A program made the position numbers and the translations under genes. Positions 1 through 64,000 of a DNA stretch of 64,000 bases are shown here, in pieces. This DNA comes from Herbiconiux sp. VKM Ac-1786 (GTDB lineage Bacteria > Actinomycetota > Actinomycetes > Actinomycetales > Microbacteriaceae), in NCBI RefSeq assembly GCF_015350805.1, contig NZ_JADKSG010000001.1, positions 1,178,001 to 1,242,000 of the forward strand. Reading direction: 5' to 3'. Under the pieces are notes generated by a model. It was not told the DNA's origin. It saw only the letters and a list, made by a program, of their open reading frames with translations, and did no database searches. Numbering within the stretch: the stretch's first letter is position 1; each line of letters starts with the position of its first letter.

Positions 1-687
1 GAGCCGCTGATCGACGTGCGGCTGTTCGCGCACCGCGGCGTCTGGACCGCCCACGTCGTCGCCCTGGCGTTCGGCTTCGCGATGTTCGGCACGTTCATCC
101 TGGTGCCCACCCTGCTGCAGCTGCCCTCGGCGCTCGGCTACGGCTTCGGGCTGTCGGTGACGGAGGCCGGGCTCTACCTGCTGCCCACCGTCGTCGCGAT
201 GGTGATCTCGGGCGTGCTCGCGGGCATCCTGATCCGGCGGGTCGGGCCGAAGATCCCGATGGTGCTCGGCGGGGTGTCGGTGACCGTGGCGTTCGTGCTG
301 CCGGCGCTCGGGCACGGGGAGACCTGGCAGATCCTGCTGTCGGGCATCCTGACCGGCATCGGCATCGGCATGGCCCTCGCCGCCACCTCGAACGCGATCG
401 TCGAGAGCGTACCGGCGGCACAGACCAGCGAGGCGATCAGCGCGAACACGGTCATCCGCACGGTCGGCAGCAGCGTCGGCACCGCGGTGATCGCGGCGCT
501 GATCTCGTCGAACGTGTCGCCGCAGGGAGCGCCGCTCGACGACGCGTTCACCGTGGGCTTCTGGGCGTCGGCGGGGGTCGGGGTGCTGGCGATCCTCGCG
601 GCGCTCGTGGCGCCGTCGCTGCGGGCGCGCCGTCGCGAGGCGGCCGCGGCGGGCGTCACCGACGCCCCCGAGCTCGAGGGGCGCTAG
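1..687 (+). CDS. MFS drug exporter, DHA2 (EmrB/QacA) family, C-terminal part
   Basis: The open frame runs into the window from upstream and ends with TAG at 685-687, so only the last 228 residues are seen. They contain five to six hydrophobic helices separated by short loops, with a glycine-rich helix around GIGIGMALAATSN followed by a TSEAIS loop and a TVGSSVGTAV helix. This arrangement is typical of the second half of 14-helix DHA2 proton antiporters, which export drugs or other small toxic compounds across the cytoplasmic membrane. The tail is short and charged. Substrate cannot be told. It converges on the glycosidase gene at 691, with only three bases between the stop codons. Confidence 0.85.
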   Translation, partial: EPLIDVRLFAHRGVWTAHVVALAFGFAMFGTFILVPTLLQLPSALGYGFGLSVTEAGLYLLPTVVAMVISGVLAGILIRRVGPKIPMVLGGVSVTVAFVLPALGHGETWQILLSGILTGIGIGMALAATSNAIVESVPAAQTSEAISANTVIRTVGSSVGTAVIAALISSNVSPQGAPLDDAFTVGFWASAGVGVLAILAALVAPSLRARRREAAAAGVTDAPELEGR

Positions 688-690
688 GCG

Positions 691-2406
691 CTACACACCG
701 CCGCCCGCCGCGGCGCGGGCGGCGGCCTCGCGGGCGAGGGTGAGGTAGACCGCCGCCGTCCAGGTGTAGGCGCGGTCGCGGAGGCCGGCACCGGTCAGGG
801 CGTCGAAGTTCTCGGCGAAGCCCGACCGCTCGCAGAGCCGGCGGAACCGGGCGCTGATCGTGTCGGCCAGCGCCGTCTCGCCCGCCGCCCGCAGGCCGTC
901 CTCGACGATCGCCGTCGACGGCGCCCAGATGGGTCCGCGCCAGTAGCCGTCGGCCTCGTACTCGGGGGTGTCGACCAGCTGCGTCGCCGGGCCGAACTCG
1001 GTGAGGTGCTGCTCGATGCGGCGGGCCAGGCGCTCGGAGTGCTGCCGGGTCAGATGCGGCGAGGCGACGATGGGCAGCGTGTTCAGCAGCGAGGTCTTCT
1101 TGCTCGCGCGACCACCGGCGGCGGCGCGGGCGACGAAGACGTCCTCGTCCCAGAGGCCGGTCAGGGCCGCGAGCATCGCACCGCCCTCGTCGCGCCAGCG
1201 CGCCGCGTCGGCCGGCAGCCCGAGCTCGGCGGCCAGCTCGGCGAGCACCGAGAGCTGCACCACGAGGAACGCCGCGAGGTCGGGCGCCTCGATCAGGCGG
1301 TCGTGGTCGAAGGTGGTCGAGTTGTCCCAGCCGCTGTCGTTGCCGTGCTGGTAGTGGGCGAGCGGATGCCCGGGCACCCGTCTCCGCTCCAGCCAGAACC
1401 CCGTCCAGCGCACGAGCGCGTCGTAGATCTCCCGCAGCTCGACGGCGCCCACCGGTTCGGCGAGCAGCCCCCGCAGCTTGCGGAAGGCCCACCCGTGGAT
1501 CGGCGGCTTGACGAAGTTGTAGAGCACCTCGGAGTGCGTGACCGAGTCGGGCAGGGCGCCGCTCGGGTCCTGGAAGTCGAACACGATCCGGAACTGGTCG
1601 AGCGCCTCCGCGGGGAGGCCGGGCGCCAGGGCCAGGGCGTTGAAGCAGTGGTCCCAGCTCCACACCTTGTCCATCCAGTGCTTGGACATGAAGACCGACT
1701 CGCGCTCGAGGAACCCGGCCGGCGAGACAGTCGCCGACCAGAGCACGTAGGCCGAGGCCACCACCGCGGGTGAGTCCTCCGTGCGCCAGCCGGCGATGCG
1801 TTCGACGTAGTCGTCGAACTCCCCCGCGACGGTGTCGACGATGTCGTCGAACGCCGTCGCGGACGTGTAGGGCGCGAGCGCCGTCTCGTACTCCTCGATG
1901 ACGATCTCCCACTCGGCGCCGCGCGCGGTCACCGCGCGCTCGCTCTCGCCGAGCGCCTCGGCGCCGTGCAGCTCGAGCTCCCCGCGCAGCCGGCTGATGC
2001 GGTATCGCCGACCGGTCTCGTAGGAGGTGAAGACCGCGGAGCCGTCGATCGGGTCGCGGAAGAAGTAGGTGCCCGTGAACGGGGTGAGCTCGGGGGTCGC
2101 GTCGGCGATGCGCAGCCCGAGGCCGCGGCCCCGCAGCCGCACGGCGCTCTCGGACTCGAAGACCGCGTCGACCCGGGCGTCATCCGCCGCCACCCAGCTG
2201 AGCCGGGCGGGGCCCGCCTCGACCGTCACGACCGGGAGCGTGGGCTCGAACGCGAAGATCGGGTGCATGCCCGTGCGGTGCGAGACGAGGTGCAGCTGCT
2301 CGCGCACGGTGTGCAGGCCGACGACCGGCGAGATGTCGAGCCAGGAGCGGCGGCGGCTGAACGGGATCTGCCGCACGTCGAAGTCGAGGGAGGAGGGTCG
2401 GGACAC
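691..2406 (-). CDS. GH63-like (MGH1-like) intracellular glycoside hydrolase
   Basis: 571 residues without signal peptide, so the enzyme should act in the cytoplasm on imported oligosaccharides. An N-terminal beta-rich region (about 1-180) precedes an (alpha/alpha)6-barrel region with WSWDHCF (about 250), DPSGALPDSV (about 280), GNDSGWDNST (about 358) and YWRGPIWAPS (about 490). These resemble GH63/GH37/mannosylglycerate-hydrolase-like enzymes, where the SGWD aspartate is the usual general acid. GTG at 2404-2406 is chosen because AAAGG lies five bases upstream; the longer open frame reads antisense into the permease gene. It is the last gene of the ABC operon, 50 bp after the permease. The exact glycosidic bond is not predictable from sequence alone. 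Confidence 0.78.
   Translation of the reverse strand: MSRPSSLDFDVRQIPFSRRRSWLDISPVVGLHTVREQLHLVSHRTGMHPIFAFEPTLPVVTVEAGPARLSWVAADDARVDAVFESESAVRLRGRGLGLRIADATPELTPFTGTYFFRDPIDGSAVFTSYETGRRYRISRLRGELELHGAEALGESERAVTARGAEWEIVIEEYETALAPYTSATAFDDIVDTVAGEFDDYVERIAGWRTEDSPAVVASAYVLWSATVSPAGFLERESVFMSKHWMDKVWSWDHCFNALALAPGLPAEALDQFRIVFDFQDPSGALPDSVTHSEVLYNFVKPPIHGWAFRKLRGLLAEPVGAVELREIYDALVRWTGFWLERRRVPGHPLAHYQHGNDSGWDNSTTFDHDRLIEAPDLAAFLVVQLSVLAELAAELGLPADAARWRDEGGAMLAALTGLWDEDVFVARAAAGGRASKKTSLLNTLPIVASPHLTRQHSERLARRIEQHLTEFGPATQLVDTPEYEADGYWRGPIWAPSTAIVEDGLRAAGETALADTISARFRRLCERSGFAENFDALTGAGLRDRAYTWTAAVYLTLAREAAARAAAGGGV
698..725. terminator. GC-rich hairpin at convergent gene ends
   Basis: A 10-bp perfect stem (ccgccgcccg at 698-707, cgggcggcgg at 716-725) with an 8-nt loop lies just inside the 3' end of the minus-strand glycosidase and just beyond the stop of the plus-strand exporter. 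There is no U tract, so its role as a shared terminator is inferred from position only. Confidence 0.35.
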
Positions 2407-2456
2407 GATGGCCTTTCGGGACGAGCAGGAGTGAGGAGAAGAAGGAGAAGGTGCGG

Positions 2457-3278
2457 TCAGTCCTTGACGGCGCCGGCCGTGACCCCGGCGGCGACGTAGC
2501 GCTGGGCGACCACGAGCAGCACGGCGGCCGGGATGCTCGCCACGACCGCGGTGGCCATGATGGCGTTCCACTCCTGATTGTTGTTGCCGATGTAGCGGTA
2601 GATGCCCATGGTGATCGGCTGCAGCGAGCCGCCGCCGTCGAGCGTGGAGGCGAACAGGAAGTCCGACCACGACCAGAGGAACGCGAACAGCGAGACGGTG
2701 ACGATCGAGTTGCGGCTGACCGGCAGCACGATCGAGCGGAAGGTGCGCCAGTTGCCCGCCCCGTCGATCTTCGCCGCGTTCAGCAGCTCGTTCGGGATGC
2801 CCGACATGAAGGCGGTGAAGATGAGCACGCCGAACGGCACGGCGAGCGTCGAGTCGGCGAGGATCAGCCCGGGGATCGAGTTCAGGATGCCCAGGTTGAG
2901 GTAGATCGCGTAGAACCCCATCGCCATGATGATGCCGGGGATCATCTGCGCCACGAGCAGCACGAAGCTCAGGGCGCCTCCCCCGGGCATCCGGAGCTTG
3001 GCGAGCGCGTAGGCCGCCGGGGCGGACAGCACCACGGTGAGCACGACGGTGCCGATGCCGATCACGAAGCTGGTGCCGAGGAACGGCAGCTGCTGCGAGA
3101 GCACGGCCTCGTAGCCCTCGAAGGTGGGATCGAACGGGAACAGGCTCGGCGGGTCCTGGCGCATCGCGCCCGACTTGGTGAGCGAGACGTTGATCATCCA
3201 GTAGATCGGGAAGAGCATGATGCCGGTGAGCACGAGGCCGATGACGGTGTCGAACCAGCGGCGGCGGGTGGTCGTCAT
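2457..3278 (-). CDS. Carbohydrate ABC transporter permease, MalG type
   Basis: 273 residues with about six membrane helices. The cytoplasmic coupling EAA loop is visible as NELLNAAKIDGAGNWRTFRSIVLP, in which AAKIDGAG is the conserved core that contacts the ATPase. It forms the inner-membrane channel together with the MalF-type partner encoded just upstream. Its ATG overlaps the stop of that gene by four bases (ATGA), so the two are translationally coupled. No ATPase gene is present in the locus, which is common for actinobacterial CUT1 sugar importers that share an MsiK-type ATPase encoded elsewhere. The sugar imported is unknown; the flanking glycosidases suggest an oligosaccharide. Confidence 0.92.
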   Translation of the reverse strand: MTTTRRRWFDTVIGLVLTGIMLFPIYWMINVSLTKSGAMRQDPPSLFPFDPTFEGYEAVLSQQLPFLGTSFVIGIGTVVLTVVLSAPAAYALAKLRMPGGGALSFVLLVAQMIPGIIMAMGFYAIYLNLGILNSIPGLILADSTLAVPFGVLIFTAFMSGIPNELLNAAKIDGAGNWRTFRSIVLPVSRNSIVTVSLFAFLWSWSDFLFASTLDGGGSLQPITMGIYRYIGNNNQEWNAIMATAVVASIPAAVLLVVAQRYVAAGVTAGAVKD

Positions 3279-4264
3279 GAGGGGTCCAATCGACGCTGGG
3301 CGCGGATGTAGATGAAGCCGAACACGAGGGCGATCACGATCAGCAGGTTGCCCACGGCGGCGGCGGGCGAGAGGTCGGGCAGCGCCGAGCCGAAGCCCAG
3401 CCGGTACGACCAGATCGCGAAGGTGGTGGACGAGGATCCCGGGCCGCCCTTCGTCATGATCCAGATGATGTCGAAGACCTTCAGCGTGTAGACGAGACCG
3501 AGCAGCACGGTGATCGCCGACACCGGCCGCAGCAGTGGGAAGGTGATGCGCCAGAACTTCTGCCAGCCGTTCGCGCCGTCGATCGAGGCGGCCTCGTAGA
3601 CCTCCTCGGGGATCGACTGCAGCCCGCTGTAGAGGATGACGAGGTTGAACGGGATGCCGATCCAGATGTTCGCGACGATCACCGAGATCAGCGAGAACTG
3701 GGGCGAGGTGAGCCAGTTGACCTGCCCGATGCCGAAGGCCTCGAGGAAGGAGTTGACGACGCCGGAGTCGCTGTTGAGCATCCAGGACCAGGTGGAGGCC
3801 GACACCAGCAGCGGCAGCAGCCACGGCACGAGGAAGAGGGCGCGCAGGGTGCCCGACAGGGGGAAGCGGCGGAAGAAGAACACCGCGAGCGCGAGCCCCA
3901 GGGAGTACTGGAAGACGATCGAGACGAGCGTGAACAGGGTGGTGTTCAGCAGCGCCGGGGCGAAGGTGGCGTCGCTCAGCACGGCGATGTAGTTGTCGAA
4001 GCCCGCGAAGGGGGCGGTTCCGTCGATGAACGACCGCACCGTGTAGTCGCGGAAGCTCAGCTCGAGGTTGCGGACGAGCGGGTAGGCGTAGAAGACGAGC
4101 AGGTAGATCACGACCGGTGCGGCGAACGCCCAGCCGGCCCAGTGGCCTTTCAGCCGGCGGCGGCGCGGAGCGGCCCCGGCCGCCGGGGCGACGGGCTCTG
4201 GGCCCGCCGCCCCGCGACCGCGACCACGCGCAGCCGAGCCGGAACGGGTCTCGGTGGCTGTCAT
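3275..4264 (-). CDS. Carbohydrate ABC transporter permease, MalF type
   Basis: 329 residues. A basic, low-complexity N-terminus (about 1-40) leads into six membrane helices. The EAA loop reads EEVYEAASIDGANGWQKF, the usual CUT1 signature. The ATG at 4262-4264 has a GAGAGA ribosome site upstream. It follows the binding-protein gene after a 96-bp gap that carries a GGT/GAT repeat, and overlaps the next permease gene by four bases. It should pair with that permease in the cytoplasmic membrane. Confidence 0.92.
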   Translation of the reverse strand: MTATETRSGSAARGRGRGAAGPEPVAPAAGAAPRRRRLKGHWAGWAFAAPVVIYLLVFYAYPLVRNLELSFRDYTVRSFIDGTAPFAGFDNYIAVLSDATFAPALLNTTLFTLVSIVFQYSLGLALAVFFFRRFPLSGTLRALFLVPWLLPLLVSASTWSWMLNSDSGVVNSFLEAFGIGQVNWLTSPQFSLISVIVANIWIGIPFNLVILYSGLQSIPEEVYEAASIDGANGWQKFWRITFPLLRPVSAITVLLGLVYTLKVFDIIWIMTKGGPGSSSTTFAIWSYRLGFGSALPDLSPAAAVGNLLIVIALVFGFIYIRAQRRLDPS

Positions 4265-4281
4265 GGTGCTGTCTCTCGTTC

Positions 4282-4315
4282 GGTGGTGATGGTGGTGGTG
4301 GTGATGGTGGTGGTG
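4282..4315. repeat. GGT/GAT trinucleotide repeat between importer genes
   Basis: 34 bases of nearly pure GGT triplets interrupted by two GAT triplets, all untranslated, in the 96-bp gap between the binding-protein stop (4361) and the permease start (4264). In the transcript it would read as an ACC/AUC-rich, poorly structured leader upstream of the permease ribosome site. Confidence 0.7.
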
Positions 4316-4360
4316 CCCGTCTCGAGGGCCGGCGGGCGTGGTGCAGCGGCTGGGCGCGCG

Positions 4361-5617
4361 CTACTTCGTGAGCCCGGCCGAGGCCGCGCTCTGCGCCGCG
4401 GCGAGGGCGTCGGCCGCCGACTGCGAGCCGGTGAGCGAGGCCTGCACCGCGGTCCAGAGCTGCTCGGAGATCACCGGGTAGTCGGTGCCGAGGTTGTCGC
4501 CGGTGCGGCCCTGGGCAGCGCCGACCGCGTCGATCCACGGCTCGAGGGTGGCGTCCTCGGCCAGCTGCGCCTGCTGCGCCGCCTCGGTGGGGGCGATGTA
4601 GTTCAGCGAGTTGTCGGTGGCGACCAGGTTGTCGGTGTCGGTCAGGCAGGCCACGATCTTCTGCGACGCGGCGTAGCGCGCCGAGTCCTTCTGCACCGGG
4701 ATGCTCAGGAACTCGCCGCCGGTGGGAGCCGGTGCGGCGCCGCCGTCGGCCGCCGGGATCGGGATGACCTCGTACCCCGCCTCGGCCGCGCCGGCCTTCT
4801 GCCAGGTGCCGTTCTCGGCGAAGGCGAAGTCGCCGGTGAGGAACTCCTCCCAGCTCGTGGTCTGGGTGTTGTTGATCACCGAGTTCGGGGCGTAGCCCTT
4901 GGTGACCCAGTCGGTCCAGAGCTGCACGGCCGACTGCGCCTCGCTCGAGTCGAGCTCGGTCAGCTCGGCGCCCGATCCCCAGAACCAGGGCAGGAACTGG
5001 AAGCTGCCCTCCTCGGTGCCGATGCCCGAGAAGGTGATGCCCTTCTTGCCGCTCGCGGTGACCTTCTCGAGCGCCGAGGTGAGCGACGCCCAGTCGGTGA
5101 CCGAGGCGATGTCGACCCCGGCCGCCTTCAGCACCTCGGGGTTGTAGTAGAGCGCGAGGGTGTTCGCGCCGATCGGCACACCGTAGGTATTGCCGTCGAC
5201 CTCGCCGGCCGAGATGAGGTTCGGCGCGACGGCCGAGACGTCGAGGCCGTTCTCGTCGGTGGTGGTCAGGATGCCCGCCTCCGCGAGCGTCGAGATCACG
5301 GGGTTGTCGATCAGGAGCACGTCGGGCGAGCTGCTCTGCTGGCCGGCGAGGAGCGCCTTGCTGGTGAGGTCGCTGGTGTCGTACGCGGTGCGCTTCACGG
5401 TGACGCCGGCCTCGGTGGCGCAGGAGTCGATGACCTTCGCCCAGGCGCTGGTCTCGTCGTACTGGGGGTACGGGTCCCAGAAGGTGTACTCGCCGCCGGC
5501 GTCTGCGGAATCGGTGCCGGAGGTGGTGCCGCCGCCGGAGCAGCCGGCGAGGGTGATGCCGATGACGGCGGTGGCGGCGAGCGCTCCGAGGGCGCGGCCT
5601 CTCTTGGTGGTGATCAC
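4361..5617 (-). CDS. Sugar ABC transporter substrate-binding lipoprotein
   Basis: 418 residues. A basic start (ITTKRGR) is followed by a hydrophobic segment ending in the lipobox LAGC, so the mature protein is a lipid-anchored extracytoplasmic binding protein. The remainder is a two-lobed family 1 solute-binding fold with YNPEVLKAAGVD and WASLTSALEKVTASG typical of CUT1 proteins. GTG at 5615-5617 is chosen because AGAGGAA lies just upstream and because it gives a proper signal peptide. It delivers sugar to the two permeases that follow. A perfect palindrome at 5713-5730, matching two others near the lacI gene, lies about 100 bp upstream and implies repression by that regulator. Confidence 0.92.
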   Translation of the reverse strand: MITTKRGRALGALAATAVIGITLAGCSGGGTTSGTDSADAGGEYTFWDPYPQYDETSAWAKVIDSCATEAGVTVKRTAYDTSDLTSKALLAGQQSSSPDVLLIDNPVISTLAEAGILTTTDENGLDVSAVAPNLISAGEVDGNTYGVPIGANTLALYYNPEVLKAAGVDIASVTDWASLTSALEKVTASGKKGITFSGIGTEEGSFQFLPWFWGSGAELTELDSSEAQSAVQLWTDWVTKGYAPNSVINNTQTTSWEEFLTGDFAFAENGTWQKAGAAEAGYEVIPIPAADGGAAPAPTGGEFLSIPVQKDSARYAASQKIVACLTDTDNLVATDNSLNYIAPTEAAQQAQLAEDATLEPWIDAVGAAQGRTGDNLGTDYPVISEQLWTAVQASLTGSQSAADALAAAQSAASAGLTK

Positions 5618-5712
5618 GGTATTCCTCTCTGAATGGGATCGGGTGGTGCGGTGGTGCTCGGGTACTGCGTCTGCGGGGTGCCGGTCGGGGTGGTGGTGGC
5701 GGGCCTCCGGCC

Positions 5713-5730
5713 CGTCGAACCGGTTCGACG
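5713..5730. promoter_or_regulatory. LacI-family operator 1 (upstream of binding-protein gene)
   Basis: Perfect 18-bp palindrome cgtcgaacc/ggttcgacg. Its 14-bp core tcgaaccggttcga recurs at 6794-6807 and 6936-6949, which together flank the lacI gene and precede every transcription unit of the locus. LacI-family operators are typically such even palindromes with a central CG. Confidence 0.8.
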
Positions 5731-5737
5731 ACACACG

Positions 5738-5763
5738 AAAAAAGGGGGGCGGGTGGCGCCCCC
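5738..5763 (-). terminator. Rho-independent terminator of the lacI gene
   Basis: On the minus strand, stem GGGGGCG / CGCCCCC with loop CCACC is followed directly by TTTTTT. It starts four bases beyond the lacI stop codon and separates lacI from the downstream transporter operon, which must therefore have its own promoter in 5618-5737. Confidence 0.85.
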
Positions 5764-5766
5764 GAT

Positions 5767-6768
5767 TCACGCGGTGCTGCCTCGCACGGTCAGCTCGGGT
5801 TCGACGAACTTCACGATCGGCGGCGCGTAGTCGGGGTCGATGATGCGCCGCACCAGGTGCTGGACCGCCTCGCGGGCCAGCGTGTCGGGCGAGGTCTCCA
5901 CGGCCGTGTACGGCAGCTGGAAGCTCCGCCCGAAATCTCGGGGGAAGAGGCTGACGACCGAGAGGTCGTCGGGCACGACGGTGCCCCGCTCCTGCAGGAT
6001 GCGCGGCAGGGCCGCGATCGACGCGTCGTTGTGCACGATCAGCGCGGTCGCCGTCGGGCGCGCGTCGAGGATGGCGTTCAGGCTGCGGTCGATGGCCGGC
6101 TGCTGCGACTCGCCGTAGTAGGTGTACAGCGTGATCCCGTAGCGGGCCGCCCGCTCCATCGCGGCGTCGCGGAAGCGCCAGGCGTAGGCGCCGCCGCGTT
6201 CGAAGACGTGCCGGGGCGGGGCCAGCAGGATGACCTCGCGGTGGCCGAGCCCGTAGAGCTGGTCGACGAGCAGCCGGGCCGCCTCGCCGAAGTCGAGGTC
6301 GAACACGTCGACACCCTCGGTGTCGCGCGGCAGGCCGATCAGCGCCGCGGGCTGGCGGGCCGCGCGCAGCGGGGCCAGCCGGGGGTCGTCGTGCGCGATG
6401 TCGAGCAGGATGATGCCGTCGACCATGTTCGACTGCGTGATGCGCCGCACCGCGGCCGGCCCGTCGGAGTCGGTGACCATCAGGATGTCGTAGCCGACCT
6501 CCCGGGCCGCCTGCGAGATGGCGTAGATGTACTGGAGCATGGCCGGCGGGAACTCGTCCTCGTGGAACTGCAGCAGCAGGCCCAGTACCATCGTCTCCGA
6601 GGTCGCGAGGGCGCGGGCTCCGGCGTTCACCGTGAAGCCGAGGCGGCTGATGGCCGACTCGATGCGCTCGCGGGTCTCGCGGGAGATCGTGCGCTTCCCC
6701 GACAGCGCGTAGGAGACGGTGCTGCGGGAGACCCCCGCTTCCCGTGCTACGTCTCCGATGGTGGCCAC
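5767..6768 (-). CDS. LacI-family transcriptional repressor of the glycan locus
   Basis: 333 residues. The N-terminal helix-turn-helix reads IGDVAREAGVSRSTVSYALSG (about 3-23), followed by a hinge helix with ARALAT, then a periplasmic-binding-protein-like effector domain to the end. It is expected to bind the tcgaaccggttcga palindromes as a dimer and to release them on binding a sugar ligand. The start is GTG at 6766-6768 behind GAGAGGGG. It sits between the importer operon and the divergent surface glycosidase, and one operator (6794-6807) lies 26 bp upstream of its own start, suggesting autorepression. Confidence 0.93.
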   Translation of the reverse strand: MATIGDVAREAGVSRSTVSYALSGKRTISRETRERIESAISRLGFTVNAGARALATSETMVLGLLLQFHEDEFPPAMLQYIYAISQAAREVGYDILMVTDSDGPAAVRRITQSNMVDGIILLDIAHDDPRLAPLRAARQPAALIGLPRDTEGVDVFDLDFGEAARLLVDQLYGLGHREVILLAPPRHVFERGGAYAWRFRDAAMERAARYGITLYTYYGESQQPAIDRSLNAILDARPTATALIVHNDASIAALPRILQERGTVVPDDLSVVSLFPRDFGRSFQLPYTAVETSPDTLAREAVQHLVRRIIDPDYAPPIVKFVEPELTVRGSTA

Positions 6769-6793
6769 GATGCCCCTCTCCGCTCTCGACCGG

Positions 6794-6807
6794 TCGAACC
6801 GGTTCGA
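6794..6807. promoter_or_regulatory. LacI-family operator 2 (upstream of lacI)
   Basis: Perfect 14-bp palindrome tcgaaccggttcga, 26 bp before the lacI GTG, on the core shared with the other two copies. Position suggests autoregulation. Confidence 0.78.
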
Positions 6808-6903
6808 TCAAATTACGGGACGAAATGGCCTCGGCGCAAGTCCGAATGTCGTCGAATGGGCCGGATGCGCCGCGTCCATGATGGTTTCGTCTCGAACTGC
6901 CCC

Positions 6904-6933
6904 TTGATTCCGGGCGGAAGGCATGTCTATATT
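6904..6933 (+). promoter_or_regulatory. Sigma-70-type promoter of the surface glycosidase
   Basis: TTGATT (6904-6909), an 18-bp spacer and TATATT (6928-6933). The operator at 6936-6949 begins two bases after the -10 box, so a bound repressor would cover the start of transcription. Confidence 0.65.
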
Positions 6934-6935
6934 CG

Positions 6936-6949
6936 TCGAACCGGTTCGA
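6936..6949. promoter_or_regulatory. LacI-family operator 3 (over the glycosidase start site)
   Basis: Third copy of the perfect palindrome tcgaaccggttcga, placed immediately downstream of the TATATT -10 box. This is the classic position for repression and links the wall glycosidase to the importer regulon. Confidence 0.8.
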
Positions 6950-6996
6950 TCGCTGATCAAGGATCTCTGATCGCTCGATCGCGTGATCGTCTGATC
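6948..6996. repeat. Phased GATC array in the 5' leader
   Basis: Seven GATC tetramers start at 6948, 6955, 6962, 6969, 6977, 6985 and 6993, that is at steps of 7,7,7,8,8,8. The unit is a degenerate gatcgct/gatcgtct. It overlaps the right edge of operator 3 and lies in the untranslated leader of the surface glycosidase, about 65-110 bases before its start codon. Function unknown. Confidence 0.8.
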
Positions 6997-7059
6997 GCTC
7001 AGAACCGGAGGCGACGGCGCCGGACGATGCGCCGTCACAACTCGACGAGAGGCAGCATC

Positions 7060-10000
7060 GTGGATCATCCCCGAACACCACCCCGCCCATCCCGGCGCAC
7101 CCCCCTCCCCCTGGTCGCGGGAGCGGCCGTCGCCGCCCTGACCGTGGGGGCCCTCACCGGCCTGGCACCGGCGGCAGCAGCGTCGGCACCCGCCGCACCC
7201 GCCGCACCCGCCGCACCCGCCGCACCCGCCGCGCCCGCCGCGCCCGCCGCGCCCGCCGACGCGACCATCCCCGACGACGCGCTCATCCTCGACTACGACT
7301 TCGAGTCGGCGAACGTCGACGGAGCCACCGTCACCGACGTCTCGCCGCGCGGTCTCGACGGCACCATCAGCAACGTCGGCCCCGACTCGCTCGTCGAGGG
7401 CCGCACCGCCGGCACCACGGCGCTCGACCTCACCGGCGGCGCCGTCGGCTCGACCACGGCCCCGTACGTCACCGTGCCGAAGGGCCTGTTCACCGGCCTC
7501 GACGCCGTGACCGTGTCGGCCTGGACGAAGTGGTCGGGCACCGACGGCTTCCAGTGGCTGTACGGCCTGGGCGCCGACGCCGACAACTCGCTGTTCTACA
7601 CGCCGAAGTTCGTCGAGGGCAGCAACAACGCCGTCGCCTCCGTGAAGCAGATCACCGGGGGCGGTCAGGCCGACGCCGTCGCGAGCAGCCCGCTCGCGAC
7701 CGACACCTGGGTGAACGTGGTCTCCGTCGCCGACGGGTCGACCATCGTCTCCTACATCAACGGCCTCGAGGTGGCGCGGACGGATGCCCCGATCGACCTC
7801 GCCGCGACGCTCGCGCCCGACTCGGCCACGTCGAGCGGCTACATCGGGCGGCCGTTCTGGAACGTGCATCCGTTCTACGACGGACTCGTCGACGACTTCC
7901 GGGTCTACGACCGCGCGCTCAGCGCCGAGCAGATCGCCGGGCTCGCCGGATCGGCCGTGCCCACCGTGCAGACCGTCACGCAGACGACCGTCGAGCTGAC
8001 GACCGGCATCGACACGGCTCCCGAGCTGCCCGGCGTCACCGCGACCTACAGCGACGGCATCTCCCGCACCGCTCCCGTCACCTGGGAGGCCGTGCCCGCC
8101 GAGGCCTACGACGCCCGCGGCAAGACCTTCACCGTGAAGGGCGTCGTCGACGGCACCGACACGGTCGTCACCGCGACGGTGCTGACCGTCGAGGCCGGCG
8201 AGCTCTCCATCGACCTCTCCTCCGACACCGGCCCGTTCATGGGCGGTGCCTCCGGAACGCTCTACGGCGTGTACGGCCAGGGCGTGCCCACGAACAACCT
8301 GCTCGAGGGCATCAAGCTGCGCACGGTCGCGACCAAGGCGCAGGACGGCCCCCAGCATCCGGGAGCCGACGCGCTCGAGATCGTGAAGCCCGTCGCCGAC
8401 AGCTCGGACGGCGACGTCTACATCTACATGACCGACATCTACCGGGGCTTCCCGTACCAGGTGCCGGGCGACACCGGCGACGAGAAGCTCGCCGACTTCG
8501 AGGCGAAGATCGCCACGCAGGTCGACCAGGTGCTGCAGCTGCCGGCCGAGTACCAGGACAACATCGTCTTCGTGCCGTTCAACGAGCCCGAGGGCAACAT
8601 GTTCGGCAACGGCGGCGAGAGCTTCTACGGCACCAGCTGGCTGGACGACCCGGCTCGCTTCCTCGCGGCCTGGGACGAGGTGAACGCGCTGATCAAGGGC
8701 AAGATGCCGGAGGCGCGCATCGCCGGGCCCAACACCAGCGTGCTCTACGACCAGGTCAAGGGATTCATGCAGCACACCCTCGACGCGGGCACCGTGCCCG
8801 AGGTCATCACCTGGCACGAGCTGAGCGACCCGGCGTCCATCCGCCGCAACGTCGACCGCTACCGCGCCTGGGAGATCGAGCTGTTCGCCGGCACCGACTA
8901 CGAGGGCCGGCAGCTTCCGGTCAACCTGAACGAGTACGCCTTCAACTACCACACCTCGGTTCCCGGCCAGATGATCCAGTGGGTCTCGGCACTGGAGGAC
9001 AAGAAGGTCGACGGCGACATCGCGTACTGGAACATCGACGGCAACCTCAGCGACTCGGCCGTGCAGGCCAACCGCGGGAACGGCCAGTGGTGGCTGCTGA
9101 ACTCCTACGGCCAGATGACCGGCGACACCGTCACCGTGAACCCGCCGAAGCCGAACCAGAGTTACACGCTGCAGGGCGTCGCCACGCTCGACACGGCGAA
9201 GAAGCGGGCCCAGGCACTGATCGGAGGATCGGCGGGCGACCAGCCGGTGTACTTCGACGAGGTGCCGAGCGACGTCTTCGGCGACGAGGTGCACGTGCAG
9301 GTGCGCGAGATCCGCTGGACCGGCCAGATCGGCGACTCGAGCGAGCCGCAGGTCGTGAAGGAGTACGACGCCGCCGTGACCGACGGCTTCGTGCGGCTCG
9401 GCTTCGGTGAGGGGCTGCCCCAGCTCGACGCCGACTCGGCCTACGAGATCGTGCTCACCCCGGGCGGCGACACCACCTCGCCCGCGACGCCGGCCGACAG
9501 CTGGCGCGCGAAGTACGAGGCCGAGGACGCCGCCCACTCCGGCTCCGGCTGGACCCGCAACGGCCCCGAGGGCACCCCGGGCAACGTCGGCGGCTTCTAC
9601 ACCTCCGGCGACTACAACGTCGGCGGCCTCCGCACCGACTCCGACGTGAAGCTCGACTTCGCGGTCGACGTGCCCGAGGACGGCAGCTACGACCTCAGCC
9701 TGTTCTCGAGCTCGCTGAACACCGCCGAGGCGAACGCCGCGCAGGGCCCGGTGAACGTCTTCGTGACCGTCGACGGCGGCGCCGAGCAGGAGGTCTTCCT
9801 CCCGCTGGGCTACAAGTGGGTGGTCTGGGACCACGCCGACACCACCGTCGACCTGACGAAGGGCGCCCACACCGTCACGGTCTCCGCCACGAGCCTCGAC
9901 GGCACGAAGGGCACCCAGGGCGACGCGATCCTCGACAAGATCGAGCTGGCGCTGCCGACGGCCGACCCGGTCTCGATCTACGAGGCCGAGAACGCCACCC

Positions 10001-11724
10001 TGTCGGCCGACGCCGTCACCGGCTACGACCGCGCCGGGGTCTCCGGCTCGGGCACGGTCACGCTGAAGCCGGGCGCGAGCTCGACCTTCTGGGTCTACTC
10101 GGCGACGGATGCCCCCTCCACCCTGTCGTTCGCCACCGTCGGCGGCGGCGAGGGCACGATGTCGGTCAACGGCGTCGAGGTGGGGCCGCTCAGCGACAGC
10201 GCGGATGCGACCGTCTTCCTCTCGGGAGGCGTCAACAAGGTCGTGGTCACCGGTGCGAGCGGTGAGCTGGTGCTCGACCGCCTGGCCGTCACGCCGCCCG
10301 CGTCCGGCACGGTGCCGGCGCCCGCCGTATACGAGGCCGAGGACGCGGCACTCGCCGGCTCCGCAGCCGTGCGTGAGCTCAGCCTCGCGTCGGGGAGCAA
10401 GGCCGTCGGCACCATCGGCGGCGACCCCGGCAACGACTCGGCGCTGACCTTCGAGACGGTGAAGGCGGATGCCGACGGCACCTACGCCCTGACCGTGCGC
10501 TACTCGAACGAGGAGCAGTCGCCGGCGACGCACTACAACCCCGACCCGCTGGCCCGCCACGCGGTGATCACGGTGAACGGCGTCGCGCAGAAGGTGCTCT
10601 TCCCGCACTCCTTCCACCAGAACAACTTCTGGGAGCTGACGGTGCCGGTCGAGCTGAAGAAGGGCGACAACACCATCGCGTTCACCTCGGAGGAGGAGCC
10701 GAACTTCGACGGCACGACGTACATCTCCGATCAGTATCCCGACGTGCTGCTGCGCTCGCGGTACGCGCCGAACATCGACCGCATCGCGGTCGCCCCATTC
10801 GTCGACGCCGCTCCGGCGCCGGAGCTCGAGGTCGACCGGATCGGCGGTGCGGATCGGTACGAGGTGTCGGCGGCGACGTCGGCGGCCGGGTTCCCGTCCG
10901 GAGCCTCGACCGTCTACGTGGCGTCGGGTCAGGCGTTCCCGGATGCCCTCTCGGCAGCCCCGGCGGCGACCATCGCCGGTGCGCCCGTGCTGCTCACCCT
11001 CGGTGACCGCATCCCGGCACCCGTGCTGGCCGAACTGAAGCGGCTGGACCCGTCGAAGATCGTCATCGTCGGCGGAACCGACGCGATCGGCACGAAGGTC
11101 GAGACCGAGCTCGGTACGATCGGCGACGTCACCCGCGTCGGTGGCGCCGACCGGTTCGCGGTCTCGCGGAGCATCGCCGAGACGGCGTTCCCCGACGGAA
11201 CCGACAGGGTCGTGCTCGCCACGGGCCGCACCTTCCCCGACGCGCTCTCCGCGGGCGCGGCGGTCGACGGGAAGGCCCCGGTCATCCTGATCGACGGCGC
11301 CGCGACGTCCCTCGACAGCGCGACCAAGGCGCTGCTCGCGAAGCTGGGCGCGAAGGACGTGGTGATCGTCGGCGGCACCGACGCGATCACCGCAGCCCTC
11401 GCGGAGGACGTGGCGAAGGTCGCCGCGGTCACCCGCCTGGCCGGTGAGGACCGGTTCGCGTCATCCAGGGCGATCAACGAGTTCTTCTTCGAGAAGGCCG
11501 ACCGGGTCGTGCTGGCCACGGGAGCGAACTTCCCCGACTCCCTCTCGGGCTCGGCGTTCGCCCCGGCCGTGGATGCGCCGCTGTTCACGGCGCAGACCGA
11601 CTGCATCCCGGCCGACACCCTGACGCAGATCACCGCCCTCGGCGCGACGCGGGTCACCCTGCTCGGCGGCACGACGGTGCTCACGAAGGCGGTCGAGGAT
11701 CTGACCACCTGCACCACCCCGTAG
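7060..11724 (+). CDS. Secreted modular clan GH-A glycosidase with cell-wall-binding repeats
   Basis: 1554 residues. In order: signal peptide (about 1-42) with an Ala/Pro repeat just after it; LamG/jellyroll domain (about 76-300) beginning ILDYDFES; a bacterial Ig-like domain (about 305-375); a TIM-barrel catalytic domain (about 377-805) with FNEPEG (candidate acid/base Glu509) and NLNEYAF (candidate nucleophile Glu625); three CBM6/35-like modules opening with YEAED or YEAEN (about 820, 970, 1090); and three type 2 cell-wall-binding repeats (about 1258-1554, IGGADRYEVS, VGGADRFAVS, LAGEDRFASS). The NEP pattern fits clan GH-A, possibly near GH39, but the family is not certain. GTG 7060 has GAGAGG seven bases upstream; an in-frame ATG at 7027 has no well-spaced site. 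It should sit on the wall and release sugars for the adjacent importer. Confidence 0.85.
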   Translation: MDHPRTPPRPSRRTPLPLVAGAAVAALTVGALTGLAPAAAASAPAAPAAPAAPAAPAAPAAPAAPADATIPDDALILDYDFESANVDGATVTDVSPRGLDGTISNVGPDSLVEGRTAGTTALDLTGGAVGSTTAPYVTVPKGLFTGLDAVTVSAWTKWSGTDGFQWLYGLGADADNSLFYTPKFVEGSNNAVASVKQITGGGQADAVASSPLATDTWVNVVSVADGSTIVSYINGLEVARTDAPIDLAATLAPDSATSSGYIGRPFWNVHPFYDGLVDDFRVYDRALSAEQIAGLAGSAVPTVQTVTQTTVELTTGIDTAPELPGVTATYSDGISRTAPVTWEAVPAEAYDARGKTFTVKGVVDGTDTVVTATVLTVEAGELSIDLSSDTGPFMGGASGTLYGVYGQGVPTNNLLEGIKLRTVATKAQDGPQHPGADALEIVKPVADSSDGDVYIYMTDIYRGFPYQVPGDTGDEKLADFEAKIATQVDQVLQLPAEYQDNIVFVPFNEPEGNMFGNGGESFYGTSWLDDPARFLAAWDEVNALIKGKMPEARIAGPNTSVLYDQVKGFMQHTLDAGTVPEVITWHELSDPASIRRNVDRYRAWEIELFAGTDYEGRQLPVNLNEYAFNYHTSVPGQMIQWVSALEDKKVDGDIAYWNIDGNLSDSAVQANRGNGQWWLLNSYGQMTGDTVTVNPPKPNQSYTLQGVATLDTAKKRAQALIGGSAGDQPVYFDEVPSDVFGDEVHVQVREIRWTGQIGDSSEPQVVKEYDAAVTDGFVRLGFGEGLPQLDADSAYEIVLTPGGDTTSPATPADSWRAKYEAEDAAHSGSGWTRNGPEGTPGNVGGFYTSGDYNVGGLRTDSDVKLDFAVDVPEDGSYDLSLFSSSLNTAEANAAQGPVNVFVTVDGGAEQEVFLPLGYKWVVWDHADTTVDLTKGAHTVTVSATSLDGTKGTQGDAILDKIELALPTADPVSIYEAENATLSADAVTGYDRAGVSGSGTVTLKPGASSTFWVYSATDAPSTLSFATVGGGEGTMSVNGVEVGPLSDSADATVFLSGGVNKVVVTGASGELVLDRLAVTPPASGTVPAPAVYEAEDAALAGSAAVRELSLASGSKAVGTIGGDPGNDSALTFETVKADADGTYALTVRYSNEEQSPATHYNPDPLARHAVITVNGVAQKVLFPHSFHQNNFWELTVPVELKKGDNTIAFTSEEEPNFDGTTYISDQYPDVLLRSRYAPNIDRIAVAPFVDAAPAPELEVDRIGGADRYEVSAATSAAGFPSGASTVYVASGQAFPDALSAAPAATIAGAPVLLTLGDRIPAPVLAELKRLDPSKIVIVGGTDAIGTKVETELGTIGDVTRVGGADRFAVSRSIAETAFPDGTDRVVLATGRTFPDALSAGAAVDGKAPVILIDGAATSLDSATKALLAKLGAKDVVIVGGTDAITAALAEDVAKVAAVTRLAGEDRFASSRAINEFFFEKADRVVLATGANFPDSLSGSAFAPAVDAPLFTAQTDCIPADTLTQITALGATRVTLLGGTTVLTKAVEDLTTCTTP
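7186..7257 (+). repeat. 9-bp tandem repeat encoding Ala-Pro-Ala
   Basis: Eight copies in a row of a 9-mer: five gcacccgcc then three gcgcccgcc. They encode an Ala/Pro spacer right after the signal peptide of the surface glycosidase. Copy-number change would keep the frame. Confidence 0.9.
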
Positions 11725-11743
11725 CCACCGGCTGCGAACCATC

Positions 11744-11783
11744 GGGGCCCTGCACCCGGCCGAACGGCCTCGTGCAGGGCCCC
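11744..11783. terminator. Bidirectional hairpin terminator
   Basis: A perfect 12-bp stem, ggggccctgcac at 11744-11755 and gtgcagggcccc at 11772-11783, with a 16-nt loop that itself has ccggcc/ggcc complementarity. It lies between the glycosidase stop (11724) and the convergent MFS stop (11827). The following T run is weak. Confidence 0.75.
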
Positions 11784-11826
11784 TCCTCGTGCGCCCGGGC
11801 GGTCGGGTGCGCATGCTCGGTGCGGG

Positions 11827-13179
11827 CTAGGTGCGCAGCCGCCGCACCGCCGGCACGGCGAGCGCCGCCGCGGTCGCCGCCACGACCAGTGCCGCGCAGC
11901 CGAGCAGCGTCGGCACCGTGCCGAGGCCGTGCGCGAGCGGCCCCACGAGCACCTCGCCGAGCGGGATCGCGAGGAACGAGCCGACCATGTCGAAGGAGTA
12001 GACGCGTGAGAGGGTCTCGCGGGGCACGTGCGTCTGCAGCGACTGGTCCCAGGAGACGGCGAAGACCTCGAGGGCCACGCCCCCGAGGGCGAAGGCGCCG
12101 ACCAGCGCGAGCACCGCGGGCAGCGCCATGCCGGGCAGTGGCTCTGCCGGCGCGCCGGCACCGGTGCCGACCGCGGCGAGGCCTGCGACCACCGCGAGCG
12201 CGACGATCGGCACCGCCGTCAGCGCCATCCCGCCCACCCCGACGGCGAGCGCCCGGCTCGGCCGCCAGCGCAGCGCCAGCACCGCACCCAGCGCGAGCCC
12301 GCCGGCCTGCGCCGCCACCACGGCGCCCCAGCCCGCCCGGCCGAACGTCTCGTCGGCGACCAGCGGGCCGAGCACGGTGGTCGCCCCGACGAAGGCCGCG
12401 TTCAGCACCCCGAACTGCGCCACCACCACCCACACCCAGCGCCGGCGGGTGAACTCGCGCCAGCCCTCGCCGAACTCGCCGAGCGCCGTGCGCAGCCCGG
12501 GCAGCAGGCCGCGCGGCGCACCGCGCGGCCCATCGGGTGCCCCACCGGTCGGCCGGCCGTCGTGACCCGGCGCCGCGGGGGTGACGGATCCGCGGGGCAG
12601 CCGCATCCGCGAGAAGAGCAGCCCCGCCAGAGCGAACCCGGCCGCGTCGATCGCGAGCCCCCAGCCCGGGCCGACCGCCGCCACGAGACCCGCACCGGCC
12701 GCCGCGCCCACGATGCTGGAGCCGTTCAGGCCGAGCCGCAGCAGCGCGTTCGCGGGTCGCAGCTCGGCGAACGGCACCGTCTCGGGAACGAGCGCCGCCG
12801 TGGCCGGCAGGCTGACCGCGGCGACCGCGCCGTTCAGGGCCCCGAGCAGCACGAGCGCGGGGATCGACGCCGTGCCCGTCAGCACCAGGGCGGCGACCGC
12901 GCCCTGCGTCAGCGCCGCGGCGAGCGAGGCCCCGACCAGCAGGAGGTCGCGCGGCAGCCGGTCGGCGAGCACGCCGCCGACCAGCAGCACGGCGACGTTC
13001 GTGATCGAGCGCGCGGCGACCACGAGCCCGAGGTCGACCACCGATCCGGTGAGGTCGAGCACCGCGAAGGCCAGCGCGATCGGCGCGAGGGCGTTGCCCA
13101 GGATGCTCGTCGTCCGCGCCGCGAGCAGCCAGCGGAACGCCCGGTGCCGCAGCGGCCCGGGCGGTGTCGCGACGCTCAC
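11827..13179 (-). CDS. MFS transporter
   Basis: 450 residues with about twelve hydrophobic helices and a charged central loop (about 195-235). Features of the MFS_3/enterobactin-exporter-like group are seen: RWLLAARTTSILGNALAPIALAFAV at the start, GGVLADRLPRD after the second helix (the conserved loop 2-3 motif) and VSWDQSLQTHVPRETLSRVYS late in the protein. Such proteins export small molecules; the substrate is unknown. The GTG start at 13177-13179 overlaps the stop of the ArsR gene as GTGA, so the transporter is coupled to, and probably controlled by, that regulator. Confidence 0.85.
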   Translation of the reverse strand: MSVATPPGPLRHRAFRWLLAARTTSILGNALAPIALAFAVLDLTGSVVDLGLVVAARSITNVAVLLVGGVLADRLPRDLLLVGASLAAALTQGAVAALVLTGTASIPALVLLGALNGAVAAVSLPATAALVPETVPFAELRPANALLRLGLNGSSIVGAAAGAGLVAAVGPGWGLAIDAAGFALAGLLFSRMRLPRGSVTPAAPGHDGRPTGGAPDGPRGAPRGLLPGLRTALGEFGEGWREFTRRRWVWVVVAQFGVLNAAFVGATTVLGPLVADETFGRAGWGAVVAAQAGGLALGAVLALRWRPSRALAVGVGGMALTAVPIVALAVVAGLAAVGTGAGAPAEPLPGMALPAVLALVGAFALGGVALEVFAVSWDQSLQTHVPRETLSRVYSFDMVGSFLAIPLGEVLVGPLAHGLGTVPTLLGCAALVVAATAAALAVPAVRRLRT

Positions 13180-13703
13180 GGGCGCCGCAGCGGGAACAGC
13201 TCCGCCGTCATCGACACGGGCGCCGTGCCCGGCGTGCGGGCCGGCCGCGCCGCCTCGTGCAGCAGCGCCGACGCCGCGCCCACGACCGCGACGACCCGCC
13301 GCCAGGTGGCGTGGTCGACCCAGAGCTCGGCGTCCGTCGTCAGGTGCGCTCCCGCGATCCGCAGCGCCGAGCGCCGGCGCAGCTCGCCGATGATCGCCTC
13401 GACGTACTCGGCGCGCTCCTCCGAGGCGGCGCCGCCCTCGGCGATCGACTCCTCCAGCCGGAACGGCTCGGCCGACGACTCGTGCCGGTAGCGCTTGGCC
13501 TCGCCGCCCCGCACCCGCACGACCTCCACCACCCGGATGAGCCCGGCCCGCTCGAGCACCCGCAGGTGGTAGCTGGCGGCGGCCTGCGACACCCGCAGCT
13601 CGCGTCCGGCCTCGGCCGCGCTCATCGCGGTGCCCGTCAGGAGCGACAGCAGCCGGAGGCGCACGGGGTGGGCGGTGGCACGGAGGACGTCGAGGGAGGA
13701 CAT
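13176..13703 (-). CDS. ArsR-family winged-helix regulator
   Basis: 175 residues from the chosen ATG. The winged helix-turn-helix reads TAHPVRLRLLSLLTG then EAGRELRVSQAAASYHLRVLERAGL, the ArsR dimeric repressor signature, followed by a wing rich in Arg. The metal-binding ELCVCDL motif is absent, so this is a non-metal ArsR member. The C-terminal half (about 95-175) matches nothing I recognise. An alternative ATG at 13727 adds eight residues; I prefer 13703 because the shorter protein starts close to the first helix, but neither start has a good ribosome site. It is translationally coupled to the MFS gene. Confidence 0.83.
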   Translation of the reverse strand: MSSLDVLRATAHPVRLRLLSLLTGTAMSAAEAGRELRVSQAAASYHLRVLERAGLIRVVEVVRVRGGEAKRYRHESSAEPFRLEESIAEGGAASEERAEYVEAIIGELRRRSALRIAGAHLTTDAELWVDHATWRRVVAVVGAASALLHEAARPARTPGTAPVSMTAELFPLRRP

Positions 13704-13796
13704 GGAGCCATCGTGCGGGCCGCGCATCCAACCGTCAAATGGCTCTTTGGGGGTCGGGCGGCGAACCGGCGTCGAACAGCAGAACGGGACGGGGCC

Positions 13797-14711
13797 TCAG
13801 CCGGCGTAGCCGGGCGCCGCCGGCAGCCCGAAGTACTCCTCGAGCGTCGGGATGCCCGTCGTGTGCAGCTCCGTCGCGAGCGGCACCCCCACCCACCGCC
13901 AGTGCCACGGCTCGAACTCGTAGCCCGTCACGGGCGTGCCGCCGTCGGGGTAGCGCAGCACGTAGCCGAAGCGGTACGCGTTCTGCTGCAGCCAGGTGTA
14001 GGCGGGGGTGTTCGCGAAGCAGCGACCGTCGGTCGAGCATCCGGACACCGTGTCGAGGATGTCCATCGCCATGCCGGTCTGGTGCTCGCTGAATCCGGGA
14101 CGGGCGCTGGTGAGGTCGGCCCCCTCGACGCCGAGCGAGTTCACGTAGTAGTCGTAGGCGCGCACCTGCACGCTGTACGAGCGGTAGCCGCTCTGCGCGA
14201 CCAGCTGGATGCCCGTCTCCGCCTGTGCCGCATGGAACATGTCGACCAGGGCCGACGCCGCGTCGGCGCGGAGCTGGTAGCCGTTGGGGTTCGGGATGTC
14301 GCCCGGCAGGTCGACGAGGTCGGGCGGGCCGTAGTCGGCGCCGTTCTGGATGGGACGCAGCTTGTTCACCACGACCCAGGGGCTGAGCGGATCGTCCACG
14401 GAGTTCGCCGATCGGTCGAAGGCGGGAGGCGCCGGCGGAGCGGTCGGCTCGGGCGAGGCGGAGGGAGCGGGGGCCGGCGACACCGTGGCCGAGGCGACCG
14501 GCGCGGGGGTCTCCGAGGGGGGCGTCGTCGGCGCGGGCGTGAACGACGGGGCCGGAAGGGCCGTCGGGGCGGCCAGCACCCCGCCCGCCGGATGCAGCAC
14601 CCCGGTCAGCACGAGCCCACCGCCCACGAGGAGCGCCACGACCACGAGGGCGGCGGCGGCGATCAGCACTCCGCGCAGGCGACGCCGCGAGCGCCGCTGC
14701 CGGCGGTCCAT
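13797..14711 (-). CDS. D-alanyl-D-alanine carboxypeptidase, VanY/M15 family
   Basis: 304 residues. An Arg-rich cytoplasmic start is followed by one membrane helix (about 18-38), a Pro/Thr/Ala/Ser-rich wall-spanning linker (about 45-100), and an M15B zinc peptidase domain. The domain shows SGYRSYSVQ, the zinc-site motif SEHQTGMAMD (S-x-H-x2-G-x-A-x-D) and EPWHWRWVG with the second His. The enzyme trims the terminal D-Ala from peptidoglycan stems outside the membrane. ATG 14711 is used; an in-frame GTG at 14723 is possible. It diverges from the giant Ig-protein gene. Confidence 0.9.
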   Translation of the reverse strand: MDRRQRRSRRRLRGVLIAAAALVVVALLVGGGLVLTGVLHPAGGVLAAPTALPAPSFTPAPTTPPSETPAPVASATVSPAPAPSASPEPTAPPAPPAFDRSANSVDDPLSPWVVVNKLRPIQNGADYGPPDLVDLPGDIPNPNGYQLRADAASALVDMFHAAQAETGIQLVAQSGYRSYSVQVRAYDYYVNSLGVEGADLTSARPGFSEHQTGMAMDILDTVSGCSTDGRCFANTPAYTWLQQNAYRFGYVLRYPDGGTPVTGYEFEPWHWRWVGVPLATELHTTGIPTLEEYFGLPAAPGYAG

Positions 14712-14767
14712 CAACCTCGACACCCGACGAGCATAACGCCCGCTGCATCGGAACCCCCGTGACGCAA

Positions 14768-14784
14768 TGGGGACCTCTACCCCC
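14768..14784. promoter_or_regulatory. TGGGGAC-type element upstream of the giant Ig/Fn3 gene
   Basis: The 16-mer from 14768 matches 13 of 16 bases of an element at 36295-36310, just before the WXG100 genes of the same cluster (TGGGGAC, then YTCT, then a C run). A related GGGG-GCTCT-CCCC occurs at 14845-14857. The 242 bp between the VanY and Ig-protein starts hold no other obvious signal. A regulatory role is inferred from its placement. Confidence 0.45.
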
Positions 14785-14953
14785 TTAAAAGGTGCCACCC
14801 GATTTGGGCGGGAATTCGGAACCGTGCTTGAATTGCCGATGTGCGGGGGCTCTCCCCACCCGAAGTCGAGAGCCGCAGGAGACGCTCACCCACGCGTTCC
14901 GGCCCGCCGTCTTACCCACACCGCTGGACACCGTTGACGATGTGGAGACCCGT

Positions 14954-17900
14954 GTGAGGCTGTTCGAGGCGATCCGACGTCGCAAGGCGACGACGGCATC
15001 GGTCGCCACCATCGCCGCTCTGGCGATCGGCGTGACCACGATGGCGTTCCTCTACGAGGGCATCGAGACGGCCGACGTCGACCTCAACGACGGCGGCGTC
15101 TGGGTCACCAAGCCCACCGGGCTGCTGCTCGGGCACCTCAACCACCCCGCCCAGGTGATCGACGGAGGCCTCCGCACCTCCTCCACCGAGTTCGACGTGC
15201 TGCAGCGCGACGAGACCGTGCTCATGCTCGACACCTCGGGCTCCTCGCTCACCCCGGTCAACCCCGTCACCATGGCGCTCGAGGCGCCGCTCATCCTCCC
15301 CCCCGAGTCATCGGTGTCACTCGGCGGACCGACCCTCACCGTGCTCGACCGCGAGACCGGCGAGCTCTGGGCCGGCCCCTCCTCGAACGCCGCCGGCATG
15401 CAGCTCGACCCCGACGAGCCGCTCGGCGAGCTCGGGGGCGCGGGAGCCGCCGTGGCCGACGCCGCCGGCAACGTGCACGCCCTCTCGACCTCGGCCGGCC
15501 GCCTGCTCGAGTTCGACCGCGACGAGAACGGCGCCCTGCCTGACGAGCCGACCGCCACCGACTTCCCCGAGGTCGAGGAGGGCGCCCGCCTGACCCTCAC
15601 CACCGTGGGCGACCAGGCCGTCGTCTTCGACGCCTCCTCGGGCACCGTGCACCTGCCCGGCGGCCGCGTGGTCGAGCTCCCCGACGCGGAGGGCGCCGTC
15701 GTGCAGCCCACCGGGCCGGCCGCGTCCGACGTGCTGATCGCCACGAAGACCTCCCTCATCCGCCAGCCGCTCGACGGCGGCGAGCCCACCGTGATCCCCG
15801 CCGGGGGCGAACCCGGCACGCCGGCCGCCCCGGTGTTCCTGAACGGATGCGCGTACGCGGCCTGGTCGGGATCGGGGGCGTTCCTCCGCGACTGCTCGGG
15901 CGACTCGAACGACGTCGAGGACGAGATCGACGGCCTGGCGGCGAACGCCGACCTCCGCTTCCGCGTGAACCGCGACGTCGTGGTGCTGAACGACGTGTCG
16001 ACCGGCGTCGTGTTCCTGGTGAACCAGGACATGAAGAAGGTCGACAACTGGGACGACATCGCGCCCCCGCCCGAGCAGAGCGACTCCGACGAGGAGGAGG
16101 ACAGCACCGAGGACGAGCTCCAGGTGCTGCTGCCCGACCGCTCCGAGGAGAACACTCCCCCGACGGCCGAGGACGACGACTTCGGCGTGCGTGCCGGCCG
16201 CACCGTCGTGCTGCCCGTGCTCGACAACGACCTCGACCCCGACGGCGACATGCTCACCGCGAAGATCGAGGGCTCCCAGCCCGGGATCGGCGAAGTGCAG
16301 CGCATCCTGAACGGAGCGGCCCTGCAGGTCGTCGTCTCACCCGACGCCTCCGGCAGCGCGAGCTTCGGCTACACCGTCGACGACGGGCGCGGCGGCTCCG
16401 ACACCGCCACCGTCTCCCTGACGGTGCGCGCGGACGGCGAGAACACCCCGCCGAAGCAGAAGCGGGTCACCGACGTGCTGGTCGAGCTCGGAGCATCCGT
16501 CAGTCACAACGTGCTGCCCGACTTCATCGACCCCGACGGCGACGACCTCTACGTCGTCGGCGCCTCCACGGGCACCGACGACCAGGTGCAGTACCGCCCC
16601 GACGGCCAGATCACCTTCACGAGCATCGACCAGAACACCGGCCCGAAGGAGGTGACGGTCGTGCTCTCCGACGGCCGCACCGAGACCGAGGGCACCGTGC
16701 GCTTCCAGGTGCGCGACCCCGGCAGCCTCGCGCCCGTCACCAACGGCGACACCGTCGTGACGACCGTGGACGAGCGCGTGACCGTGGCGCCGATGGACAA
16801 CGACCTCAGCCCCTCGGGCGCACCGCTGCGCCTGGCGAAGGTGAACGAGACCCCGGGCGCCACCCTGCAGCCCGACTACACCACCGGCACCTTCGACTTC
16901 ACCAGCAGCACCCCCGGCGACTACTACGTGCAGTACCTCGTCTCCGACGGCCCGAAGACCGCCGAGGGCCTGGTGCGCGTCACCGTGCTGCCCGTCACCG
17001 ACAGCACCGACCCGCCGATCGCCGTGCGCGACACGGCGCAGCTGCCGAACGGCGGCACCACCCTCGTCAACGTGCTGGCCAACGACACCGACCCGAACGG
17101 CGGCATCCTCGCCGTGCAGTCGGTGCAGGTGCCGGCCGAGGCGGGCGTCAGCGTCGAGGTGCTCGAGCACGAGATCCTGCGCATCACCGACCGTGGGCTG
17201 ACCGACCCGCTCACCATCACCTACACGGTGTCCAACGGCGCCGCCTCGGCCCGCGGCGAGGTGTTCATCACCCCGATCGCCGCGCCCGACCGCCTGCTGC
17301 CGCCGAACGCCGAGAACGACGACGTCACCGTGCGCGTGAACGACATCGTGACCATCCCGGTGCTCGCCAACGACACGCACCCCAACGGCGACACGCTCAC
17401 CCTCTCGCCCACCCTGATCGACCCGGTCGTCGACCCGGCCGACGGCAGCATCTTCGTGGCCGGCGACACCGTGCGCTTCAAGGCCGGGCCCGAGCCCAAG
17501 ACCGTCTACGCCACCTACGAGGCCGTCGACTCGCAGGGCCAGAAGGACGCCGGCTACATCACCATCCGCATCGTCGGCCCCGACGACGGCACGAACGCGC
17601 CGCCGCGACCGCAGGACGTCACGATCCGGGCGCTGCAGGGCACGACCGTGCGCATCCCGATCCCGCTCGACGCCATCGACCCCGACGGCGACTCGGTCGA
17701 GCTCGTCGGCCAGAGCTCGGCGCCCACCAAGGGCCGCATCACCGAGGTCGGCGAAGCGTGGCTCGTCTACGAGGCGTACCCCGACGCATCCGGAACCGAC
17801 ACCTTCACGTACACCGTGCGCGACCGGCTGGGTGCCTCGGCCACGGCCTCGGTGCTCGTCGGCATCATCCCGGCGAGCGAGTCGAACCAGCCGCCCTACG

Positions 17901-20900
17901 CGGTGAAGGACGCCATCTCGGCCCGCCCCGGCCGCACGGTCGCGGTCGACGTGATGGAGAACGACAACGACCCCGACGGCGACCCGATCGCCATCCGCTC
18001 CGAGGGCCTCACGGTGCCCGACGGCGTGACCGCCTCGGTCGACGGCGGGCGCGTGCTCGTCACCGCTCCGAGCGAGGCCGGCGACTACACGCTGCAGTAC
18101 ACGATCGTCGACCGCTGGGGTGCGGCGGCGACCGGCACGCTGCTCATGCAGGTGAGTCCGGATGCGCCGCTCGCCTCCCCCATCGCCCGCGACGATCAGG
18201 TGCCCGTCGCCGACATGCTCGACCGCGAGACCGTCGACGTGAACGTGCGCGAGAACGACGACGACCCCGACGGCACCATCGACGGCCTGACCGTCACGAG
18301 CTCCGACCCGGCGGCGACCCCGCTCTCGAACGGCAACCTGCAGATCACGCTGCTGCCGACCTCGCAGATCATCACCTACACGGTCACCGACCAGGACGGC
18401 CTGACCGCCTCGGCCTTCGTGAACGTGCCGGGAAGCGACACGCTGCCGCCCGTGCTGCGGCCGGGCATCGAGCCGCTCGTGGTGAACGACGGCCAGACCG
18501 TCGATGTCGAGCTCGCCGACTACGTGCTGGTCGGCGAGGGCAAGTCGGTGCGGATCACCGAGGCCGACACCGTGCGGGCCGCGAACTCGAACGGCGACGA
18601 GCTGCTGGCCGACGAGGACACCCTGCGCTACACGCCCAAGCCGCGCTACGACGGGCCCGACGCGCTGAGCTTCGAGGTCACCGACGGCACGGGCCCCGAC
18701 GACCCGGACGGCCGCACGGCGACCCTCGTCATCCCCATCACCGTCGTCTCGGACTACAACACCCCGCCCACCTTCAAGGGCGCCGAGCTCACGGTCGCGG
18801 CGGGCGAGGACGAGCAGTCGATCGACCTCCGCGGCGCCGCCGAGGACCCGGACGAGGGCGACCTCGAGGCCCTGACCTTCGCGATCGTCGGCCAGGCGCC
18901 CGCCGGCGTCTCGGTGCGCCTCGACGGCTCGACCCTGGTGGCCCGGGCCGATGCCGACGCCCCGCTGAACGCCTCCACCCTCGACGTCGAGGTCTCCGAC
19001 GGGGAGAACCCCGCCGTGCGCGGAGCCGTGCAGATCTCGGTGCTCGCCACCACCCGCACGCCCCCGTCGGCGACCGACGACATCGTGCCGCAGGCCAACC
19101 AGGGCCAGACGGTCTCGGTGCCCGTGCTGGCGAACGACTTCAACCCGTTCCCCGACACCCCGCTGACGATCACCGAGGTCGCCATCGAGACCGGCACCGG
19201 CAACGCCGACTTCTCGGGCTCGGACGTCTCGGTCACTCCGGCGGCCGACTTCGTCGGCACGATGGTCGTGCGCTACGGCATCATCGACGCCACGGGCGAC
19301 CCGTCCCGGCGGGCCGACGGGCGCATCCAGCTCACCGTTCAGGGCCGACCCGACGCCCCCGCGACGCCGACGGTCACGAGCATCCAGGACCGCACCGTCG
19401 TGCTGAACTGGGCCTCGCCGGTGAACAACGGCGCCGAGATCACGAGCTACACCGTGACGAGCCCCCAGGGCTACACGAAGACCTGCGCGTCGACCACGTG
19501 CACGCTCGACGGCCTCACCAACGACGTCGAGTACACCTTCACCGTCACGGCGACGAACTCGGTGGGCACCTCCGACCCGTCGCCCTCCTCGGCCGTGGCC
19601 CGACCGGATGCGCGTCCCGACCAGCCCCAGCCGCCGACCCTGAAGTTCGGCGACAAGAGCCTCGAGGTGAACTGGGTGACGCCCCCGACCCCCGGCTCGG
19701 CGGTGCAGTCGTTCAACCTCGAGATCTCGCCCGCCCCGGCGCGCGGAGCCCCCTCGCGCTACGGCGTGACGGGCAACTCGATCGTCTGGGAGGGCCTCGA
19801 GAACGGCACGGCCTACCAGGTGCGGGTGCAGGCCGTGAACAAGGCCCCCGAGCCCTCGGACTTCAGCGCTTTCTCGGCGACCGAGATCCCGGCCGGCAAG
19901 CCGGAGGCCCCCGGACAGCCGAGCACGACCCGGCTCGACCCGGTCGGCGATCAGTCGCAGATGCGGGTGGCCTGGAGCAAGCCCTCGGGCAACGGCGACG
20001 ACAACCTCAAGTACACGCTGACGATCCTCCGCGGCGGCAGCCCGGTCGACAGCCTGCCCGGGCTCACGGCCACCGAGCAGACCGTGCGGCTCGACACCTC
20101 GGAGAGCGACTACACCTTCTCGGTGACCGCCACCAACAAGGCGGGCGAGGGCGCGCCCTCGGCGGCCTCGGCACCGCGTCGGAGCTTCACCCCGCCGGGA
20201 GCGGCCGGGCCGGCGACGATCACCTCGGAGGGCGACGGCAGCGTCACCTTCGACCGCGGCGCCAGCGCCTCGGGCAACGGCGCCTCCCAGGGCGAGCTGA
20301 TCTACCAGTACAGCGTCAACGGCGGCGGCTGGACCCCGATCCCCGGGAACGCCCAGGCCTACCAGGTCGCCGGGCTGCAGAACGGCACGAGCTACACGGT
20401 GCGGGTGCGGGCGACGACCCCGCTCGACGGGACGAATTACGAGGGCCCGGCGAGCGGCGAGTCGAACGCCGGAGTGCCGTTCGGCCCGCTCGCGCAGCCC
20501 GCGGTGTCGGCGAACGGCAACGCGAAGTCGGTGACGCTCTCCTGGAACGCCCCGGCGGGCAACGGGCGCCCCATCACGTCGATGGAGGTCTACATCGACG
20601 GGAACCTCAACTCCAACGCCGGCAACGGAACGGTGACCGTCGGAGACGCCTACAGCGAGAAGCACTCCATCCGCGTCGTGGTGAAGGACTCGGCCGGTCA
20701 GACCTCCGAGAACTCGACGAGCGCCTCGAGCGGTGACGCTCCCCCCAAGGGCGCCTTCCTGTCGTCGTGGCGGAGCTGTGACGGCGAGGGCCTGACCAAC
20801 GGGCCGCCCTGTGTGCGCATGAAGATCACGGTCGAGAACTTCCTCGGCCAGGGCAGCGTGACCTGCACCTGGAACAGCCGCACCGACGGCGACCTCACCA

Positions 20901-21037
20901 CGACCATCCCGGTCGACGGCAACGGCAACGGTTCGAAGAACCTCAGCTGGTACACCCAGGACACCGGGGCGTACTCGATGGAGAACCAGGCGTCGAACAT
21001 GAGCTGCGAAGGCACACCGGTGAAGGTCAGACGCTGA
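14954..21037 (+). CDS. Giant membrane-anchored Ig/fibronectin-III repeat protein
   Basis: 2027 residues. A short basic cytoplasmic tail (RLFEAIRRRK) and one membrane helix (about 17-36) are followed by an outside region of propeller-like sequence (about 40-370), an acidic linker with SDSDEEEDSTEDE (about 375-400), about eleven tandem cadherin/Big_9-like Ig repeats (about 400-1460) marked by NDxDPDGD calcium-site-like motifs, about five fibronectin III repeats (about 1461-1935) and a Cys-containing C-terminal domain (about 1940-2027). There is no LPXTG or other sorting signal. GTG 14954 is chosen for GGAG six bases upstream. It heads the cluster with MoxR, DUF58, FHA, kinase and EccC-like genes and probably forms the wall-spanning part. 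Exact role unknown. Confidence 0.85.
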   Translation: MRLFEAIRRRKATTASVATIAALAIGVTTMAFLYEGIETADVDLNDGGVWVTKPTGLLLGHLNHPAQVIDGGLRTSSTEFDVLQRDETVLMLDTSGSSLTPVNPVTMALEAPLILPPESSVSLGGPTLTVLDRETGELWAGPSSNAAGMQLDPDEPLGELGGAGAAVADAAGNVHALSTSAGRLLEFDRDENGALPDEPTATDFPEVEEGARLTLTTVGDQAVVFDASSGTVHLPGGRVVELPDAEGAVVQPTGPAASDVLIATKTSLIRQPLDGGEPTVIPAGGEPGTPAAPVFLNGCAYAAWSGSGAFLRDCSGDSNDVEDEIDGLAANADLRFRVNRDVVVLNDVSTGVVFLVNQDMKKVDNWDDIAPPPEQSDSDEEEDSTEDELQVLLPDRSEENTPPTAEDDDFGVRAGRTVVLPVLDNDLDPDGDMLTAKIEGSQPGIGEVQRILNGAALQVVVSPDASGSASFGYTVDDGRGGSDTATVSLTVRADGENTPPKQKRVTDVLVELGASVSHNVLPDFIDPDGDDLYVVGASTGTDDQVQYRPDGQITFTSIDQNTGPKEVTVVLSDGRTETEGTVRFQVRDPGSLAPVTNGDTVVTTVDERVTVAPMDNDLSPSGAPLRLAKVNETPGATLQPDYTTGTFDFTSSTPGDYYVQYLVSDGPKTAEGLVRVTVLPVTDSTDPPIAVRDTAQLPNGGTTLVNVLANDTDPNGGILAVQSVQVPAEAGVSVEVLEHEILRITDRGLTDPLTITYTVSNGAASARGEVFITPIAAPDRLLPPNAENDDVTVRVNDIVTIPVLANDTHPNGDTLTLSPTLIDPVVDPADGSIFVAGDTVRFKAGPEPKTVYATYEAVDSQGQKDAGYITIRIVGPDDGTNAPPRPQDVTIRALQGTTVRIPIPLDAIDPDGDSVELVGQSSAPTKGRITEVGEAWLVYEAYPDASGTDTFTYTVRDRLGASATASVLVGIIPASESNQPPYAVKDAISARPGRTVAVDVMENDNDPDGDPIAIRSEGLTVPDGVTASVDGGRVLVTAPSEAGDYTLQYTIVDRWGAAATGTLLMQVSPDAPLASPIARDDQVPVADMLDRETVDVNVRENDDDPDGTIDGLTVTSSDPAATPLSNGNLQITLLPTSQIITYTVTDQDGLTASAFVNVPGSDTLPPVLRPGIEPLVVNDGQTVDVELADYVLVGEGKSVRITEADTVRAANSNGDELLADEDTLRYTPKPRYDGPDALSFEVTDGTGPDDPDGRTATLVIPITVVSDYNTPPTFKGAELTVAAGEDEQSIDLRGAAEDPDEGDLEALTFAIVGQAPAGVSVRLDGSTLVARADADAPLNASTLDVEVSDGENPAVRGAVQISVLATTRTPPSATDDIVPQANQGQTVSVPVLANDFNPFPDTPLTITEVAIETGTGNADFSGSDVSVTPAADFVGTMVVRYGIIDATGDPSRRADGRIQLTVQGRPDAPATPTVTSIQDRTVVLNWASPVNNGAEITSYTVTSPQGYTKTCASTTCTLDGLTNDVEYTFTVTATNSVGTSDPSPSSAVARPDARPDQPQPPTLKFGDKSLEVNWVTPPTPGSAVQSFNLEISPAPARGAPSRYGVTGNSIVWEGLENGTAYQVRVQAVNKAPEPSDFSAFSATEIPAGKPEAPGQPSTTRLDPVGDQSQMRVAWSKPSGNGDDNLKYTLTILRGGSPVDSLPGLTATEQTVRLDTSESDYTFSVTATNKAGEGAPSAASAPRRSFTPPGAAGPATITSEGDGSVTFDRGASASGNGASQGELIYQYSVNGGGWTPIPGNAQAYQVAGLQNGTSYTVRVRATTPLDGTNYEGPASGESNAGVPFGPLAQPAVSANGNAKSVTLSWNAPAGNGRPITSMEVYIDGNLNSNAGNGTVTVGDAYSEKHSIRVVVKDSAGQTSENSTSASSGDAPPKGAFLSSWRSCDGEGLTNGPPCVRMKITVENFLGQGSVTCTWNSRTDGDLTTTIPVDGNGNGSKNLSWYTQDTGAYSMENQASNMSCEGTPVKVRR

Positions 21038-21083
21038 CCCCGCCTCACACCTCCCCGATCCACCCGACAAGACGAGGAACGCG

Positions 21084-22058
21084 ATGACGATGACCCCCGA
21101 GCAGGCGACGTGGTTCGCCGGCACCTTCGACCGGCTGACCCAGAACGTGGGGCTGGCCGTGCTGGGCAAGGACCACGTGGTGCGCCTGACCCTGATGGCG
21201 ATGATCGCCGAGGGCCACGTGCTGCTCGAGGACGCCCCCGGCACGGGCAAGACCAGCCTCGCGAAGGCGATCGCGGCGACCGTGCAGGGCACGAGCCAGC
21301 GCATCCAGTTCACGCCCGACCTGCTGCCCTCCGACGTCACCGGCGTGACGATCTACGACCAGGACACGCGCAAGTTCGACTTCCACAAGGGACCGATCTT
21401 CGCCTCGATCGTGCTCGCCGACGAGATCAACCGCGCCAGCCCGAAGACGCAGTCGGCGCTGCTAGAGGTGATGGAGGAGTCGCGGGTCTCCGTCGACGGC
21501 GTCGCCCACGAGGTCGGCCGCCCCTTCCTCGTGATCGCGACCCAGAACCCGATCGAGCAGGCCGGCACCTACCGGCTGCCCGAGGCGCAGCTCGACCGCT
21601 TCCTGATCAAGACGTCGATCGGCTACCCCGACCTCGCGTCGGCCGAGCAGATCCTCGCCGGCTCGGCGAACCGCAACCCCTCCTCGGGCCTGTCGCCCGT
21701 GATCACCACCTCCGCGGTCGCCGACATGGCCGACCTCGCCGCGACGGTGCACGTCGACCCGGCCATCCTGCGCTACACGGCGCAGCTCGCCGAGGAGACC
21801 CGCAACGCCCCCGAGTCGCGCCTCGGCGTCTCGGTGCGCGGCGCGATGGCGCTGATCCGCGCCTCGAAGGTCTGGGCCGCCTCGCAGGGCCGGCACTTCG
21901 TGCTGCCCGACGACATCAAGGAGCTCGCGGGGCCGGTCTGGACCCACCGCTTCGTGCTCGACGCCGAGGCCGAGTTCTCGGGGGCGTCGGCCGAGGGCGT
22001 GCTCGCCCGCGTGCTGGCCGACGTCGCCGCACCGCAGTCGAGGCAACCCGCTGCATGA
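21084..22058 (+). CDS. MoxR-family AAA+ ATPase
   Basis: 324 residues. Walker A EDAPGTGKTS (about 50-59), Walker B IVLADEINRASP and sensor ATQNPIEQAGTYRLPEAQLDRF are all intact, as in MoxR chaperone-like ATPases. Members usually partner with DUF58/VWA proteins and mature or assemble protein complexes in the cytoplasm at the membrane. ATG 21084 has GAGGAA upstream. It lies 46 bp after the giant Ig-protein gene and its stop overlaps the ATG of the DUF58 gene by four bases, so a MoxR-DUF58 pair is made together. Confidence 0.95.
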   Translation: MTMTPEQATWFAGTFDRLTQNVGLAVLGKDHVVRLTLMAMIAEGHVLLEDAPGTGKTSLAKAIAATVQGTSQRIQFTPDLLPSDVTGVTIYDQDTRKFDFHKGPIFASIVLADEINRASPKTQSALLEVMEESRVSVDGVAHEVGRPFLVIATQNPIEQAGTYRLPEAQLDRFLIKTSIGYPDLASAEQILAGSANRNPSSGLSPVITTSAVADMADLAATVHVDPAILRYTAQLAEETRNAPESRLGVSVRGAMALIRASKVWAASQGRHFVLPDDIKELAGPVWTHRFVLDAEAEFSGASAEGVLARVLADVAAPQSRQPAA

Positions 22059-23353
22059 GCCGGGTGGGGGAGGGAGCGCGCGCGATCCGCGGATCGGCAC
22101 CCGCGCGCTGGGTGACGCAGACGGGCTGGCCCGCGGTGTCGACGACGGCCCGGCGCGCCGGTTCCGCGATCGCGCCCGCGGTCGGCCCGGTGCTCGGCAC
22201 CGTGTCGGGCTTCGGCTGGGCGGTGCTCGGGGTGACGATCGTCGCGATCGTCGCCGGCGCCGCGCTCGGCTGGCGGGAGCTGCTGGTGATCGGCTTCGTG
22301 CTGCTCGCCGCGCTGCTGATCGCGATCGGCTTCGCGGTGGGCCGCTCGGCCTACGCCGTGCGGCTCGACCTCGCCCTCACCCGCGTGGTGGTGGGTGAGC
22401 GGGCCGTCGGCCGGCTCGCCGTCTCGAACACCTCCGCGCGCACCCTCCTGCCCGCCCGCATCGAGCTGCCCGTCGGCTCGGCGTTCGCCTCCTTCCAGCT
22501 GCCGCGCCTCGCGCCCGAGGCCGAGCACGACGAGCTGTTCGGCATCCCCACCGGGCGGCGCGCGGTGATCGTGGTCGGCCCCGTGCGCTCGGTTCGCGGC
22601 GACCCGCTGGGCCTGCTGCGGCGCGAGCTGCGGTGGACCGACCCGGTCGATCTGTTCGTGCATCCGCGAACCGTCTCGCTCGGCGGCTCGTCGTCGGGCT
22701 TCCTGCGCGACCTCGAGGGCGTCGAGAGCCGCGTGCTGTCGGAGAACGACGTCTCGTTCCACGCGCTGCGCGAGTACGTGCCCGGTGACGACCGCCGGTA
22801 CATCCACTGGAAGACCTCCGCTCGCACCGGCAAGCTGATGGTGCGCCAGTTCGAGGAGACCCGCCGCTCCCACCTCGCCATCGCGCTCTCGACGAACCGT
22901 GCCGACTACGCCGACGGCGAGGCCGGAGACGAGGAGTTCGAGCTCGCGGTCTCGGTCTGCGGCTCGCTCGCCGTGCAGGCCCTGATGGAGGAGCGCGAGA
23001 TCACCGTGCTCACGCCTTCGAGCAACCTGCACGTCGAGACCGGCCGGCGCCTGCTCGACGAGCTCTCGGCCGTGGAGCAGAGCGAGACGAGCCGGGAGAC
23101 CGTCGTGCAGCTCGCCAAGACCACGGGCACCGCGGTGCCGCAGGCGTCGGTGGCGTTCCTGCTCTTCGGCAGCGGCGTGACGCCCACCCAGATCCAGGCG
23201 TCGTCGATGCACATCCCCCTCGGCGTGCGGGTGATCGCGATCGCCTCGCGACCCGGCGAGCGGATGTCGCTGCGCACCCTCGGCGACATCACCCTGCTGA
23301 CCGTCGGAGACCTGACCGACCTGCCCCGCGCACTCCGGAGGGCCAACAGCTGA
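22055..23353 (+). CDS. DUF58-domain membrane protein
   Basis: 432 residues. Two close membrane helices (about 48-95, GFGWAVLGVTIVAIVAG and LLVIGFVLLAALLIAIGF) precede an Ig-like beta region and the DUF58 core YVPGDDRRYIHWKTSARTGK (about 242-262), followed by a VWA-like fold. DUF58 proteins accompany MoxR ATPases and transglutaminase-like proteins in many bacteria. The start overlaps the moxR stop (ATGA) and the stop overlaps the next ATG (TGATG). The molecular role is not established for this family. Confidence 0.92.
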   Translation: MSRVGEGARAIRGSAPARWVTQTGWPAVSTTARRAGSAIAPAVGPVLGTVSGFGWAVLGVTIVAIVAGAALGWRELLVIGFVLLAALLIAIGFAVGRSAYAVRLDLALTRVVVGERAVGRLAVSNTSARTLLPARIELPVGSAFASFQLPRLAPEAEHDELFGIPTGRRAVIVVGPVRSVRGDPLGLLRRELRWTDPVDLFVHPRTVSLGGSSSGFLRDLEGVESRVLSENDVSFHALREYVPGDDRRYIHWKTSARTGKLMVRQFEETRRSHLAIALSTNRADYADGEAGDEEFELAVSVCGSLAVQALMEEREITVLTPSSNLHVETGRRLLDELSAVEQSETSRETVVQLAKTTGTAVPQASVAFLLFGSGVTPTQIQASSMHIPLGVRVIAIASRPGERMSLRTLGDITLLTVGDLTDLPRALRRANS

Positions 23354-25812
23354 TGACCGACGCCCCGAGCCCCCGCCGGGCCAGCGCGGCGAGCCCGCGC
23401 CGCGCCGCCCGCGCCTCCACCCCGCTGCTCCCGCCGCTGCCCGCGACGGCCCGCCCGGCCTGGTCGATCGCGACCGACGCCGGCGTCGTGCTGCTGCTCG
23501 CGATCGTCTCGGTGCTCACCCTCGGCCCCGCGTTCGGCGGTGTCGGCTACCTGGTCGCCGGCATCGGCGGCGCGGTGCTCGGCATCCTGATCGGCGCGGC
23601 CGGCTGGCGGCTGTCGTGGAACCTGCTCGTCGTCGCGGCGGCCACCGTCGTGGTCTACCTGCTCTTCGGCGGGCCGCTCGCGGCGCCCGGCACCACGATC
23701 CTCGGCGTGATCCCGACGCTCGACACCCTGCGCACGCTCGTGCTCGGCATCGTCTTCTCGTGGAAGGACGCGCTCACCCTGGTGGTGCCCGTCGGCCAGT
23801 TCGACGGCACTCTCGTGGTGCCCTTCCTCTCGGCACTGATCGCCACCGTGCTGGCGACGAGCTTCGCGCTGCGCCTGAAGCACGCCGGCTGGACCCTGCT
23901 GCCGCTCACCCTGCTGTTCGTGCTCGGCATCGCCTTCGGCACCCGCGAGGCCGCATTCCCCGTCGTGCAGGGCCTCGCCTTCGCCGGGATCGCCCTCGTC
24001 TGGACGGCCTGGCGCCGCCAGGAGTCGCGCGCCCGCGCCTCCCGCGGCACCGACCTCGGCGGCGGCGGCTCGCTCGACCCCGCCACGGCGAAGGCCCTGC
24101 GCACGACCCGCCTCGCCGCGGGCGCCGGCCTCGTGGTCGGCGCGCTCGTCGTGGGCGCCGTCACCGGCGGGCTGCTCGTTCCCGCCTCGGCGCGCGAGGT
24201 GCTGCGCGACAACGTCGTGCCGCCGCTCGACCTGCACGACTACGCGAGCCCGCTGGTGGGCTTCCGCAGCTACGTGCGCGACTTCAAGGAGGAGTCGCTG
24301 TTCACGGTGAAGGGCCTGCCGACGGATGCGCGCATCCGCCTGGCCACCCTCGACAGTTACGACGGCATCGTCTACGACGTGGCCGGCGACGGCTCGGAGG
24401 GCTCGGGCACCTTCACCCGCGTCTCGAGCGAGATCGCGAACGACGTCGCGGGCGAGCCGGTGAGCGTCGAGATCGGCATCACGGGCCTGAACGGGGTCTG
24501 GATGCCCGACCTCGGCTACCTCGACGGCCTGCGCTTCACGGGCGACCGCGCCGACCAGCTCGAGGGCGCCCTGCACTACAACGCGGCCACCGGCGTCGCG
24601 CTCGACACCCTCGGCGTGCGGGACGGCGACAGCTACACCGTCGACGCCGTGCTGCCGCCGAGCTACAACGACGAGCAGCTCGCGAGCCGCTCGGTCGACT
24701 CCGTCGCCCTGCCCCGCGCGACCGGGGTGCCCGACGTCGTCAGCTCGCTGGCGTCGGAGTACGTCGGCGACGCCGACACCCCGATCGAGGAGGTGCGGAA
24801 CCTCGCGGCGAACCTCAGCCAGAACGGCTTCTTCAGCCACGGCCTGGAGGGCGAGGCCGTCTCGCGCGCCGGCCACGGCGCCGAGCGCATCGCGAGCATG
24901 CTCTCGGCCGAGCAGATGGTGGGCGACGACGAGCAGTACTCCGTCGCCATGGCGCTGATGGTGCGCTCGCTCGGCATGCCCGCCCGCGTCGTGATGGGCT
25001 TCCACCCCGACGAGTACGCCGGGCCCGACGCCACCCAGGAGATCACGGGCGACGACCTGCACGCCTGGGTCGAGGTCCCGTTCGAGGGGGCCGGCTGGGT
25101 CGCGTTCGATCCGACGCCGCCCGAGGACCAGGTTCCGCTCGAGGAGGCCCCGAAGCCGAAGTCGGATCCGAAGGCCCAGGTGCTGCAGCCGCCGCCCCCG
25201 CCGCAGGCTCCCGCGGAGCTGCCTCCGGACATCCGCACCGAGGACACCGAGCAGGAGGACGCCGAGAAGGACGGCTTCGACTTCCTGCCCGTCGCCCTCG
25301 CGGTGGGCGGTGGACTGCTGCTGCTGATCCTCGTGCTGGGGCCGCTGCTCGCGATCGCGCTGCTGAAGCTGCGGCGCCGGAAGCGCCGGCGTCTGGCACC
25401 GCGACCGGCCGACCGCGTGAGCGGCGGCTGGGACGAGATCGTCGACCGCGCGGGCGACCTCGGCACCCCGGTGCCCGCGGGCGTGACCCGCCGAGACGGC
25501 GCCCGCGTGCTCGCGACCGCGTATCCGTCGGCGCCCGTGCTCGACGTGGCCACGAAGGCCGACTCGAGCGTCTTCGGCCCGGGCGAGCCCGCCGACGACG
25601 AGGTGGAGCGGTACTGGACCGAGGTCGACGCCGTGGTGAGCACGATGGCCGCGTCGGTGTCGGGGTGGACGCGGTTCAAGGCGCGGTGGTCGGTGCGGTC
25701 GCTGCTGAGCGGGCGCAAGGCGCCGGCCGGCACGCCCCCGGCCGGGCGAGGCCGTACGGTGGACACTGGCCCCGCAGACCGAGCGACGACGCCTGGAGGA
25801 GACACCCCATGA
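23353..25812 (+). CDS. TgpA-like transglutaminase-fold membrane protein lacking the catalytic Cys
   Basis: 819 residues. A Pro/Arg/Ala-rich start is followed by about six to seven membrane helices (about 35-290), an outside region with a transglutaminase-like core (about 470-590), a Pro-rich stretch (about 610-630), one more helix (about 650-675) and a cytoplasmic tail. The core keeps the His of DLHAWVEVPFEGAGW (His570) and the Asp of FDPTP (Asp586). The position that is Cys in active TgpA proteins (YCEQF) reads GDDEQY, with Asp526 in place of Cys. It is thus probably a non-catalytic fold used for binding, or it uses another chemistry. It is coupled to the genes on both sides. Confidence 0.88.
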   Translation: MTDAPSPRRASAASPRRAARASTPLLPPLPATARPAWSIATDAGVVLLLAIVSVLTLGPAFGGVGYLVAGIGGAVLGILIGAAGWRLSWNLLVVAAATVVVYLLFGGPLAAPGTTILGVIPTLDTLRTLVLGIVFSWKDALTLVVPVGQFDGTLVVPFLSALIATVLATSFALRLKHAGWTLLPLTLLFVLGIAFGTREAAFPVVQGLAFAGIALVWTAWRRQESRARASRGTDLGGGGSLDPATAKALRTTRLAAGAGLVVGALVVGAVTGGLLVPASAREVLRDNVVPPLDLHDYASPLVGFRSYVRDFKEESLFTVKGLPTDARIRLATLDSYDGIVYDVAGDGSEGSGTFTRVSSEIANDVAGEPVSVEIGITGLNGVWMPDLGYLDGLRFTGDRADQLEGALHYNAATGVALDTLGVRDGDSYTVDAVLPPSYNDEQLASRSVDSVALPRATGVPDVVSSLASEYVGDADTPIEEVRNLAANLSQNGFFSHGLEGEAVSRAGHGAERIASMLSAEQMVGDDEQYSVAMALMVRSLGMPARVVMGFHPDEYAGPDATQEITGDDLHAWVEVPFEGAGWVAFDPTPPEDQVPLEEAPKPKSDPKAQVLQPPPPPQAPAELPPDIRTEDTEQEDAEKDGFDFLPVALAVGGGLLLLILVLGPLLAIALLKLRRRKRRRLAPRPADRVSGGWDEIVDRAGDLGTPVPAGVTRRDGARVLATAYPSAPVLDVATKADSSVFGPGEPADDEVERYWTEVDAVVSTMAASVSGWTRFKARWSVRSLLSGRKAPAGTPPAGRGRTVDTGPADRATTPGGDTP

Positions 25813-27110
25813 CCGATGCCGGCCATCCCTGCGTGCAGTGCGGCTCCCCCGTGCCCCGCAATGCGCAGTTCTGCCTCGTCTGCGGCACCCCCGCCTCGGC
25901 GGCGCGCAGCCAGTCGGCGGCCCTCGGCTCCGTCGCGGGCCAGGCGCCCGCCGCCGGCCCGGGCTCGGCGCCGATCGACGGCTGGCGGCCCGACCCGGCG
26001 GTCGAGCCGATCCGCGAGGGCGACGTGCTCCCCGCGGGCTACGGCCGCCGCGTGCTCGCGTTCCTGCTCGACGGCGTGTTCGGCACCGTGCTCTGGCTCG
26101 TCATCGTGCTGCCGCTGATGGCGCTCGGCGTGATCGCGTTCCAGGTCGAGGACACCGCCATCGCGTTCACCGGCCCGAGCGCCGTGCTGCTCATGGTGGC
26201 CTCGCTGCTCTACCCGATCGTCTCGCTGCTGATGCAGGCCCTGCTCGGCTTCTCGCCCGGCAAGGCGCTGATGGGCCTGCGCATCGTGCGGCTCGCGACC
26301 CTCGGCAAGCCCGGCATCCTGGCCATGCTGCTGCGCTGGCTCGTGGTCGCGGCCGCCTCGCTGATCTTCCTGATCGGCCAGTACGTCGTCTGGCTCTCCC
26401 CGCTCTGGGACGCCTCCAAGATGAGCCGCGGCTGGCACGACAAGCTCGCCGGCACCTGGGTCATCGACGTCAAGGCCGGCCCGAACCCGCTGAAGGCCCG
26501 CCCGGGTCAGCTGGTGCTCGACGAGGCCGAGCCGGCTCCGGTTCCGGATGCTCGCGCGAGCGCTCCGCGGAACGCCGCCCCCGTGGCTCCGGCCGCCGCG
26601 CCGCCGGCCCCGCCCGTCGCGCCGCCCGCGACCGAGTCGTTCGCCCCCATCGCCCACGTGCCCGGGTTCGCGCCCCACGGCGGATCGGCCACGGCCGCGG
26701 CACCCGCATCCGCCCCCGCCGCCGACGACTTCGAGAGCACGCGCCTGTCGGGCTCGGGGCCCGTCTCGGTGCCGGCCGGCGTGATCGTGTTCCGGCTCGA
26801 CACGGGCGAGGTCGTACCGATCACCCGGCACGGCGCGCTCGGCCGCGACCCCGTGGCGCCGGGCGGCGACCCGTCCGACCTGCTGATCGCGCTGCAGGGC
26901 GACACCCTGTCGGTCTCGAAGACGCACCTGGAGTTCGGGCTGGAGGACGGCCGGGTCTGGGTGAGCGACCGCGGCTCGACCAACGGCAGCGCGCTCGTGC
27001 GCGGCGACGGCGTGGAGCTGGAGCTCGACGCGGGCGAGCGCGTGCGGGTGGAGGCGGGCGACCGCATCCGCGTCGGCACCCGCGTGCTGCAGGTGGAGGG
27101 CTCGGCATGA
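25809..27110 (+). CDS. Zinc-ribbon / RDD membrane / FHA fusion protein
   Basis: 433 residues. An N-terminal zinc ribbon (CVQCGSPVPRNAQFCLVCG, two CxxC pairs, residues 8-25) is followed by an RDD domain with about four membrane helices (about 75-215), a long Ala/Pro linker, and a C-terminal FHA domain (about 320-433) with LGRDP, SKTHLEF and DRGSTNGS. The FHA residues Arg, Ser, His and Asn that bind phosphothreonine are present, so it should recruit a phosphorylated partner to the membrane, plausibly a substrate of the kinase at 29489. ATG overlaps the previous stop and the stop overlaps the phosphatase ATG. Confidence 0.9.
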   Translation: MTDAGHPCVQCGSPVPRNAQFCLVCGTPASAARSQSAALGSVAGQAPAAGPGSAPIDGWRPDPAVEPIREGDVLPAGYGRRVLAFLLDGVFGTVLWLVIVLPLMALGVIAFQVEDTAIAFTGPSAVLLMVASLLYPIVSLLMQALLGFSPGKALMGLRIVRLATLGKPGILAMLLRWLVVAAASLIFLIGQYVVWLSPLWDASKMSRGWHDKLAGTWVIDVKAGPNPLKARPGQLVLDEAEPAPVPDARASAPRNAAPVAPAAAPPAPPVAPPATESFAPIAHVPGFAPHGGSATAAAPASAPAADDFESTRLSGSGPVSVPAGVIVFRLDTGEVVPITRHGALGRDPVAPGGDPSDLLIALQGDTLSVSKTHLEFGLEDGRVWVSDRGSTNGSALVRGDGVELELDAGERVRVEAGDRIRVGTRVLQVEGSA

Positions 27111-27979
27111 GCGACGACACCGCGGCTGCCGGGGTCACGCTCGCGGAGCTGAGCCTGCAGGTCGGCACGGCAACCCACACCGGCTTGCGGCGCCGGGCGA
27201 ACGAGGACGCGTTCCTCGCCGCCCAGCCGCTCTTCCTCGTCGCCGACGGCATGGGCGGTCACGAGGCCGGCGAGGTCGCGAGCGCCCTCGCGGTCGACGC
27301 CTTCGCCGCGCTGACCGGAACGCCGAGCGTCGACGCCGCCGACCTGCGCGACGCCTTCGGTCGCGCGCACGAGTCGATCGCGGCGATCGTCTCCACCGGG
27401 CTGCGCCGGGCCGGCACCACGGTCTCGGGCGTCGCCATCGCCGAGAGCGACGGCCGCGCGCACTGGCTCGTGTTCAACCTCGGCGACTCGCGCACCTACC
27501 GGCTGGCCGACGGCGAGCTGGAGCAGATCAGCGTCGACCACTCGGTCGTGCAGGAGATGCTCGACGGCGGCACGCTGTCCCGGGCGGCCGCCGCTACCCA
27601 TCCGGAGCGGAACGTGATCACCCGGGCGCTCGGCGCGGGCGGGCCGTACCAGGCGGACTACTGGCTGGTGCCCGTGGAGTCGGGCGACCGCATCCTGATC
27701 TGCTCGGACGGGGTGTCAGGTGAGCTCGACGACGAGCTGATCGAGCGCATCCTGCTCGAGGAGCACGAGAGCCAGGAGGCCGCGAGCCGCCTGGTGCACG
27801 AGGGCCTGCTGCACGGCGGGCGCGACAACCTGACCGCCGTGGTCGTCGACGCGTACGACCGCGCCGGCGCCGAGGCGCACGCGGCCGGCTCGCCCGACGG
27901 GCCCGGCGGGCGCCGGCGCGACCCGCACGGCGAGGACACCATCCCCCGGCCCCCGGTCGACGTGGGCGGAAGGAACTGA
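27107..27979 (+). CDS. PP2C-family Ser/Thr protein phosphatase
   Basis: 290 residues, soluble. The metal-binding motifs of bacterial PP2C (PstP-like) enzymes are complete: RRANEDAF, LVADGMGGHEAGEVAS, FNLGDSRTYRL, SVDHSVVQEM, ICSDGVSGELDD and GRDNLTAVVV. The last 35 residues are a charged tail. It removes phosphate from Ser/Thr and should counteract the kinase encoded two genes downstream, resetting the FHA interactions of this cluster. The ATG overlaps the preceding stop, and only one base separates its stop from the next ATG. Confidence 0.95.
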   Translation: MSDDTAAAGVTLAELSLQVGTATHTGLRRRANEDAFLAAQPLFLVADGMGGHEAGEVASALAVDAFAALTGTPSVDAADLRDAFGRAHESIAAIVSTGLRRAGTTVSGVAIAESDGRAHWLVFNLGDSRTYRLADGELEQISVDHSVVQEMLDGGTLSRAAAATHPERNVITRALGAGGPYQADYWLVPVESGDRILICSDGVSGELDDELIERILLEEHESQEAASRLVHEGLLHGGRDNLTAVVVDAYDRAGAEAHAAGSPDGPGGRRRDPHGEDTIPRPPVDVGGRN

Positions 27980-27980
27980 G

Positions 27981-29492
27981 ATGAGCGAGATCCTGTACAG
28001 CCCCGGAGCCTGGCGCGCGGTGGTCGCACCCGGCGGGATCGCGGTGCTGCCGCCGGCCGTCGACGCGGCGCTGCTCGGGCGGATCCGGGCGGCGCTCGAC
28101 TCGGGCGACGGCCTGGGGGCCGTGCTCTCGTCGCTCGCCGAGGCGTTCGGCGGGGGATTCAGCGCGCTGCCGCCGTTCGCCGTGGTGGCGTTCGGCGACG
28201 GGGAGTCCCGGCTCGCGGTGCGCGGCGAGGTCTCGGTGTCGATCTCCGAGGACTCCGGCCCGGTGGTGGTGTCGGGGGCCGGCGTGAGCACGTGGAGCGA
28301 GCGGGCGGTGCCTTCGGCGGCCGGGTTCGTGGTGAGCACGCCGGAGGCCTCGGCGGGTGGCGAGCGCTTCGCCATCGTGTCGGGGGTCGTGCTGGTGAGC
28401 GAGGTGGCGGTGGCTTCGGGGGCGGCGATCGCGTCGCCGCCGGCGGCTGCGCCCACCGCTGTCGTCGCGCCCGCGCCCGAGGCCGCGCCCGAGGTGGCGC
28501 CTGCACCGTCGGCCGCGCCCGCACCCGAGGTGGCGCCGGAACCGGCTGCTGCCCCTGAGGCGGAGCCCGAGCCCGCGCCCGAGCCCGCGCCCGTCCCCGA
28601 CGTCGAGCTGACCCAGGACGTCGCGAGCGAGCTCGAGAACTCCCAGGCCGAGGAACTCGAGAGCACGCAGGCCGAGCTGCCCGACGACGCGTACGACCAC
28701 CTGTGGGGTGCGACCGTCGTGAAGTCCGTCGAGGACGCCGCCGTGCGCGAGCTCGACGACGAGGAGGCGGAGGGCGAGAGCGCTGCCGCCCCGGCCACCC
28801 CTCCGGCGCCCGCGCCCGCCCCGCAGACTCCGGCGCCCGCGCCCGCCCCGCTGACACCGCCGCCCGCCCCGACGGCGGCGCCCGCGGTGCCGGGCACCGG
28901 ACTGATCGACAGCGTCCCCGGCTTCGGGAGCGTCGGTGCCGCATCCGGAAGCCCCGCCCTGCTCGGCACCACCGTGCCCCCGGCCGCCCCGTCGCAGCCA
29001 CAGACCCCGGCAGCCCCCGCGCCCCTCGCGACCCCCGCGGCGAGCCAAGCCGACGACGACCACGACGGCCTCACCGTCACCGTCTCCGAGCTCGAGGCCA
29101 TGCGGCGCCTCGCCGACGCCGCACCCGCCGCGGCCGAGCTGCCGGCCGACGCCCTCGGCCGCATCGTGCTCTCCACCGGCGAGAGCTACCCCCTCGACCG
29201 CCCGGTCATCATCGGCCGCCGCCCGCGCGCCAACCGCGTGCAGGCCGACGCCGTGCCCGTGCTCGTCACGGTCGCGAGCCCCGAGCAGGACATCTCGCGC
29301 AACCACCTCGAGATCCGCCTCGAGGGCCGGCACGTGCTCGCCGTCGACCTCGCCACGACCAACGGCAGCGTGCTGCACCGCGAGGGCACCCCGCCCAAGC
29401 GCCTCGGCCCGAACGAGCCCGAGCTCGTGCTGAGCGGCGACGTGATCGACCTCGGCGACGGCGTCACGGTGGCGTTCGAGGAGATTCCGTGA
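27981..29492 (+). CDS. FHA-domain protein with long Ala/Pro/Glu linker
   Basis: 503 residues, no membrane helix. A folded N-terminal part (about 1-145, unknown) is followed by a low-complexity Ala/Pro/Glu region with an acidic segment (about 150-370), then a C-terminal FHA domain (about 393-500) with IIGRRPRANR, ISRNHLEI and LATTNGSVL. The phosphothreonine-binding Arg, Ser/Arg-Asn-His and Asn are present. It is likely a cytoplasmic adaptor that reads phosphorylation within the cluster. GAAGGAA precedes the ATG. Its stop overlaps the GTG of the kinase gene. Confidence 0.85.
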   Translation: MSEILYSPGAWRAVVAPGGIAVLPPAVDAALLGRIRAALDSGDGLGAVLSSLAEAFGGGFSALPPFAVVAFGDGESRLAVRGEVSVSISEDSGPVVVSGAGVSTWSERAVPSAAGFVVSTPEASAGGERFAIVSGVVLVSEVAVASGAAIASPPAAAPTAVVAPAPEAAPEVAPAPSAAPAPEVAPEPAAAPEAEPEPAPEPAPVPDVELTQDVASELENSQAEELESTQAELPDDAYDHLWGATVVKSVEDAAVRELDDEEAEGESAAAPATPPAPAPAPQTPAPAPAPLTPPPAPTAAPAVPGTGLIDSVPGFGSVGAASGSPALLGTTVPPAAPSQPQTPAAPAPLATPAASQADDDHDGLTVTVSELEAMRRLADAAPAAAELPADALGRIVLSTGESYPLDRPVIIGRRPRANRVQADAVPVLVTVASPEQDISRNHLEIRLEGRHVLAVDLATTNGSVLHREGTPPKRLGPNEPELVLSGDVIDLGDGVTVAFEEIP

Positions 29493-31081
29493 GCGCCCGC
29501 CGGCCGCCCTCGGCCCCGCCCGAGATCCCCGGGTTCTCGTTCGTCGAGCTGCTCGGCTCGGGTGGCTTCGCCGACGTCTTCCTCTACGAGCAGCGGATGC
29601 CCCGCCGCCGCGTCGCCATCAAGGTGCTGCTCGCCGAAGCCCTCACCGAGGGAGCCCGCGAGAGCTTCGACGCCGAGGCGAACCTGATGGCGCAGCTCTC
29701 GACGCACCCCTCGATCGTCACGATCTACCAGGCGGACATCGCGGGCGACGGCCGCCCCTACCTCGCCATGGAGTACTGCCCGAAGCCGAACCTCGGCGCC
29801 CGGTACCGGCGCGAGAAGATCAGCGTGGCCGAGGCGCTCCGCATCGGCGTGCAGGTCGCCGGTGCCGTCGAGACCTCGCACCGCGCGGGCATCCTGCACC
29901 GCGACATCAAGCCGGCCAATATTCTCGTGACGGAATACAACCGTCCGGCGCTGACCGACTTCGGCATCTCGGTGGCGCTGGTCGGCGGTGCCGGCTCGGC
30001 GGGCGAGGCGGGGGCCGAGCAGGAGTCGGTCGGCATGTCCATCCCGTGGTCGCCGCCCGAGGTGTTCGGCGCGGTGCCGCAGAGCGGGGCCGCCGCCGAC
30101 ATCTACGCGCTCGGCGCCACGGTCTACACGATCCTCGCGGGGCGCTCGCCCTTCGAGGTGCCGGGCGGCTCGAACTCGGGGCTCGACCTGATCGCGCGCA
30201 TCCAGTCGGCCCCGCTCGCCCCCACCGGGCGACCCGACGTGCCCGCCTCGCTCGAGCAGGTGCTCGCCACGGCGATGGCCAAGCGAACGGATGCCCGCTA
30301 TTCCTCCGCGCTCGAGTTCGCCCGGGCGCTGCAGAAGATCCAGCTCGAGCTGGCGATGTCGGTCACCCCGGCCGACGTGCTCGACGACGCCCTCCCCTCC
30401 GACGACTTCGAGGAGGAGGACGACGGCAACACGCGCATCCGCGGCATCGTCACGATCGACCCCACGGCCCCCGCCCCGGCCCGAGGCCGCCGCGCGACCC
30501 CGCCGCCCGCGCCCACCACCCCTCCCCGCACCACGCCCCCCGCCCGAACCCCTGTACTCTCGACGCCTCGCACGATCGTCCCGGCTGACGACGTGCTCGA
30601 AGAGACCGTCCATCGAGCGAGCAGCGGCGCGAGCGACGCCGGCGTCAGGCCCGCGGCCGCGCGGCGCAGCCGCGTGCCGTGGATCGTCGGCAGCGCCGCC
30701 CTCGTGCTGCTCGTCGGCGTCGGGGTGCTCGTGTTCGCGCTGAACGGCGGCGCCGGCAGCCCGGCCGAGCAGGACGCCGAGGCCACCGACGAGCCCGTCG
30801 ACACCGTGCAGATCGACAACGCCGACGTGAAGGCCCCCACCGACATCGCCGGCACCGCCACCCCCGACGGCGTCGTCTTCACCTGGACGAACCCCGACCC
30901 CCAGGACGGCGACACCTACCGCTGGACGCCCACCACCCCGGGAACCGAGCAGCAGGCCCGCACGATCGACCAGCCCACCGTCACGGTGGAGCCCGAAGGA
31001 GGACAGCCCGTGTGCATCGAGGTCAGCGTGGTGCGGAGCGACGGCCGGGGCTCCGACGCGGCGGCGGGATGCTCGAAGTGA
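29489..31081 (+). CDS. Membrane Ser/Thr protein kinase, PknB-type
   Basis: 530 residues. The kinase domain (about 10-285) has GSGGFADV, VAIKVL, the catalytic loop HRDIKPANIL, DFGIS and SIPWSPPEVFG, with a complete set of catalytic residues. A Pro/Thr-rich juxtamembrane stretch (about 300-390) leads to one membrane helix (about 396-419) and an outside domain of about 100 residues with FTWTNPDPQDGDTYRW, which looks like one fibronectin III-like fold, not PASTA repeats. It probably senses an outside or secretion-linked signal and phosphorylates the FHA partners. GTG 29489 overlaps the previous stop as GTGA. Confidence 0.93.
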   Translation: MSARRPPSAPPEIPGFSFVELLGSGGFADVFLYEQRMPRRRVAIKVLLAEALTEGARESFDAEANLMAQLSTHPSIVTIYQADIAGDGRPYLAMEYCPKPNLGARYRREKISVAEALRIGVQVAGAVETSHRAGILHRDIKPANILVTEYNRPALTDFGISVALVGGAGSAGEAGAEQESVGMSIPWSPPEVFGAVPQSGAAADIYALGATVYTILAGRSPFEVPGGSNSGLDLIARIQSAPLAPTGRPDVPASLEQVLATAMAKRTDARYSSALEFARALQKIQLELAMSVTPADVLDDALPSDDFEEEDDGNTRIRGIVTIDPTAPAPARGRRATPPPAPTTPPRTTPPARTPVLSTPRTIVPADDVLEETVHRASSGASDAGVRPAAARRSRVPWIVGSAALVLLVGVGVLVFALNGGAGSPAEQDAEATDEPVDTVQIDNADVKAPTDIAGTATPDGVVFTWTNPDPQDGDTYRWTPTTPGTEQQARTIDQPTVTVEPEGGQPVCIEVSVVRSDGRGSDAAAGCSK

Positions 31082-31836
31082 GCACCCCCGACGAGACCAC
31101 CGCCCCGCCGCCCACCGCTCCGGCGACCCGCTCCGACGCGAACGTCGAGTTCTGCGGCGAGTGGTTCGCCCTCGACCCGGCCAAGCCCTTCGAGATCGGC
31201 CGCGACGCCGACCTCGACATCGACGACAACCAGTACCTGCACCGCCGCTTCCTGCAGATCGCGAACGTCGACGGCATGTGGTGGCTCTCGAACGTCGGCT
31301 CCCGCCTCAGCGCCACGGTCTCCGACGCCAGCCGCACGATGCAGGCCTGGCTCGCCCCCGGCGCCCGCATGCCGATCGTCTTCGGCCTCACCACCGTGGT
31401 CTTCACCGCCGGCCCCACGAGCTACGAGTTCACCGTGCACACGAGTGCTCCGACGTTCTTCGACTCCACCCCGGTGCCCGACGGCAGCGGGGCGACCACC
31501 GTCGGCGCCGTCACCTTCACCGCCTCGCAGAAGCTGCTCATCCTGGCCCTCGCCGAGCCGATGCTGAAGCGCGACGGCACCGGCACGAGCGAGATCCCCT
31601 CGAGCCAGCTCGCCGCCGAACGGCTCGGCTGGGCGCTCAGCCGCTTCAACCGCAAGCTCGACAACGTCTGCGACAAGCTCAGCCGCACCGGCGTCGAGGG
31701 CCTCCGCGGCGGCGTCGGCGCCCTCGCCACCAACCGCCGGGCACGGCTCGTCGAGTACGCGGTGCTCTCGCGCCTCGTCACGAAGAACGACCTCCCGCTG
31801 CTCGACCAGCCCCACGACGACAACGACGACAGGTAG
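31078..31836 (+). CDS. FHA protein with C-terminal winged-helix-like region
   Basis: 252 residues, soluble. An FHA domain (about 18-115) shows FEIGRDADLDI, LHRRFLQI and NVGSRLSATV; the usual Ser before His is not obvious, so phosphopeptide binding may be altered. A C-terminal alpha-helical part (about 135-245) with SSQLAAERLGWALSRFNRKLDNVCDKL resembles a winged-helix or oligomerisation unit. Two starts are possible: ATG 31069 or GTG 31078. I use GTG because it overlaps the kinase stop as GTGA, the pattern used repeatedly in this operon, with GGGA eight bases before. Confidence 0.82.
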   Translation: MSTPDETTAPPPTAPATRSDANVEFCGEWFALDPAKPFEIGRDADLDIDDNQYLHRRFLQIANVDGMWWLSNVGSRLSATVSDASRTMQAWLAPGARMPIVFGLTTVVFTAGPTSYEFTVHTSAPTFFDSTPVPDGSGATTVGAVTFTASQKLLILALAEPMLKRDGTGTSEIPSSQLAAERLGWALSRFNRKLDNVCDKLSRTGVEGLRGGVGALATNRRARLVEYAVLSRLVTKNDLPLLDQPHDDNDDR

Positions 31837-31842
31837 CACCGG

Positions 31843-34800
31843 ATGCGCATCAAGGCCACCCTGCGACGCCCCGGTGGCTCGGCGTCGAACCTCCAGATCA
31901 CCGCCGACGCCACCGCGAGCGTCGGCGACATCGCCGAGGCGATCCACCTCGCCGACCCGCAGCTGAGCGAGTACCAGCGCGCCCAGGTGCCCGCGGGGCT
32001 CACCCTGCAGGTCACCGGCACGAGCGGCGAGCAGCGGGTCGTCGACCCGGCCTCGAACCTGATCGAGGCCGGCGTGCGCTCGGGCTCGGTGCTCGAGCTC
32101 GCCCGGCACAGCGACGGCTTCAGCTCGGGCAGCCACGGCCCGGCGGCGGCGACGCTCCGGGTGCTCAGCGGGCCGGATGCGGGGGCCGAGTTCTCGCTCC
32201 CCTTCGGCTCCAGCTACATCGGCCGCGAGCGTGGCATCGACGTGCGGCTGAGCGACGGTCTGGTGTCCAAACGGCACGCCCGCATCAACATCGGCGAGCA
32301 GGTCGAGATCGTCGACATGAAGTCGGCGAACGGCCTGCTGATGGGCGGCGAGCAGGTCGCCCGCACCACGCTGAGCTCCGCCGACGTCGTCGTGCTCGGC
32401 GACACCGCGATCTGCGTCGTGCCGCTGCAGCGCCTCGGCGGCGCCGCGCCCTCGACGCCGGTGATCGAGTTCAACCGCTCACCGCGGGTCGTGGCGCGCT
32501 ACCCCGGCTCCGAGTTCCCGGCACCCACGCCGCCCAAGCAACCGCAGTCGCTGCGCTTCCCGCTGGTGGCGCTGATCGCCCCGCTGATCATGGGCCCCAT
32601 CCTGTTCGCCGCGACCGGCAACGCGCTCAGCCTCGTCTTCATCGCGCTGAGCCCGATCCTGATGATCGGCACCTGGCTCGACCACAAGCTGCAGACCCGC
32701 TCCCAGCTGAAGGCGGCCATCAAGCAGTTCAACGAGTCACTCGACGCCTTCGTCGCGTCGATGCACGAGCGCCAGCGGGTGCAGCGGGCGGTGCGGCTCA
32801 CCGAGGCCCCGGCGGTGGCCGCGACGATCGACGCCGTGCAGCGCCTGGGTCAGCTGATGTGGACGCACCGGCCCGAGCATCCGTCGTTCCTGACCGCCCG
32901 GCTCGGCCTCGGCACCTCGCTCAGCCGCGACGTCGTGACCACCCCGAACGAGAACGACGCCCTGCCCGAGTACTACGCGCAGGTCGAGCAGACCGCCGAC
33001 CGCTTCTCGCGGATCGACGGGGTGCCGATCGTGGTCGAGCTGCGCAAGGCCGGCGCCCTCGGCGTCGCCGGCCCGGCCGAGCAGCGGCACGGCGTCGCCC
33101 GCGGCATCGTGACGCAGCTCGTCGGGCTGCACTCCCCCGCCGAGCTCGTGGTCGCCGCGGTCGTCTCCCCCACCTCGCGCGCCACCTGGGAATGGCTCGA
33201 GTGGCTGCCCCACACCAGCTCGCCGCACAGCCCGCTGGCCGGTGACCACCTGGCCGACAACCCCGGCTCCGGATCCGCGCTCCTCGCCCGCCTCGAGGAC
33301 CTCATCTCGCGTCGCACGCGGGGCGGCCCCTCCCCCCGCGGGCCGATCGACACCAGCGGAAAGAGCGGCGAGGACGAGCTCGTGCATCCGATCACCCCCT
33401 CGGTGCTCGTGGTGATCGAGGACGACGCACCGCTGGACCGAGGCCGCCTCACCCGCCTCGTCGAGCGCGGGGCCGACGCGAACGTGCACGTGCTCTGGTC
33501 GGCGCCCTCGATCGCCGCCCTGCCGGCCGCCTGCCGCAGCTTCGTCAGCGTCGACCAGGACGCGAAGGGCGCGACCGCCGGCCAGGTGCGCCTCGGCGAG
33601 CACACCTTCCCGCTCGAGTGCGAGACCGTCGACGCCGAGACGGCCCACCGCGTCTCGCGCCAGCTCGCGCCCGTGATCGACGTCGGCGCCCCCGTCGACG
33701 ACGACTCCGACCTCCCGCGCCAGGTCTCGTACCTGACGCTCGTGGGCTCCGAGCTCGCCGACGAGCCCGAGGCCGTGATCGACCGCTGGCGCGAGAGCAA
33801 CTCGATCGCCCTCCGCGATGGGTCGCCACACGTTCGCCGCAAGCAGGCCGGATCGCTGCGCGCGCTCGTCGGGCACTCGGGCACCGAGCCGTTCTACCTC
33901 GACATCCGCAACCAGGGCCCGCACGCCCTCGTCGGCGGCACCACCGGCGCCGGCAAGTCCGAGTTCCTGCAGTCGTGGGTGCTCGGCATGGCGGCGGCGC
34001 ACAGCCCCGACCGGGCAACGTTCCTGTTCGTCGACTACAAGGGCGGCGCGGCCTTCGCCGAGTGCGTCGGCCTGCCTCACACGGTCGGTCTCGTCACCGA
34101 CCTGTCGCCGCACCTCGTGCGCCGCGCGCTGACCAGCCTGCGCGCCGAGCTGCGCTACCGCGAGCACCTGCTCAACCGGAAGAAGGCGAAGGACCTCGTC
34201 TCGCTCGAGAAGACGGGCGACCCCGACACCCCGCCGAGCCTGCTGATCGTGGTCGACGAGTTCGCCGCCCTCGTGAACGAGGTGCCCGAGTTCGTCGACG
34301 GCGTCGTCGACGTCGCCCAGCGCGGGCGCTCGCTCGGCCTCCACCTCATCCTCGCCACCCAGCGTCCCGCCGGCGTGATCAAGGACAACCTGCGCGCCAA
34401 CACGAACCTGCGCATCGCCCTCCGGATGGCCGACGCCGACGACTCCAGCGACATCCTAGGCGACCCGATGGCCGCCTACTTCGACCAGTCGATCCCCGGC
34501 CGCGGCGCCGCGAAGACCGGGCCCGGGCGGCTCGCCCCGTTCCAGACCGGCTACGCGGGCGGCTGGACGACCAGCACCCCGCCGCGCCCCCGGATCGACC
34601 TCGTCGAGATGGACTTCGGTGCCGGAGCCGCGTGGGAGGTGCCCGAGGACGAGGAGACCCCCGAGTCGGTCGAGCAGGGGCCCACCGACATCGCGCGGTT
34701 GGTCACGAGTATCCGTCACGCCGCCTCGATGGCGAAGATCCCCGAACCCCGCAAGCCCTGGCTCGACGAGCTCGCGGCGGTCTACGACTTCTCGCTGCTG

Positions 34801-36294
34801 CCCAACCCGAGAACGGATGAGCGGCTGCTCCTCGGCGTGATCGACGACCCGGCGAGCCAGAGCCAGCCCACCGTGTTCTACGAGCCCGACCGCGACGGCA
34901 ACATGGCCGTGCTCGGCACCGGAGGCTCGGGCAAGAGCGCCACGCTCCGCACCATCGCCGTCTCGGCCGCGGTCACGCCGCGTGGTGGCCCGGTGCACGT
35001 CTACGGCCTTGACTTCGGCTCGAGCGGCCTCAGCATGCTCGAGGAGCTGCCGCACGTCGGCGCCATCATCTCCGGCGACGACGAGGAGCGGGTGGTGCGC
35101 CTGCTGCGGCGGCTGCGCGACCTGGTCGACGACCGCTCCATCCGCTACTCGGCCGTGCGCGCCGGATCGATCGGGGACTACCGGCGCATCGCCGACGCCC
35201 CGCAGGAGCCGCGCATCCTGGTGCTCGTCGACGGCATCGGCGCCTTCCGGGAGCAGTACGAGTTCGGCGGGCACTCGGCCTGGTTCACGACCTTCGCCCA
35301 GATCGCCACCGACGGCCGCCAGGTGGGCGTGCACATCGTCGTCGCGGGCGACCGGCCGAACTCGGTGCCGGCGTCGCTCGGCTCGACCATCCAGCGGCGG
35401 CTCGTGCTGCGCATGGCGAACGACGACGACTACGCGCTGCTCGGCGCCCCGAAGGACACGCTGAGCGCCGTCTCCCCGCCCGGCCGCGGCGTGATGGACG
35501 GCAACGAGGTGCAGATGGCGGTGCTCGGGGCCGACTCGAACGTGGCCATCCAGTCCCGCGAGATCTCCAAGCTCGCCGAGGCCATGCGCCGGCAGGGGGT
35601 GACGGATGCTCCGCCGATCCAGACCCTCGGTGACGCCATCCCGCTCAGCACGCTCCCCGCCGTCGCGGCAGGGCAGCCCGTGATCGGCGTGCGCGACGAC
35701 ACCCTCGGCGCCCTCGGCATCTCGCCCTCGGGAGCGATGCTCGTCGCCGGAACCGCCGGCAGCGGGCGGTCGACGGCGCTCGCGACCATCGCGACGGCGC
35801 TGCGACGGGCCGACCCGGGCATCCGTCTCGTGCACATCTCACCGCGCAAGACGAGCCTCACCCCGCTGCCGCTCTGGAGCCTCTCGCTGAGCGACCCGGC
35901 GCAGATCGCGGCCTTCGCCGACGACGTGAGCGCGCAGCTCGACGCCGAGACGCTGAAGCCGACGCAGTTCGCGGTGTTCGTCGAGAACGTCGGCGAGCTG
36001 AACGGGAGCCCCGCCGAGGGCGACGTCGACCGGCTCGTGAAGCGGGCGCTGCGCGACGACGTGTTCGTGATCGGCGAGAGCGAGTCGTCGACCTGGTCGG
36101 CGGCCTGGACGCTCGGCGGAGCCTTCAAGAACTCCAAGCGCGGGCTGCTGCTGGTGCCGGGCGACCTCGACGGCGACTCGCTGCTCGGCACCTCGCTCGG
36201 CCGGTTCAAGCGGGCGGATCTGCCGCCTGGCCGGGGGTTCTACGTGCAGGGCGGCCGGGTCGTGAAGCTGCAGGTCGCGACCAGGGACGACTGA
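31843..36294 (+). CDS. EccC/EssC-type FtsK ATPase with ubiquitin-like and FHA domains
   Basis: 1483 residues. In order: a ubiquitin/YukD-like domain (about 1-90, ending EAGVRSGSVLEL), an FHA domain (about 105-200, YIGRERGIDV, SKRHARI, KSANGLLMG), two membrane helices (about 232-280), a region unique to EccC/EssC, then three FtsK/SpoIIIE modules. Module 1 has Walker A GGTTGAGKS (Lys705) and Walker B LLIVVDEFAAL. Module 2 has GTGGSGKS (Lys1031) but LVLVDGIGAF at Walker B. Module 3 has GTAGSGRS (Arg1309 for Lys). This is the motor of type VII secretion; domain order is closest to Firmicute EssC. The stop lies inside a hairpin (36293-36312), and WXG100 genes follow. Confidence 0.93.
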   Translation: MRIKATLRRPGGSASNLQITADATASVGDIAEAIHLADPQLSEYQRAQVPAGLTLQVTGTSGEQRVVDPASNLIEAGVRSGSVLELARHSDGFSSGSHGPAAATLRVLSGPDAGAEFSLPFGSSYIGRERGIDVRLSDGLVSKRHARINIGEQVEIVDMKSANGLLMGGEQVARTTLSSADVVVLGDTAICVVPLQRLGGAAPSTPVIEFNRSPRVVARYPGSEFPAPTPPKQPQSLRFPLVALIAPLIMGPILFAATGNALSLVFIALSPILMIGTWLDHKLQTRSQLKAAIKQFNESLDAFVASMHERQRVQRAVRLTEAPAVAATIDAVQRLGQLMWTHRPEHPSFLTARLGLGTSLSRDVVTTPNENDALPEYYAQVEQTADRFSRIDGVPIVVELRKAGALGVAGPAEQRHGVARGIVTQLVGLHSPAELVVAAVVSPTSRATWEWLEWLPHTSSPHSPLAGDHLADNPGSGSALLARLEDLISRRTRGGPSPRGPIDTSGKSGEDELVHPITPSVLVVIEDDAPLDRGRLTRLVERGADANVHVLWSAPSIAALPAACRSFVSVDQDAKGATAGQVRLGEHTFPLECETVDAETAHRVSRQLAPVIDVGAPVDDDSDLPRQVSYLTLVGSELADEPEAVIDRWRESNSIALRDGSPHVRRKQAGSLRALVGHSGTEPFYLDIRNQGPHALVGGTTGAGKSEFLQSWVLGMAAAHSPDRATFLFVDYKGGAAFAECVGLPHTVGLVTDLSPHLVRRALTSLRAELRYREHLLNRKKAKDLVSLEKTGDPDTPPSLLIVVDEFAALVNEVPEFVDGVVDVAQRGRSLGLHLILATQRPAGVIKDNLRANTNLRIALRMADADDSSDILGDPMAAYFDQSIPGRGAAKTGPGRLAPFQTGYAGGWTTSTPPRPRIDLVEMDFGAGAAWEVPEDEETPESVEQGPTDIARLVTSIRHAASMAKIPEPRKPWLDELAAVYDFSLLPNPRTDERLLLGVIDDPASQSQPTVFYEPDRDGNMAVLGTGGSGKSATLRTIAVSAAVTPRGGPVHVYGLDFGSSGLSMLEELPHVGAIISGDDEERVVRLLRRLRDLVDDRSIRYSAVRAGSIGDYRRIADAPQEPRILVLVDGIGAFREQYEFGGHSAWFTTFAQIATDGRQVGVHIVVAGDRPNSVPASLGSTIQRRLVLRMANDDDYALLGAPKDTLSAVSPPGRGVMDGNEVQMAVLGADSNVAIQSREISKLAEAMRRQGVTDAPPIQTLGDAIPLSTLPAVAAGQPVIGVRDDTLGALGISPSGAMLVAGTAGSGRSTALATIATALRRADPGIRLVHISPRKTSLTPLPLWSLSLSDPAQIAAFADDVSAQLDAETLKPTQFAVFVENVGELNGSPAEGDVDRLVKRALRDDVFVIGESESSTWSAAWTLGGAFKNSKRGLLLVPGDLDGDSLLGTSLGRFKRADLPPGRGFYVQGGRVVKLQVATRDD

Positions 36295-36312
36295 TGGGGA
36301 CTTCTCCCCATC
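36293..36312. promoter_or_regulatory. Perfect hairpin / shared TGGGGAC element at the ATPase stop
   Basis: Stem gatgggga (36293-36300) and tccccatc (36305-36312) with loop cttc, overlapping the TGA of the ATPase gene. No U tract follows. Its core matches the element at 14768 before the first gene of the cluster, so it may be a protein-binding site, an RNA hairpin, or both. Confidence 0.55.
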
Positions 36313-36339
36313 GCCGTCAGCGACAGGTGTCAATAGTGT

Positions 36340-36388
36340 CTTCCTTGTGAGACGCACTCACAGGAAGTAGCGGATCCGGACAGTCCGG
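36340..36388 (+). promoter_or_regulatory. Leader inverted repeats before the WXG100 genes
   Basis: Two further inverted repeats lie in the 118-bp gap: 36340-36351 with 36357-36367 (one bulged T, loop acgca) and the perfect ccggac-a-gtccgg at 36376-36388. With the hairpin at 36293 this makes three structures between the ATPase and the first secreted substrate gene. They may control the substrate genes separately from the long upstream transcript. No clear -35/-10 pair was found. Confidence 0.5.
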
Positions 36389-36412
36389 GCCGCGGAGATG
36401 AAGGAGAGAATC

Positions 36413-36679
36413 ATGGCCGTTTGGGGTCTCGATGTCGAGCAGGTTCGCGGGCTCAGCAAGCAGCTGAACACGCAGTCGCAGCAGGTCCAGCAGATCCTGA
36501 CCACGCTCACCAGCGCACTGCAGAACGTGCAGTGGACCGGTCCGGACGCGGAGGGCTTCCGCAACGAGTGGAACACCACCCACACCGCCGCGCTGAAGCA
36601 GGTCATCACCGCTCTCGAGGACGCGTCGCAGAAGGCGTCGAAGAACGCCAGCGACCAGGAGTCGACCTCGAACGCCTAG
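36413..36679 (+). CDS. WXG100-family (EsxA-like) protein
   Basis: 88 residues, no signal peptide. Two amphipathic helices flank the turn motif WTG (Trp41-Thr-Gly43), and the C-terminal helix continues to KNASDQESTSNA. Size and motif are those of Esx/WXG100 proteins, which are secreted as four-helix dimers by type VII systems and bind the EccC/EssC ATPase. A strong ribosome site AAGGAGAG lies just before ATG 36413; an upstream in-frame ATG at 36398 overlaps this site and is not used. A terminator-like hairpin separates it from the second WXG100 gene. Confidence 0.93.
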   Translation: MAVWGLDVEQVRGLSKQLNTQSQQVQQILTTLTSALQNVQWTGPDAEGFRNEWNTTHTAALKQVITALEDASQKASKNASDQESTSNA

Positions 36680-36687
36680 CGTTCGCA

Positions 36688-36720
36688 GGGGGCGGGGGCT
36701 TCGGCTTCCGCCCCCTTCTT
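36688..36720 (+). terminator. Hairpin terminator or attenuator between the two WXG100 genes
   Basis: Stem gggggcgg (36688-36695) and ccgccccc (36708-36715), loop of 12, followed by TTCTT. It sits nine bases after the first WXG100 stop. Because the second gene follows after another 28 bp in the same direction, partial read-through would give more of the first product than of the second. Confidence 0.75.
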
Positions 36721-36748
36721 CCGTCCATCACTACTCGGAGAGGGTGTC

Positions 36749-37828
36749 ATGCCCGGTGGTTTCTACGGCGCCGATGTCGACGAGCTGCGCACGCTCGCGA
36801 AGCAGTTCGACACGGCCGCCTCACAGCTCGAGACGGTCGGTACGACCCTCAGCTCGAGCGTCAATCAGACGCAGGCCTGGCAGGGTCCTGACGCATCGCA
36901 GTTCCGCAGCGACTGGAACGGCACGCACACGGCGCAGCTGAAGGCCGCCGTGGCCGCGCTCACCAACGGGAGCACGGGGCTGTTGAAGAACGCCGACGAG
37001 CAGAACGCGGCGTCGACCGACTCCATCGGGGGCGGGGCGGGGGCCGGCGCGGGGGGCGGCGGTTCGACCGGGGGCTCCGGCGGGTCGGGGTCGGGCGGGT
37101 CGGGCTCCGGTTCGGGCGGCTCCGGATCCGGTGGCTCGGGCTCCGGCTCGGGCTCCGGTGATGACGACGGCAACGGCCCGTGGACCGGCACGAATTCCGA
37201 CACCAGCGTTGAGGGCAGCACCGGCATCGGCACCGCCGAGGGCAAGGCCGAGGGCACCTGGCAGTGGGGTGCCGGCGCCGAGGCGTCCGGCGAGTTCGGC
37301 GACGACACCTTCGGCGGCGAGGGATCCGCGGGTGCGATGGTCGGTGCCGAGGGCACGGCGTCGGCCGAGGGATCCATCGGCTGGGACGAGGGTGCCCAGG
37401 GCGAGGCCTCCGTCGGGGGCTTCGTGGGTGCCAAGGCCGAGGCCGAGGGATCGGTGTCGGCGCTGAACGGCTTCGCCGAGGCGGAGGGCAGCGCATCCGT
37501 CATGGCCGGTGCCGAGGCGAACGCCACCATCGGCGGATCGATCGGCCCCGACAGCATCGGCGTGAACGCCGGTGTCGACGCCTTCGCCGGCGCCAAGGCC
37601 GAGGCCGAGGGATCGGTCTCGGTGGCCGGAGCGACCGCCACGGTCGGCGGTGAGGTCTACGCCGGGATCGGCGGCCACGCGAACATCGACGTGGGCGTCG
37701 ACGGCGACACCTTCAACGGCACCATCGACGTCGGAGCCGCTCTGGGCATCGGCGCCGGCGTGAGCTTCGACTTCGAGATCGACGCCTCCGACACCATCGA
37801 CTCGATCGGCAACCTGTTCGGGCTGTGA
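36749..37828 (+). CDS. WXG100 protein with Gly/Ser linker and Gly/Ala-rich repeat tail
   Basis: 359 residues. The first 90 residues are a WXG100 helical hairpin with WQG (Trp44-Gln-Gly46). A Gly/Ser linker (about 95-138, GSGGSGSGS type) follows, then about 220 residues alternating small and charged residues, with KAEAEGSVS twice 54 residues apart, SIGPDSIGVNAGVDAFAG, and an end of VGAALGIGAGVSFDFEIDAS. No known toxin, enzyme or anchor motif is present. The alternation suggests stacked beta strands, perhaps an amphipathic or membrane-active sheet. It is the best candidate for a dedicated secreted effector of the cluster. GAGAGGG lies before ATG 36749. Confidence 0.88.
   Translation: MPGGFYGADVDELRTLAKQFDTAASQLETVGTTLSSSVNQTQAWQGPDASQFRSDWNGTHTAQLKAAVAALTNGSTGLLKNADEQNAASTDSIGGGAGAGAGGGGSTGGSGGSGSGGSGSGSGGSGSGGSGSGSGSGDDDGNGPWTGTNSDTSVEGSTGIGTAEGKAEGTWQWGAGAEASGEFGDDTFGGEGSAGAMVGAEGTASAEGSIGWDEGAQGEASVGGFVGAKAEAEGSVSALNGFAEAEGSASVMAGAEANATIGGSIGPDSIGVNAGVDAFAGAKAEAEGSVSVAGATATVGGEVYAGIGGHANIDVGVDGDTFNGTIDVGAALGIGAGVSFDFEIDASDTIDSIGNLFGL
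37430..37617 (+). repeat. Internal 26-bp direct repeat in the WXG100 tail
   Basis: The same 26 bases occur at 37430-37455 and 37592-37617, 162 bp (54 codons) apart and in frame, encoding AKAEAEGSV twice. The spacing suggests that the tail grew by duplication of a unit of about 54 residues. Confidence 0.8.
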
Positions 37829-37869
37829 CCCGACTTGCCCTCCTCCCCGACTTCAGAAAGGCTCGAACC

Positions 37870-38346
37870 ATGCCCCAGACACTGACCTTCCCCGGTGACG
37901 CCGCTCCCGGCCTGCCGACGATCGGCCTCACGGTGCCCGACGACTGGACCCCGCTCGCCGCTCCCGGCGCCGTGCTCGCGACCGGCAAGACGGTCGAGCC
38001 CGGCACCTTCCGGCCGAACGTCGTGGTCGCGATCACCCGCTTCACGGCCGGCTACGCGCTGCAGACCGCGATCGACGAGGTGACCGCGCGCGTCGAGGCG
38101 CTGCCGGGTGTCGTCGAGGGCGGCCGCGAGGCGCAGGAGGTGCTCGGCCGCGACGGCTACCGCATCGAGTTCAGCTACCCCGACGAGCGGGTGGGCACCC
38201 TCATGCAGGGCGTGCGGATCGTCGTCGTCGAGAACGGCCCCGTCGCCGACCTGGTGCAGATCACCGCCACCGCGACCGGGTCGCAGGCGCTGTCGCTCTG
38301 GGGCGAGCTGCGCGAGATCCAGTCGAGCGCGGTGACGACCGTCTGA
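37870..38346 (+). CDS. Small LpqN/PsbP-Mog1-like protein of the secretion-like cluster
   Basis: 158 residues without signal peptide or lipobox. The pattern TVPDDWTPLAAPGAVLA, then FRPNVVVAITRF, then a helix TAIDEVTARVEALPGV and strands ending in LVQITATAT resembles the Mog1/PsbP alpha/beta fold seen in LpqN-type mycobacterial proteins and in secretion-linked DUF1795 proteins. I place it there by pattern only. ATG 37870 has AAAGG nine bases upstream; a GTG at 37825 overlapping the previous stop is the alternative. A chaperone or accessory role for the WXG100 tail protein is possible but unproven. It overlaps the next gene. Confidence 0.72.
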   Translation: MPQTLTFPGDAAPGLPTIGLTVPDDWTPLAAPGAVLATGKTVEPGTFRPNVVVAITRFTAGYALQTAIDEVTARVEALPGVVEGGREAQEVLGRDGYRIEFSYPDERVGTLMQGVRIVVVENGPVADLVQITATATGSQALSLWGELREIQSSAVTTV

Positions 38347-38843
38347 TGGCCGCTCCGCTCGCCGACGCCCAGAACGCCGTGCTCGCGCTGAACAGCGAGG
38401 AGCTGCCCTTCGTCTACACGGCGGAGCCCGACGGCCTCCGCGCCACCTGGAAGTACGCCGACGTCAAGTGGGCCTCCTTCACGGCGGCCGGCCTGATCGA
38501 CCGCGCCTACGAGCTGCGGGTCGAGCTCGACCCCGCCGAGGGCACCTGGACCTTCCACGAGACGGACACCTCGTCCGACGTGACCGCCCGCGCCCGTCCG
38601 GGTGGCATCGGCATCTCGGGCGGCACCTCGACGTTCTCGGGCCGGCAGAAGAAGATCTCGTTCGAGTTCGGCGCCACTCCGGTCGCGGCCGAGTCGACCG
38701 ACCGTCAGGGCACCCACGTCGGCAACACCTACGGCTACTCCTTCACGACCGACGAGGTGAAGGCGCCCCTCATCGAGGCCCTCACGGCGGCGGGCTACAC
38801 CCCGAAGAAGCAGGGCTTCTTCGGCAAGCTCTTCGGCGGCTGA
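38346..38843 (+). CDS. Conserved-looking protein of unknown function, last gene of the cluster
   Basis: 165 residues, soluble, no signal peptide. It starts within the stop of the preceding gene (TGATG), so the two are co-translated. The sequence alternates strands (FVYTAEPDGLRATWKYADVKWASF, YELRVELDPAEGTWTFHETD) and ends in a basic, hydrophobic KKQGFFGKLFGG tail that could touch the membrane. I do not recognise a family. Its place directly behind the WXG100 genes suggests an accessory of that system. Confidence 0.75.
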   Translation: MAAPLADAQNAVLALNSEELPFVYTAEPDGLRATWKYADVKWASFTAAGLIDRAYELRVELDPAEGTWTFHETDTSSDVTARARPGGIGISGGTSTFSGRQKKISFEFGATPVAAESTDRQGTHVGNTYGYSFTTDEVKAPLIEALTAAGYTPKKQGFFGKLFGG

Positions 38844-38856
38844 CCCCGCCGGGCAG

Positions 38857-40050
38857 TCAGCCCAGCTCGCTTCGCCGAAAGCGCAGCTCTCGCTCGGCTC
38901 CTTTCAGGGGCGACCCGGTGAACGGTAGCGTGCCGAGGTCGACCCCGCCTGCCGCGCGCAACGCGATCGCGTTCGACGACCGCGCCGCCCGCTGCGGCAG
39001 CCCGATCGCGTCGGCGAACTCGTGCCAGTGCCTCAGCCGCAGCCGAGTCGTGCGCCCGGCCACCGGGAGCGCGAGGCTGTCGTCGCCATAGAGCAGGGTG
39101 CACGGCACGTCGTAGATGGGCGCGACCGCCATGCGCCCGTCCCCATCGCCGAGCGCCGAGACATTCTTGCCGTGCAGATCGCCGTTGCCGGTCAGCCAGG
39201 CGAAGACGAACTGCAGGTAGAGGTTGCGCACGGCCACGGCGGGAGCTGCGCAGAGCCTGGCCAGGGCGCCCACGGCGTCGGCCGCGTCGATGCGGTACTT
39301 GTCGGCCGGCGGAAGGCCGAGCGCCTGGGTCGCGTCCTCGAGGGGGAGCCGGCGCCATCCGCCGGCCACCCGCACCCGATCGAAGCGGCGCACCAGCAGC
39401 CCTTCGGCGCCGACCCGGTCGTGCACGACGGTCGCGTCCGAGACCGGCAGGCGCAGCCCTCGCGCCGCGACCAGGTGCGCCGCCTCGTTCTGCACCAGGT
39501 GCGGGTAGGCGGGCGGGTCGAGCTTCAGGATGAACCGGCCCGCCTCGAGGGCGACAGGGCTGCTGATCATCTCGGCGCTCAGCTTGTCCTGCACACCGGG
39601 CAGGCCGTGCCGGTCTATCTCGTCGACGAGGGCCGAGAACTCCTGCTCGGCGAGCCCGCCCGCGACCGCCGACGGGGGCTCGGCCGGATCGGAGCCCTGC
39701 GGGACGACCTGCACGTCGCCGGGCAGATCGGCTCCCACCGCGAGCAGCAGCGTCAATTCGTCGTCGAGGCTCGTCTTCAGCGCACTGCGGAGGACGGTCA
39801 GCCGACGTCCCTCGGGCAGCAGCCCGGCGAAGAAGGCGGGCAGACTGCCGCCGGCGGTCACGGTCGCTTCCGCGTCGAGCGGTAGGGTCGACGCGACCGG
39901 GGGCGAATCGACCGCCGCGTACTCGGGGCGGTACGAGAACCGGATCCCTGTTCCCGGCACCCGCTCGAGCGACGCCGCGAGACGACCACCCTTGTACACG
40001 TCCGCAGCCTCCGTGAAGCGGAGGGCGGTCAGGTTGCCGGCGTCGGTCAT
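38857..40050 (-). CDS. hipA: HipA-type Ser/Thr kinase toxin
   Basis: 397 residues. The N-terminal HipA_N region (YKGGRLAASLERV, FFAGLLPEGRR) precedes the HipA kinase core with GVQDKLSAEM, FILKLDPPAYPHLVQNEAAH, the catalytic loop GNGDLHGKNVS and the metal-binding IYDVPCTLLYG. HipA enzymes phosphorylate translation factors such as glutamyl-tRNA synthetase and cause growth arrest when not bound by HipB. The ATG at 40050 overlaps the hipB stop by four bases. The toxin converges on the secretion-like cluster, 13 bp from its last gene. Confidence 0.92.
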   Translation of the reverse strand: MTDAGNLTALRFTEAADVYKGGRLAASLERVPGTGIRFSYRPEYAAVDSPPVASTLPLDAEATVTAGGSLPAFFAGLLPEGRRLTVLRSALKTSLDDELTLLLAVGADLPGDVQVVPQGSDPAEPPSAVAGGLAEQEFSALVDEIDRHGLPGVQDKLSAEMISSPVALEAGRFILKLDPPAYPHLVQNEAAHLVAARGLRLPVSDATVVHDRVGAEGLLVRRFDRVRVAGGWRRLPLEDATQALGLPPADKYRIDAADAVGALARLCAAPAVAVRNLYLQFVFAWLTGNGDLHGKNVSALGDGDGRMAVAPIYDVPCTLLYGDDSLALPVAGRTTRLRLRHWHEFADAIGLPQRAARSSNAIALRAAGGVDLGTLPFTGSPLKGAERELRFRRSELG

Positions 40051-40280
40051 CCAGCCACCTCGAGACGCGCGCCCAGTGTGTGCAGCACCGCGAGCACCGC
40101 ATCGAGTCCCGGGTTGCCCCGGCCGGTCTCGATGTCTCGGAGGGTGCGCACCGAAACGCCCGCGAGATCGGCGAGGTCGGCTTGGTCGAGAAGCGCATTC
40201 TGCCGGCTCCGTCGTACCGAAGCGCCGATCTCCAGACGAGCGTGGTTCAGCGGCGACATAGTGCCGGTGAGAGCTTCCAT
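40047..40280 (-). CDS. hipB: HipB-type antitoxin, XRE helix-turn-helix
   Basis: 77 residues from ATG 40280 (70 from ATG 40259; neither has a clear ribosome site). The XRE-type helix-turn-helix reads QADLADLAGVSVRTLRDIETGRGNPGLDAVLAVL, matching HipB proteins that neutralise HipA and repress their own operon. Two matching palindromes lie 31 and 91 bp upstream. Antitoxin first, toxin second, with an overlapping stop/start, is the usual hipBA order. Confidence 0.9.
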   Translation of the reverse strand: MEALTGTMSPLNHARLEIGASVRRSRQNALLDQADLADLAGVSVRTLRDIETGRGNPGLDAVLAVLHTLGARLEVAG

Positions 40281-40310
40281 GGTCAGACTGTAGCGGCCGG
40301 AAGGCGGAAT

Positions 40311-40326
40311 CGGCAAAATATCGCCG
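40311..40326. promoter_or_regulatory. HipB operator A
   Basis: cggcaaaatatcgccg, an imperfect inverted repeat whose half-site matches operator B exactly 60 bp away. Placement just upstream of hipB fits autorepression. Confidence 0.65.
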
Positions 40327-40370
40327 ATACGGCCCTGACGATTGTCGAGGAGCAGCCCCGAGCCCGGTAT

Positions 40371-40386
40371 CGGCAGAATACTGCCG
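40371..40386. promoter_or_regulatory. HipB operator B
   Basis: cggcagaatactgccg, half-sites cggcag/ctgccg around AATA, preceded by the shared ATCGGCA context. Its start is 60 bp from that of operator A, near six helical turns, which would allow looping or a HipBA filament between them. Confidence 0.65.
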
Positions 40387-40443
40387 GTCACTGACGCGAT
40401 GACTTCGGGGTGGGGGTGGTTGGTGGTGGGGTGCAGAGGGTGT

Positions 40444-42371
<1,928 letters not shown>

Positions 42372-42390
42372 CCGCGCGGGTCCGCCGACG

Positions 42391-43731
42391 TCAGAAGGAG
42401 CGGAGGTTGCCGCGGAGGCCGGCATCGCCGTAGGAGCTGCGGAGGATGCCGCGGCGGCGGAGCACCGGGACGAGCTCGTCGAGCATCCGGTGCACGGTGA
42501 CCGGGTGCAGGTCGCCCGAGAAGATGAAGCCGTCGTTGCCGGCCTCCTCGCCGAACTCCTCGATGAAGTCGGCGATCTCCTCGGCGGTGCCGACGTAGCC
42601 CTCGCGCGTGCTGATGCGGCCGAGCTTCGCCTTGGCGGTCAGCAGCTCGCGCAGGGACGCGTCGGCGAAGGAGTCGTGGCGGCCGAGCAGGCCCTTGATG
42701 CTGCCCTTCGAGACGTGGTCGCCGAAGATCGCGGGGTCGACCGGGCGGTCGAGGTCGAGCCCCGTGAGGTCGGTCTCGAGGTCGCTCGACCAGGCGGCGG
42801 CGACCGTCTGCAGCGCCTGGTCGTCGGGGTGCAGTGAGGCGTCGACGATGCGCTGCGCCTCCTCGGGGCTCGCCGCCACGATCGGCTTGAACACGAACAG
42901 GACGTCGATGTCGGCCGGCGTGCGCCCAGCCGCCACGACCGCCTCGTGCACCTTCGCGCGGTAGGCCCGCACCGTGTCGAGGTCGAGCGAGGCCAGGGCG
43001 AGCTGCACCTCGGAGTGCGCGCCGGCGAAGCCGAGGCCGCGGCCCGATCCGCCGGGCGAGACCACGACGGGGTCCCCGCTCAGCGCCTCCGGGCCGAGGG
43101 GCGGGAAGGGCAGCGCGTTCAGTGGGCCGTCGAAGGTGAAGTGCTCACCGCGGTGCCGCACGGGGTCGAGGCGGGTGCCGTCGGCGAAACGGCCGGTCGC
43201 GGGGTCGGCGATCAGAGCATCCGCCCCCCAGCTGTGCCAGAGGTCGCGGATGCCCGTGAGCCACTCCTCGGCCCGGTCGTATGCCTCGTCGTGGCCGAGC
43301 GGCGCGGCGCCGAAGTGCCGGCTCGAGCCGACGTCGGTGACCACGTTGATGCCGAAGCGCGCGTCGCTGAGGTGCTGCAGCGTCGCGAACTGGCGGGCCG
43401 CCTGGTAGGGCGGGTAGGCGAGCGGATTCACGGTCGGCGCGATGCCGAGGTGCTCCGTCGCGGCGAAGAGGTAGGGCGCGAGCAGCAGCGGGTCGTGCTT
43501 GGGTCCGCCGTAGGCCGAGCGGATGCGGAGATCGAGCGTGTCGGCGTTTCCGAGCGAGAGGGCGTCCTCGATGATGACGAGATCGAAGCCGGCGCGCTCG
43601 AGGTCGCGGGCGGACTGCTGGTAGAGCTTCGGGCTCGTCCAGCGGTCGTTCCAGTCGTAGTAGGGGTGGCCCCAGCCGTGCGGGCCGAAGCCGCGCGAGA
43701 GGAACCAGCCGAAGTGCTGCAGGCGGGTCAC
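42391..43731 (-). CDS. FMN-dependent LLM-class monooxygenase, NtaA/SnaA/DszA type
   Basis: 446 residues, the normal size of the family. TIM-barrel pattern with WTSPKLYQQSARDLERAGFDLVIIEDAL, INVVTDVGSSRHFG, YDRAEEWLTGIRDLW and VVVSPGGSGRGLGFAGAHSEVQ is typical of two-component FMNH2-dependent monooxygenases that oxidise organosulfur or chelated amine compounds. GTG 43731 overlaps the stop of the sulfhydrylase gene as GTGA. The pairing suggests release of sulfite or sulfide from an organosulfur compound followed by assimilation. A flavin reductase is not present in the window. Confidence 0.9.
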   Translation of the reverse strand: MTRLQHFGWFLSRGFGPHGWGHPYYDWNDRWTSPKLYQQSARDLERAGFDLVIIEDALSLGNADTLDLRIRSAYGGPKHDPLLLAPYLFAATEHLGIAPTVNPLAYPPYQAARQFATLQHLSDARFGINVVTDVGSSRHFGAAPLGHDEAYDRAEEWLTGIRDLWHSWGADALIADPATGRFADGTRLDPVRHRGEHFTFDGPLNALPFPPLGPEALSGDPVVVSPGGSGRGLGFAGAHSEVQLALASLDLDTVRAYRAKVHEAVVAAGRTPADIDVLFVFKPIVAASPEEAQRIVDASLHPDDQALQTVAAAWSSDLETDLTGLDLDRPVDPAIFGDHVSKGSIKGLLGRHDSFADASLRELLTAKAKLGRISTREGYVGTAEEIADFIEEFGEEAGNDGFIFSGDLHPVTVHRMLDELVPVLRRRGILRSSYGDAGLRGNLRSF

Positions 43732-45089
43732 GCGGGCACGCCGCTCGTGACCGCGGTCTGTATCGCAGCGGCCGTCGGCAGGCCCGTCAGGGCCTGGGCG
43801 AGGTCGGCCGTGAGGTCGGCCGGGTCCTCGACGCCGATCGAGAGGCGCAGGAGTCCCGGCGCGATGCCGGCCTCCGCGCGCTGCTCGGGAGTGCGCCAGG
43901 CGTGGGTCGTCGTCGCCGGATGCAGCACGAGCGACCGCACGTCGCCGAGGTGCGTCATCCGGGTGAAGAGCTCGAGCCGGTCGTAGAAGGTCTTCGCCGC
44001 CTCGAGCCCGCCGTGCAGCGTGAACGCGAACACGGCGCCCTGCCCGTCGGGCAGGTAGCGCCGGGCCAGCGCGTGGTAGGCGCTCGAGGGCAGCCCGGCG
44101 TGGTCGACGCTCTCGACCTCGGGCTGCTGCTCGAGCCAGGTCGCGATCGCCAGCGCCGACGACGACTGCCGGTCGACCCGGAGCGACAGCGTCTCGATGC
44201 CCTGCTGGATCAGGAACGCGTTCAGCGGTGAGGGCGTCGGCCCGAGCCGCGCGGCCACCACGTCGCGGGCGTAGGCGAGGAACGCCCCGCGGCCGAAGCG
44301 CTCGGCGAACGAGCGGCCTCCGAGCGAGCGCACCGGGTTCGTCAGGTGCGGGAAGCGGGCCGTGCCGTCGGGCGCGGAACCGTCCCAGTCGAAGGTCTTG
44401 CCCGCGACGACCACGCCGCCGAGCACCGCCCCGTGCCCCGCGAGGAACTTGCTCGCCGAGTGCACCACCACGTCTCCCCCGTGCTCGAGGGGTCGCAGCA
44501 GGTACGGCGTGGCGAAGGTGTTGTCGACGATCAGCGGGATGCCATGCCGGTGCGCCACCTCGGCCACCAGGGCGAGGTCGACGATGTCGTTCTTCGGGTT
44601 CGGGATCGACTCGACGAAGAACGCCCGGGTGGTGGGGCGCACCGCGATCTCCCACGCCAGCGGGTCGTTCGCGTCGACGACGAAGTCGGTCTCGATGCCG
44701 AGCCGGGCGAAGTTGTCGAGGAAGAGCCCGCGCGAGCCCTCGTAGATGCTGTTCGCCGAGACGAGGTGGTCTCCGGCCTGCAGGAGGCCGAGCACGGCGA
44801 CGGTCACGGCGGCCTGGCCGCTTCCGACGAGCACGGCCTCGGTGCCGCCCTCCAGGGCGGCGATCCGGCGCTCGACCGCGGCGTTCGTCGGGTTGGCGAG
44901 CCGGGTGTAGCTGAAGCCGTCGTCGGCGCCCGAGAACCGGTCCTGCGCCTGCGCGAAGTCGTCGAAGACGAAGCCTGCGGTGAGGTGCACCGGGGTGACA
45001 CGGGCGTTGACGCCGTCGCCCCGCGCGTCGCCGGCGTGAACCTGGCGGGTCGCGAAGCCGTGGCGGGGGGTGCGGGAGTCGTCGGTCAT
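43728..45089 (-). CDS. metY: O-acetylhomoserine sulfhydrylase (aminocarboxypropyltransferase)
   Basis: 453 residues, the typical length of MetY rather than the shorter CGS/CBL proteins. The PLP lysine lies in [10 protein letters not shown], with [34 protein letters not shown] and ESIPNPKND also matching. It converts O-acetylhomoserine and sulfide to homocysteine in the cytoplasm. ATG 45089 is chosen; upstream in-frame codons would give an unlikely extension across the promoter region. It leads a two-gene unit with the monooxygenase and diverges from the GH1 gene over 143 bp. Confidence 0.92.
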
Positions 45090-45139
45090 GATGAACCAGG
45101 GTCGCACGCGCATCCGGAACCCCCGCCCTTTGCGAAGTT

Positions 45140-45167
45140 CTGTTACGCGGGAGGCGGCCTGTACACT
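45140..45167 (+). promoter_or_regulatory. Possible promoter of the GH1 glucosidase gene
   Basis: CTGTTA at 45140-45145, 16-bp spacer and TACACT at 45162-45167. The operator palindrome begins three bases after the -10 box. Confidence 0.5.
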
Positions 45168-45169
45168 GC

Positions 45170-45183
45170 AGAGAGCGCTCTCT
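45170..45183. promoter_or_regulatory. LacI-family operator of the GH1 locus
   Basis: Perfect 14-bp palindrome agagagcgctctct. The GAGCGCTC core is the typical recognition site of actinobacterial CebR/BglR-type LacI repressors. It overlaps the probable transcription start of the glucosidase gene, whose downstream neighbour encodes a LacI protein. Confidence 0.82.
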
Positions 45184-45232
45184 CGCACCCGGAGCGAGCG
45201 TGTCAGCACCAGGCAAAGGAGCAGTGCCCCGC

Positions 45233-46702
45233 ATGACCACCTCATTCCCGCCCGGATTCCTCTGGGGATCGGCGACCGCTGCCGCGCAGATCGAGGGCGC
45301 CGCCTTCGAGGACGGCAAGGAGGCCTCGGTCTGGGACACCTTCTCCCGGGTGCCCGGCGCCGTGCTGAACGGCGACACCCCCGACGTCGCCGTCGACCAC
45401 TACCACCGCATGCCCGAGGACGTGGCCCTGATGAAGCGGCTCGGCCTGCAGTCGTACCGGTTCTCGACGAGCTGGGCGCGCATCCGGCCCGGTGACCGCG
45501 ACGTGAACCCCGCCGGGCTCGACTTCTACTCGCGGCTCGTCGACGAGCTGCTCGAGGCGGGCGTGCTGCCCTGGCTGACGCTCTACCACTGGGACCTGCC
45601 GCAGGCCGTCGAGGACACGGGCGGCTGGGCCAACCGCGACACCGCCTACCGCTTCGCCGAGTACGCCGAGATCGTGCACGGCGCCCTGGGCGACCGTGTC
45701 GCCAACTGGACCACCTTCAACGAGCCGTTCTGCTCGTCGCTGCTCGGCTACGCCTCGGGCGTGCACGCTCCCGGCCGCCAGGAGCCCGCCGCCGCGATCG
45801 CCGCCGTGCACCACCAGCACCTCGGCCACGGTCTCGCCGTGCAGCGGCTGCGCGAGCTCGGGGCGCAGCACATCGGCATCACGCTGAACCTCACCAACGC
45901 CATCCCGAAGGACGCCGGCGACCCCGTCGACCTCGAGGCGGCCCGCCGCGTCGACGGGCTGAACAACCGCATCTTCCTCGACCCGCTGCTGCGCGGGTCG
46001 TACCCCGACGACATCCGCACCGACCTCGCCGACCTCGGCCTGACCTTCGGCGACGACGCGCTGGTGCGCCCCGGCGACCTCGAGATCATCGCCCAGCCGC
46101 TCGACTTCCTGGGCGTGAACCACTACCACGACGACATGGTCAGCGGGCACCCGCTCGAGGTGCCGGCCGACCCGTCGCTCGTGCCGGCCGACCCGCACGC
46201 GGTGGCCGGGGGCATCCGCTCGGTGGGTTCGCCCTTCGTGGGCTCGGAGTACGTGACCTTCCCGCTGCGCGGCCTGCCGCTGACCGGCATGGGCTGGGAG
46301 GTCAACCCGAGCGGGCTGACCCGCCTGCTCGTGCGCCTCGGCGAGGAGTACCCGGCGCTGCCGCCGCTCTACGTCACCGAGAACGGCGCCGCCTACGACG
46401 ACGAGGTGGCGGCCGACGGCGCGATCCACGACGAGCTGCGCACGACGTACATCGTCGACCACATCCAGGCGGTGTCGGATGCGATCGCCGCCGGCGCCGA
46501 CGTGCGCGGCTACTTCGTCTGGTCGCTGCTCGACAACTTCGAGTGGGGCTGGGGCTACGGCAAGCGCTTCGGCATCGTTCGGGTCGACTACGACACGCTC
46601 GAGCGCACGCCGAAGGACAGCGCGCTGGCCTATGCGGCGCAGATCGCGGCGGCGACGGATGCTCGCGCCGTCGACCCCGCGTCGGCCGCCGTGCTCGGCT
46701 AG
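45233..46702 (+). CDS. GH1 beta-glucosidase
   Basis: 489 residues, cytoplasmic. It opens with FPPGFLWGSATAAAQIEGA, the GH1 N-terminal signature, and carries the acid/base Glu164 in TTFNEPF and the nucleophile Glu383 in YVTENGAAYDD, plus the aglycone-site SLLDNFEWGWGYGKRFG. It hydrolyses beta-glucosides such as cellobiose after import. ATG 45233 gives the canonical N-terminus with AAAGGAG 11 bases upstream; GTG 45200, with GGAG five bases away, would add 11 residues and cannot be excluded. The gene is followed after three bases by its LacI regulator. Confidence 0.95.
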   Translation: MTTSFPPGFLWGSATAAAQIEGAAFEDGKEASVWDTFSRVPGAVLNGDTPDVAVDHYHRMPEDVALMKRLGLQSYRFSTSWARIRPGDRDVNPAGLDFYSRLVDELLEAGVLPWLTLYHWDLPQAVEDTGGWANRDTAYRFAEYAEIVHGALGDRVANWTTFNEPFCSSLLGYASGVHAPGRQEPAAAIAAVHHQHLGHGLAVQRLRELGAQHIGITLNLTNAIPKDAGDPVDLEAARRVDGLNNRIFLDPLLRGSYPDDIRTDLADLGLTFGDDALVRPGDLEIIAQPLDFLGVNHYHDDMVSGHPLEVPADPSLVPADPHAVAGGIRSVGSPFVGSEYVTFPLRGLPLTGMGWEVNPSGLTRLLVRLGEEYPALPPLYVTENGAAYDDEVAADGAIHDELRTTYIVDHIQAVSDAIAAGADVRGYFVWSLLDNFEWGWGYGKRFGIVRVDYDTLERTPKDSALAYAAQIAAATDARAVDPASAAVLG

Positions 46703-46705
46703 CCG

Positions 46706-47725
46706 GTGAATCGGGGCGTGCGCACACCGACGCTCGAGATGGTGGCCGCCGAGGCCGGCGTCTCGCGCGCCACGGTGTCGCGGGTGGTGAACGGCTCGAC
46801 GTCGGTCGCGCCGGAGATCATCGCGCAGGTGCAGGCGGCGGTCGCCCGGCTGGACTACGTGCCGAACCGTGTGGCGCGCTCGCTCGCGAGCCGGCGGGCC
46901 GACGTGATCGCGCTGATCGTGCCGGAGTCGGCGTCGACGGTGTTCGCCGATCCCTTCTTCGCGCCCGTCGTGCGCGGTGTCGCGCGGGTGCTCGGCGACA
47001 CCGACTACACGCTGAACCTGCTCATCGCGTCGGAGTCGCGACCGGAGAAGACCCGGCGCTACCTCCAGGGCGGCAACGTCGACGGCGCCCTCGTGGTCTC
47101 GCACCATGCCGAGGACCACTCCTACGTCGGCCTCGGATCGGCCCTGCCGATGGTCTTCGGCGGCCGGCCCCTCATCCCGGGGCTGACCGACCGGCACCAC
47201 GTCGACGTGGACAACGTCGACAGCGCCCGCCGCGCCGTCGAGCACCTGCTCGGCCTCGGTCGCAGCCGCGTCGGCACGATCGCCGGGCGGCAGGACATGC
47301 CCGCGGGACTCGACCGGCTGGACGGCTGGCGCGAGGCCGTCGCCGCCTCGGGGGCGGGACGCGCATCCGTCGACCTCGTGGAGTTCGGCGACTTCACTCA
47401 GGACTCCGGGGCCGAGGCCACCGAGCGGCTGCTCGCCCGCGCGCCGGACCTGGACGGACTGTTCGTCGCCAACGACCAGATGGCGGCGGGGGCGATGCGG
47501 GTGCTGACGTCGCACGGACGCCGGATCCCCGACGACGTGGCCGTGATCGGCTTCGACGACGACACCTTCGCGCCGACGCTGACTCCGCCGCTCACCACGG
47601 TGCGGCAGCCCGCGATGGAGTTCGGCGAGGCGATGGCCGAGGTGCTGATCGCCCTGATCGCGGGCGAGGACGTGCCGCGCCGCACGGTCATCCCCACGTC
47701 GCTCGTGCGCCGCGGCTCGGCCTGA
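46706..47725 (+). CDS. LacI-family regulator of the GH1 glucosidase
   Basis: 339 residues from GTG 46706. The helix-turn-helix TLEMVAAEAGVSRATVSRVVNGS is followed by the hinge ARSLASRR and a sugar-binding domain ending in VIGFDDDTFAPTLTPPLTTVRQP, all canonical. It is co-transcribed with the glucosidase, and the palindrome at 45170-45183 is the probable binding site, giving a simple feedback loop induced by a beta-glucoside. Confidence 0.93.
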   Translation: MNRGVRTPTLEMVAAEAGVSRATVSRVVNGSTSVAPEIIAQVQAAVARLDYVPNRVARSLASRRADVIALIVPESASTVFADPFFAPVVRGVARVLGDTDYTLNLLIASESRPEKTRRYLQGGNVDGALVVSHHAEDHSYVGLGSALPMVFGGRPLIPGLTDRHHVDVDNVDSARRAVEHLLGLGRSRVGTIAGRQDMPAGLDRLDGWREAVAASGAGRASVDLVEFGDFTQDSGAEATERLLARAPDLDGLFVANDQMAAGAMRVLTSHGRRIPDDVAVIGFDDDTFAPTLTPPLTTVRQPAMEFGEAMAEVLIALIAGEDVPRRTVIPTSLVRRGSA

Positions 47726-47783
47726 CCCGCGCTGCCCCGCCCGCGCTGCCCCGCCCGCGCTGCCCGGGCCTGCCCGGGTCGCA

Positions 47784-47819
47784 CAAACGGCCCTCCCCGC
47801 GGTGGGGAAGGGCCGTTTG
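47784..47819. terminator. Bidirectional terminator between lacI and csbD
   Basis: Long stem AAACGGCCCT-CCCC with GGGGAAGGGCCGTTT (one bulge), loop gcggt, with T and A runs at opposite ends so that it can act in both directions. It lies between convergent genes. Just before it, the 14-mer gctgccccgcccgc occurs twice in tandem (47731-47758). Confidence 0.85.
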
Positions 47820-47840
47820 CGCTACCGGTGCGGGGGGGGG

Positions 47841-48014
47841 CTAGTTCTTGAAGGCGTCCTTCACGTTCTCGCCCGCGTTCTTGAGGTCGGCCTTCGACTG
47901 GTCGGAGCGGCCTTCCGCCACCTTCGAGTCGTCGTCGGTCGCCTTGCCGAAGGCCTCCTTGGCCTTGCCGCCCAGCTTCTCCGCCGCGTTCTCGATCTTG
48001 TCGCCTGCACTCAT
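47841..48014 (-). CDS. csbD: CsbD-family stress protein
   Basis: 57 residues: MSAGDKIENAAEKLGGKAKE opens the protein and NVKDAFKN closes it. The repeated pattern of Lys, Ala, Gly, Glu and Asp in an extended amphipathic, likely disordered helix is typical of CsbD, a general-stress protein of unknown biochemical function. GGAGGAG-like sequence (gagaggagcc on the minus strand) precedes the ATG. It ends three bases into a G-rich run beside the terminator at 47784. The 130 bp upstream to 48144 hold nothing I can assign beyond its likely promoter. Confidence 0.9.
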   Translation of the reverse strand: MSAGDKIENAAEKLGGKAKEAFGKATDDDSKVAEGRSDQSKADLKNAGENVKDAFKN

Positions 48015-48144
48015 GGGTGGGCTCCTCTCTCGTCGTGGGGGCCGATCGCCCTCACTTCCACTGTGGCCCTGTCCCCGCGCGGCGCAACCGACTCACAGCG
48101 ACCGTCCACCTGGCACGTCGGCCGGCGGCAGGCGGCCGGCGGCT

Positions 48145-49224
48145 TCAGGAGGCGAGGCGGCGCGCCACCAGCAGGTCGGCCGCGCGCGACGGCGTGAGCG
48201 CCTCGGCCTCGGCCAGCGCCAGCACCTCGTCGAGGCGGGCGCCCAGGGCGTCGATGCGCGCCAGCACCTCCTCGCGCGACGAGCCCGGCGAGCCGAGGTG
48301 GATGACGCCGCCCGCGTTCACCACGTAGTCGGGCGCGTACAGGATGCCGCGCGCGGCCAGGCGGTCGCCTCCGTCGGCCTCGGCGAGCTGGTTGTTGGCC
48401 GGGCCGACGACGGCGCGGCAGTCGAGCTCGTCGATGACCGCGCTGCTCAGCATGCCGCCGACACCGGCCGGAACGAAGACGTCGGTCTCGAGCCGGTGCG
48501 CGTCCGCCGGCGACACCCAGGTCGCGCCGAGCTGCTCGACCGCGGCCCGGCGGACCGGGTTCACGTCGGTCGCGCTGACGACCGCCCCGGCCTCGACGAG
48601 CGTGCGCGCGAGCCGGCTGCCCACCTGCCCGAAGCCCACGATGGTGACCCGGAGACCCTCCGGCGAGGCGACACCGATGCGCGGCAGCACCGCGAGCAGG
48701 GCGCTGTGCACGCCGCGGGCCGTGTACTCCCCCGGGTCGCCGTGGCCGCCGTCGGCCTCGGGCAGTCCGACCACCGCCGGGGTGCGCCGGGCCACGACCG
48801 CCATGTCGGCCGAGCCGGTCGCGACGTCCTCGGCCGTGACGTAGGAGCCGCCGAACGAGCCGACGAGATCGCCGAGGTCGAGGAAGGCCGCCTCGCGCCG
48901 GGCGGCATCGAGCGGCTCGTCGGGCGCCATGATCACGGCCTTGCCGCCGCCGTGGGCGAGCCCGGCCAGGGCGTTCTTCGCGGTCATCCCGGCCGAGAGC
49001 CGCAGAGCGTCGGCGACGGCCTCGTCGACCGTGTCGTAGTGCCAGAGCCGGCAGCCGCCGAGGGCCGGCCCGAGCCGCGTCGAGTGCACGGCGACCATCA
49101 TCACGAGGCCGGAGCGGGCCCCGCGCACGACCTCCACGCGCTCGTGCCCCGCGGGATGCGGGCGGGCGGACAGCAGGGAGGGGGCGAGGGCGGGCTGGTC
49201 GGCGGTGATCGTCATGGTCACCAT
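48145..49224 (-). CDS. Leu/Val/Phe-type (Glu/Leu/Phe/Val family) dehydrogenase
   Basis: 359 residues, the normal size of leucine/valine dehydrogenases. The catalytic segment LRLSAGMTAKNALAGLAHGGGKAVI holds both active-site lysines, AEDVATGSADM follows, and the NAD-binding motif is VGFGQVGSRLA. It oxidatively deaminates branched-chain or aromatic amino acids to 2-oxo acids in the cytoplasm. ATG 49224 (MVTM) is used; ATG 49215 is equally possible. It diverges from an Lrp-family gene across 100 bp with a palindromic site, so that regulator probably controls it. Confidence 0.92.
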   Translation of the reverse strand: MVTMTITADQPALAPSLLSARPHPAGHERVEVVRGARSGLVMMVAVHSTRLGPALGGCRLWHYDTVDEAVADALRLSAGMTAKNALAGLAHGGGKAVIMAPDEPLDAARREAAFLDLGDLVGSFGGSYVTAEDVATGSADMAVVARRTPAVVGLPEADGGHGDPGEYTARGVHSALLAVLPRIGVASPEGLRVTIVGFGQVGSRLARTLVEAGAVVSATDVNPVRRAAVEQLGATWVSPADAHRLETDVFVPAGVGGMLSSAVIDELDCRAVVGPANNQLAEADGGDRLAARGILYAPDYVVNAGGVIHLGSPGSSREEVLARIDALGARLDEVLALAEAEALTPSRAADLLVARRLAS

Positions 49225-49254
49225 GATGAGATCGCGCCCCGCTCGCCGCAAGAG

Positions 49255-49273
49255 TGACTACTCTGAGTGGTCA
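49255..49273. promoter_or_regulatory. Lrp/AsnC-type operator
   Basis: tgactactctgagtggtca, a 19-bp imperfect palindrome (TGACyACTC half-sites) in the gap between the divergent dehydrogenase and Lrp genes. Position and symmetry fit an Lrp-family site. Confidence 0.65.
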
Positions 49274-49324
49274 GAACGCTCAATCGCGCCCAGTGCCGGG
49301 CGCCGAGACTGATCGGAACGACCG

Positions 49325-49825
49325 ATGACCAGCGACCCGACCGCGACCCCGACCACGACCGCCGCGCGCGACGCCGATCCACTGCTGGACGGCACCGACC
49401 GGCGCATCCTGAGGGAGCTCGACCGGGTGCCGCGGGCCACGGTGGCGCACCTCGCCGAGCGCCTGAACCTCGCGCGCGGCACCGTGCAGGCGCGCATCCG
49501 TCGCCTCTATGACGGCGTTCTGCTGCCCGAGACCACGAAGGTGCCCGCCGCCGCCGTGGGGCGACCGCTGCGCGCGTTCGTGACCGCCGAGATCGACCAG
49601 GCGCGGTTCGAGGGGCTGATCGACGAGATCGCGCGCATCCCCGAGGTGGTCGGCTGCCTCGGCATCTCGGGCGAGAGCGACCTGCAGATCGAGGTGATCG
49701 CGGTCGACGCCGACGACGTCTACCGCATCACGCAGGCGCTGATGGAGTGCCGGGGCATCCGCCGCACCTCGACCGCCATCGTGCTGCGCGAGTTGCTGGG
49801 GCGACGGATGCACCAGCTGCTCTAG
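49325..49825 (+). CDS. Lrp/AsnC-family regulator
   Basis: 166 residues. A Thr/Asp-rich start is followed by the AsnC helix-turn-helix (LDGTDRRILRELDRVPRATVAHLAERLNLARGTVQARIRRL, with ARGTVQARI as recognition helix) and the RAM effector domain (FVTAEIDQARFEGLIDEIARIPEVVGCLGISGESDLQIEV). Such proteins bind amino acids and form octamers. It probably senses the amino acid catabolised by the divergent dehydrogenase. Confidence 0.93.
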   Translation: MTSDPTATPTTTAARDADPLLDGTDRRILRELDRVPRATVAHLAERLNLARGTVQARIRRLYDGVLLPETTKVPAAAVGRPLRAFVTAEIDQARFEGLIDEIARIPEVVGCLGISGESDLQIEVIAVDADDVYRITQALMECRGIRRTSTAIVLRELLGRRMHQLL

Positions 49826-49874
49826 CCCGCGAGGCGACCCCGCGCGCAGACCGGTGCGCACAGCGCGAGGCCGA

Positions 49875-49897
49875 CGCCGGGGTGTGGGGCCCCGGCG
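49875..49897. terminator. Hairpin between convergent Lrp and siderophore-binding genes
   Basis: Stem cgccgggg (49875-49882) and ccccggcg (49890-49897), loop of 7, in the 89-bp gap between stops. No T run. Confidence 0.45.
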
Positions 49898-49914
49898 CCG
49901 GCGTTCGCGGGGCG

Positions 49915-50931
49915 CTACTTCGTCGCGGCGGCCAGGGCGTCGACCAGCTGGTCGAGGCCCCAGGGCAGCGACAGCGCGGTGGGCGGCGAGACGGCGGCGA
50001 TGTACTGCGTGCCCACGAGCTGCGCCACGTTCCCGGCCTGCACGGCGGGGATGACCGAGGTCTGCGGGGCGGTCAGGAACGCGTCGGCCTCGGCCTGCGT
50101 GTCGGCGTAGCTCAGCACCACGTCGGCCTTCAGCTGGTCGAGCTGCTCGTAGCTGAGCGTGTAGAAGAAGGTCGAGTCGCCGTTCGCCAGCTCGTCGACC
50201 GACGGGGCGCTCTCGAAGCCGAGGTCGAGCATGAACTCGACCCGCGGGTCCTCCTTCTTGTAGACGTAGAAGGTGCCGGCGACGTCCCAGACGGCGGCGA
50301 TCGTCTTGCCCTCGAACTCCGGATGCGCGGCGGCGGCCTCGGCCAGCTGGTCGTCGATGCCCTGCAGCACCTCGGTGGCCTGCTCGTCCTTGCCGAGCGC
50401 CTTGCCGACCGTGGTGACGACGTCGCGCCACGGGGTGCTCCACGCCTGGTCGGGGTAGGCGACCGTGGGGGCGATCTGGCTGAGCGTCTCGTACTGCTCC
50501 TCGGTGATGCCCGAGTAGACGGCGAGGATGACGTCGGGGTCGGCCGCCGCGATCGCCTCGTAGGGCGGCTCGTCGTCGGTGGTCTCGGGCAGGACCTCGG
50601 GCATCTCGGCGCCGGCCTTCTCGACGGCCTCCTTCACCCAGGGCAGCACGCCCTGGTCGTCGCCCGCGTAGGAGTCGAAGGGGATGGCGACCGGGATGGT
50701 GCCGAGCGCGATCGCCGCGTCGGTGCTGCCCCAGCCGAGGGTGACCACGTTCTGCGGGTCGGCGGGCACGGTGGTCTCGCCGAAAGCGTGCTCGATGGTG
50801 ACGTCGCCGCCGGTCGCGGCGGAGTCGGAGGCGGGGGCGTCACCCGCGGCGCCGGTCGAGCATCCGGCCAGCACCAGGGCTGTGGCGAGGGCGGATGCGG
50901 TGAGGGCTGCGAGCTTCAGTCGGCGGGGCAC
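49915..50931 (-). CDS. Iron-siderophore ABC transporter substrate-binding lipoprotein
   Basis: 338 residues. Signal peptide with lipobox VLAGC at about 20-24, then a two-domain class III binding protein joined by a long helix (FecB/FhuD type) with VVTLGWGSTDAAIALGTIPVAI, AAADPDVILAVYSGITEEQYETLSQIAPTVAY and SFYTLSYEQL-like strands. It captures ferric siderophore outside the membrane and passes it to the permease pair encoded upstream. GTG 50931 gives the signal peptide. An iron box at 50969-50987 lies 38 bp before the start, so it has its own iron-controlled promoter, allowing higher expression than the permeases. Confidence 0.93.
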   Translation of the reverse strand: MPRRLKLAALTASALATALVLAGCSTGAAGDAPASDSAATGGDVTIEHAFGETTVPADPQNVVTLGWGSTDAAIALGTIPVAIPFDSYAGDDQGVLPWVKEAVEKAGAEMPEVLPETTDDEPPYEAIAAADPDVILAVYSGITEEQYETLSQIAPTVAYPDQAWSTPWRDVVTTVGKALGKDEQATEVLQGIDDQLAEAAAAHPEFEGKTIAAVWDVAGTFYVYKKEDPRVEFMLDLGFESAPSVDELANGDSTFFYTLSYEQLDQLKADVVLSYADTQAEADAFLTAPQTSVIPAVQAGNVAQLVGTQYIAAVSPPTALSLPWGLDQLVDALAAATK

Positions 50932-50968
50932 GGGTGTCTCCAGTCGGGGTCTTCAGGATGCTGTGGAG

Positions 50969-50987
50969 TAAGGCTTGGCTTACCTAA
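50969..50987. promoter_or_regulatory. Iron box (IdeR/DmdR type) of the siderophore-binding gene
   Basis: On the minus strand TTAGGTAAGCCAAGCCTTA, 14 of 19 matches to the IdeR/DmdR1 consensus TTAGGTTAGGCTAACCTAA, located just upstream of the binding-protein gene. Confidence 0.8.
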
Positions 50988-51022
50988 CCACCATAGGCCA
51001 TCGACCCGGCCGCGCAAACAGC

Positions 51023-51919
51023 TCAGTCGACGCCGCCGTGGAACCGTCCCTTGGGTACGACCATCGGCGATCCGCTCACCGGATCGGGGACGACCAGCGA
51101 ATCGAGGCCGAACGCGGTGCGCACCGTCTCGGGCGTGATCACGTCGGCGGGCGCGCCCTCGGCGACGATGCGGCCGGCCGACATCACGATCAGGTGGTCG
51201 GCGTAGCGGGCGGCGAGGTTGAGGTCGTGCAGCACCATCACGACGGTGATGCCCTGCGTGCGATTGCGCTCGAGCAGCAGGTCGAGCACCTCGATCTGGT
51301 GGGTGACGTCGAGGAAGGTCGTGGGCTCGTCGAGCAGTAGCACGTCGGTCTGCTGGGCGAGGGCCATGGCGATCCAGACGCGCTGGCGCTGGCCGCCCGA
51401 GAGCTCCTCGACCCGGCGTTCGGCGATGGCGAGGGTGTCGGTGGCGCGCAGGGCCTCGTCGACGGCGCGGTCGTCGTCGGCGGTCCACTGCCGGAACAGG
51501 CCCTGGCGTGGGAAGCGGCCCCGGCCGATGAGGTCGGCGACCGTGATGCCCTCAGGCGCGACCGGTTGCTGCGGCAGCAGGCCGAGGCGGGTGGCGAGGC
51601 GGCGGCTGGGGAAGCGGTGCACCTCGGTGCCGTCGAGGGTGACGGTTCCGCTCTCGGGGCGCAGCAGGCGCGCGAAGGAGCGCAGCAGAGTGGACTTGCC
51701 GCAGGCGTTCGGGCCGACGACGACGGTGACGCGGCCGTCGGGGATCACGACGTCGAGGCCCTCGACGACGCGGCGGCCGTCGTAGGCGAGGGTGAGGGCG
51801 TCGGCGCGCAGCTCGTGCGGCTCGGGCAGCGGATGCGCGGCGGCGGGGTCGGGCCCGGTGACGTCGGCGGCGCGGTCGGGCTCCGGATGCGCGGCGGCGG
51901 CGGGCGGGAGGGAGGTCAT
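51023..51919 (-). CDS. Iron-siderophore ABC transporter ATP-binding protein
   Basis: 298 residues. An Ala/Pro-rich start (about 1-35) precedes the ATPase core with Walker A GPNACGKST (about 69-77), signature ELSGGQRQRVWIAMALAQQ, Walker B VLLLDEPT and switch His in VMVLHDLNLAARYAD. FepC/FhuC-type enzymes energise siderophore import. The ATG overlaps the stop of the second permease by four bases. It is the last gene of the five-gene run before the binding-protein gene. Confidence 0.95.
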   Translation of the reverse strand: MTSLPPAAAAHPEPDRAADVTGPDPAAAHPLPEPHELRADALTLAYDGRRVVEGLDVVIPDGRVTVVVGPNACGKSTLLRSFARLLRPESGTVTLDGTEVHRFPSRRLATRLGLLPQQPVAPEGITVADLIGRGRFPRQGLFRQWTADDDRAVDEALRATDTLAIAERRVEELSGGQRQRVWIAMALAQQTDVLLLDEPTTFLDVTHQIEVLDLLLERNRTQGITVVMVLHDLNLAARYADHLIVMSAGRIVAEGAPADVITPETVRTAFGLDSLVVPDPVSGSPMVVPKGRFHGGVD

Positions 51920-53028
51920 GCGGCTCCTCGGGTGCGGTTGCCCCGCGCGAGCAGGGTGAGCAGGATGGGCGCGCCGACGATGCCGGTCACGATGCCGACG
52001 GGCACCTGGAGGCCGGCGACGGCGTGCTGGGCGAGCACGTCGGCGCCGCCGACGACGACCGCCCCGACCAGGGCGCTCGCGACGAGCGCGGGGCCGAGTC
52101 CGCCCACGAGGCGCCGGGCGATCGGCGCCGAGACGAACGCCACGAAGGCCACCGGGCCCGCGGCCGCCGTCGCGACCGCGGCGAACGCCACGGCGACGAG
52201 GAGCAGCAGCAGGCGCACCGGGGTGACGCGAACCCCGAGGGCGGTGGCGGCCTCGTCGCCGAGCTGGAGCATCCGGAGCCGCGGCGCGAGCAGGGCGAGC
52301 GCCACCGACAGGAGCAGCGCCGAGACCGCCGTGACGACGAGCTCCGGCACCTGCACCGTGCCGATGCTGCCGACCAGCCAGAGCAGCGCGCCCTGGGCGT
52401 CGCGCACGTCGGCGCGGGTGAGGAGGTAGCCGATCAGGGCCTGGGCGAGGAAGGCGAGGGCGATCCCGATCAGCACGAAGCGCGATCCGGCGGCGCCGCC
52501 CGACCCCACCGCGCCCGAGCGGCCGACGCGACCGGCCAGCAGCAGGATGAGGCCGGCGGCGAGCACCGCCCCGCCGAAGGCCGCGCCCGAGACCGCGAGA
52601 CCGCTCGCGCCGAACAGCAGCACCGCGGTCACGGCGGCGGCGCTCGCCCCCTGGGAGATGCCGATGATGTCGGGGCTCGCGAGCGGGTTGCCGAGCAGGC
52701 TCTGGAACACGGCTCCGGCGAGACCGAAACATGCGCCCACGAGCAGCGACAGGGCGAGCCGAGGTGCTCGCAGACCAAGGATGACGAAGCGGTCGCCTCC
52801 CGAGCCCTGGCCGACGGCGGCGGCGAGCACGTCCTGCGGGGCCACGACGCGGTCGCCGAGCATCAGCGCCAGCACCGCGATCGCGAGGAGCAGCAGGGCC
52901 AGGAGCCCGCACACCACGACGAGCCGGTGCAGGCCGGCAGCGCGCACACGGCGCAGCGCGCCGCCCACGGGCGCGCCGCCCACCGCCGCGCCGCCAGCCG
53001 CCGCGCCGCCCGTCGCGTTCCCGCTCAC
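51916..53028 (-). CDS. Siderophore ABC transporter permease 2 (FecCD type)
   Basis: 370 residues, about nine to ten membrane helices. FecCD signatures include RAPRLALSLLVGACFGLAGAVFQSLLGNPLASPDIIGISQGAS and the coupling segment LGDEAATALGVRVTPVR. A Gly/Ala-rich extension (about 1-25, GGAAAGGAAVGGAPVGG) precedes the first helix. GTG 53028 overlaps the stop of permease 1 as GTGA. It forms the membrane channel with permease 1. Confidence 0.93.
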   Translation of the reverse strand: MSGNATGGAAAGGAAVGGAPVGGALRRVRAAGLHRLVVVCGLLALLLLAIAVLALMLGDRVVAPQDVLAAAVGQGSGGDRFVILGLRAPRLALSLLVGACFGLAGAVFQSLLGNPLASPDIIGISQGASAAAVTAVLLFGASGLAVSGAAFGGAVLAAGLILLLAGRVGRSGAVGSGGAAGSRFVLIGIALAFLAQALIGYLLTRADVRDAQGALLWLVGSIGTVQVPELVVTAVSALLLSVALALLAPRLRMLQLGDEAATALGVRVTPVRLLLLLVAVAFAAVATAAAGPVAFVAFVSAPIARRLVGGLGPALVASALVGAVVVGGADVLAQHAVAGLQVPVGIVTGIVGAPILLTLLARGNRTRGAA

Positions 53029-54089
53029 CGCGTCACCGCCCGGTCGCGGCGCACCAGCGCGATCAGCACCGGCGCCCCGATCAGCGCCACCACGATGCCG
53101 GCCTCGAGCTCCGCGGGCTGCGCGATCAGCCGCCCCACGGTGTCGGCGAGCACGAGCAGCATGGCACCGAGCGGCACCGAGTACGCCAGGATCCACCGGT
53201 AGTCGGTGCCGATCATCCGCCTCGCCAGGTGCGGCACGACCAGCCCGACGAACACCAGCGGCCCGGCCAGCGAGGTCGCCGAGCCGCAGAGCAGGATGAT
53301 CGCGACCCCCGCCACGACCCGGGTGAGCCCGACCCGCTGCCCCAGCCCGCGCGCCACGTCGTCGCCGAGGGCGAGCCCGTTCAGCCCGCGCCCGAGCACC
53401 AGGGCGAGCACCGCGCCGACCACGAGGAACGGGATGAGCGGCAGCACCGTCGACGCGTCGCGGCCGACCAGCGAGCCGACCGACCAGAACCGGTACTGGC
53501 CGAGGGTGTCGAGGTCGCGCAGCAGCACGAGGGTGATCAGCGAGGTGAGCACGGCGGTCACGGCGGCGCCGGCGAGGGTGAGGCTGAGCGGCGTCGGCCC
53601 GGTGCGCCCCGAGGCGACGGCGTAGACGACGACCGCGGCGACGGCGGCGCCCGCGAAGGCGAACCAGATGTAGCCGATCGGGCTCGCGACGCCGAACACC
53701 GAGATCGCGACGACGACCGCCAGCGACGCCCCCGAGTTCACGCCGAGCAGTCCAGGGTCGGCGAGCGGGTTGCGCGTGAGCCCCTGCATCAGTGCTCCGG
53801 CCAGGCCGAGCGCCGCGCCCGCGACGAGACCGATGATCGTGCGCGGCACGCGCAGGTCGAGCACGACCATCTGCTCGGTCGACCCATCCGACCCGCTGCC
53901 ACCCCCGCTCGTCAAGGCGCCCAGCACCGCACCGAAGTCGATCGACCGCGACCCGAGCAGCAGGCTCAGCGCCACCGCCACCACGACCCCGAGCAGCAGC
54001 CCGACCAGCCCGAGCACGCGCACCGGCCGGCCCCGCCGTCCCGGTCGGGCAGGGCGAGCGGATGCGGCCGCCGGAGCGGCCCGCGTCAT
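53025..54089 (-). CDS. Siderophore ABC transporter permease 1 (FecCD type)
   Basis: 354 residues with an Ala/Pro/Arg-rich start and about nine membrane helices. RVPRTIIGLVAGAALGLAGALMQGLTRNPLADPGLLGVNSGAS is the family signature, and the coupling loop reads LGDDVARGLGQRVGLTR. It partners with permease 2. Its ATG overlaps the stop of the siderophore-interacting protein gene (ATGA). Confidence 0.94.
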   Translation of the reverse strand: MTRAAPAAASARPARPGRRGRPVRVLGLVGLLLGVVVAVALSLLLGSRSIDFGAVLGALTSGGGSGSDGSTEQMVVLDLRVPRTIIGLVAGAALGLAGALMQGLTRNPLADPGLLGVNSGASLAVVVAISVFGVASPIGYIWFAFAGAAVAAVVVYAVASGRTGPTPLSLTLAGAAVTAVLTSLITLVLLRDLDTLGQYRFWSVGSLVGRDASTVLPLIPFLVVGAVLALVLGRGLNGLALGDDVARGLGQRVGLTRVVAGVAIILLCGSATSLAGPLVFVGLVVPHLARRMIGTDYRWILAYSVPLGAMLLVLADTVGRLIAQPAELEAGIVVALIGAPVLIALVRRDRAVTR

Positions 54090-55051
54090 GACCCCTCGGC
54101 CTTGCCGAGTCTCCAGTACCCCATGAACGCCACCTTCCGGCGGTCGACCCCGACCTCGCTCACGAGCAGCCGGCGCAGCCCCTTGATGGTCGCCGACTCC
54201 CCGGCGAGCCAGGCGTAGAACCGCCCGTGCACGTCGACGGGCGAGTCCCAGAGCATGTCGACGTCCACGTCGATCTCGGCGAGCTCCTGCACGCCGGCGG
54301 CCAGGGCCGGCGCGATGGCCTCGCGGTGGGTGTCGAGCCAGCCGCGCACCGCATCCTGCAGCCGGCCGCCCCGGTCGCGGGCGATCCAGGTGACCGACCC
54401 CTCGGCGGCGGTCTCGACCGGCTGCTCGTCGGCCGAGCAGGGCACCTCGATGAACGCGTGCGCCCGGGTGCCGGCGGGCAGCGACTCGAGGATGGCGCAG
54501 ATCGCCGGGGCGGCGGTCTCGTCACCCGCGAGCAGGTAGTCGATGGCCTCGCCGGGCCGCCAGTCGAGGCCCAGGGCGTAGTCGCGGCTGCGGTCGTCGG
54601 GGCCGACGATGATCAGCTCGTCGCCCGCGCTCGCACCGGCGAGCCAGGCGGCGGCGGGGCCGTCGGCTCCGGGATGCGCGGCATCCGTGTGCACGACGAA
54701 GTCGACGTCGAGCTCCCGCTCGGCCGGGCGGATCGCGCGCACCGTGTAGGTGCGGATGGGGTTCCGCGCCGCCTCCGGCAGCGTGCGCCAGCGCTCGTAC
54801 CAGGTGCCGTCGGTGAGCACCTCCGGGTCGTCCCAGCCGCAGTCGCCGTAGCTGCCGTCGGCGTGCGGGAGCACGAGCTTGATGCGCTGGTCGAGGCCCG
54901 CGGTGCCGAAGTCGCCGAAGTCGGGGCCGGTGAAGGTCACCCGGCGGAAGCAGGGGCTGAGCTCGACGATGCGCACGACCTCGGCCCGGAACGGACGGTA
55001 CGAGGGGCGGCCGTCGCGGTCCGATTCGGCGCGGGGCACATAGGTAAGCAT
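54086..55051 (-). CDS. Siderophore-interacting protein (FAD-dependent ferric-siderophore reductase)
   Basis: 321 residues. An N-terminal FAD-binding domain with RRVTFTGPDFGDF and RTYTVRAIRPAERELDVDFVVH (the R-x-Y-T flavin motif) is followed by a SIP NAD(P)H-binding domain with YLLAGDETAAPAICAILESLP and the conserved YWRLGKAEG end. ViuB/YqjH-type enzymes reduce ferric siderophores in the cytoplasm to release iron. The ATG (55049-55051) lies inside an iron box, three bases after the stop of the glycosyltransferase gene, so the iron-regulated mRNA, if initiated there, would have almost no leader. Confidence 0.94.
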   Translation of the reverse strand: MLTYVPRAESDRDGRPSYRPFRAEVVRIVELSPCFRRVTFTGPDFGDFGTAGLDQRIKLVLPHADGSYGDCGWDDPEVLTDGTWYERWRTLPEAARNPIRTYTVRAIRPAERELDVDFVVHTDAAHPGADGPAAAWLAGASAGDELIIVGPDDRSRDYALGLDWRPGEAIDYLLAGDETAAPAICAILESLPAGTRAHAFIEVPCSADEQPVETAAEGSVTWIARDRGGRLQDAVRGWLDTHREAIAPALAAGVQELAEIDVDVDMLWDSPVDVHGRFYAWLAGESATIKGLRRLLVSEVGVDRRKVAFMGYWRLGKAEGS

Positions 55052-55058
55052 TACCTAA
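55040..55058. promoter_or_regulatory. Iron box overlapping a stop codon and a start codon
   Basis: On the minus strand TTAGGTAATGCTTACCTAT, 15 of 19 matches to the IdeR/DmdR1 consensus. It contains the TAG stop of the upstream glycosyltransferase gene (55055-55057) and the ATG of the siderophore-interacting protein gene (55049-55051). The promoter it controls must lie in the 3' end of the glycosyltransferase coding sequence. Confidence 0.8.
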
Positions 55059-56134
55059 TTATGCACGCTGCTCCCGAGGGCGCGACGGTAGACGGCGGCG
55101 TGCGCCTCTCCGATCGAGATCTGCTCGGCGTGCCGCCGGGCCTTCCGCCGGGCGACGACCGCGCGGCGCTCGGGCGATCCGGGCGGGGTCGCGAGCGCGA
55201 GGGCGCGGGCGAGGAGCGCCGCCGGCGCCTCCCCCGGAGCGCCCACCACGACGCCGTCGGGCAGCTGCTCGGCGATGAAGCCGTGCCCGTCGTCGACCAC
55301 GACGGCGCCGAGGTCCCAGCAGAGCTCGGCCCAGCCCGAGTGGGTGCCGTGCGAGTAGGGCATCACGGCGACGTCGAGCCCTGCGATCCAGCGCTCGAGC
55401 TCGACGTCGCCCTGGCGGGGGCCGCGCTCGAGGGTGAGGCCGCCGCCGTCCCGCACGAAGCGCTCGAGCTCGGCGGCCGTCGCGGCGTCACGCACCCGCT
55501 CGTCGAGCCGCAGCACCGCGTCGACCGGTCGCCCCGCCGCGGCGAGCGCCCGGGCGCCGGCGGCCAGCGAGCGTGCCACCGCGAGCGCGTCGATGTTCGG
55601 GCGGAGGTCGCGGAGGTGCGCGCCGAGGCGCGGGCGCGCATCCGGAACCAGGTCGACGAGGGGGTCGTGCTCGGCGATGCGCGGGTGCGGCACGACCGTC
55701 GCGGCCCGGCCCCAGCGCTCGCGGATGACGGCGGCGGCACCCGGCGTCAGTGTGATCAGCTCATCGGCGGCGGCGACCATCACGTCGAGCTGCGCCCGGT
55801 GCACGGCCTGGTCGGTGAGCTGGGGGTTCTCGAGGTCGTGCACGGTGAAGACGATCGGATGCCCGGCGGCACGCACGAGCGCGAGCGCCTCGACCAGCTG
55901 AGCGGTGGGCACCGACTCGAGGCCGAAGTGCACGTGCAGCAGGTCGAAGCCGTCGAGGTTCGCGCGGAGCCAGGACGGGTCGAACTGCGCCGGCGGCCAC
56001 CACTGCCCCGGCGGCCGGCCGAGCTCGGGGTCGGGCAGCAGACGGGCGACCTCGGGCCCCGGCGCGACGGACCGCACGTACGGATGCCCGGCCGGGACAC
56101 TGGCCACGCGGATCGGGTTCGGGCGCGCACTCAT
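55055..56134 (-). CDS. GT-B fold glycosyltransferase (GT4-like)
   Basis: 359 residues, no membrane helix. Pattern FDLLHVHFGLESVP, IVFTVHDLENPQL, a helix VMVAAADELITLTPGAAAVIRERWG followed by TVVPHPRIAEHDP, and a C-terminal domain with GLDVAVMPYSHGTHSGWAELCWDLGAVVVDD fits GT4-like retaining transferases. Some features, such as the classical EX7E, are not clear. It probably adds a sugar to a surface glycan, as do the divergent genes across the 75-bp gap. It ends inside the iron box, so the iron operon follows on the same strand. Confidence 0.82.
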   Translation of the reverse strand: MSARPNPIRVASVPAGHPYVRSVAPGPEVARLLPDPELGRPPGQWWPPAQFDPSWLRANLDGFDLLHVHFGLESVPTAQLVEALALVRAAGHPIVFTVHDLENPQLTDQAVHRAQLDVMVAAADELITLTPGAAAVIRERWGRAATVVPHPRIAEHDPLVDLVPDARPRLGAHLRDLRPNIDALAVARSLAAGARALAAAGRPVDAVLRLDERVRDAATAAELERFVRDGGGLTLERGPRQGDVELERWIAGLDVAVMPYSHGTHSGWAELCWDLGAVVVDDGHGFIAEQLPDGVVVGAPGEAPAALLARALALATPPGSPERRAVVARRKARRHAEQISIGEAHAAVYRRALGSSVHN

Positions 56135-56209
56135 GTCGGGTTCGACGCTAGGCCGAAGCGGGGGGTTCCGCTCGTGCGGGGCGCTGCCTTTCGGTGGAGA
56201 GTGGAGAGA

Positions 56210-57130
56210 GTGAACCCGACCCTTGACGATGCGCGCCGTCGGCACTACGGCACGTTCTACGCGGCACCCGCGGTCGGCGCCTCCGACACCGTGCTGCTCG
56301 CGCTCGGCAACTGCCAGGCCGAGTCGCTGCGTCTCGTGGTGCCGGCCGATACGGCGACGACCGTGCGCATCCCGCCGGTGCACGAGCTCGTCGCCGATGA
56401 CCTGCCGTTCCTCGCGGCCTGGCTCGAGCGGGCGGATGCGGTGGTCGCCCAGCCGATCCGCGACGGCTACCGCGAGCTGCCGCTGGGCACCCGCGAGCTG
56501 TTCGCGCAGACGCGGCCCGGAACGCGGCGGGCCGTGCTGCCGGTCATCCGCTTCGCCGGGTTGTACCCGCGGCACCTGATCATCCGACCGCCCGAGGACC
56601 CGTCGGCGACCCCGCCGATCGTCGCGTACCACGACGCCGGAGTGCTGGCTGAGGCGGCGGGGCTGCGGCTGCCCGCCCTGACGCCGGACGCCGTGCGCGC
56701 GGTCGCCGCCGAGTCGGTCGCCGCCCTGCGCTCGCGGGAGGAGCGGCACGGGACGGTCGTGGCCTCCGACCTGTTCGCGGCGCCGACGTTCGACCTCATG
56801 CGCACGATCAACCACCCGGGCAACCCGGTCTGGGCGGCGCTCGGGGAGCGGGTGCTGGCGCAGCTGGGGCTGCCGGGGCCGGCGGCCGATCCGGGCCTGC
56901 CGCTGCTCGACTCGGTGCACGCGCCGCGGGATTCCGCGGTGATCGAGGCGTTCGGGCTGGCCGATCCGCCCGTGGCGGACTGGGTCGTCGAGGGGCGGAC
57001 CGTCTCGGTGGAGGAGGTGCGGGCGGCGCACCTCGAGTGGTACGCGGGGCATCCGGGGGCGGTCGCTGCCGGGCTGGCGCGGCACGCGTCGACGTTGGGG
57101 TTGCTCGGGGTGCGCGAGGGCGCGTCGTGA
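56210..57130 (+). CDS. WcbI-like polysaccharide biosynthesis protein
   Basis: 306 residues, soluble. The N-terminal LALGNCQAESLRLVV with downstream VHELVADDLPFLAAWLERADAVVAQPIRDGYRELPLGT and a Tyr/His-rich strand FAGLYPRHLIIRPP matches the WcbI family, described as a putative acetyltransferase in capsule synthesis. GTG 56210 has GGAGAGA upstream; GTG 56201 is an alternative. Its stop overlaps the next GTG. It forms a three-gene surface-glycan operon with two glycosyltransferases. Confidence 0.82.
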   Translation: MNPTLDDARRRHYGTFYAAPAVGASDTVLLALGNCQAESLRLVVPADTATTVRIPPVHELVADDLPFLAAWLERADAVVAQPIRDGYRELPLGTRELFAQTRPGTRRAVLPVIRFAGLYPRHLIIRPPEDPSATPPIVAYHDAGVLAEAAGLRLPALTPDAVRAVAAESVAALRSREERHGTVVASDLFAAPTFDLMRTINHPGNPVWAALGERVLAQLGLPGPAADPGLPLLDSVHAPRDSAVIEAFGLADPPVADWVVEGRTVSVEEVRAAHLEWYAGHPGAVAAGLARHASTLGLLGVREGAS

Positions 57131-58086
57131 GCGGCACGCTGCCGCGCCTGCACATCGGGGCCGACCCGCGACACGGGGTGACGCGGTATGCGCAGCAGCT
57201 GGCCGACGCGCTCGGGGCCTCGGCGGCGGCCGCGCATCCGCACCGCCGGCATCTGCACTTCACCGACCGGCTGTTCGGCGACGACCCGGGCGCCGCCGCG
57301 GCCGCCGTCGAGCGGATCGCCGCGGAGGGCGCCGTGACGGTGACCCTGCACGACGTGCCGCAGCCCTCGGACGGCGACGACGGACTGCGGCTCCGCTCGG
57401 AGGCATATCGGCGCGTGGTCGGCGCCGCGGCGGGGGTCGTGGTGAACAGCGAGCACGAGCTGCGGCTGCTGCGGCGGCACACCTCGGGGGCGGCGCGGGC
57501 GGCGGTCATCCCGCTGCCGGTGGATCCGCACCCGCCGGTGACGGTCGTGCCGGGCGTGCATCCCACCGTCGGCGTGCTGGGGTTCGTGTACCCGGGGAAG
57601 GGGCACGACCGGGTGATCCGGGCCGTGGCCGGACTGGCGGGGGCGGCGGACGTGGAGGTGCTGGGACGGGCATCCGCTGGTCACGAACGCGATCTCGAGG
57701 GGCTCGCGGCACTCGCCGGTGAGCTCGGCGTGGGGTTTGTCGTGACGGGCTACCTCTCGGATGCCGAGCTGCTGGCGCGCAGCCGGCGCACGGCGGTGCC
57801 GGTGATCGCGCACGAGCACGTGTCGGCGTCGGGGTCGCTCGCGTCGTGGCTGAGCGCGGGGCGGCGGCCGGTGGTGGTGGCGAGTCCGTACATGGAGGAG
57901 ATGGCCGAGCTGCACGGCGGGTCGCTCACGCTGACGAGCGCGGAGGGGCTGGGATCGGCCATCGCGCACGCCCTCGCCGATCCGGAGAGCACGTGGCTCG
58001 ACGCCGGCGCGCGGGCGCAGCTGGGGCCCGACACGGCTGAGGTCGCGGCGCTGTACCGGGCGTTCTGGCGGGAGGTCGCGTGGTGA
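57127..58086 (+). CDS. Glycosyltransferase, GT-B fold (GT4-like)
   Basis: 319 residues. It has RLHIGADPRHGVTRYAQQLADALG at the start, VTLHDVPQP and GVVVNSEHELRLLRR in the acceptor domain, and VGVLGFVYPGKGHDRVIRAVAGL and VPVIAHEHVSASGSLASWLSAGRRPVV in the donor domain, where the Ser-Gly-Ser helix start would bind the nucleotide sugar. It is shorter than most GT4 proteins. GTG overlaps the stop of the WcbI-like gene and its stop overlaps the next GTG. Confidence 0.85.
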   Translation: MSGTLPRLHIGADPRHGVTRYAQQLADALGASAAAAHPHRRHLHFTDRLFGDDPGAAAAAVERIAAEGAVTVTLHDVPQPSDGDDGLRLRSEAYRRVVGAAAGVVVNSEHELRLLRRHTSGAARAAVIPLPVDPHPPVTVVPGVHPTVGVLGFVYPGKGHDRVIRAVAGLAGAADVEVLGRASAGHERDLEGLAALAGELGVGFVVTGYLSDAELLARSRRTAVPVIAHEHVSASGSLASWLSAGRRPVVVASPYMEEMAELHGGSLTLTSAEGLGSAIAHALADPESTWLDAGARAQLGPDTAEVAALYRAFWREVAW

Positions 58087-59546
58087 GCGGGGCGGGTGGC
58101 GCTGCCGGGGCTGGTGCCGCCGCCAGGGCGGGTGCCGCCGCCGGGGCCGGGGCCGCCGACGGGACCGGGGCCGGTGCCGGGGCAGGGGCGGGTGTGCGGG
58201 TGCCGGGGAACGACTGGTCGGTGCTCGATGGAGTGCGGGCCGAGCATCCGCCGCTCGTGTCGGTGGTCGTGGTGCACTACGAGCAGCCGGGCGATCTCGC
58301 GCGCACGCTGGGGGCGCTCGCCCGGCAGACCCACCCGGCCGAGCTGCTCGAGGTGATCGTCGTCGACGACGGATCGGCCACGGCACCGGTGGTGCCGCCG
58401 GGGGTGCAGCTGATCCGGCTGCCCGATCGGGGGTTCCGGGCGGCGACCGCGCGCAACCGCGGTGCCGCCGCGGCCCGGGGGTCGGTGCTGTGCTTCCTCG
58501 ACGCCGACACGGCGCCCGAGCCCTCGTACGTCGCCGAGCTCACGCGGCTGCCGGCCGTGCGGGACGACGCCGTGACGGTGGGGCGGCGACGGCACGCCGA
58601 CTTCGGCGACGCGCCTGCCTCACCCGACGCGGCCGGGATCGACGCGGCCGGAGCCGCCGCAGCCGCTCCCGTCGAGGTCGCCGGCCCGCTCGCCGAGCTG
58701 CGCGAACCCGCGTGGCTGCGCGACGCCTACGCCCGGAGCCGCGACCTGCTCGAGGCCGATCAGCGCTCGTACCGCTACGTCATCTCCTCGGTGCTGGCCT
58801 GCTCGAGCGCCTTCTTCGCCGCGACGGGCGGCTTCGACGAGAGCTTCGACGAGTACGGCGGCGAGGACTGGGAGTGGGCCCACCGCGCCTTCACCCGCGG
58901 TGCGGTGCTCGCCCACGTGCCCTCCGCGGTCGCCTGGCACAACGGCCCCGACGTCAGCGGGCGCAGCGACGACCCCGACGAACTCCGCCGCCGGATGAAC
59001 CGCGAGACCCTCCTCCTCCTCAACCGCATCGGCGTGCCCGGCTCGGTCGGCCGCGGTCTCCGCAGCGCCTCCCCCGACATCGTCGTCACCCTGCCGCCGG
59101 GCACGCCCGCCGCGACCGCCGTCTGCGCCGACCTCCTCCTCGAGGCGCTTCCCGCCGCCCGCCTCGTGCTCGACGACGCGCTGGCCGCACTCTTCCCGGG
59201 CGACGACCGCATGCAGGGGCGAACCTCCCCCGCCACGAGCAGAGCGGATGCCCGGGTCACCGTCACCCTCGACTCCCTCGTCACCGTGCCGCGCGCCGAC
59301 CGCGCCGCCTTCTGCGCCGCCCTGGCCCGGGCGACCGACGACGTGGGCGCCGGCGAACTCGGATGGGTCGAACTGCACGACCCCGCCACCGCCCTCACCG
59401 TCACCGTCGCCGCCCAGCGCGCCGAGCACCGCTGCGAGCGCCGCCCCGACGCGCACGAGTTCACGGTCGAACGCCGCTCGGCGCGCCTCCGCGCCCTCCC
59501 GCCCGAACCCGAGCTCGCGGCCCACCTCGGCGGCTGGGCCGACTGA
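58083..59546 (+). CDS. GT2-family glycosyltransferase with Gly/Ala-rich N-terminus
   Basis: 487 residues. After a Gly/Ala repeat stretch (about 2-37), a GT-A domain begins with VSVVVVHYEQPGDLARTLGAL, VVDDGS, ATARNRGAAAARGSVLCFLDADT (the DxD metal site) and GGFDESFDEYGGEDWEWAHRA (the catalytic ED). The region about 300-487 is a second domain I do not recognise, with SPDIVVTLPPGTPAATAVCADLLLEALPAARLVLDDAL. It likely elongates the same surface glycan as its neighbours. It converges on the GH13 gene 18 bp away. Confidence 0.9.
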   Translation: MSGAGGAAGAGAAARAGAAAGAGAADGTGAGAGAGAGVRVPGNDWSVLDGVRAEHPPLVSVVVVHYEQPGDLARTLGALARQTHPAELLEVIVVDDGSATAPVVPPGVQLIRLPDRGFRAATARNRGAAAARGSVLCFLDADTAPEPSYVAELTRLPAVRDDAVTVGRRRHADFGDAPASPDAAGIDAAGAAAAAPVEVAGPLAELREPAWLRDAYARSRDLLEADQRSYRYVISSVLACSSAFFAATGGFDESFDEYGGEDWEWAHRAFTRGAVLAHVPSAVAWHNGPDVSGRSDDPDELRRRMNRETLLLLNRIGVPGSVGRGLRSASPDIVVTLPPGTPAATAVCADLLLEALPAARLVLDDALAALFPGDDRMQGRTSPATSRADARVTVTLDSLVTVPRADRAAFCAALARATDDVGAGELGWVELHDPATALTVTVAAQRAEHRCERRPDAHEFTVERRSARLRALPPEPELAAHLGGWAD

Positions 59547-59564
59547 CCCGCCCCCACCGACGCG

Positions 59565-61355
59565 TCAGGATGCCAGACCGTCCCGCACCAGCCCGTCAAG
59601 ACGCGGGACCAGCCCACTCCGGCGGTCAGGACGCCGACCCGCACCGACGCGTAAGGCCACCGGCCCGAACCACACCGTCGCGTCAGCGGGCAGCGCGCCC
59701 TCGACGAGCGGCACGCTCGCCACGACGGCGTCGGCCCGGTCGAGCGGGAACGGCGAGCCGCCGAAGTTCGTCACGACCTCCCACCCGTTGGGCCGCCGGA
59801 ACCGCAGCACGTCGGCGCGCCCGGTCTCGACCCACTCGAGCGACTCGGCGGTCTGCAGCGCGTGCCGCAGCTCGAGCGCCCGCCGGTACAGCGACAGCGT
59901 CGAGTCGGGGTCACCCTCCTCGACCGACACAGCGGAGCGGCCGAACCACTCCGGCTGCGGCAGGTGCGAGCCGCCGCTGCCGAACCCGAAGGCGGTCTCC
60001 GCCGACGGCTCCCAGGGCAGCGGGACGCGGCACCCGTCCCGCCCGATCTCGGCACCCCGGCTGCGGAAGAATGTCGGATCCTGCCGCTCGGCATCCGGTA
60101 TCTCGGCCACCTCGTGCAGCCCGAGCTCCTCGCCCTGGTAGAGGTAGCTCGACCCGGGCAGCGCGAGCACGAACAGGGTCGCGGCCCGGGCCCGGCGCTC
60201 CCCCGCCTCGCGGTCGAGAACAGGCGAGGTACCGCCCGAGAGCAGCCACTCGCTGCCGTGCTTCTGCGCCGGATGACCGTCGGCCGTGCGCGCCGGATGC
60301 GGCAGCCCGTACCGGCTCGCGTGCCGCACCACGTCGTGGTTCGACAGCACCCAGGTGCTCGACGAGCCCGACGCGGCGGCGAGCTCGAGGTTCTCCTGCA
60401 CCACGGCGCGGAACTGCGCCGCGTCGAAGTCGGCCTCGAGCAGGTCGAAGTTGAAGGCCTGGCCGAGGCTCTCGGGCCGGGCGTAGAGCGGCACGCGCGC
60501 CTTGTCGACCCACGCCTCGGCGACGGCGGTGCGCGGCGGGTCGTAGGAGTCGAACACCGCGCGCCACTCGGCGTAGACCTCGTGCACGTCGTCGCGGTCG
60601 AGCAACGGGTGATCGCCGTCGCGCGGGATCAGCTCGAGCTCGGCCGCCGAGGGCAGCGGCTCGCTCAGGTCTTTGGTGAGCATGTGGGCGACGTCGATGC
60701 GGAAGCCGTCGACCCCGCGATCCGACCAGAAGCGCAGCGTTCGCACGAAGTCGGCCCGCACCTCGGGGTTCGACCAGTTCAGGTCGGGCTGCTCGACCGC
60801 GAAGCTGTGCAGGTACCACTGGCCGTCGGCGACGCGCTCCCACGCGGGCCCGCCGAACACGGACTGCCAGTCACTCGGCGGCTCCGCGCCGTCGGTGCCC
60901 GTGCCGTCGCGGAAGATGTACCGCTCGCGCGCCGCCGAGCCGCGCCCCGCGGCGAGCGCCTCCTGGAACCAGACGTGGCGGTCGGAGCTGTGGTTCGGCA
61001 CGATGTCGACGACCACCCGGATGCCCCGCGAATGCAGCGCGTCCAGCATCGCGTCGAAGTCGGCGAGCGTTCCCAGTCGCGGGTCGACGTCGCGGTAGTC
61101 GGCGACGTCGTAGCCCCCGTCGGCCAACTCCGACGGATAGAACGGGCTCAGCCAGACCGCGTCGATCCCGAGCCGCTCGAGGTAGTCGGCGCGCGACGTC
61201 ACGCCCGGCAGGTCGCCGAGCCCGTCACCGTTCGCGTCGGCGAAGCTGCGCGGGTAGATCTGGTACACGGCGGCCTGGCGCCACCAGGGTGCGCCCTCGA
61301 CGACGGATGCCCGGGCCTCCCCCTCGGCGACCGTCACGGTCTCGTCTTGGCTCAC
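59565..61355 (-). CDS. GH13 alpha-glucosidase
   Basis: 596 residues, cytoplasmic. The four GH13 regions are present: DIVPNHSS, GFRIDVAHML (nucleophile Asp221), VAEAWV (acid/base Glu280) and VLSNHDVVRH. The N-terminal WWRQAAVYQIYPRSFADANGDGLGDLPG is that of oligo-1,6-glucosidase/alpha-glucosidase enzymes that release glucose from short alpha-glucosides. GTG 61355 has GGAGGAG upstream. It is a single-gene unit. The 97 bp between it and the methyltransferase stop hold only its promoter region; no operator palindrome was seen. Confidence 0.93.
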   Translation of the reverse strand: MSQDETVTVAEGEARASVVEGAPWWRQAAVYQIYPRSFADANGDGLGDLPGVTSRADYLERLGIDAVWLSPFYPSELADGGYDVADYRDVDPRLGTLADFDAMLDALHSRGIRVVVDIVPNHSSDRHVWFQEALAAGRGSAARERYIFRDGTGTDGAEPPSDWQSVFGGPAWERVADGQWYLHSFAVEQPDLNWSNPEVRADFVRTLRFWSDRGVDGFRIDVAHMLTKDLSEPLPSAAELELIPRDGDHPLLDRDDVHEVYAEWRAVFDSYDPPRTAVAEAWVDKARVPLYARPESLGQAFNFDLLEADFDAAQFRAVVQENLELAAASGSSSTWVLSNHDVVRHASRYGLPHPARTADGHPAQKHGSEWLLSGGTSPVLDREAGERRARAATLFVLALPGSSYLYQGEELGLHEVAEIPDAERQDPTFFRSRGAEIGRDGCRVPLPWEPSAETAFGFGSGGSHLPQPEWFGRSAVSVEEGDPDSTLSLYRRALELRHALQTAESLEWVETGRADVLRFRRPNGWEVVTNFGGSPFPLDRADAVVASVPLVEGALPADATVWFGPVALRVGAGRRPDRRSGLVPRLDGLVRDGLAS

Positions 61356-61452
61356 GACTCCTCCTCCACCACCGGCACCCTGCGCGGTCGTGCACCCAGT
61401 CGACCACGGGCGACCGACATCGCCACGGGGTGCCACGTCGGAGACCGGGAGG

Positions 61453-62520
61453 TCAGGCGACGGGCGGGGCCTCGACCGACGGTACGGCCGGCGCCTCGAC
61501 GAACCGCGCGGCCGGCAGCCGGCGGCGGATCACGTCGATGGCCGCCTCGTTCCGGTCGACCAGCACGTAGTTGCGCCCGAGCGCCGCCGCGACCGCGCCC
61601 GTCGTGCCGCTGCCCGCGAAGAAGTCGAGCACCCAGTCGCCCTCACGGCTCGAGGCCTGCAGGATCCGGCGCAGGATGCCCTCGGGCTTCTGCGTCGGGT
61701 ACCCCGTCTTCTCGCGCCCGGTCGGCGACACGATCGTGTGCCACCAGACGTCCGTCGGCAGCTTGCCCCGCGCCGCGCGCTCGGGCGTCACCAGCCCGGG
61801 CGCCATGTAGGGCTCGCGGTCGACGGTCTCCGAGTCGAAGTAGTACGAGGCCGGATTCTTCACGTAGACGAGGATCGTGTCGTGCTTCGTCGGCCACCGG
61901 TTCTTCGACTTGGCCCCGTAGTCGTAGGCCCAGATGATCTCGTTCAGGAAGCACTCGCGCCCGAACAGCGCGTCCAGCAGCACCTTCGCGTAGTGGGCCT
62001 CGCGGTAGTCGAGGTGCAGGTAGAGCGTGCCGTCGTCGGCGAGCAGCCGCCACGCCTCGACCAGCCGAGGCTCGAGGAACGACCAGTAGTCGTCGAAGCG
62101 GTCGTCGTACTGCAGCAGGTCGCCCTTGATGCGGTCGTAGAGGCGGCCCTTGAAGCCGGCGTAGCGGCCGGGCACCGGGTCGGCCGCCCCGAGAGACGCG
62201 GGATTGGCCTCGGGCGACGCGGGGACCGCGGTGGGCGACGCGGGGACTGCGGGGGGCGCGCCCGCGGCGGCGACCGGGGTCTCGACGGTGCCGGCGGCAT
62301 CCGGATGCCCGGCCACCGCTTCGGGCAGCGGCACCCGCTTGACCGTGGTCGAGCGACGCGCCTGCGGGCGGCCGGTGTTGAACGGCGGGTCGAGGTAGAT
62401 CAGCGTGAATGACCCGTCGGCGAACCCGCCGAGCACGGGCAGGTTGTCGGCGAGGATGACGAGCCCCTCGCCCCGGGCGTCGTCGGCGAAGTCGTCGAGA
62501 GGCGATCCGGCGACTGGCAT
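61453..62520 (-). CDS. Orphan site-specific DNA (adenine-N6 type) methyltransferase
   Basis: 355 residues. Motif IV YLDPPFNTG (about 42-50) lies near the N-terminus and motif I DFFAGSGTTGAVAA (about 300-313) near the C-terminus, the order of beta-class methyltransferases such as the type III Mod and CcrM groups; IIWAYDYGAKSKNRWPTKHDTILVY and TQKPEGILRRIL are also typical. An Ala/Pro-rich insert (about 75-112) sits where a catalytic loop usually follows motif IV. No restriction gene lies nearby, so it is an orphan enzyme, likely for epigenetic marking. The start ATG 62520 faces the GNAT gene. Confidence 0.9.
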   Translation of the reverse strand: MPVAGSPLDDFADDARGEGLVILADNLPVLGGFADGSFTLIYLDPPFNTGRPQARRSTTVKRVPLPEAVAGHPDAAGTVETPVAAAGAPPAVPASPTAVPASPEANPASLGAADPVPGRYAGFKGRLYDRIKGDLLQYDDRFDDYWSFLEPRLVEAWRLLADDGTLYLHLDYREAHYAKVLLDALFGRECFLNEIIWAYDYGAKSKNRWPTKHDTILVYVKNPASYYFDSETVDREPYMAPGLVTPERAARGKLPTDVWWHTIVSPTGREKTGYPTQKPEGILRRILQASSREGDWVLDFFAGSGTTGAVAAALGRNYVLVDRNEAAIDVIRRRLPAARFVEAPAVPSVEAPPVA

Positions 62521-62567
62521 TGTGCAATTCTGGCAGTTCCAAGGTCGGCGGCGTATCGTCGCCCCCG

Positions 62568-62855
62568 ATGAGCACCATGATCCGCAACGAGCCCGGGCAG
62601 AACCGCTACACGATCGCCCTCGACGATCAGGTCGCCGGGTTCGCCGACTACCGGCTCGAAGGCTCCCGCATCGTCTTCACCCGCACCGAGGTCGACCCCC
62701 GCCGCCGCAAGGCCGGGCTCGCCGGTGCGCTGGTGGAGTACGCCCTCGACGACGTGCGCACCTCGAGCGCTCTCACCGTGGTACCGCAGTGCACCTTCGT
62801 CGCGCACTTCATCGACGCCCACCCCGACTACCAGGAGCTGGTCGACCGCGGCTGA
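62568..62855 (+). CDS. Small GNAT-like N-acetyltransferase (YjdJ/Gtn type)
   Basis: 95 residues. YTIALDDQVAGFADYRLEGSRIVFTRTEVDPRRRKAGLAGALVEYALDDVR shows the strand-turn-helix of a minimal GNAT fold with the acetyl-CoA pyrophosphate loop RRKAGLAGAL, and ends VPQCTFVAHFIDAHPDYQELV, as in YjdJ-like proteins. Substrate unknown. ATG 62568 is used. It diverges from the methyltransferase gene with 47 bp between starts. Confidence 0.88.
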   Translation: MSTMIRNEPGQNRYTIALDDQVAGFADYRLEGSRIVFTRTEVDPRRRKAGLAGALVEYALDDVRTSSALTVVPQCTFVAHFIDAHPDYQELVDRG

Positions 62856-62908
62856 CCCGCGCGGTCACCCTTCCGACGTCCCCGAACCCCTCCGAGAGGC
62901 GGATGCCG

Positions 62909-63514
62909 ATGGCCGAGGAGATCCGTGCGAGCACGGGCGGGTCGTCCGTCCACGACTGGGTGCGTCGGCTCGCGCAGCCGGTGGGCGACCCGGGCGGCGG
63001 TGCCGCGTCGGGAGTGATGCTGGCGATGGCCTGCGCGCTGACGTCGATGGTGGCGGGGTACTCGCGGGACGAGCATCCGCTCGAGGCGTCGGCAGTGGCA
63101 GAGCGAGCGGATGCCCGCCGCGAACGGGCCCTCGAGCTGAGCGACCTCGACGCCCACGAGTCGGCCGAGTTCGGCGCCGCCTATCACGAGCCGCGCGGCG
63201 AGACCCGGGACGCGACGGTGCGCGCAGCCGGATCGGCCGCCGCCCGCACCTCGGCCGACCTCGGCGAGCTCGCGCTGGACGCGCTCAACGACCTGGAGTC
63301 GGTGGCCGGCCTCGCGCCGGCCTTCCTGCGGCCCGACGTCGTCGTGGCGGCGGCCGCCCTGCGAGCCGCGCTGACCGGTGCCCGCACGAACCTCGCCGCC
63401 GACCTCGACGAGGTCGCCCGTCACGGGGCGTCGGCATCGCCCTCGCTCGCCGACGAGGTGGCCCGTTTCGACCGGGCGCTGGAGCGTCTCTCCGGTTTCG
63501 AACTCTTTTCATGA
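62909..63514 (+). CDS. Cyclodeaminase/cyclohydrolase (FTCD C-terminal) family protein
   Basis: 201 residues, nearly all alpha-helical. LAQPVGDPGGGAASGVMLAMACALTSMVAGYS matches the first two helices and the glycine loop of the formiminotransferase-cyclodeaminase C-terminal domain (FchA-like). Such proteins act on formimino- or methenyl-tetrahydrofolate as helical dimers or tetramers. ATG 62909 has GAGAGG nine bases upstream; ATG 62903 is also possible. The partner formiminotransferase is not in the window. Confidence 0.87.
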   Translation: MAEEIRASTGGSSVHDWVRRLAQPVGDPGGGAASGVMLAMACALTSMVAGYSRDEHPLEASAVAERADARRERALELSDLDAHESAEFGAAYHEPRGETRDATVRAAGSAAARTSADLGELALDALNDLESVAGLAPAFLRPDVVVAAAALRAALTGARTNLAADLDEVARHGASASPSLADEVARFDRALERLSGFELFS

Positions 63515-63544
63515 TCTTTCCTCATTAAGCGGTAGGGTGGCCCG

Positions 63545-64000
63545 GTGCCGCCCCCGATCCGCCTTCCGCCCCCGGTCGCCTCGTCGCGGCTTCCGGCGCT
63601 CGACGGCCTGCGCGGGCTCGCCGCGCTGGCCGTGGCGCTGGGGCACGCGCTGCTCGTGGTGCGCGAGAACGTCGTGGCCGACTGGTTCGGGCCGTCGGTG
63701 CTCGGGGTGTCGACGAACGGCTTCAGCATCGCCGCCTCGCACGCCGTCTGGCTGTTCTTCGTGCTCTCGGGAGTGGTGCTGACGAAGCTCGCGACGCGCG
63801 GGCCGCCGGGCGGGTTCGACTACGGGCGCTACACGCTGTCGCGGCTCGCCCGTCTCTATCTGCCCGTCTGGGCGGCGCTGGCGTTCGTGGTGGTGACGGC
63901 GCTGCTGATGCGGCGCACGAGCGTCGGCTTCGGGGACTGGGTGGACGGGCATCCGACGCACCTCGACCCCTGGGCGCTGATGAACGACGCGACCCTGCTG
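63545..64000 (+). CDS. Acyltransferase 3 family membrane protein (N-terminal part)
   Basis: 152 residues seen; the frame is open at the window end. The family motif LPALDGLRGLAALAVALGHALLVV and VWLFFVLSGVVLTKLATRG, followed by YGRYTLSRLARLYLPVWAALAFV, are typical of OafA/acyltransferase 3 proteins that O-acylate surface or wall carbohydrates across about ten membrane helices. GTG 63545 is only seven bases after TAGGGT, a possible -10 box (63533-63538), so the mRNA may be leaderless. Confidence 0.88.
   Translation, partial: MPPPIRLPPPVASSRLPALDGLRGLAALAVALGHALLVVRENVVADWFGPSVLGVSTNGFSIAASHAVWLFFVLSGVVLTKLATRGPPGGFDYGRYTLSRLARLYLPVWAALAFVVVTALLMRRTSVGFGDWVDGHPTHLDPWALMNDATLL

What the first reader, a model, noticed from the sequence alone, without database searches (positions are those of the whole stretch)
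14954..38843. 24 kb one-strand cluster: EccC-like ATPase and WXG100 proteins wired to kinase, phosphatase, four FHA proteins, MoxR-DUF58-transglutaminase fold and a giant Ig/Fn3 protein
All fourteen genes run the same way, most with overlapping stop/start codons, which argues for one functional unit. WXG100 substrates and an EssC-like motor are established marks of type VII secretion. MoxR-DUF58-TgpA trios, PP2C/PknB pairs and FHA adaptors are known separately. Seeing them fused in one operon with a 2027-residue wall-side protein suggests a phospho-regulated type VII-like machine whose parts and substrates are not those of ESX or the Firmicute system.
Basis: partly seen in the sequence, partly recalled or inferred. 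Interest (0 to 1): 0.88.

Follow-up and report, generated by a model that had tools for sequence, protein, structure and literature searches.

The report
Phospho-wired actinobacterial type VII locus
A soil and plant bacterium (Herbiconiux-like) carries a 24 kb gene cluster that joins a type VII protein-secretion motor and its small cargo proteins to a kinase-phosphatase signalling and cell-surface module, and a short DNA palindrome recurs in front of many of the cargo genes in related bacteria, which suggests one jointly controlled machine.

Summary
In detail: 14 co-directional genes at 14954-38843, mostly overlapping; only the fourth FHA protein (g9) is unconfirmed. The cluster is syntenic across Actinomycetales families (79 of 79 named loci with enough upstream DNA keep kinase-g9-ATPase; 72 keep TgpA to ATPase). 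It unites two things published apart: the Bifidobacterium 'PFNA' operon and kinase-bearing FHA-ATPase/WXG100 type VII systems (nearest: T7SSd). New here: (1) a palindrome, TGGGGA-N4-TCCCCA, 114-166 bp before 38 of 45 WXG100 genes in named loci, before some distant WXG100 genes, and before 14 of 21 Ig/Fn3 genes; (2) a beta-grasp domain fused to the ATPase, a candidate for the ubiquitin-like part reported missing from T7SSd; (3) a 'transglutaminase' without its catalytic cysteine in 101 of 101 PFNA-type copies examined; (4) intact kinase, phosphatase and ATPase-FHA residues, so phospho-control is plausible; (5) interchangeable C-termini on the second WXG100 protein. Against one machine: PFNA occurs without this ATPase clade in 68 of 248 genomes and as a second copy here, and some ATPases of the clade lack PFNA nearby. 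Secretion and phospho-gating are inferred, not shown. New variant of a known kind.

The parts
14768..14783 (.). palindrome ('T7 box', degenerate: 2 mismatches in 12 arm bases); its start lies 186 bp before the g1 start codon
   Evidence: one of only two such sites in the 64 kb
14954..21037 (+). g1: 2027-aa protein, N-terminal membrane anchor (read by eye), ten Big_9 and three fn3 stretches
   Evidence: residues 1-400 have no Pfam match better than E 0.18
21084..22058 (+). g2: MoxR-type AAA+ ATPase
   Evidence: AAA_3 E 3e-62, AAA_lid_2
22055..23353 (+). g3: DUF58 protein
   Evidence: E 4e-12
23353..25812 (+). g4: TgpA-like membrane protein with transglutaminase-like core lacking the catalytic Cys (Asp526 in its place)
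25809..27110 (+). g5: RDD membrane domain plus FHA
   Evidence: GR/SKTH/STNG motif conserved (75 sequences)
27107..27979 (+). g6: PP2C phosphatase, metal-binding residues intact
   Evidence: Asp47, Asp127, Asp201 and Asp240 in 87 of 87
27981..29492 (+). g7: FHA protein
   Evidence: GR/SRxH/TNG motif conserved (78 sequences)
29489..31081 (+). g8: Ser/Thr kinase with one membrane segment (by eye), catalytic residues intact
   Evidence: K, HRD, DFG in 93 of 93
31078..31836 (+). g9: conserved 252-aa protein, FHA-like N-terminus and helix-turn-helix-like C-terminus by eye only
   Evidence: alignment; no family; no convincing solved relative (best E 0.17)
31843..36294 (+). g10: type VII ATPase: beta-grasp domain, FHA, membrane segments (by eye), three FtsK-type stretches
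36295..36310 (.). palindrome TGGGGACTTCTCCCCA ('T7 box'); its start lies 118 bp before the g11 start codon
36413..36679 (+). g11: WXG100 protein (88 aa; an upstream ATG at 36398 is possible)
36688..36715 (+). strong RNA hairpin between g11 and g12
   Evidence: -30.1 kcal/mol, z -4.5; 1 of 200 shuffles as stable
36749..37828 (+). g12: WXG100 domain + Gly-rich linker + repetitive alternating C-terminal domain (candidate cargo)
37825..38346 (+). g13: LpqN-like protein, no lipobox seen by eye (candidate partner/chaperone)
   Evidence: PF10738 E 3e-8; 3lyd E 6.5e-16
38346..38843 (+). g14: protein of no known family, conserved in Herbiconiux and some others

Best explanation
The cluster is a two-module unit. 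Module A (g1-g9) is an actinobacterial form of the PFNA operon: a transmembrane kinase and a PP2C phosphatase set the phosphorylation of FHA-readable partners, and MoxR, DUF58 and a catalytically dead TgpA-like membrane protein serve the giant Ig/Fn3 envelope protein. Module B (g10-g14) is a type VII export module: a membrane ATPase with a fused beta-grasp domain and a phosphothreonine-competent FHA domain, a small WXG100 protein, and a WXG100-headed cargo with an interchangeable C-terminus plus a small LpqN-like partner. Most likely mechanism: the kinase phosphorylates a component (its own tail, g5, g7 or another); the FHA domain of the ATPase docks on it, so export is assembled or opened only under the envelope condition that the kinase senses; g11/g12 are then exported, with the g1 rod and the g4/g5 membrane proteins standing in for the EccB- or EssB-type parts that were not found. 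A palindromic element before the WXG100 and Ig/Fn3 genes co-expresses cargo and envelope part. Shown: gene content, synteny, intact catalytic and FHA residues, missing Cys, palindrome. Inferred: export, phospho-gating, conduit role of g1/g4/g5, activator role of the palindrome.
For: Synteny: canonical order in other genomes; 79 of 79 named loci with at least 700 bp before the ATPase have g9 and the kinase directly upstream, 72 keep TgpA-RDD/FHA-PP2C-FHA-PknB-g9-ATPase. Rearranged but still linked in G031, G290, G082, G129, G033, G273. Order sample of 248 genomes: 72 have an ATPase of this clade, 66 of these also a PFNA-type TgpA among the listed rows, 43 of the 66 within 25 kb, median 8.6 kb. 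Herbiconiux: the two genomes with no type VII ATPase of either type (G002, G013) have no WXG100 at E <= 0.001; the other 13 tested have 1-3. FHA residues R, S, H, N, G of the ATPase intact in 30 of 30 and 27 of 27 clade members; kinase 93 of 93, PP2C 87 of 87. Palindrome. Interchangeable cargo C-termini.
Against: PFNA-type TgpA without an ATPase of this clade in 68 of 248 genomes; a second PFNA locus without ATPase or palindrome in this genome. ATPase loci without PFNA nearby, among others G023, G021, G016, G185, G154, G322 and the second type in G012 and G003. WXG100 found downstream of the ATPase in only 35 of 69 named loci with more than 2.5 kb there; most Arthrobacter-type loci lack it. 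Palindrome: absent before g1 in 7 of 21 loci; found before only 11 of 29 WXG100 places tested away from the main loci; no sigma-70-like promoter on the + strand near either window site. Six of 72 ATPase genomes have no listed PFNA TgpA. No secretion or phosphorylation data exist here.
Confidence: 0.55

Rival explanations
1. It is simply a T7SSd system (Garrett et al. 2024), already described, whose neighbours were not listed.
For: T7SSd has WXG100, an FHA-ATPase with conserved phosphothreonine site, a kinase and a giant Ig-like protein (passages and section read).
Against: Published T7SSd has five components including TsdH (one TM) and TsdI (signal peptide, C-terminal TM); no TsdH-like gene is seen among the 14 and g1 looks N-terminally anchored without a C-terminal TM (by eye, no TM predictor run). 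In G436 a T7SSd-like locus (WXG-like gene, kinase, 1797-aa giant, ATPase) lies 33 kb from a PFNA-type TgpA, so the sets are separable, and its ATPase falls outside the window clade; its FHA residues are not conserved, so it may not be typical T7SSd. No named T7SSd sequence could be compared.
Confidence: 0.2
2. Two unrelated modules are neighbours for expression convenience: PFNA is an envelope-adhesion/stress system, and the type VII module works without it.
For: PFNA-type TgpA without an ATPase of the clade in 68 of 248 genomes; ATPase without PFNA nearby in several; second PFNA copy in this genome has no palindrome.
Against: 66 of 72 ATPase genomes also have PFNA; linkage persists through rearrangements; the palindrome marks WXG100 genes and also Ig/Fn3 genes of PFNA loci lying apart from the ATPase (G249, G131, G185, G154) and the PP2C gene in G538 and G017 (in G017 PFNA is about 5 kb from the ATPase); ATPase FHA intact in 27 of 27.
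Confidence: 0.2
3. Anti-phage defence island (kinase plus pump ATPase, as in MADS).
For: PADLOC models PD-T4-6 (E 3e-55) and mad6 (E 4.6e-50) match g8, mad8 (E 6e-42) matches g10.
Against: These are generic kinase and FtsK/HerA domain matches; no methyltransferase or nuclease among the 14 genes; conserved synteny and a WXG100-linked DNA element.
Confidence: 0.03

Closest known systems
T7SSd (Garrett, Higginson and Palmer 2024, PMC11217815; abstract, passages and sections 5, 7, 9, 16 read)
   Same: Actinomycetota; WXG100; EssC/EccC-type ATPase with an N-terminal FHA domain whose phosphothreonine site is conserved; Ser/Thr kinase; giant Ig-like envelope protein; no free ubiquitin-like gene found.
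   Different: Here also MoxR, DUF58, TgpA-like protein, RDD-FHA, PP2C, further FHA protein, g9, LpqN-like protein; g1 looks N-terminally anchored; no TsdH seen; beta-grasp domain fused to the ATPase. The text held of that paper has no 'MoxR' or 'transglutaminase'.
PFNA operon of Bifidobacterium (PMC8430577: abstract and passages; PMC6803598: passages)
   Same: pkb2, fn3, aaa-atp (MoxR), duf58, tgm, prpC and an FHA gene as gene types; phosphorylation of MoxR by Pkb2 is reported there.
   Different: Those texts have no 'WXG' or 'FtsK'; gene order differs; the putative transglutaminase is called 'presumably a cysteine protease', whereas here the Cys is absent.
T7SSb (Ess/Yuk) of Bacillota
   Same: EssC-like ATPase with FHA, WXG100, kinase-like fold in EssB (as described in PMC11217815); cargo with a constant helical head and variable C-terminus (LXG proteins, recalled).
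   Different: No EssB/YukC in 8 of 8 genomes; that paper states that EssC FHA lacks the phosphothreonine site, here it is intact; the kinase motifs are intact.
EspM of ESX-1 (PMC7002343, passages)
   Same: N-terminal FHA and C-terminal helix-turn-helix regulator beside a type VII locus: the model for g9.
   Different: g9 has no match to the EspM model or any NCBIfam family at E <= 0.01.
esxA/esxB-eccC-eccB genes of Actinotignum schaalii (PMC5720513, passages)
   Same: WXG100 genes close to an FtsK/SpoIIIE-type gene in an actinobacterium outside the mycobacteria.
   Different: Named there as an ESX-1-like set; kinase, FHA, MoxR or Ig/Fn3 genes are not mentioned in the passages seen; sequences not compared.

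Membership tests
T7SSd | WXG100 gene at the locus | tested here: met
T7SSd | ATPase with FHA and conserved phosphothreonine site | tested here: met
T7SSd | membrane Ser/Thr kinase (TsdD) | tested here: met
   TM by eye
T7SSd | TsdH, small one-TM protein | tested here: inconclusive
   none seen among the 14 by eye; no TM predictor run, very short frames not searched
T7SSd | TsdI: Ig-like giant with signal peptide and C-terminal TM | tested here: inconclusive
   giant Ig-like protein present; topology read by eye differs
T7SSd | ATPase nests in the TsdC clade | not testable with these tools
   no named TsdC sequence; a T7SSd-like locus by arrangement falls outside the window clade
T7SSa / ESX | EccB | tested here: not met
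   PF05108 not found in the window genome and 5 other genomes of 8; found in G031 and G212, on other contigs; none of the 14 control genomes rang
T7SSa / ESX | EccC-type ATPase clade | tested here: not met
   separate from the EccC of G031 and G212 (which lie near EccB) with SH-like support 1.000
T7SSa / ESX | EccD, EccE, MycP | not tested
   searches spent on EccB, YukD and YukC
T7SSb | EssB/YukC | tested here: not met
   PF10140 0 of 8 genomes; control rang in Bacillus subtilis
T7SSb | free YukD/EsaB | tested here: not met
   in the window genome the only PF08817 match at E <= 0.1 is the ATPase N-terminus, E 0.08
T7SSb | EssA, EsaA | not tested
   no search made
PFNA operon | kinase, Fn3, MoxR, DUF58, tgm as core gene types | tested here: met
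   order differs (kinase after tgm here). The order PknB-Ig/Fn3-MoxR-DUF58-TgpA occurs in 6 unnamed small genomes (MoxR detected in 5, PP2C in 2)
Active transglutaminase | catalytic Cys | tested here: not met
   Asp 80, Glu 6, Gln 2, Ala 2 in 90 of 90; Ser in 6 and Asp, Glu, Ala, Asp in 4 further loci, Ala in the second own copy; a more distant homologue in the same genome keeps Cys. His kept in 76 and Asp in 75 of 90

The most novel reading that the evidence does not exclude
PFNA and this type VII module form one phospho-controlled regulon: g9 is an EspM-like FHA-HTH activator that binds the TGGGGA-N4-TCCCCA box near the -35 region of WXG100, Ig/Fn3 and phosphatase genes, even where these lie far apart, and the dead transglutaminase, RDD and Ig/Fn3 proteins build the wall conduit of a type VII system that has kept only the ATPase of the classical channel (EccB and EssB tested as missing, the others untested) and carries its ubiquitin-like subunit fused to the ATPase N-terminus.
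Probability: 0.25. Interest if true: 0.85.

Novelty: new variant of a known kind. Interest (0 to 1): 0.66.

Why it matters
It links two separately published systems and gives each a testable part. The PFNA operon, studied as an immune-sensing system of Bifidobacterium, would gain a relative tied to protein export, and its 'transglutaminase' a likely correction: the catalytic cysteine is missing in every PFNA-type copy examined here (named Bifidobacterium sequences not tested). The type VII field would gain a candidate for the ubiquitin-like subunit reported missing from T7SSd, and a DNA element that can help to list cargo genes in Actinomycetales. If the kinase gates the ATPase through its FHA domain, this would be a direct model for phospho-controlled type VII secretion in harmless soil bacteria.

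Tried and rejected
Defence island: PADLOC hits are generic kinase and FtsK domains. Member of ESX or Ess: EccB and EssB not found. Beta-grasp domain: Foldseek showed only FHA or FHA-like hits in its 50 displayed rows of 1506, so support rests on strand order at pLDDT about 90, YukD matches in 4 of 28 members (best E 0.0057, below cut-off) and 'redesigned ubiquitin' as best PDB sequence hit (E 0.04): moderate, not proof. The G436 ATPase N-terminus looks beta-grasp-like by eye, but Pfam gave only SLBB, E 0.18. g9 as FHA-HTH: no support from Pfam or PDB, weak hhalign; the g9 line was shifted by trimming and is not used. g12 C-terminal structure: model confidence low (pLDDT 57.8), so no fold search was made; only hydropathy alternation (lag-2 z 2.2-5.8 in 12 of 12) is used. 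Cargo C-termini of other genera: no Pfam family reached its cut-off in 5 proteins, the WXG100 head only weakly, and none in L169. Promoter/terminator scans at the two window sites: nothing useful. Literature on the palindrome: one search, nothing relevant among the 10 titles listed of 12. Searches for a paper on the union of PFNA and type VII genes (T7SSd): none found in this open-access library.

Counting notes. The 80 named loci are the best 80 of 553 relatives and so lean towards close ones; some unnamed G genomes are the same assemblies as named ones, so sequence counts contain duplicates. The 24/18/17/13 counts of the class sample and their bit cut-offs (180, 1375) are mine, by hand; the order-sample lists are cut at about 209 bits (TgpA) and I used at least 960 bits (ATPase). 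One search used g4 sequences of at least 500 aa and above 250 bits (kinase 250 aa, PP2C 200 aa, same score). Its MoxR columns (20 sequences) contain misaligned rows and are not used. Fisher p ignores kinship and is not used as proof. The palindrome was noticed in the window first, so the window count (pattern drawn from the two sites) is post hoc; the test is in the relatives. L171 ('Sporosarcina') is probably a contaminated assembly but was counted among the 80.
Full report
What is there. The window is base 1178001-1242000 of contig C1 of a 3.89 Mb genome. Its closest named ATPase relative is Herbiconiux gentiana CPCC 205716 (97% identity), so it is a Herbiconiux-like member of Microbacteriaceae. 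Fourteen genes run on the + strand from 14954 to 38843, nearly all with overlapping or touching ends; the larger gaps are 46 bases before g2, 118 before g11 and 69 before g12. Domain calls are and the parts list. The flanks look unrelated: MFS transporters on both sides, two minus-strand frames of no known family upstream, and a HipA-like gene on the other strand just downstream.

Synteny. In 40 relatives the ATPase falls into close orthologues (80-99% identity, mostly the genus), further orthologues at 44-60%, and a second type of about 50% in some Herbiconiux. Full canonical order (Ig/Fn3, MoxR, DUF58, TgpA, RDD-FHA, PP2C, FHA, PknB, g9, ATPase) occurs in G015, G035, G029, G032, G314 and G212, in seven further Herbiconiux genomes whose upstream DNA was read, in G022 of another genus and in G404. 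Named loci (best 80 of 553) come from Herbiconiux, Agreia, Subtercola, Cryobacterium, Rathayibacter, Microbacterium, Cellulosimicrobium, Luteimicrobium, Antribacter, Oerskovia, Brachybacterium, Arthrobacter, Pseudarthrobacter, Paenarthrobacter, Psychromicrobium and a Renibacterium-labelled MAG, plus unplaced MAGs and one doubtful record. 79 of the 79 with at least 700 bp before the ATPase keep kinase and g9 in front of it; 72 keep the seven-gene order from TgpA on. Elsewhere the same genes are rearranged but stay together (G031, G290, G082, G129, G033, G273).

How tight is the link? In a class sample of 296 genomes, g9 (at least 180 bits, my cut) is in 24, an ATPase of at least 1375 bits in 18, both in 17; in 13 of the 17 they lie within 20 kb (hand count). 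In an order sample of 248 genomes, 72 have an ATPase of the clade, 134 a PFNA-type TgpA among the listed rows, 66 both; of these 43 lie within 25 kb, 9 far apart on one contig, 14 on different contigs of sometimes fragmented assemblies. So the ATPase mostly comes with PFNA, but PFNA often comes without this ATPase (68 genomes; other type VII ATPases were not excluded there). Seven loci with PFNA and no ATPase hit of the clade nearby were read (G249, G131, G085, G185, G322, G154, G273), the last four having it elsewhere. This genome itself has a second PFNA locus on contig 2 (PP2C, kinase, Ig/Fn3, MoxR, DUF58, TgpA, a protein hit by the RDD-FHA model) with neither ATPase nor palindrome in the 37.5 kb read. 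In the genus, the two genomes with no type VII ATPase of either type (G002, G013) have no WXG100 match, and the other 13 tested have 1-3; one of these, G003, has only the second type.

Active or dead parts. Kinase Lys, HRD and DFG are intact in 93 of 93 sequences; PP2C metal aspartates in 87 of 87. The FHA domain of the ATPase keeps R, S, H, N and G in 30 of 30 sequences of alignment A3 and in 27 of 27 clade members including those with PFNA elsewhere; outside the clade it is mixed (intact in G206, G025, G028; changed or not aligned in the others), and three ESX-group EccC have no aligned residues there. The FHA motifs of g5 and g7 are conserved too. ATPase site 1 is intact; in site 3 the P-loop lysine is Arg in most. 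By contrast the transglutaminase-like g4 lacks the catalytic Cys in 90 of 90 sequences (Asp 80, Glu 6, Gln 2, Ala 2), while the His and Asp columns keep their residue in 76 and 75 of 90. The Cys is also absent in 10 further loci: Ser in six small genomes with the PFNA gene order, which I take for Bifidobacteriaceae from gene order, size and GC without names, and Asp, Glu, Ala, Asp in four others; and in the second own copy (Ala). A more distant homologue in the same genome keeps it (GYCVHF). The core aligns to the solved TgpA of PDB 6g49 only downstream of the Cys, so the Cys position is set by the motif. PMC8430577 calls the Bifidobacterium protein 'presumably a cysteine protease' (passage).

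The ATPase N-terminus. AlphaFold2 with 30 sequences gives mean pLDDT 90 with strand-strand-helix-(short helix)-strand-strand-strand in residues 1-90, followed by an FHA domain. YukD is the most frequent Pfam match of this stretch (4 of 28 members, best E 0.0057, below cut-off), and in the window genome the only YukD match at E <= 0.1 is this place (E 0.08). Garrett et al. report that no ubiquitin-like protein could be found for T7SSd (section read). A fused domain would be a simple reason why a gene search misses one; for published T7SSd this is untested.

The palindrome. It was noticed in the window, before g1 and g11, and then tested in relatives. TGGGGA-N4-TCCCCA occurs exactly 30 times in the 1.78 Mb of the 80 named loci, 0 times in three first-order Markov simulations, and seven control palindromes with altered or scrambled arms occur 0 times. 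38 of 45 WXG100 genes found there by the g11 model have it with at most 2 of 12 arm mismatches, 114-166 bp upstream; of the seven misses three (5 mismatches) follow another WXG100 gene and four (3 mismatches) are Cryobacterium and Rathayibacter. With at most one mismatch there are 44 sites: 35 lie 40-220 bp before a WXG100 gene, six lie behind the ATPase or a WXG100 cluster at contig ends, three elsewhere. Of 29 WXG100 places tested away from these loci, 11 have it with at most 2 mismatches: distant genes in G005 (0), G001 (1), G029 (1 and 1), G314 (2 and 2) and G035 (1), both genes of G017 (1), and the first gene beside another ATPase type in G131 and G249 (1 each). The other 18 do not: six of G223, three beside the second ATPase type in Herbiconiux, four later genes of G131 and G249, and single genes of G022, G035, G032, G029 and G085. 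It precedes Ig/Fn3 genes in 14 of 21 loci, window included (at most 2 mismatches), among them PFNA loci apart from a clade ATPase (G249, G131, G185, G154), and the PP2C gene in G538 and in G017, where PFNA is about 5 kb from the ATPase. Downstream alignment shows a TA-rich hexamer about 22 bases after the box and no -35 match, by eye; the sigma-70 scan found no + strand promoter there. An activator site is my reading. The regulator is unknown; g9 is a guess by analogy with EspM (passages).

Cargo. The second gene after the ATPase often has a constant WXG100 head and different C-termini: an Ala/Gly-rich repeat domain in Herbiconiux, Subtercola, Luteimicrobium, Oerskovia and Microbacterium yannicii, and hydrophobic, helical-looking domains in Cryobacterium, Rathayibacter, M. 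album and Antribacter (by eye). This is how type VII toxin cargo behaves (LXG proteins; recalled). The repeat domain shows hydropathy alternation in 12 of 12 sequences and a low-confidence model of eight long strands of mostly about 24 residues, which would suit a membrane-active beta structure; that is a guess. Some genera (Agreia, Cellulosimicrobium, Brachybacterium) have the small WXG100 gene and the LpqN-like gene without it. g13 resembles LpqN and solved protein 3lyd; a chaperone role is a guess.

Reading. The two modules are best seen as one co-controlled unit in this clade. The ATPase has an FHA domain fit to read the output of the neighbouring kinase; cargo and the Ig/Fn3 rod often share a DNA element; the classical parts tested (EccB, EssB) are missing. 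Export, phospho-gating and the conduit role remain to be shown. The tree (FastTree, 41 sequences) splits the ATPase clade from the rest with support 1.000, the rest including ESX EccC and a T7SSd-like locus of G436; whether the published T7SSd names cover this clade could not be tested.

Noticed in passing
36688-36715: Very stable GC hairpin between the two WXG100 genes (-30.1 kcal/mol, z -4.5), perhaps setting the ratio of g11 to g12 transcripts.
   Followed up: partly
L206-L207 (own genome contig 2, about 269800-284200): A second PFNA-type locus without ATPase, WXG100 or palindrome in the stretch read; its transglutaminase-like protein also lacks Cys (Ala).
   Followed up: yes
L232-L233 (G436), L234-L235 (G384): T7SSd-like locus with WXG-like protein, kinase, 1797-aa giant, 1523-aa ATPase and a small protein that recalls g13 by eye (no Pfam match), 33 kb from a PFNA-type TgpA (read in G436; the G384 flanks were fetched but not annotated).
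   Followed up: partly
L171: Record labelled Sporosarcina beigongshangi carries an Arthrobacter-like cluster: probable contamination of that assembly.
   Followed up: no
L019-L020, L041-L042 (G012, G003): A second, about 50% identical ATPase type in Herbiconiux with a kinase just upstream and no palindrome before its WXG100 gene.
   Followed up: partly
38857-40527: HipA-like kinase gene convergent with the end of the cluster.
   Followed up: no
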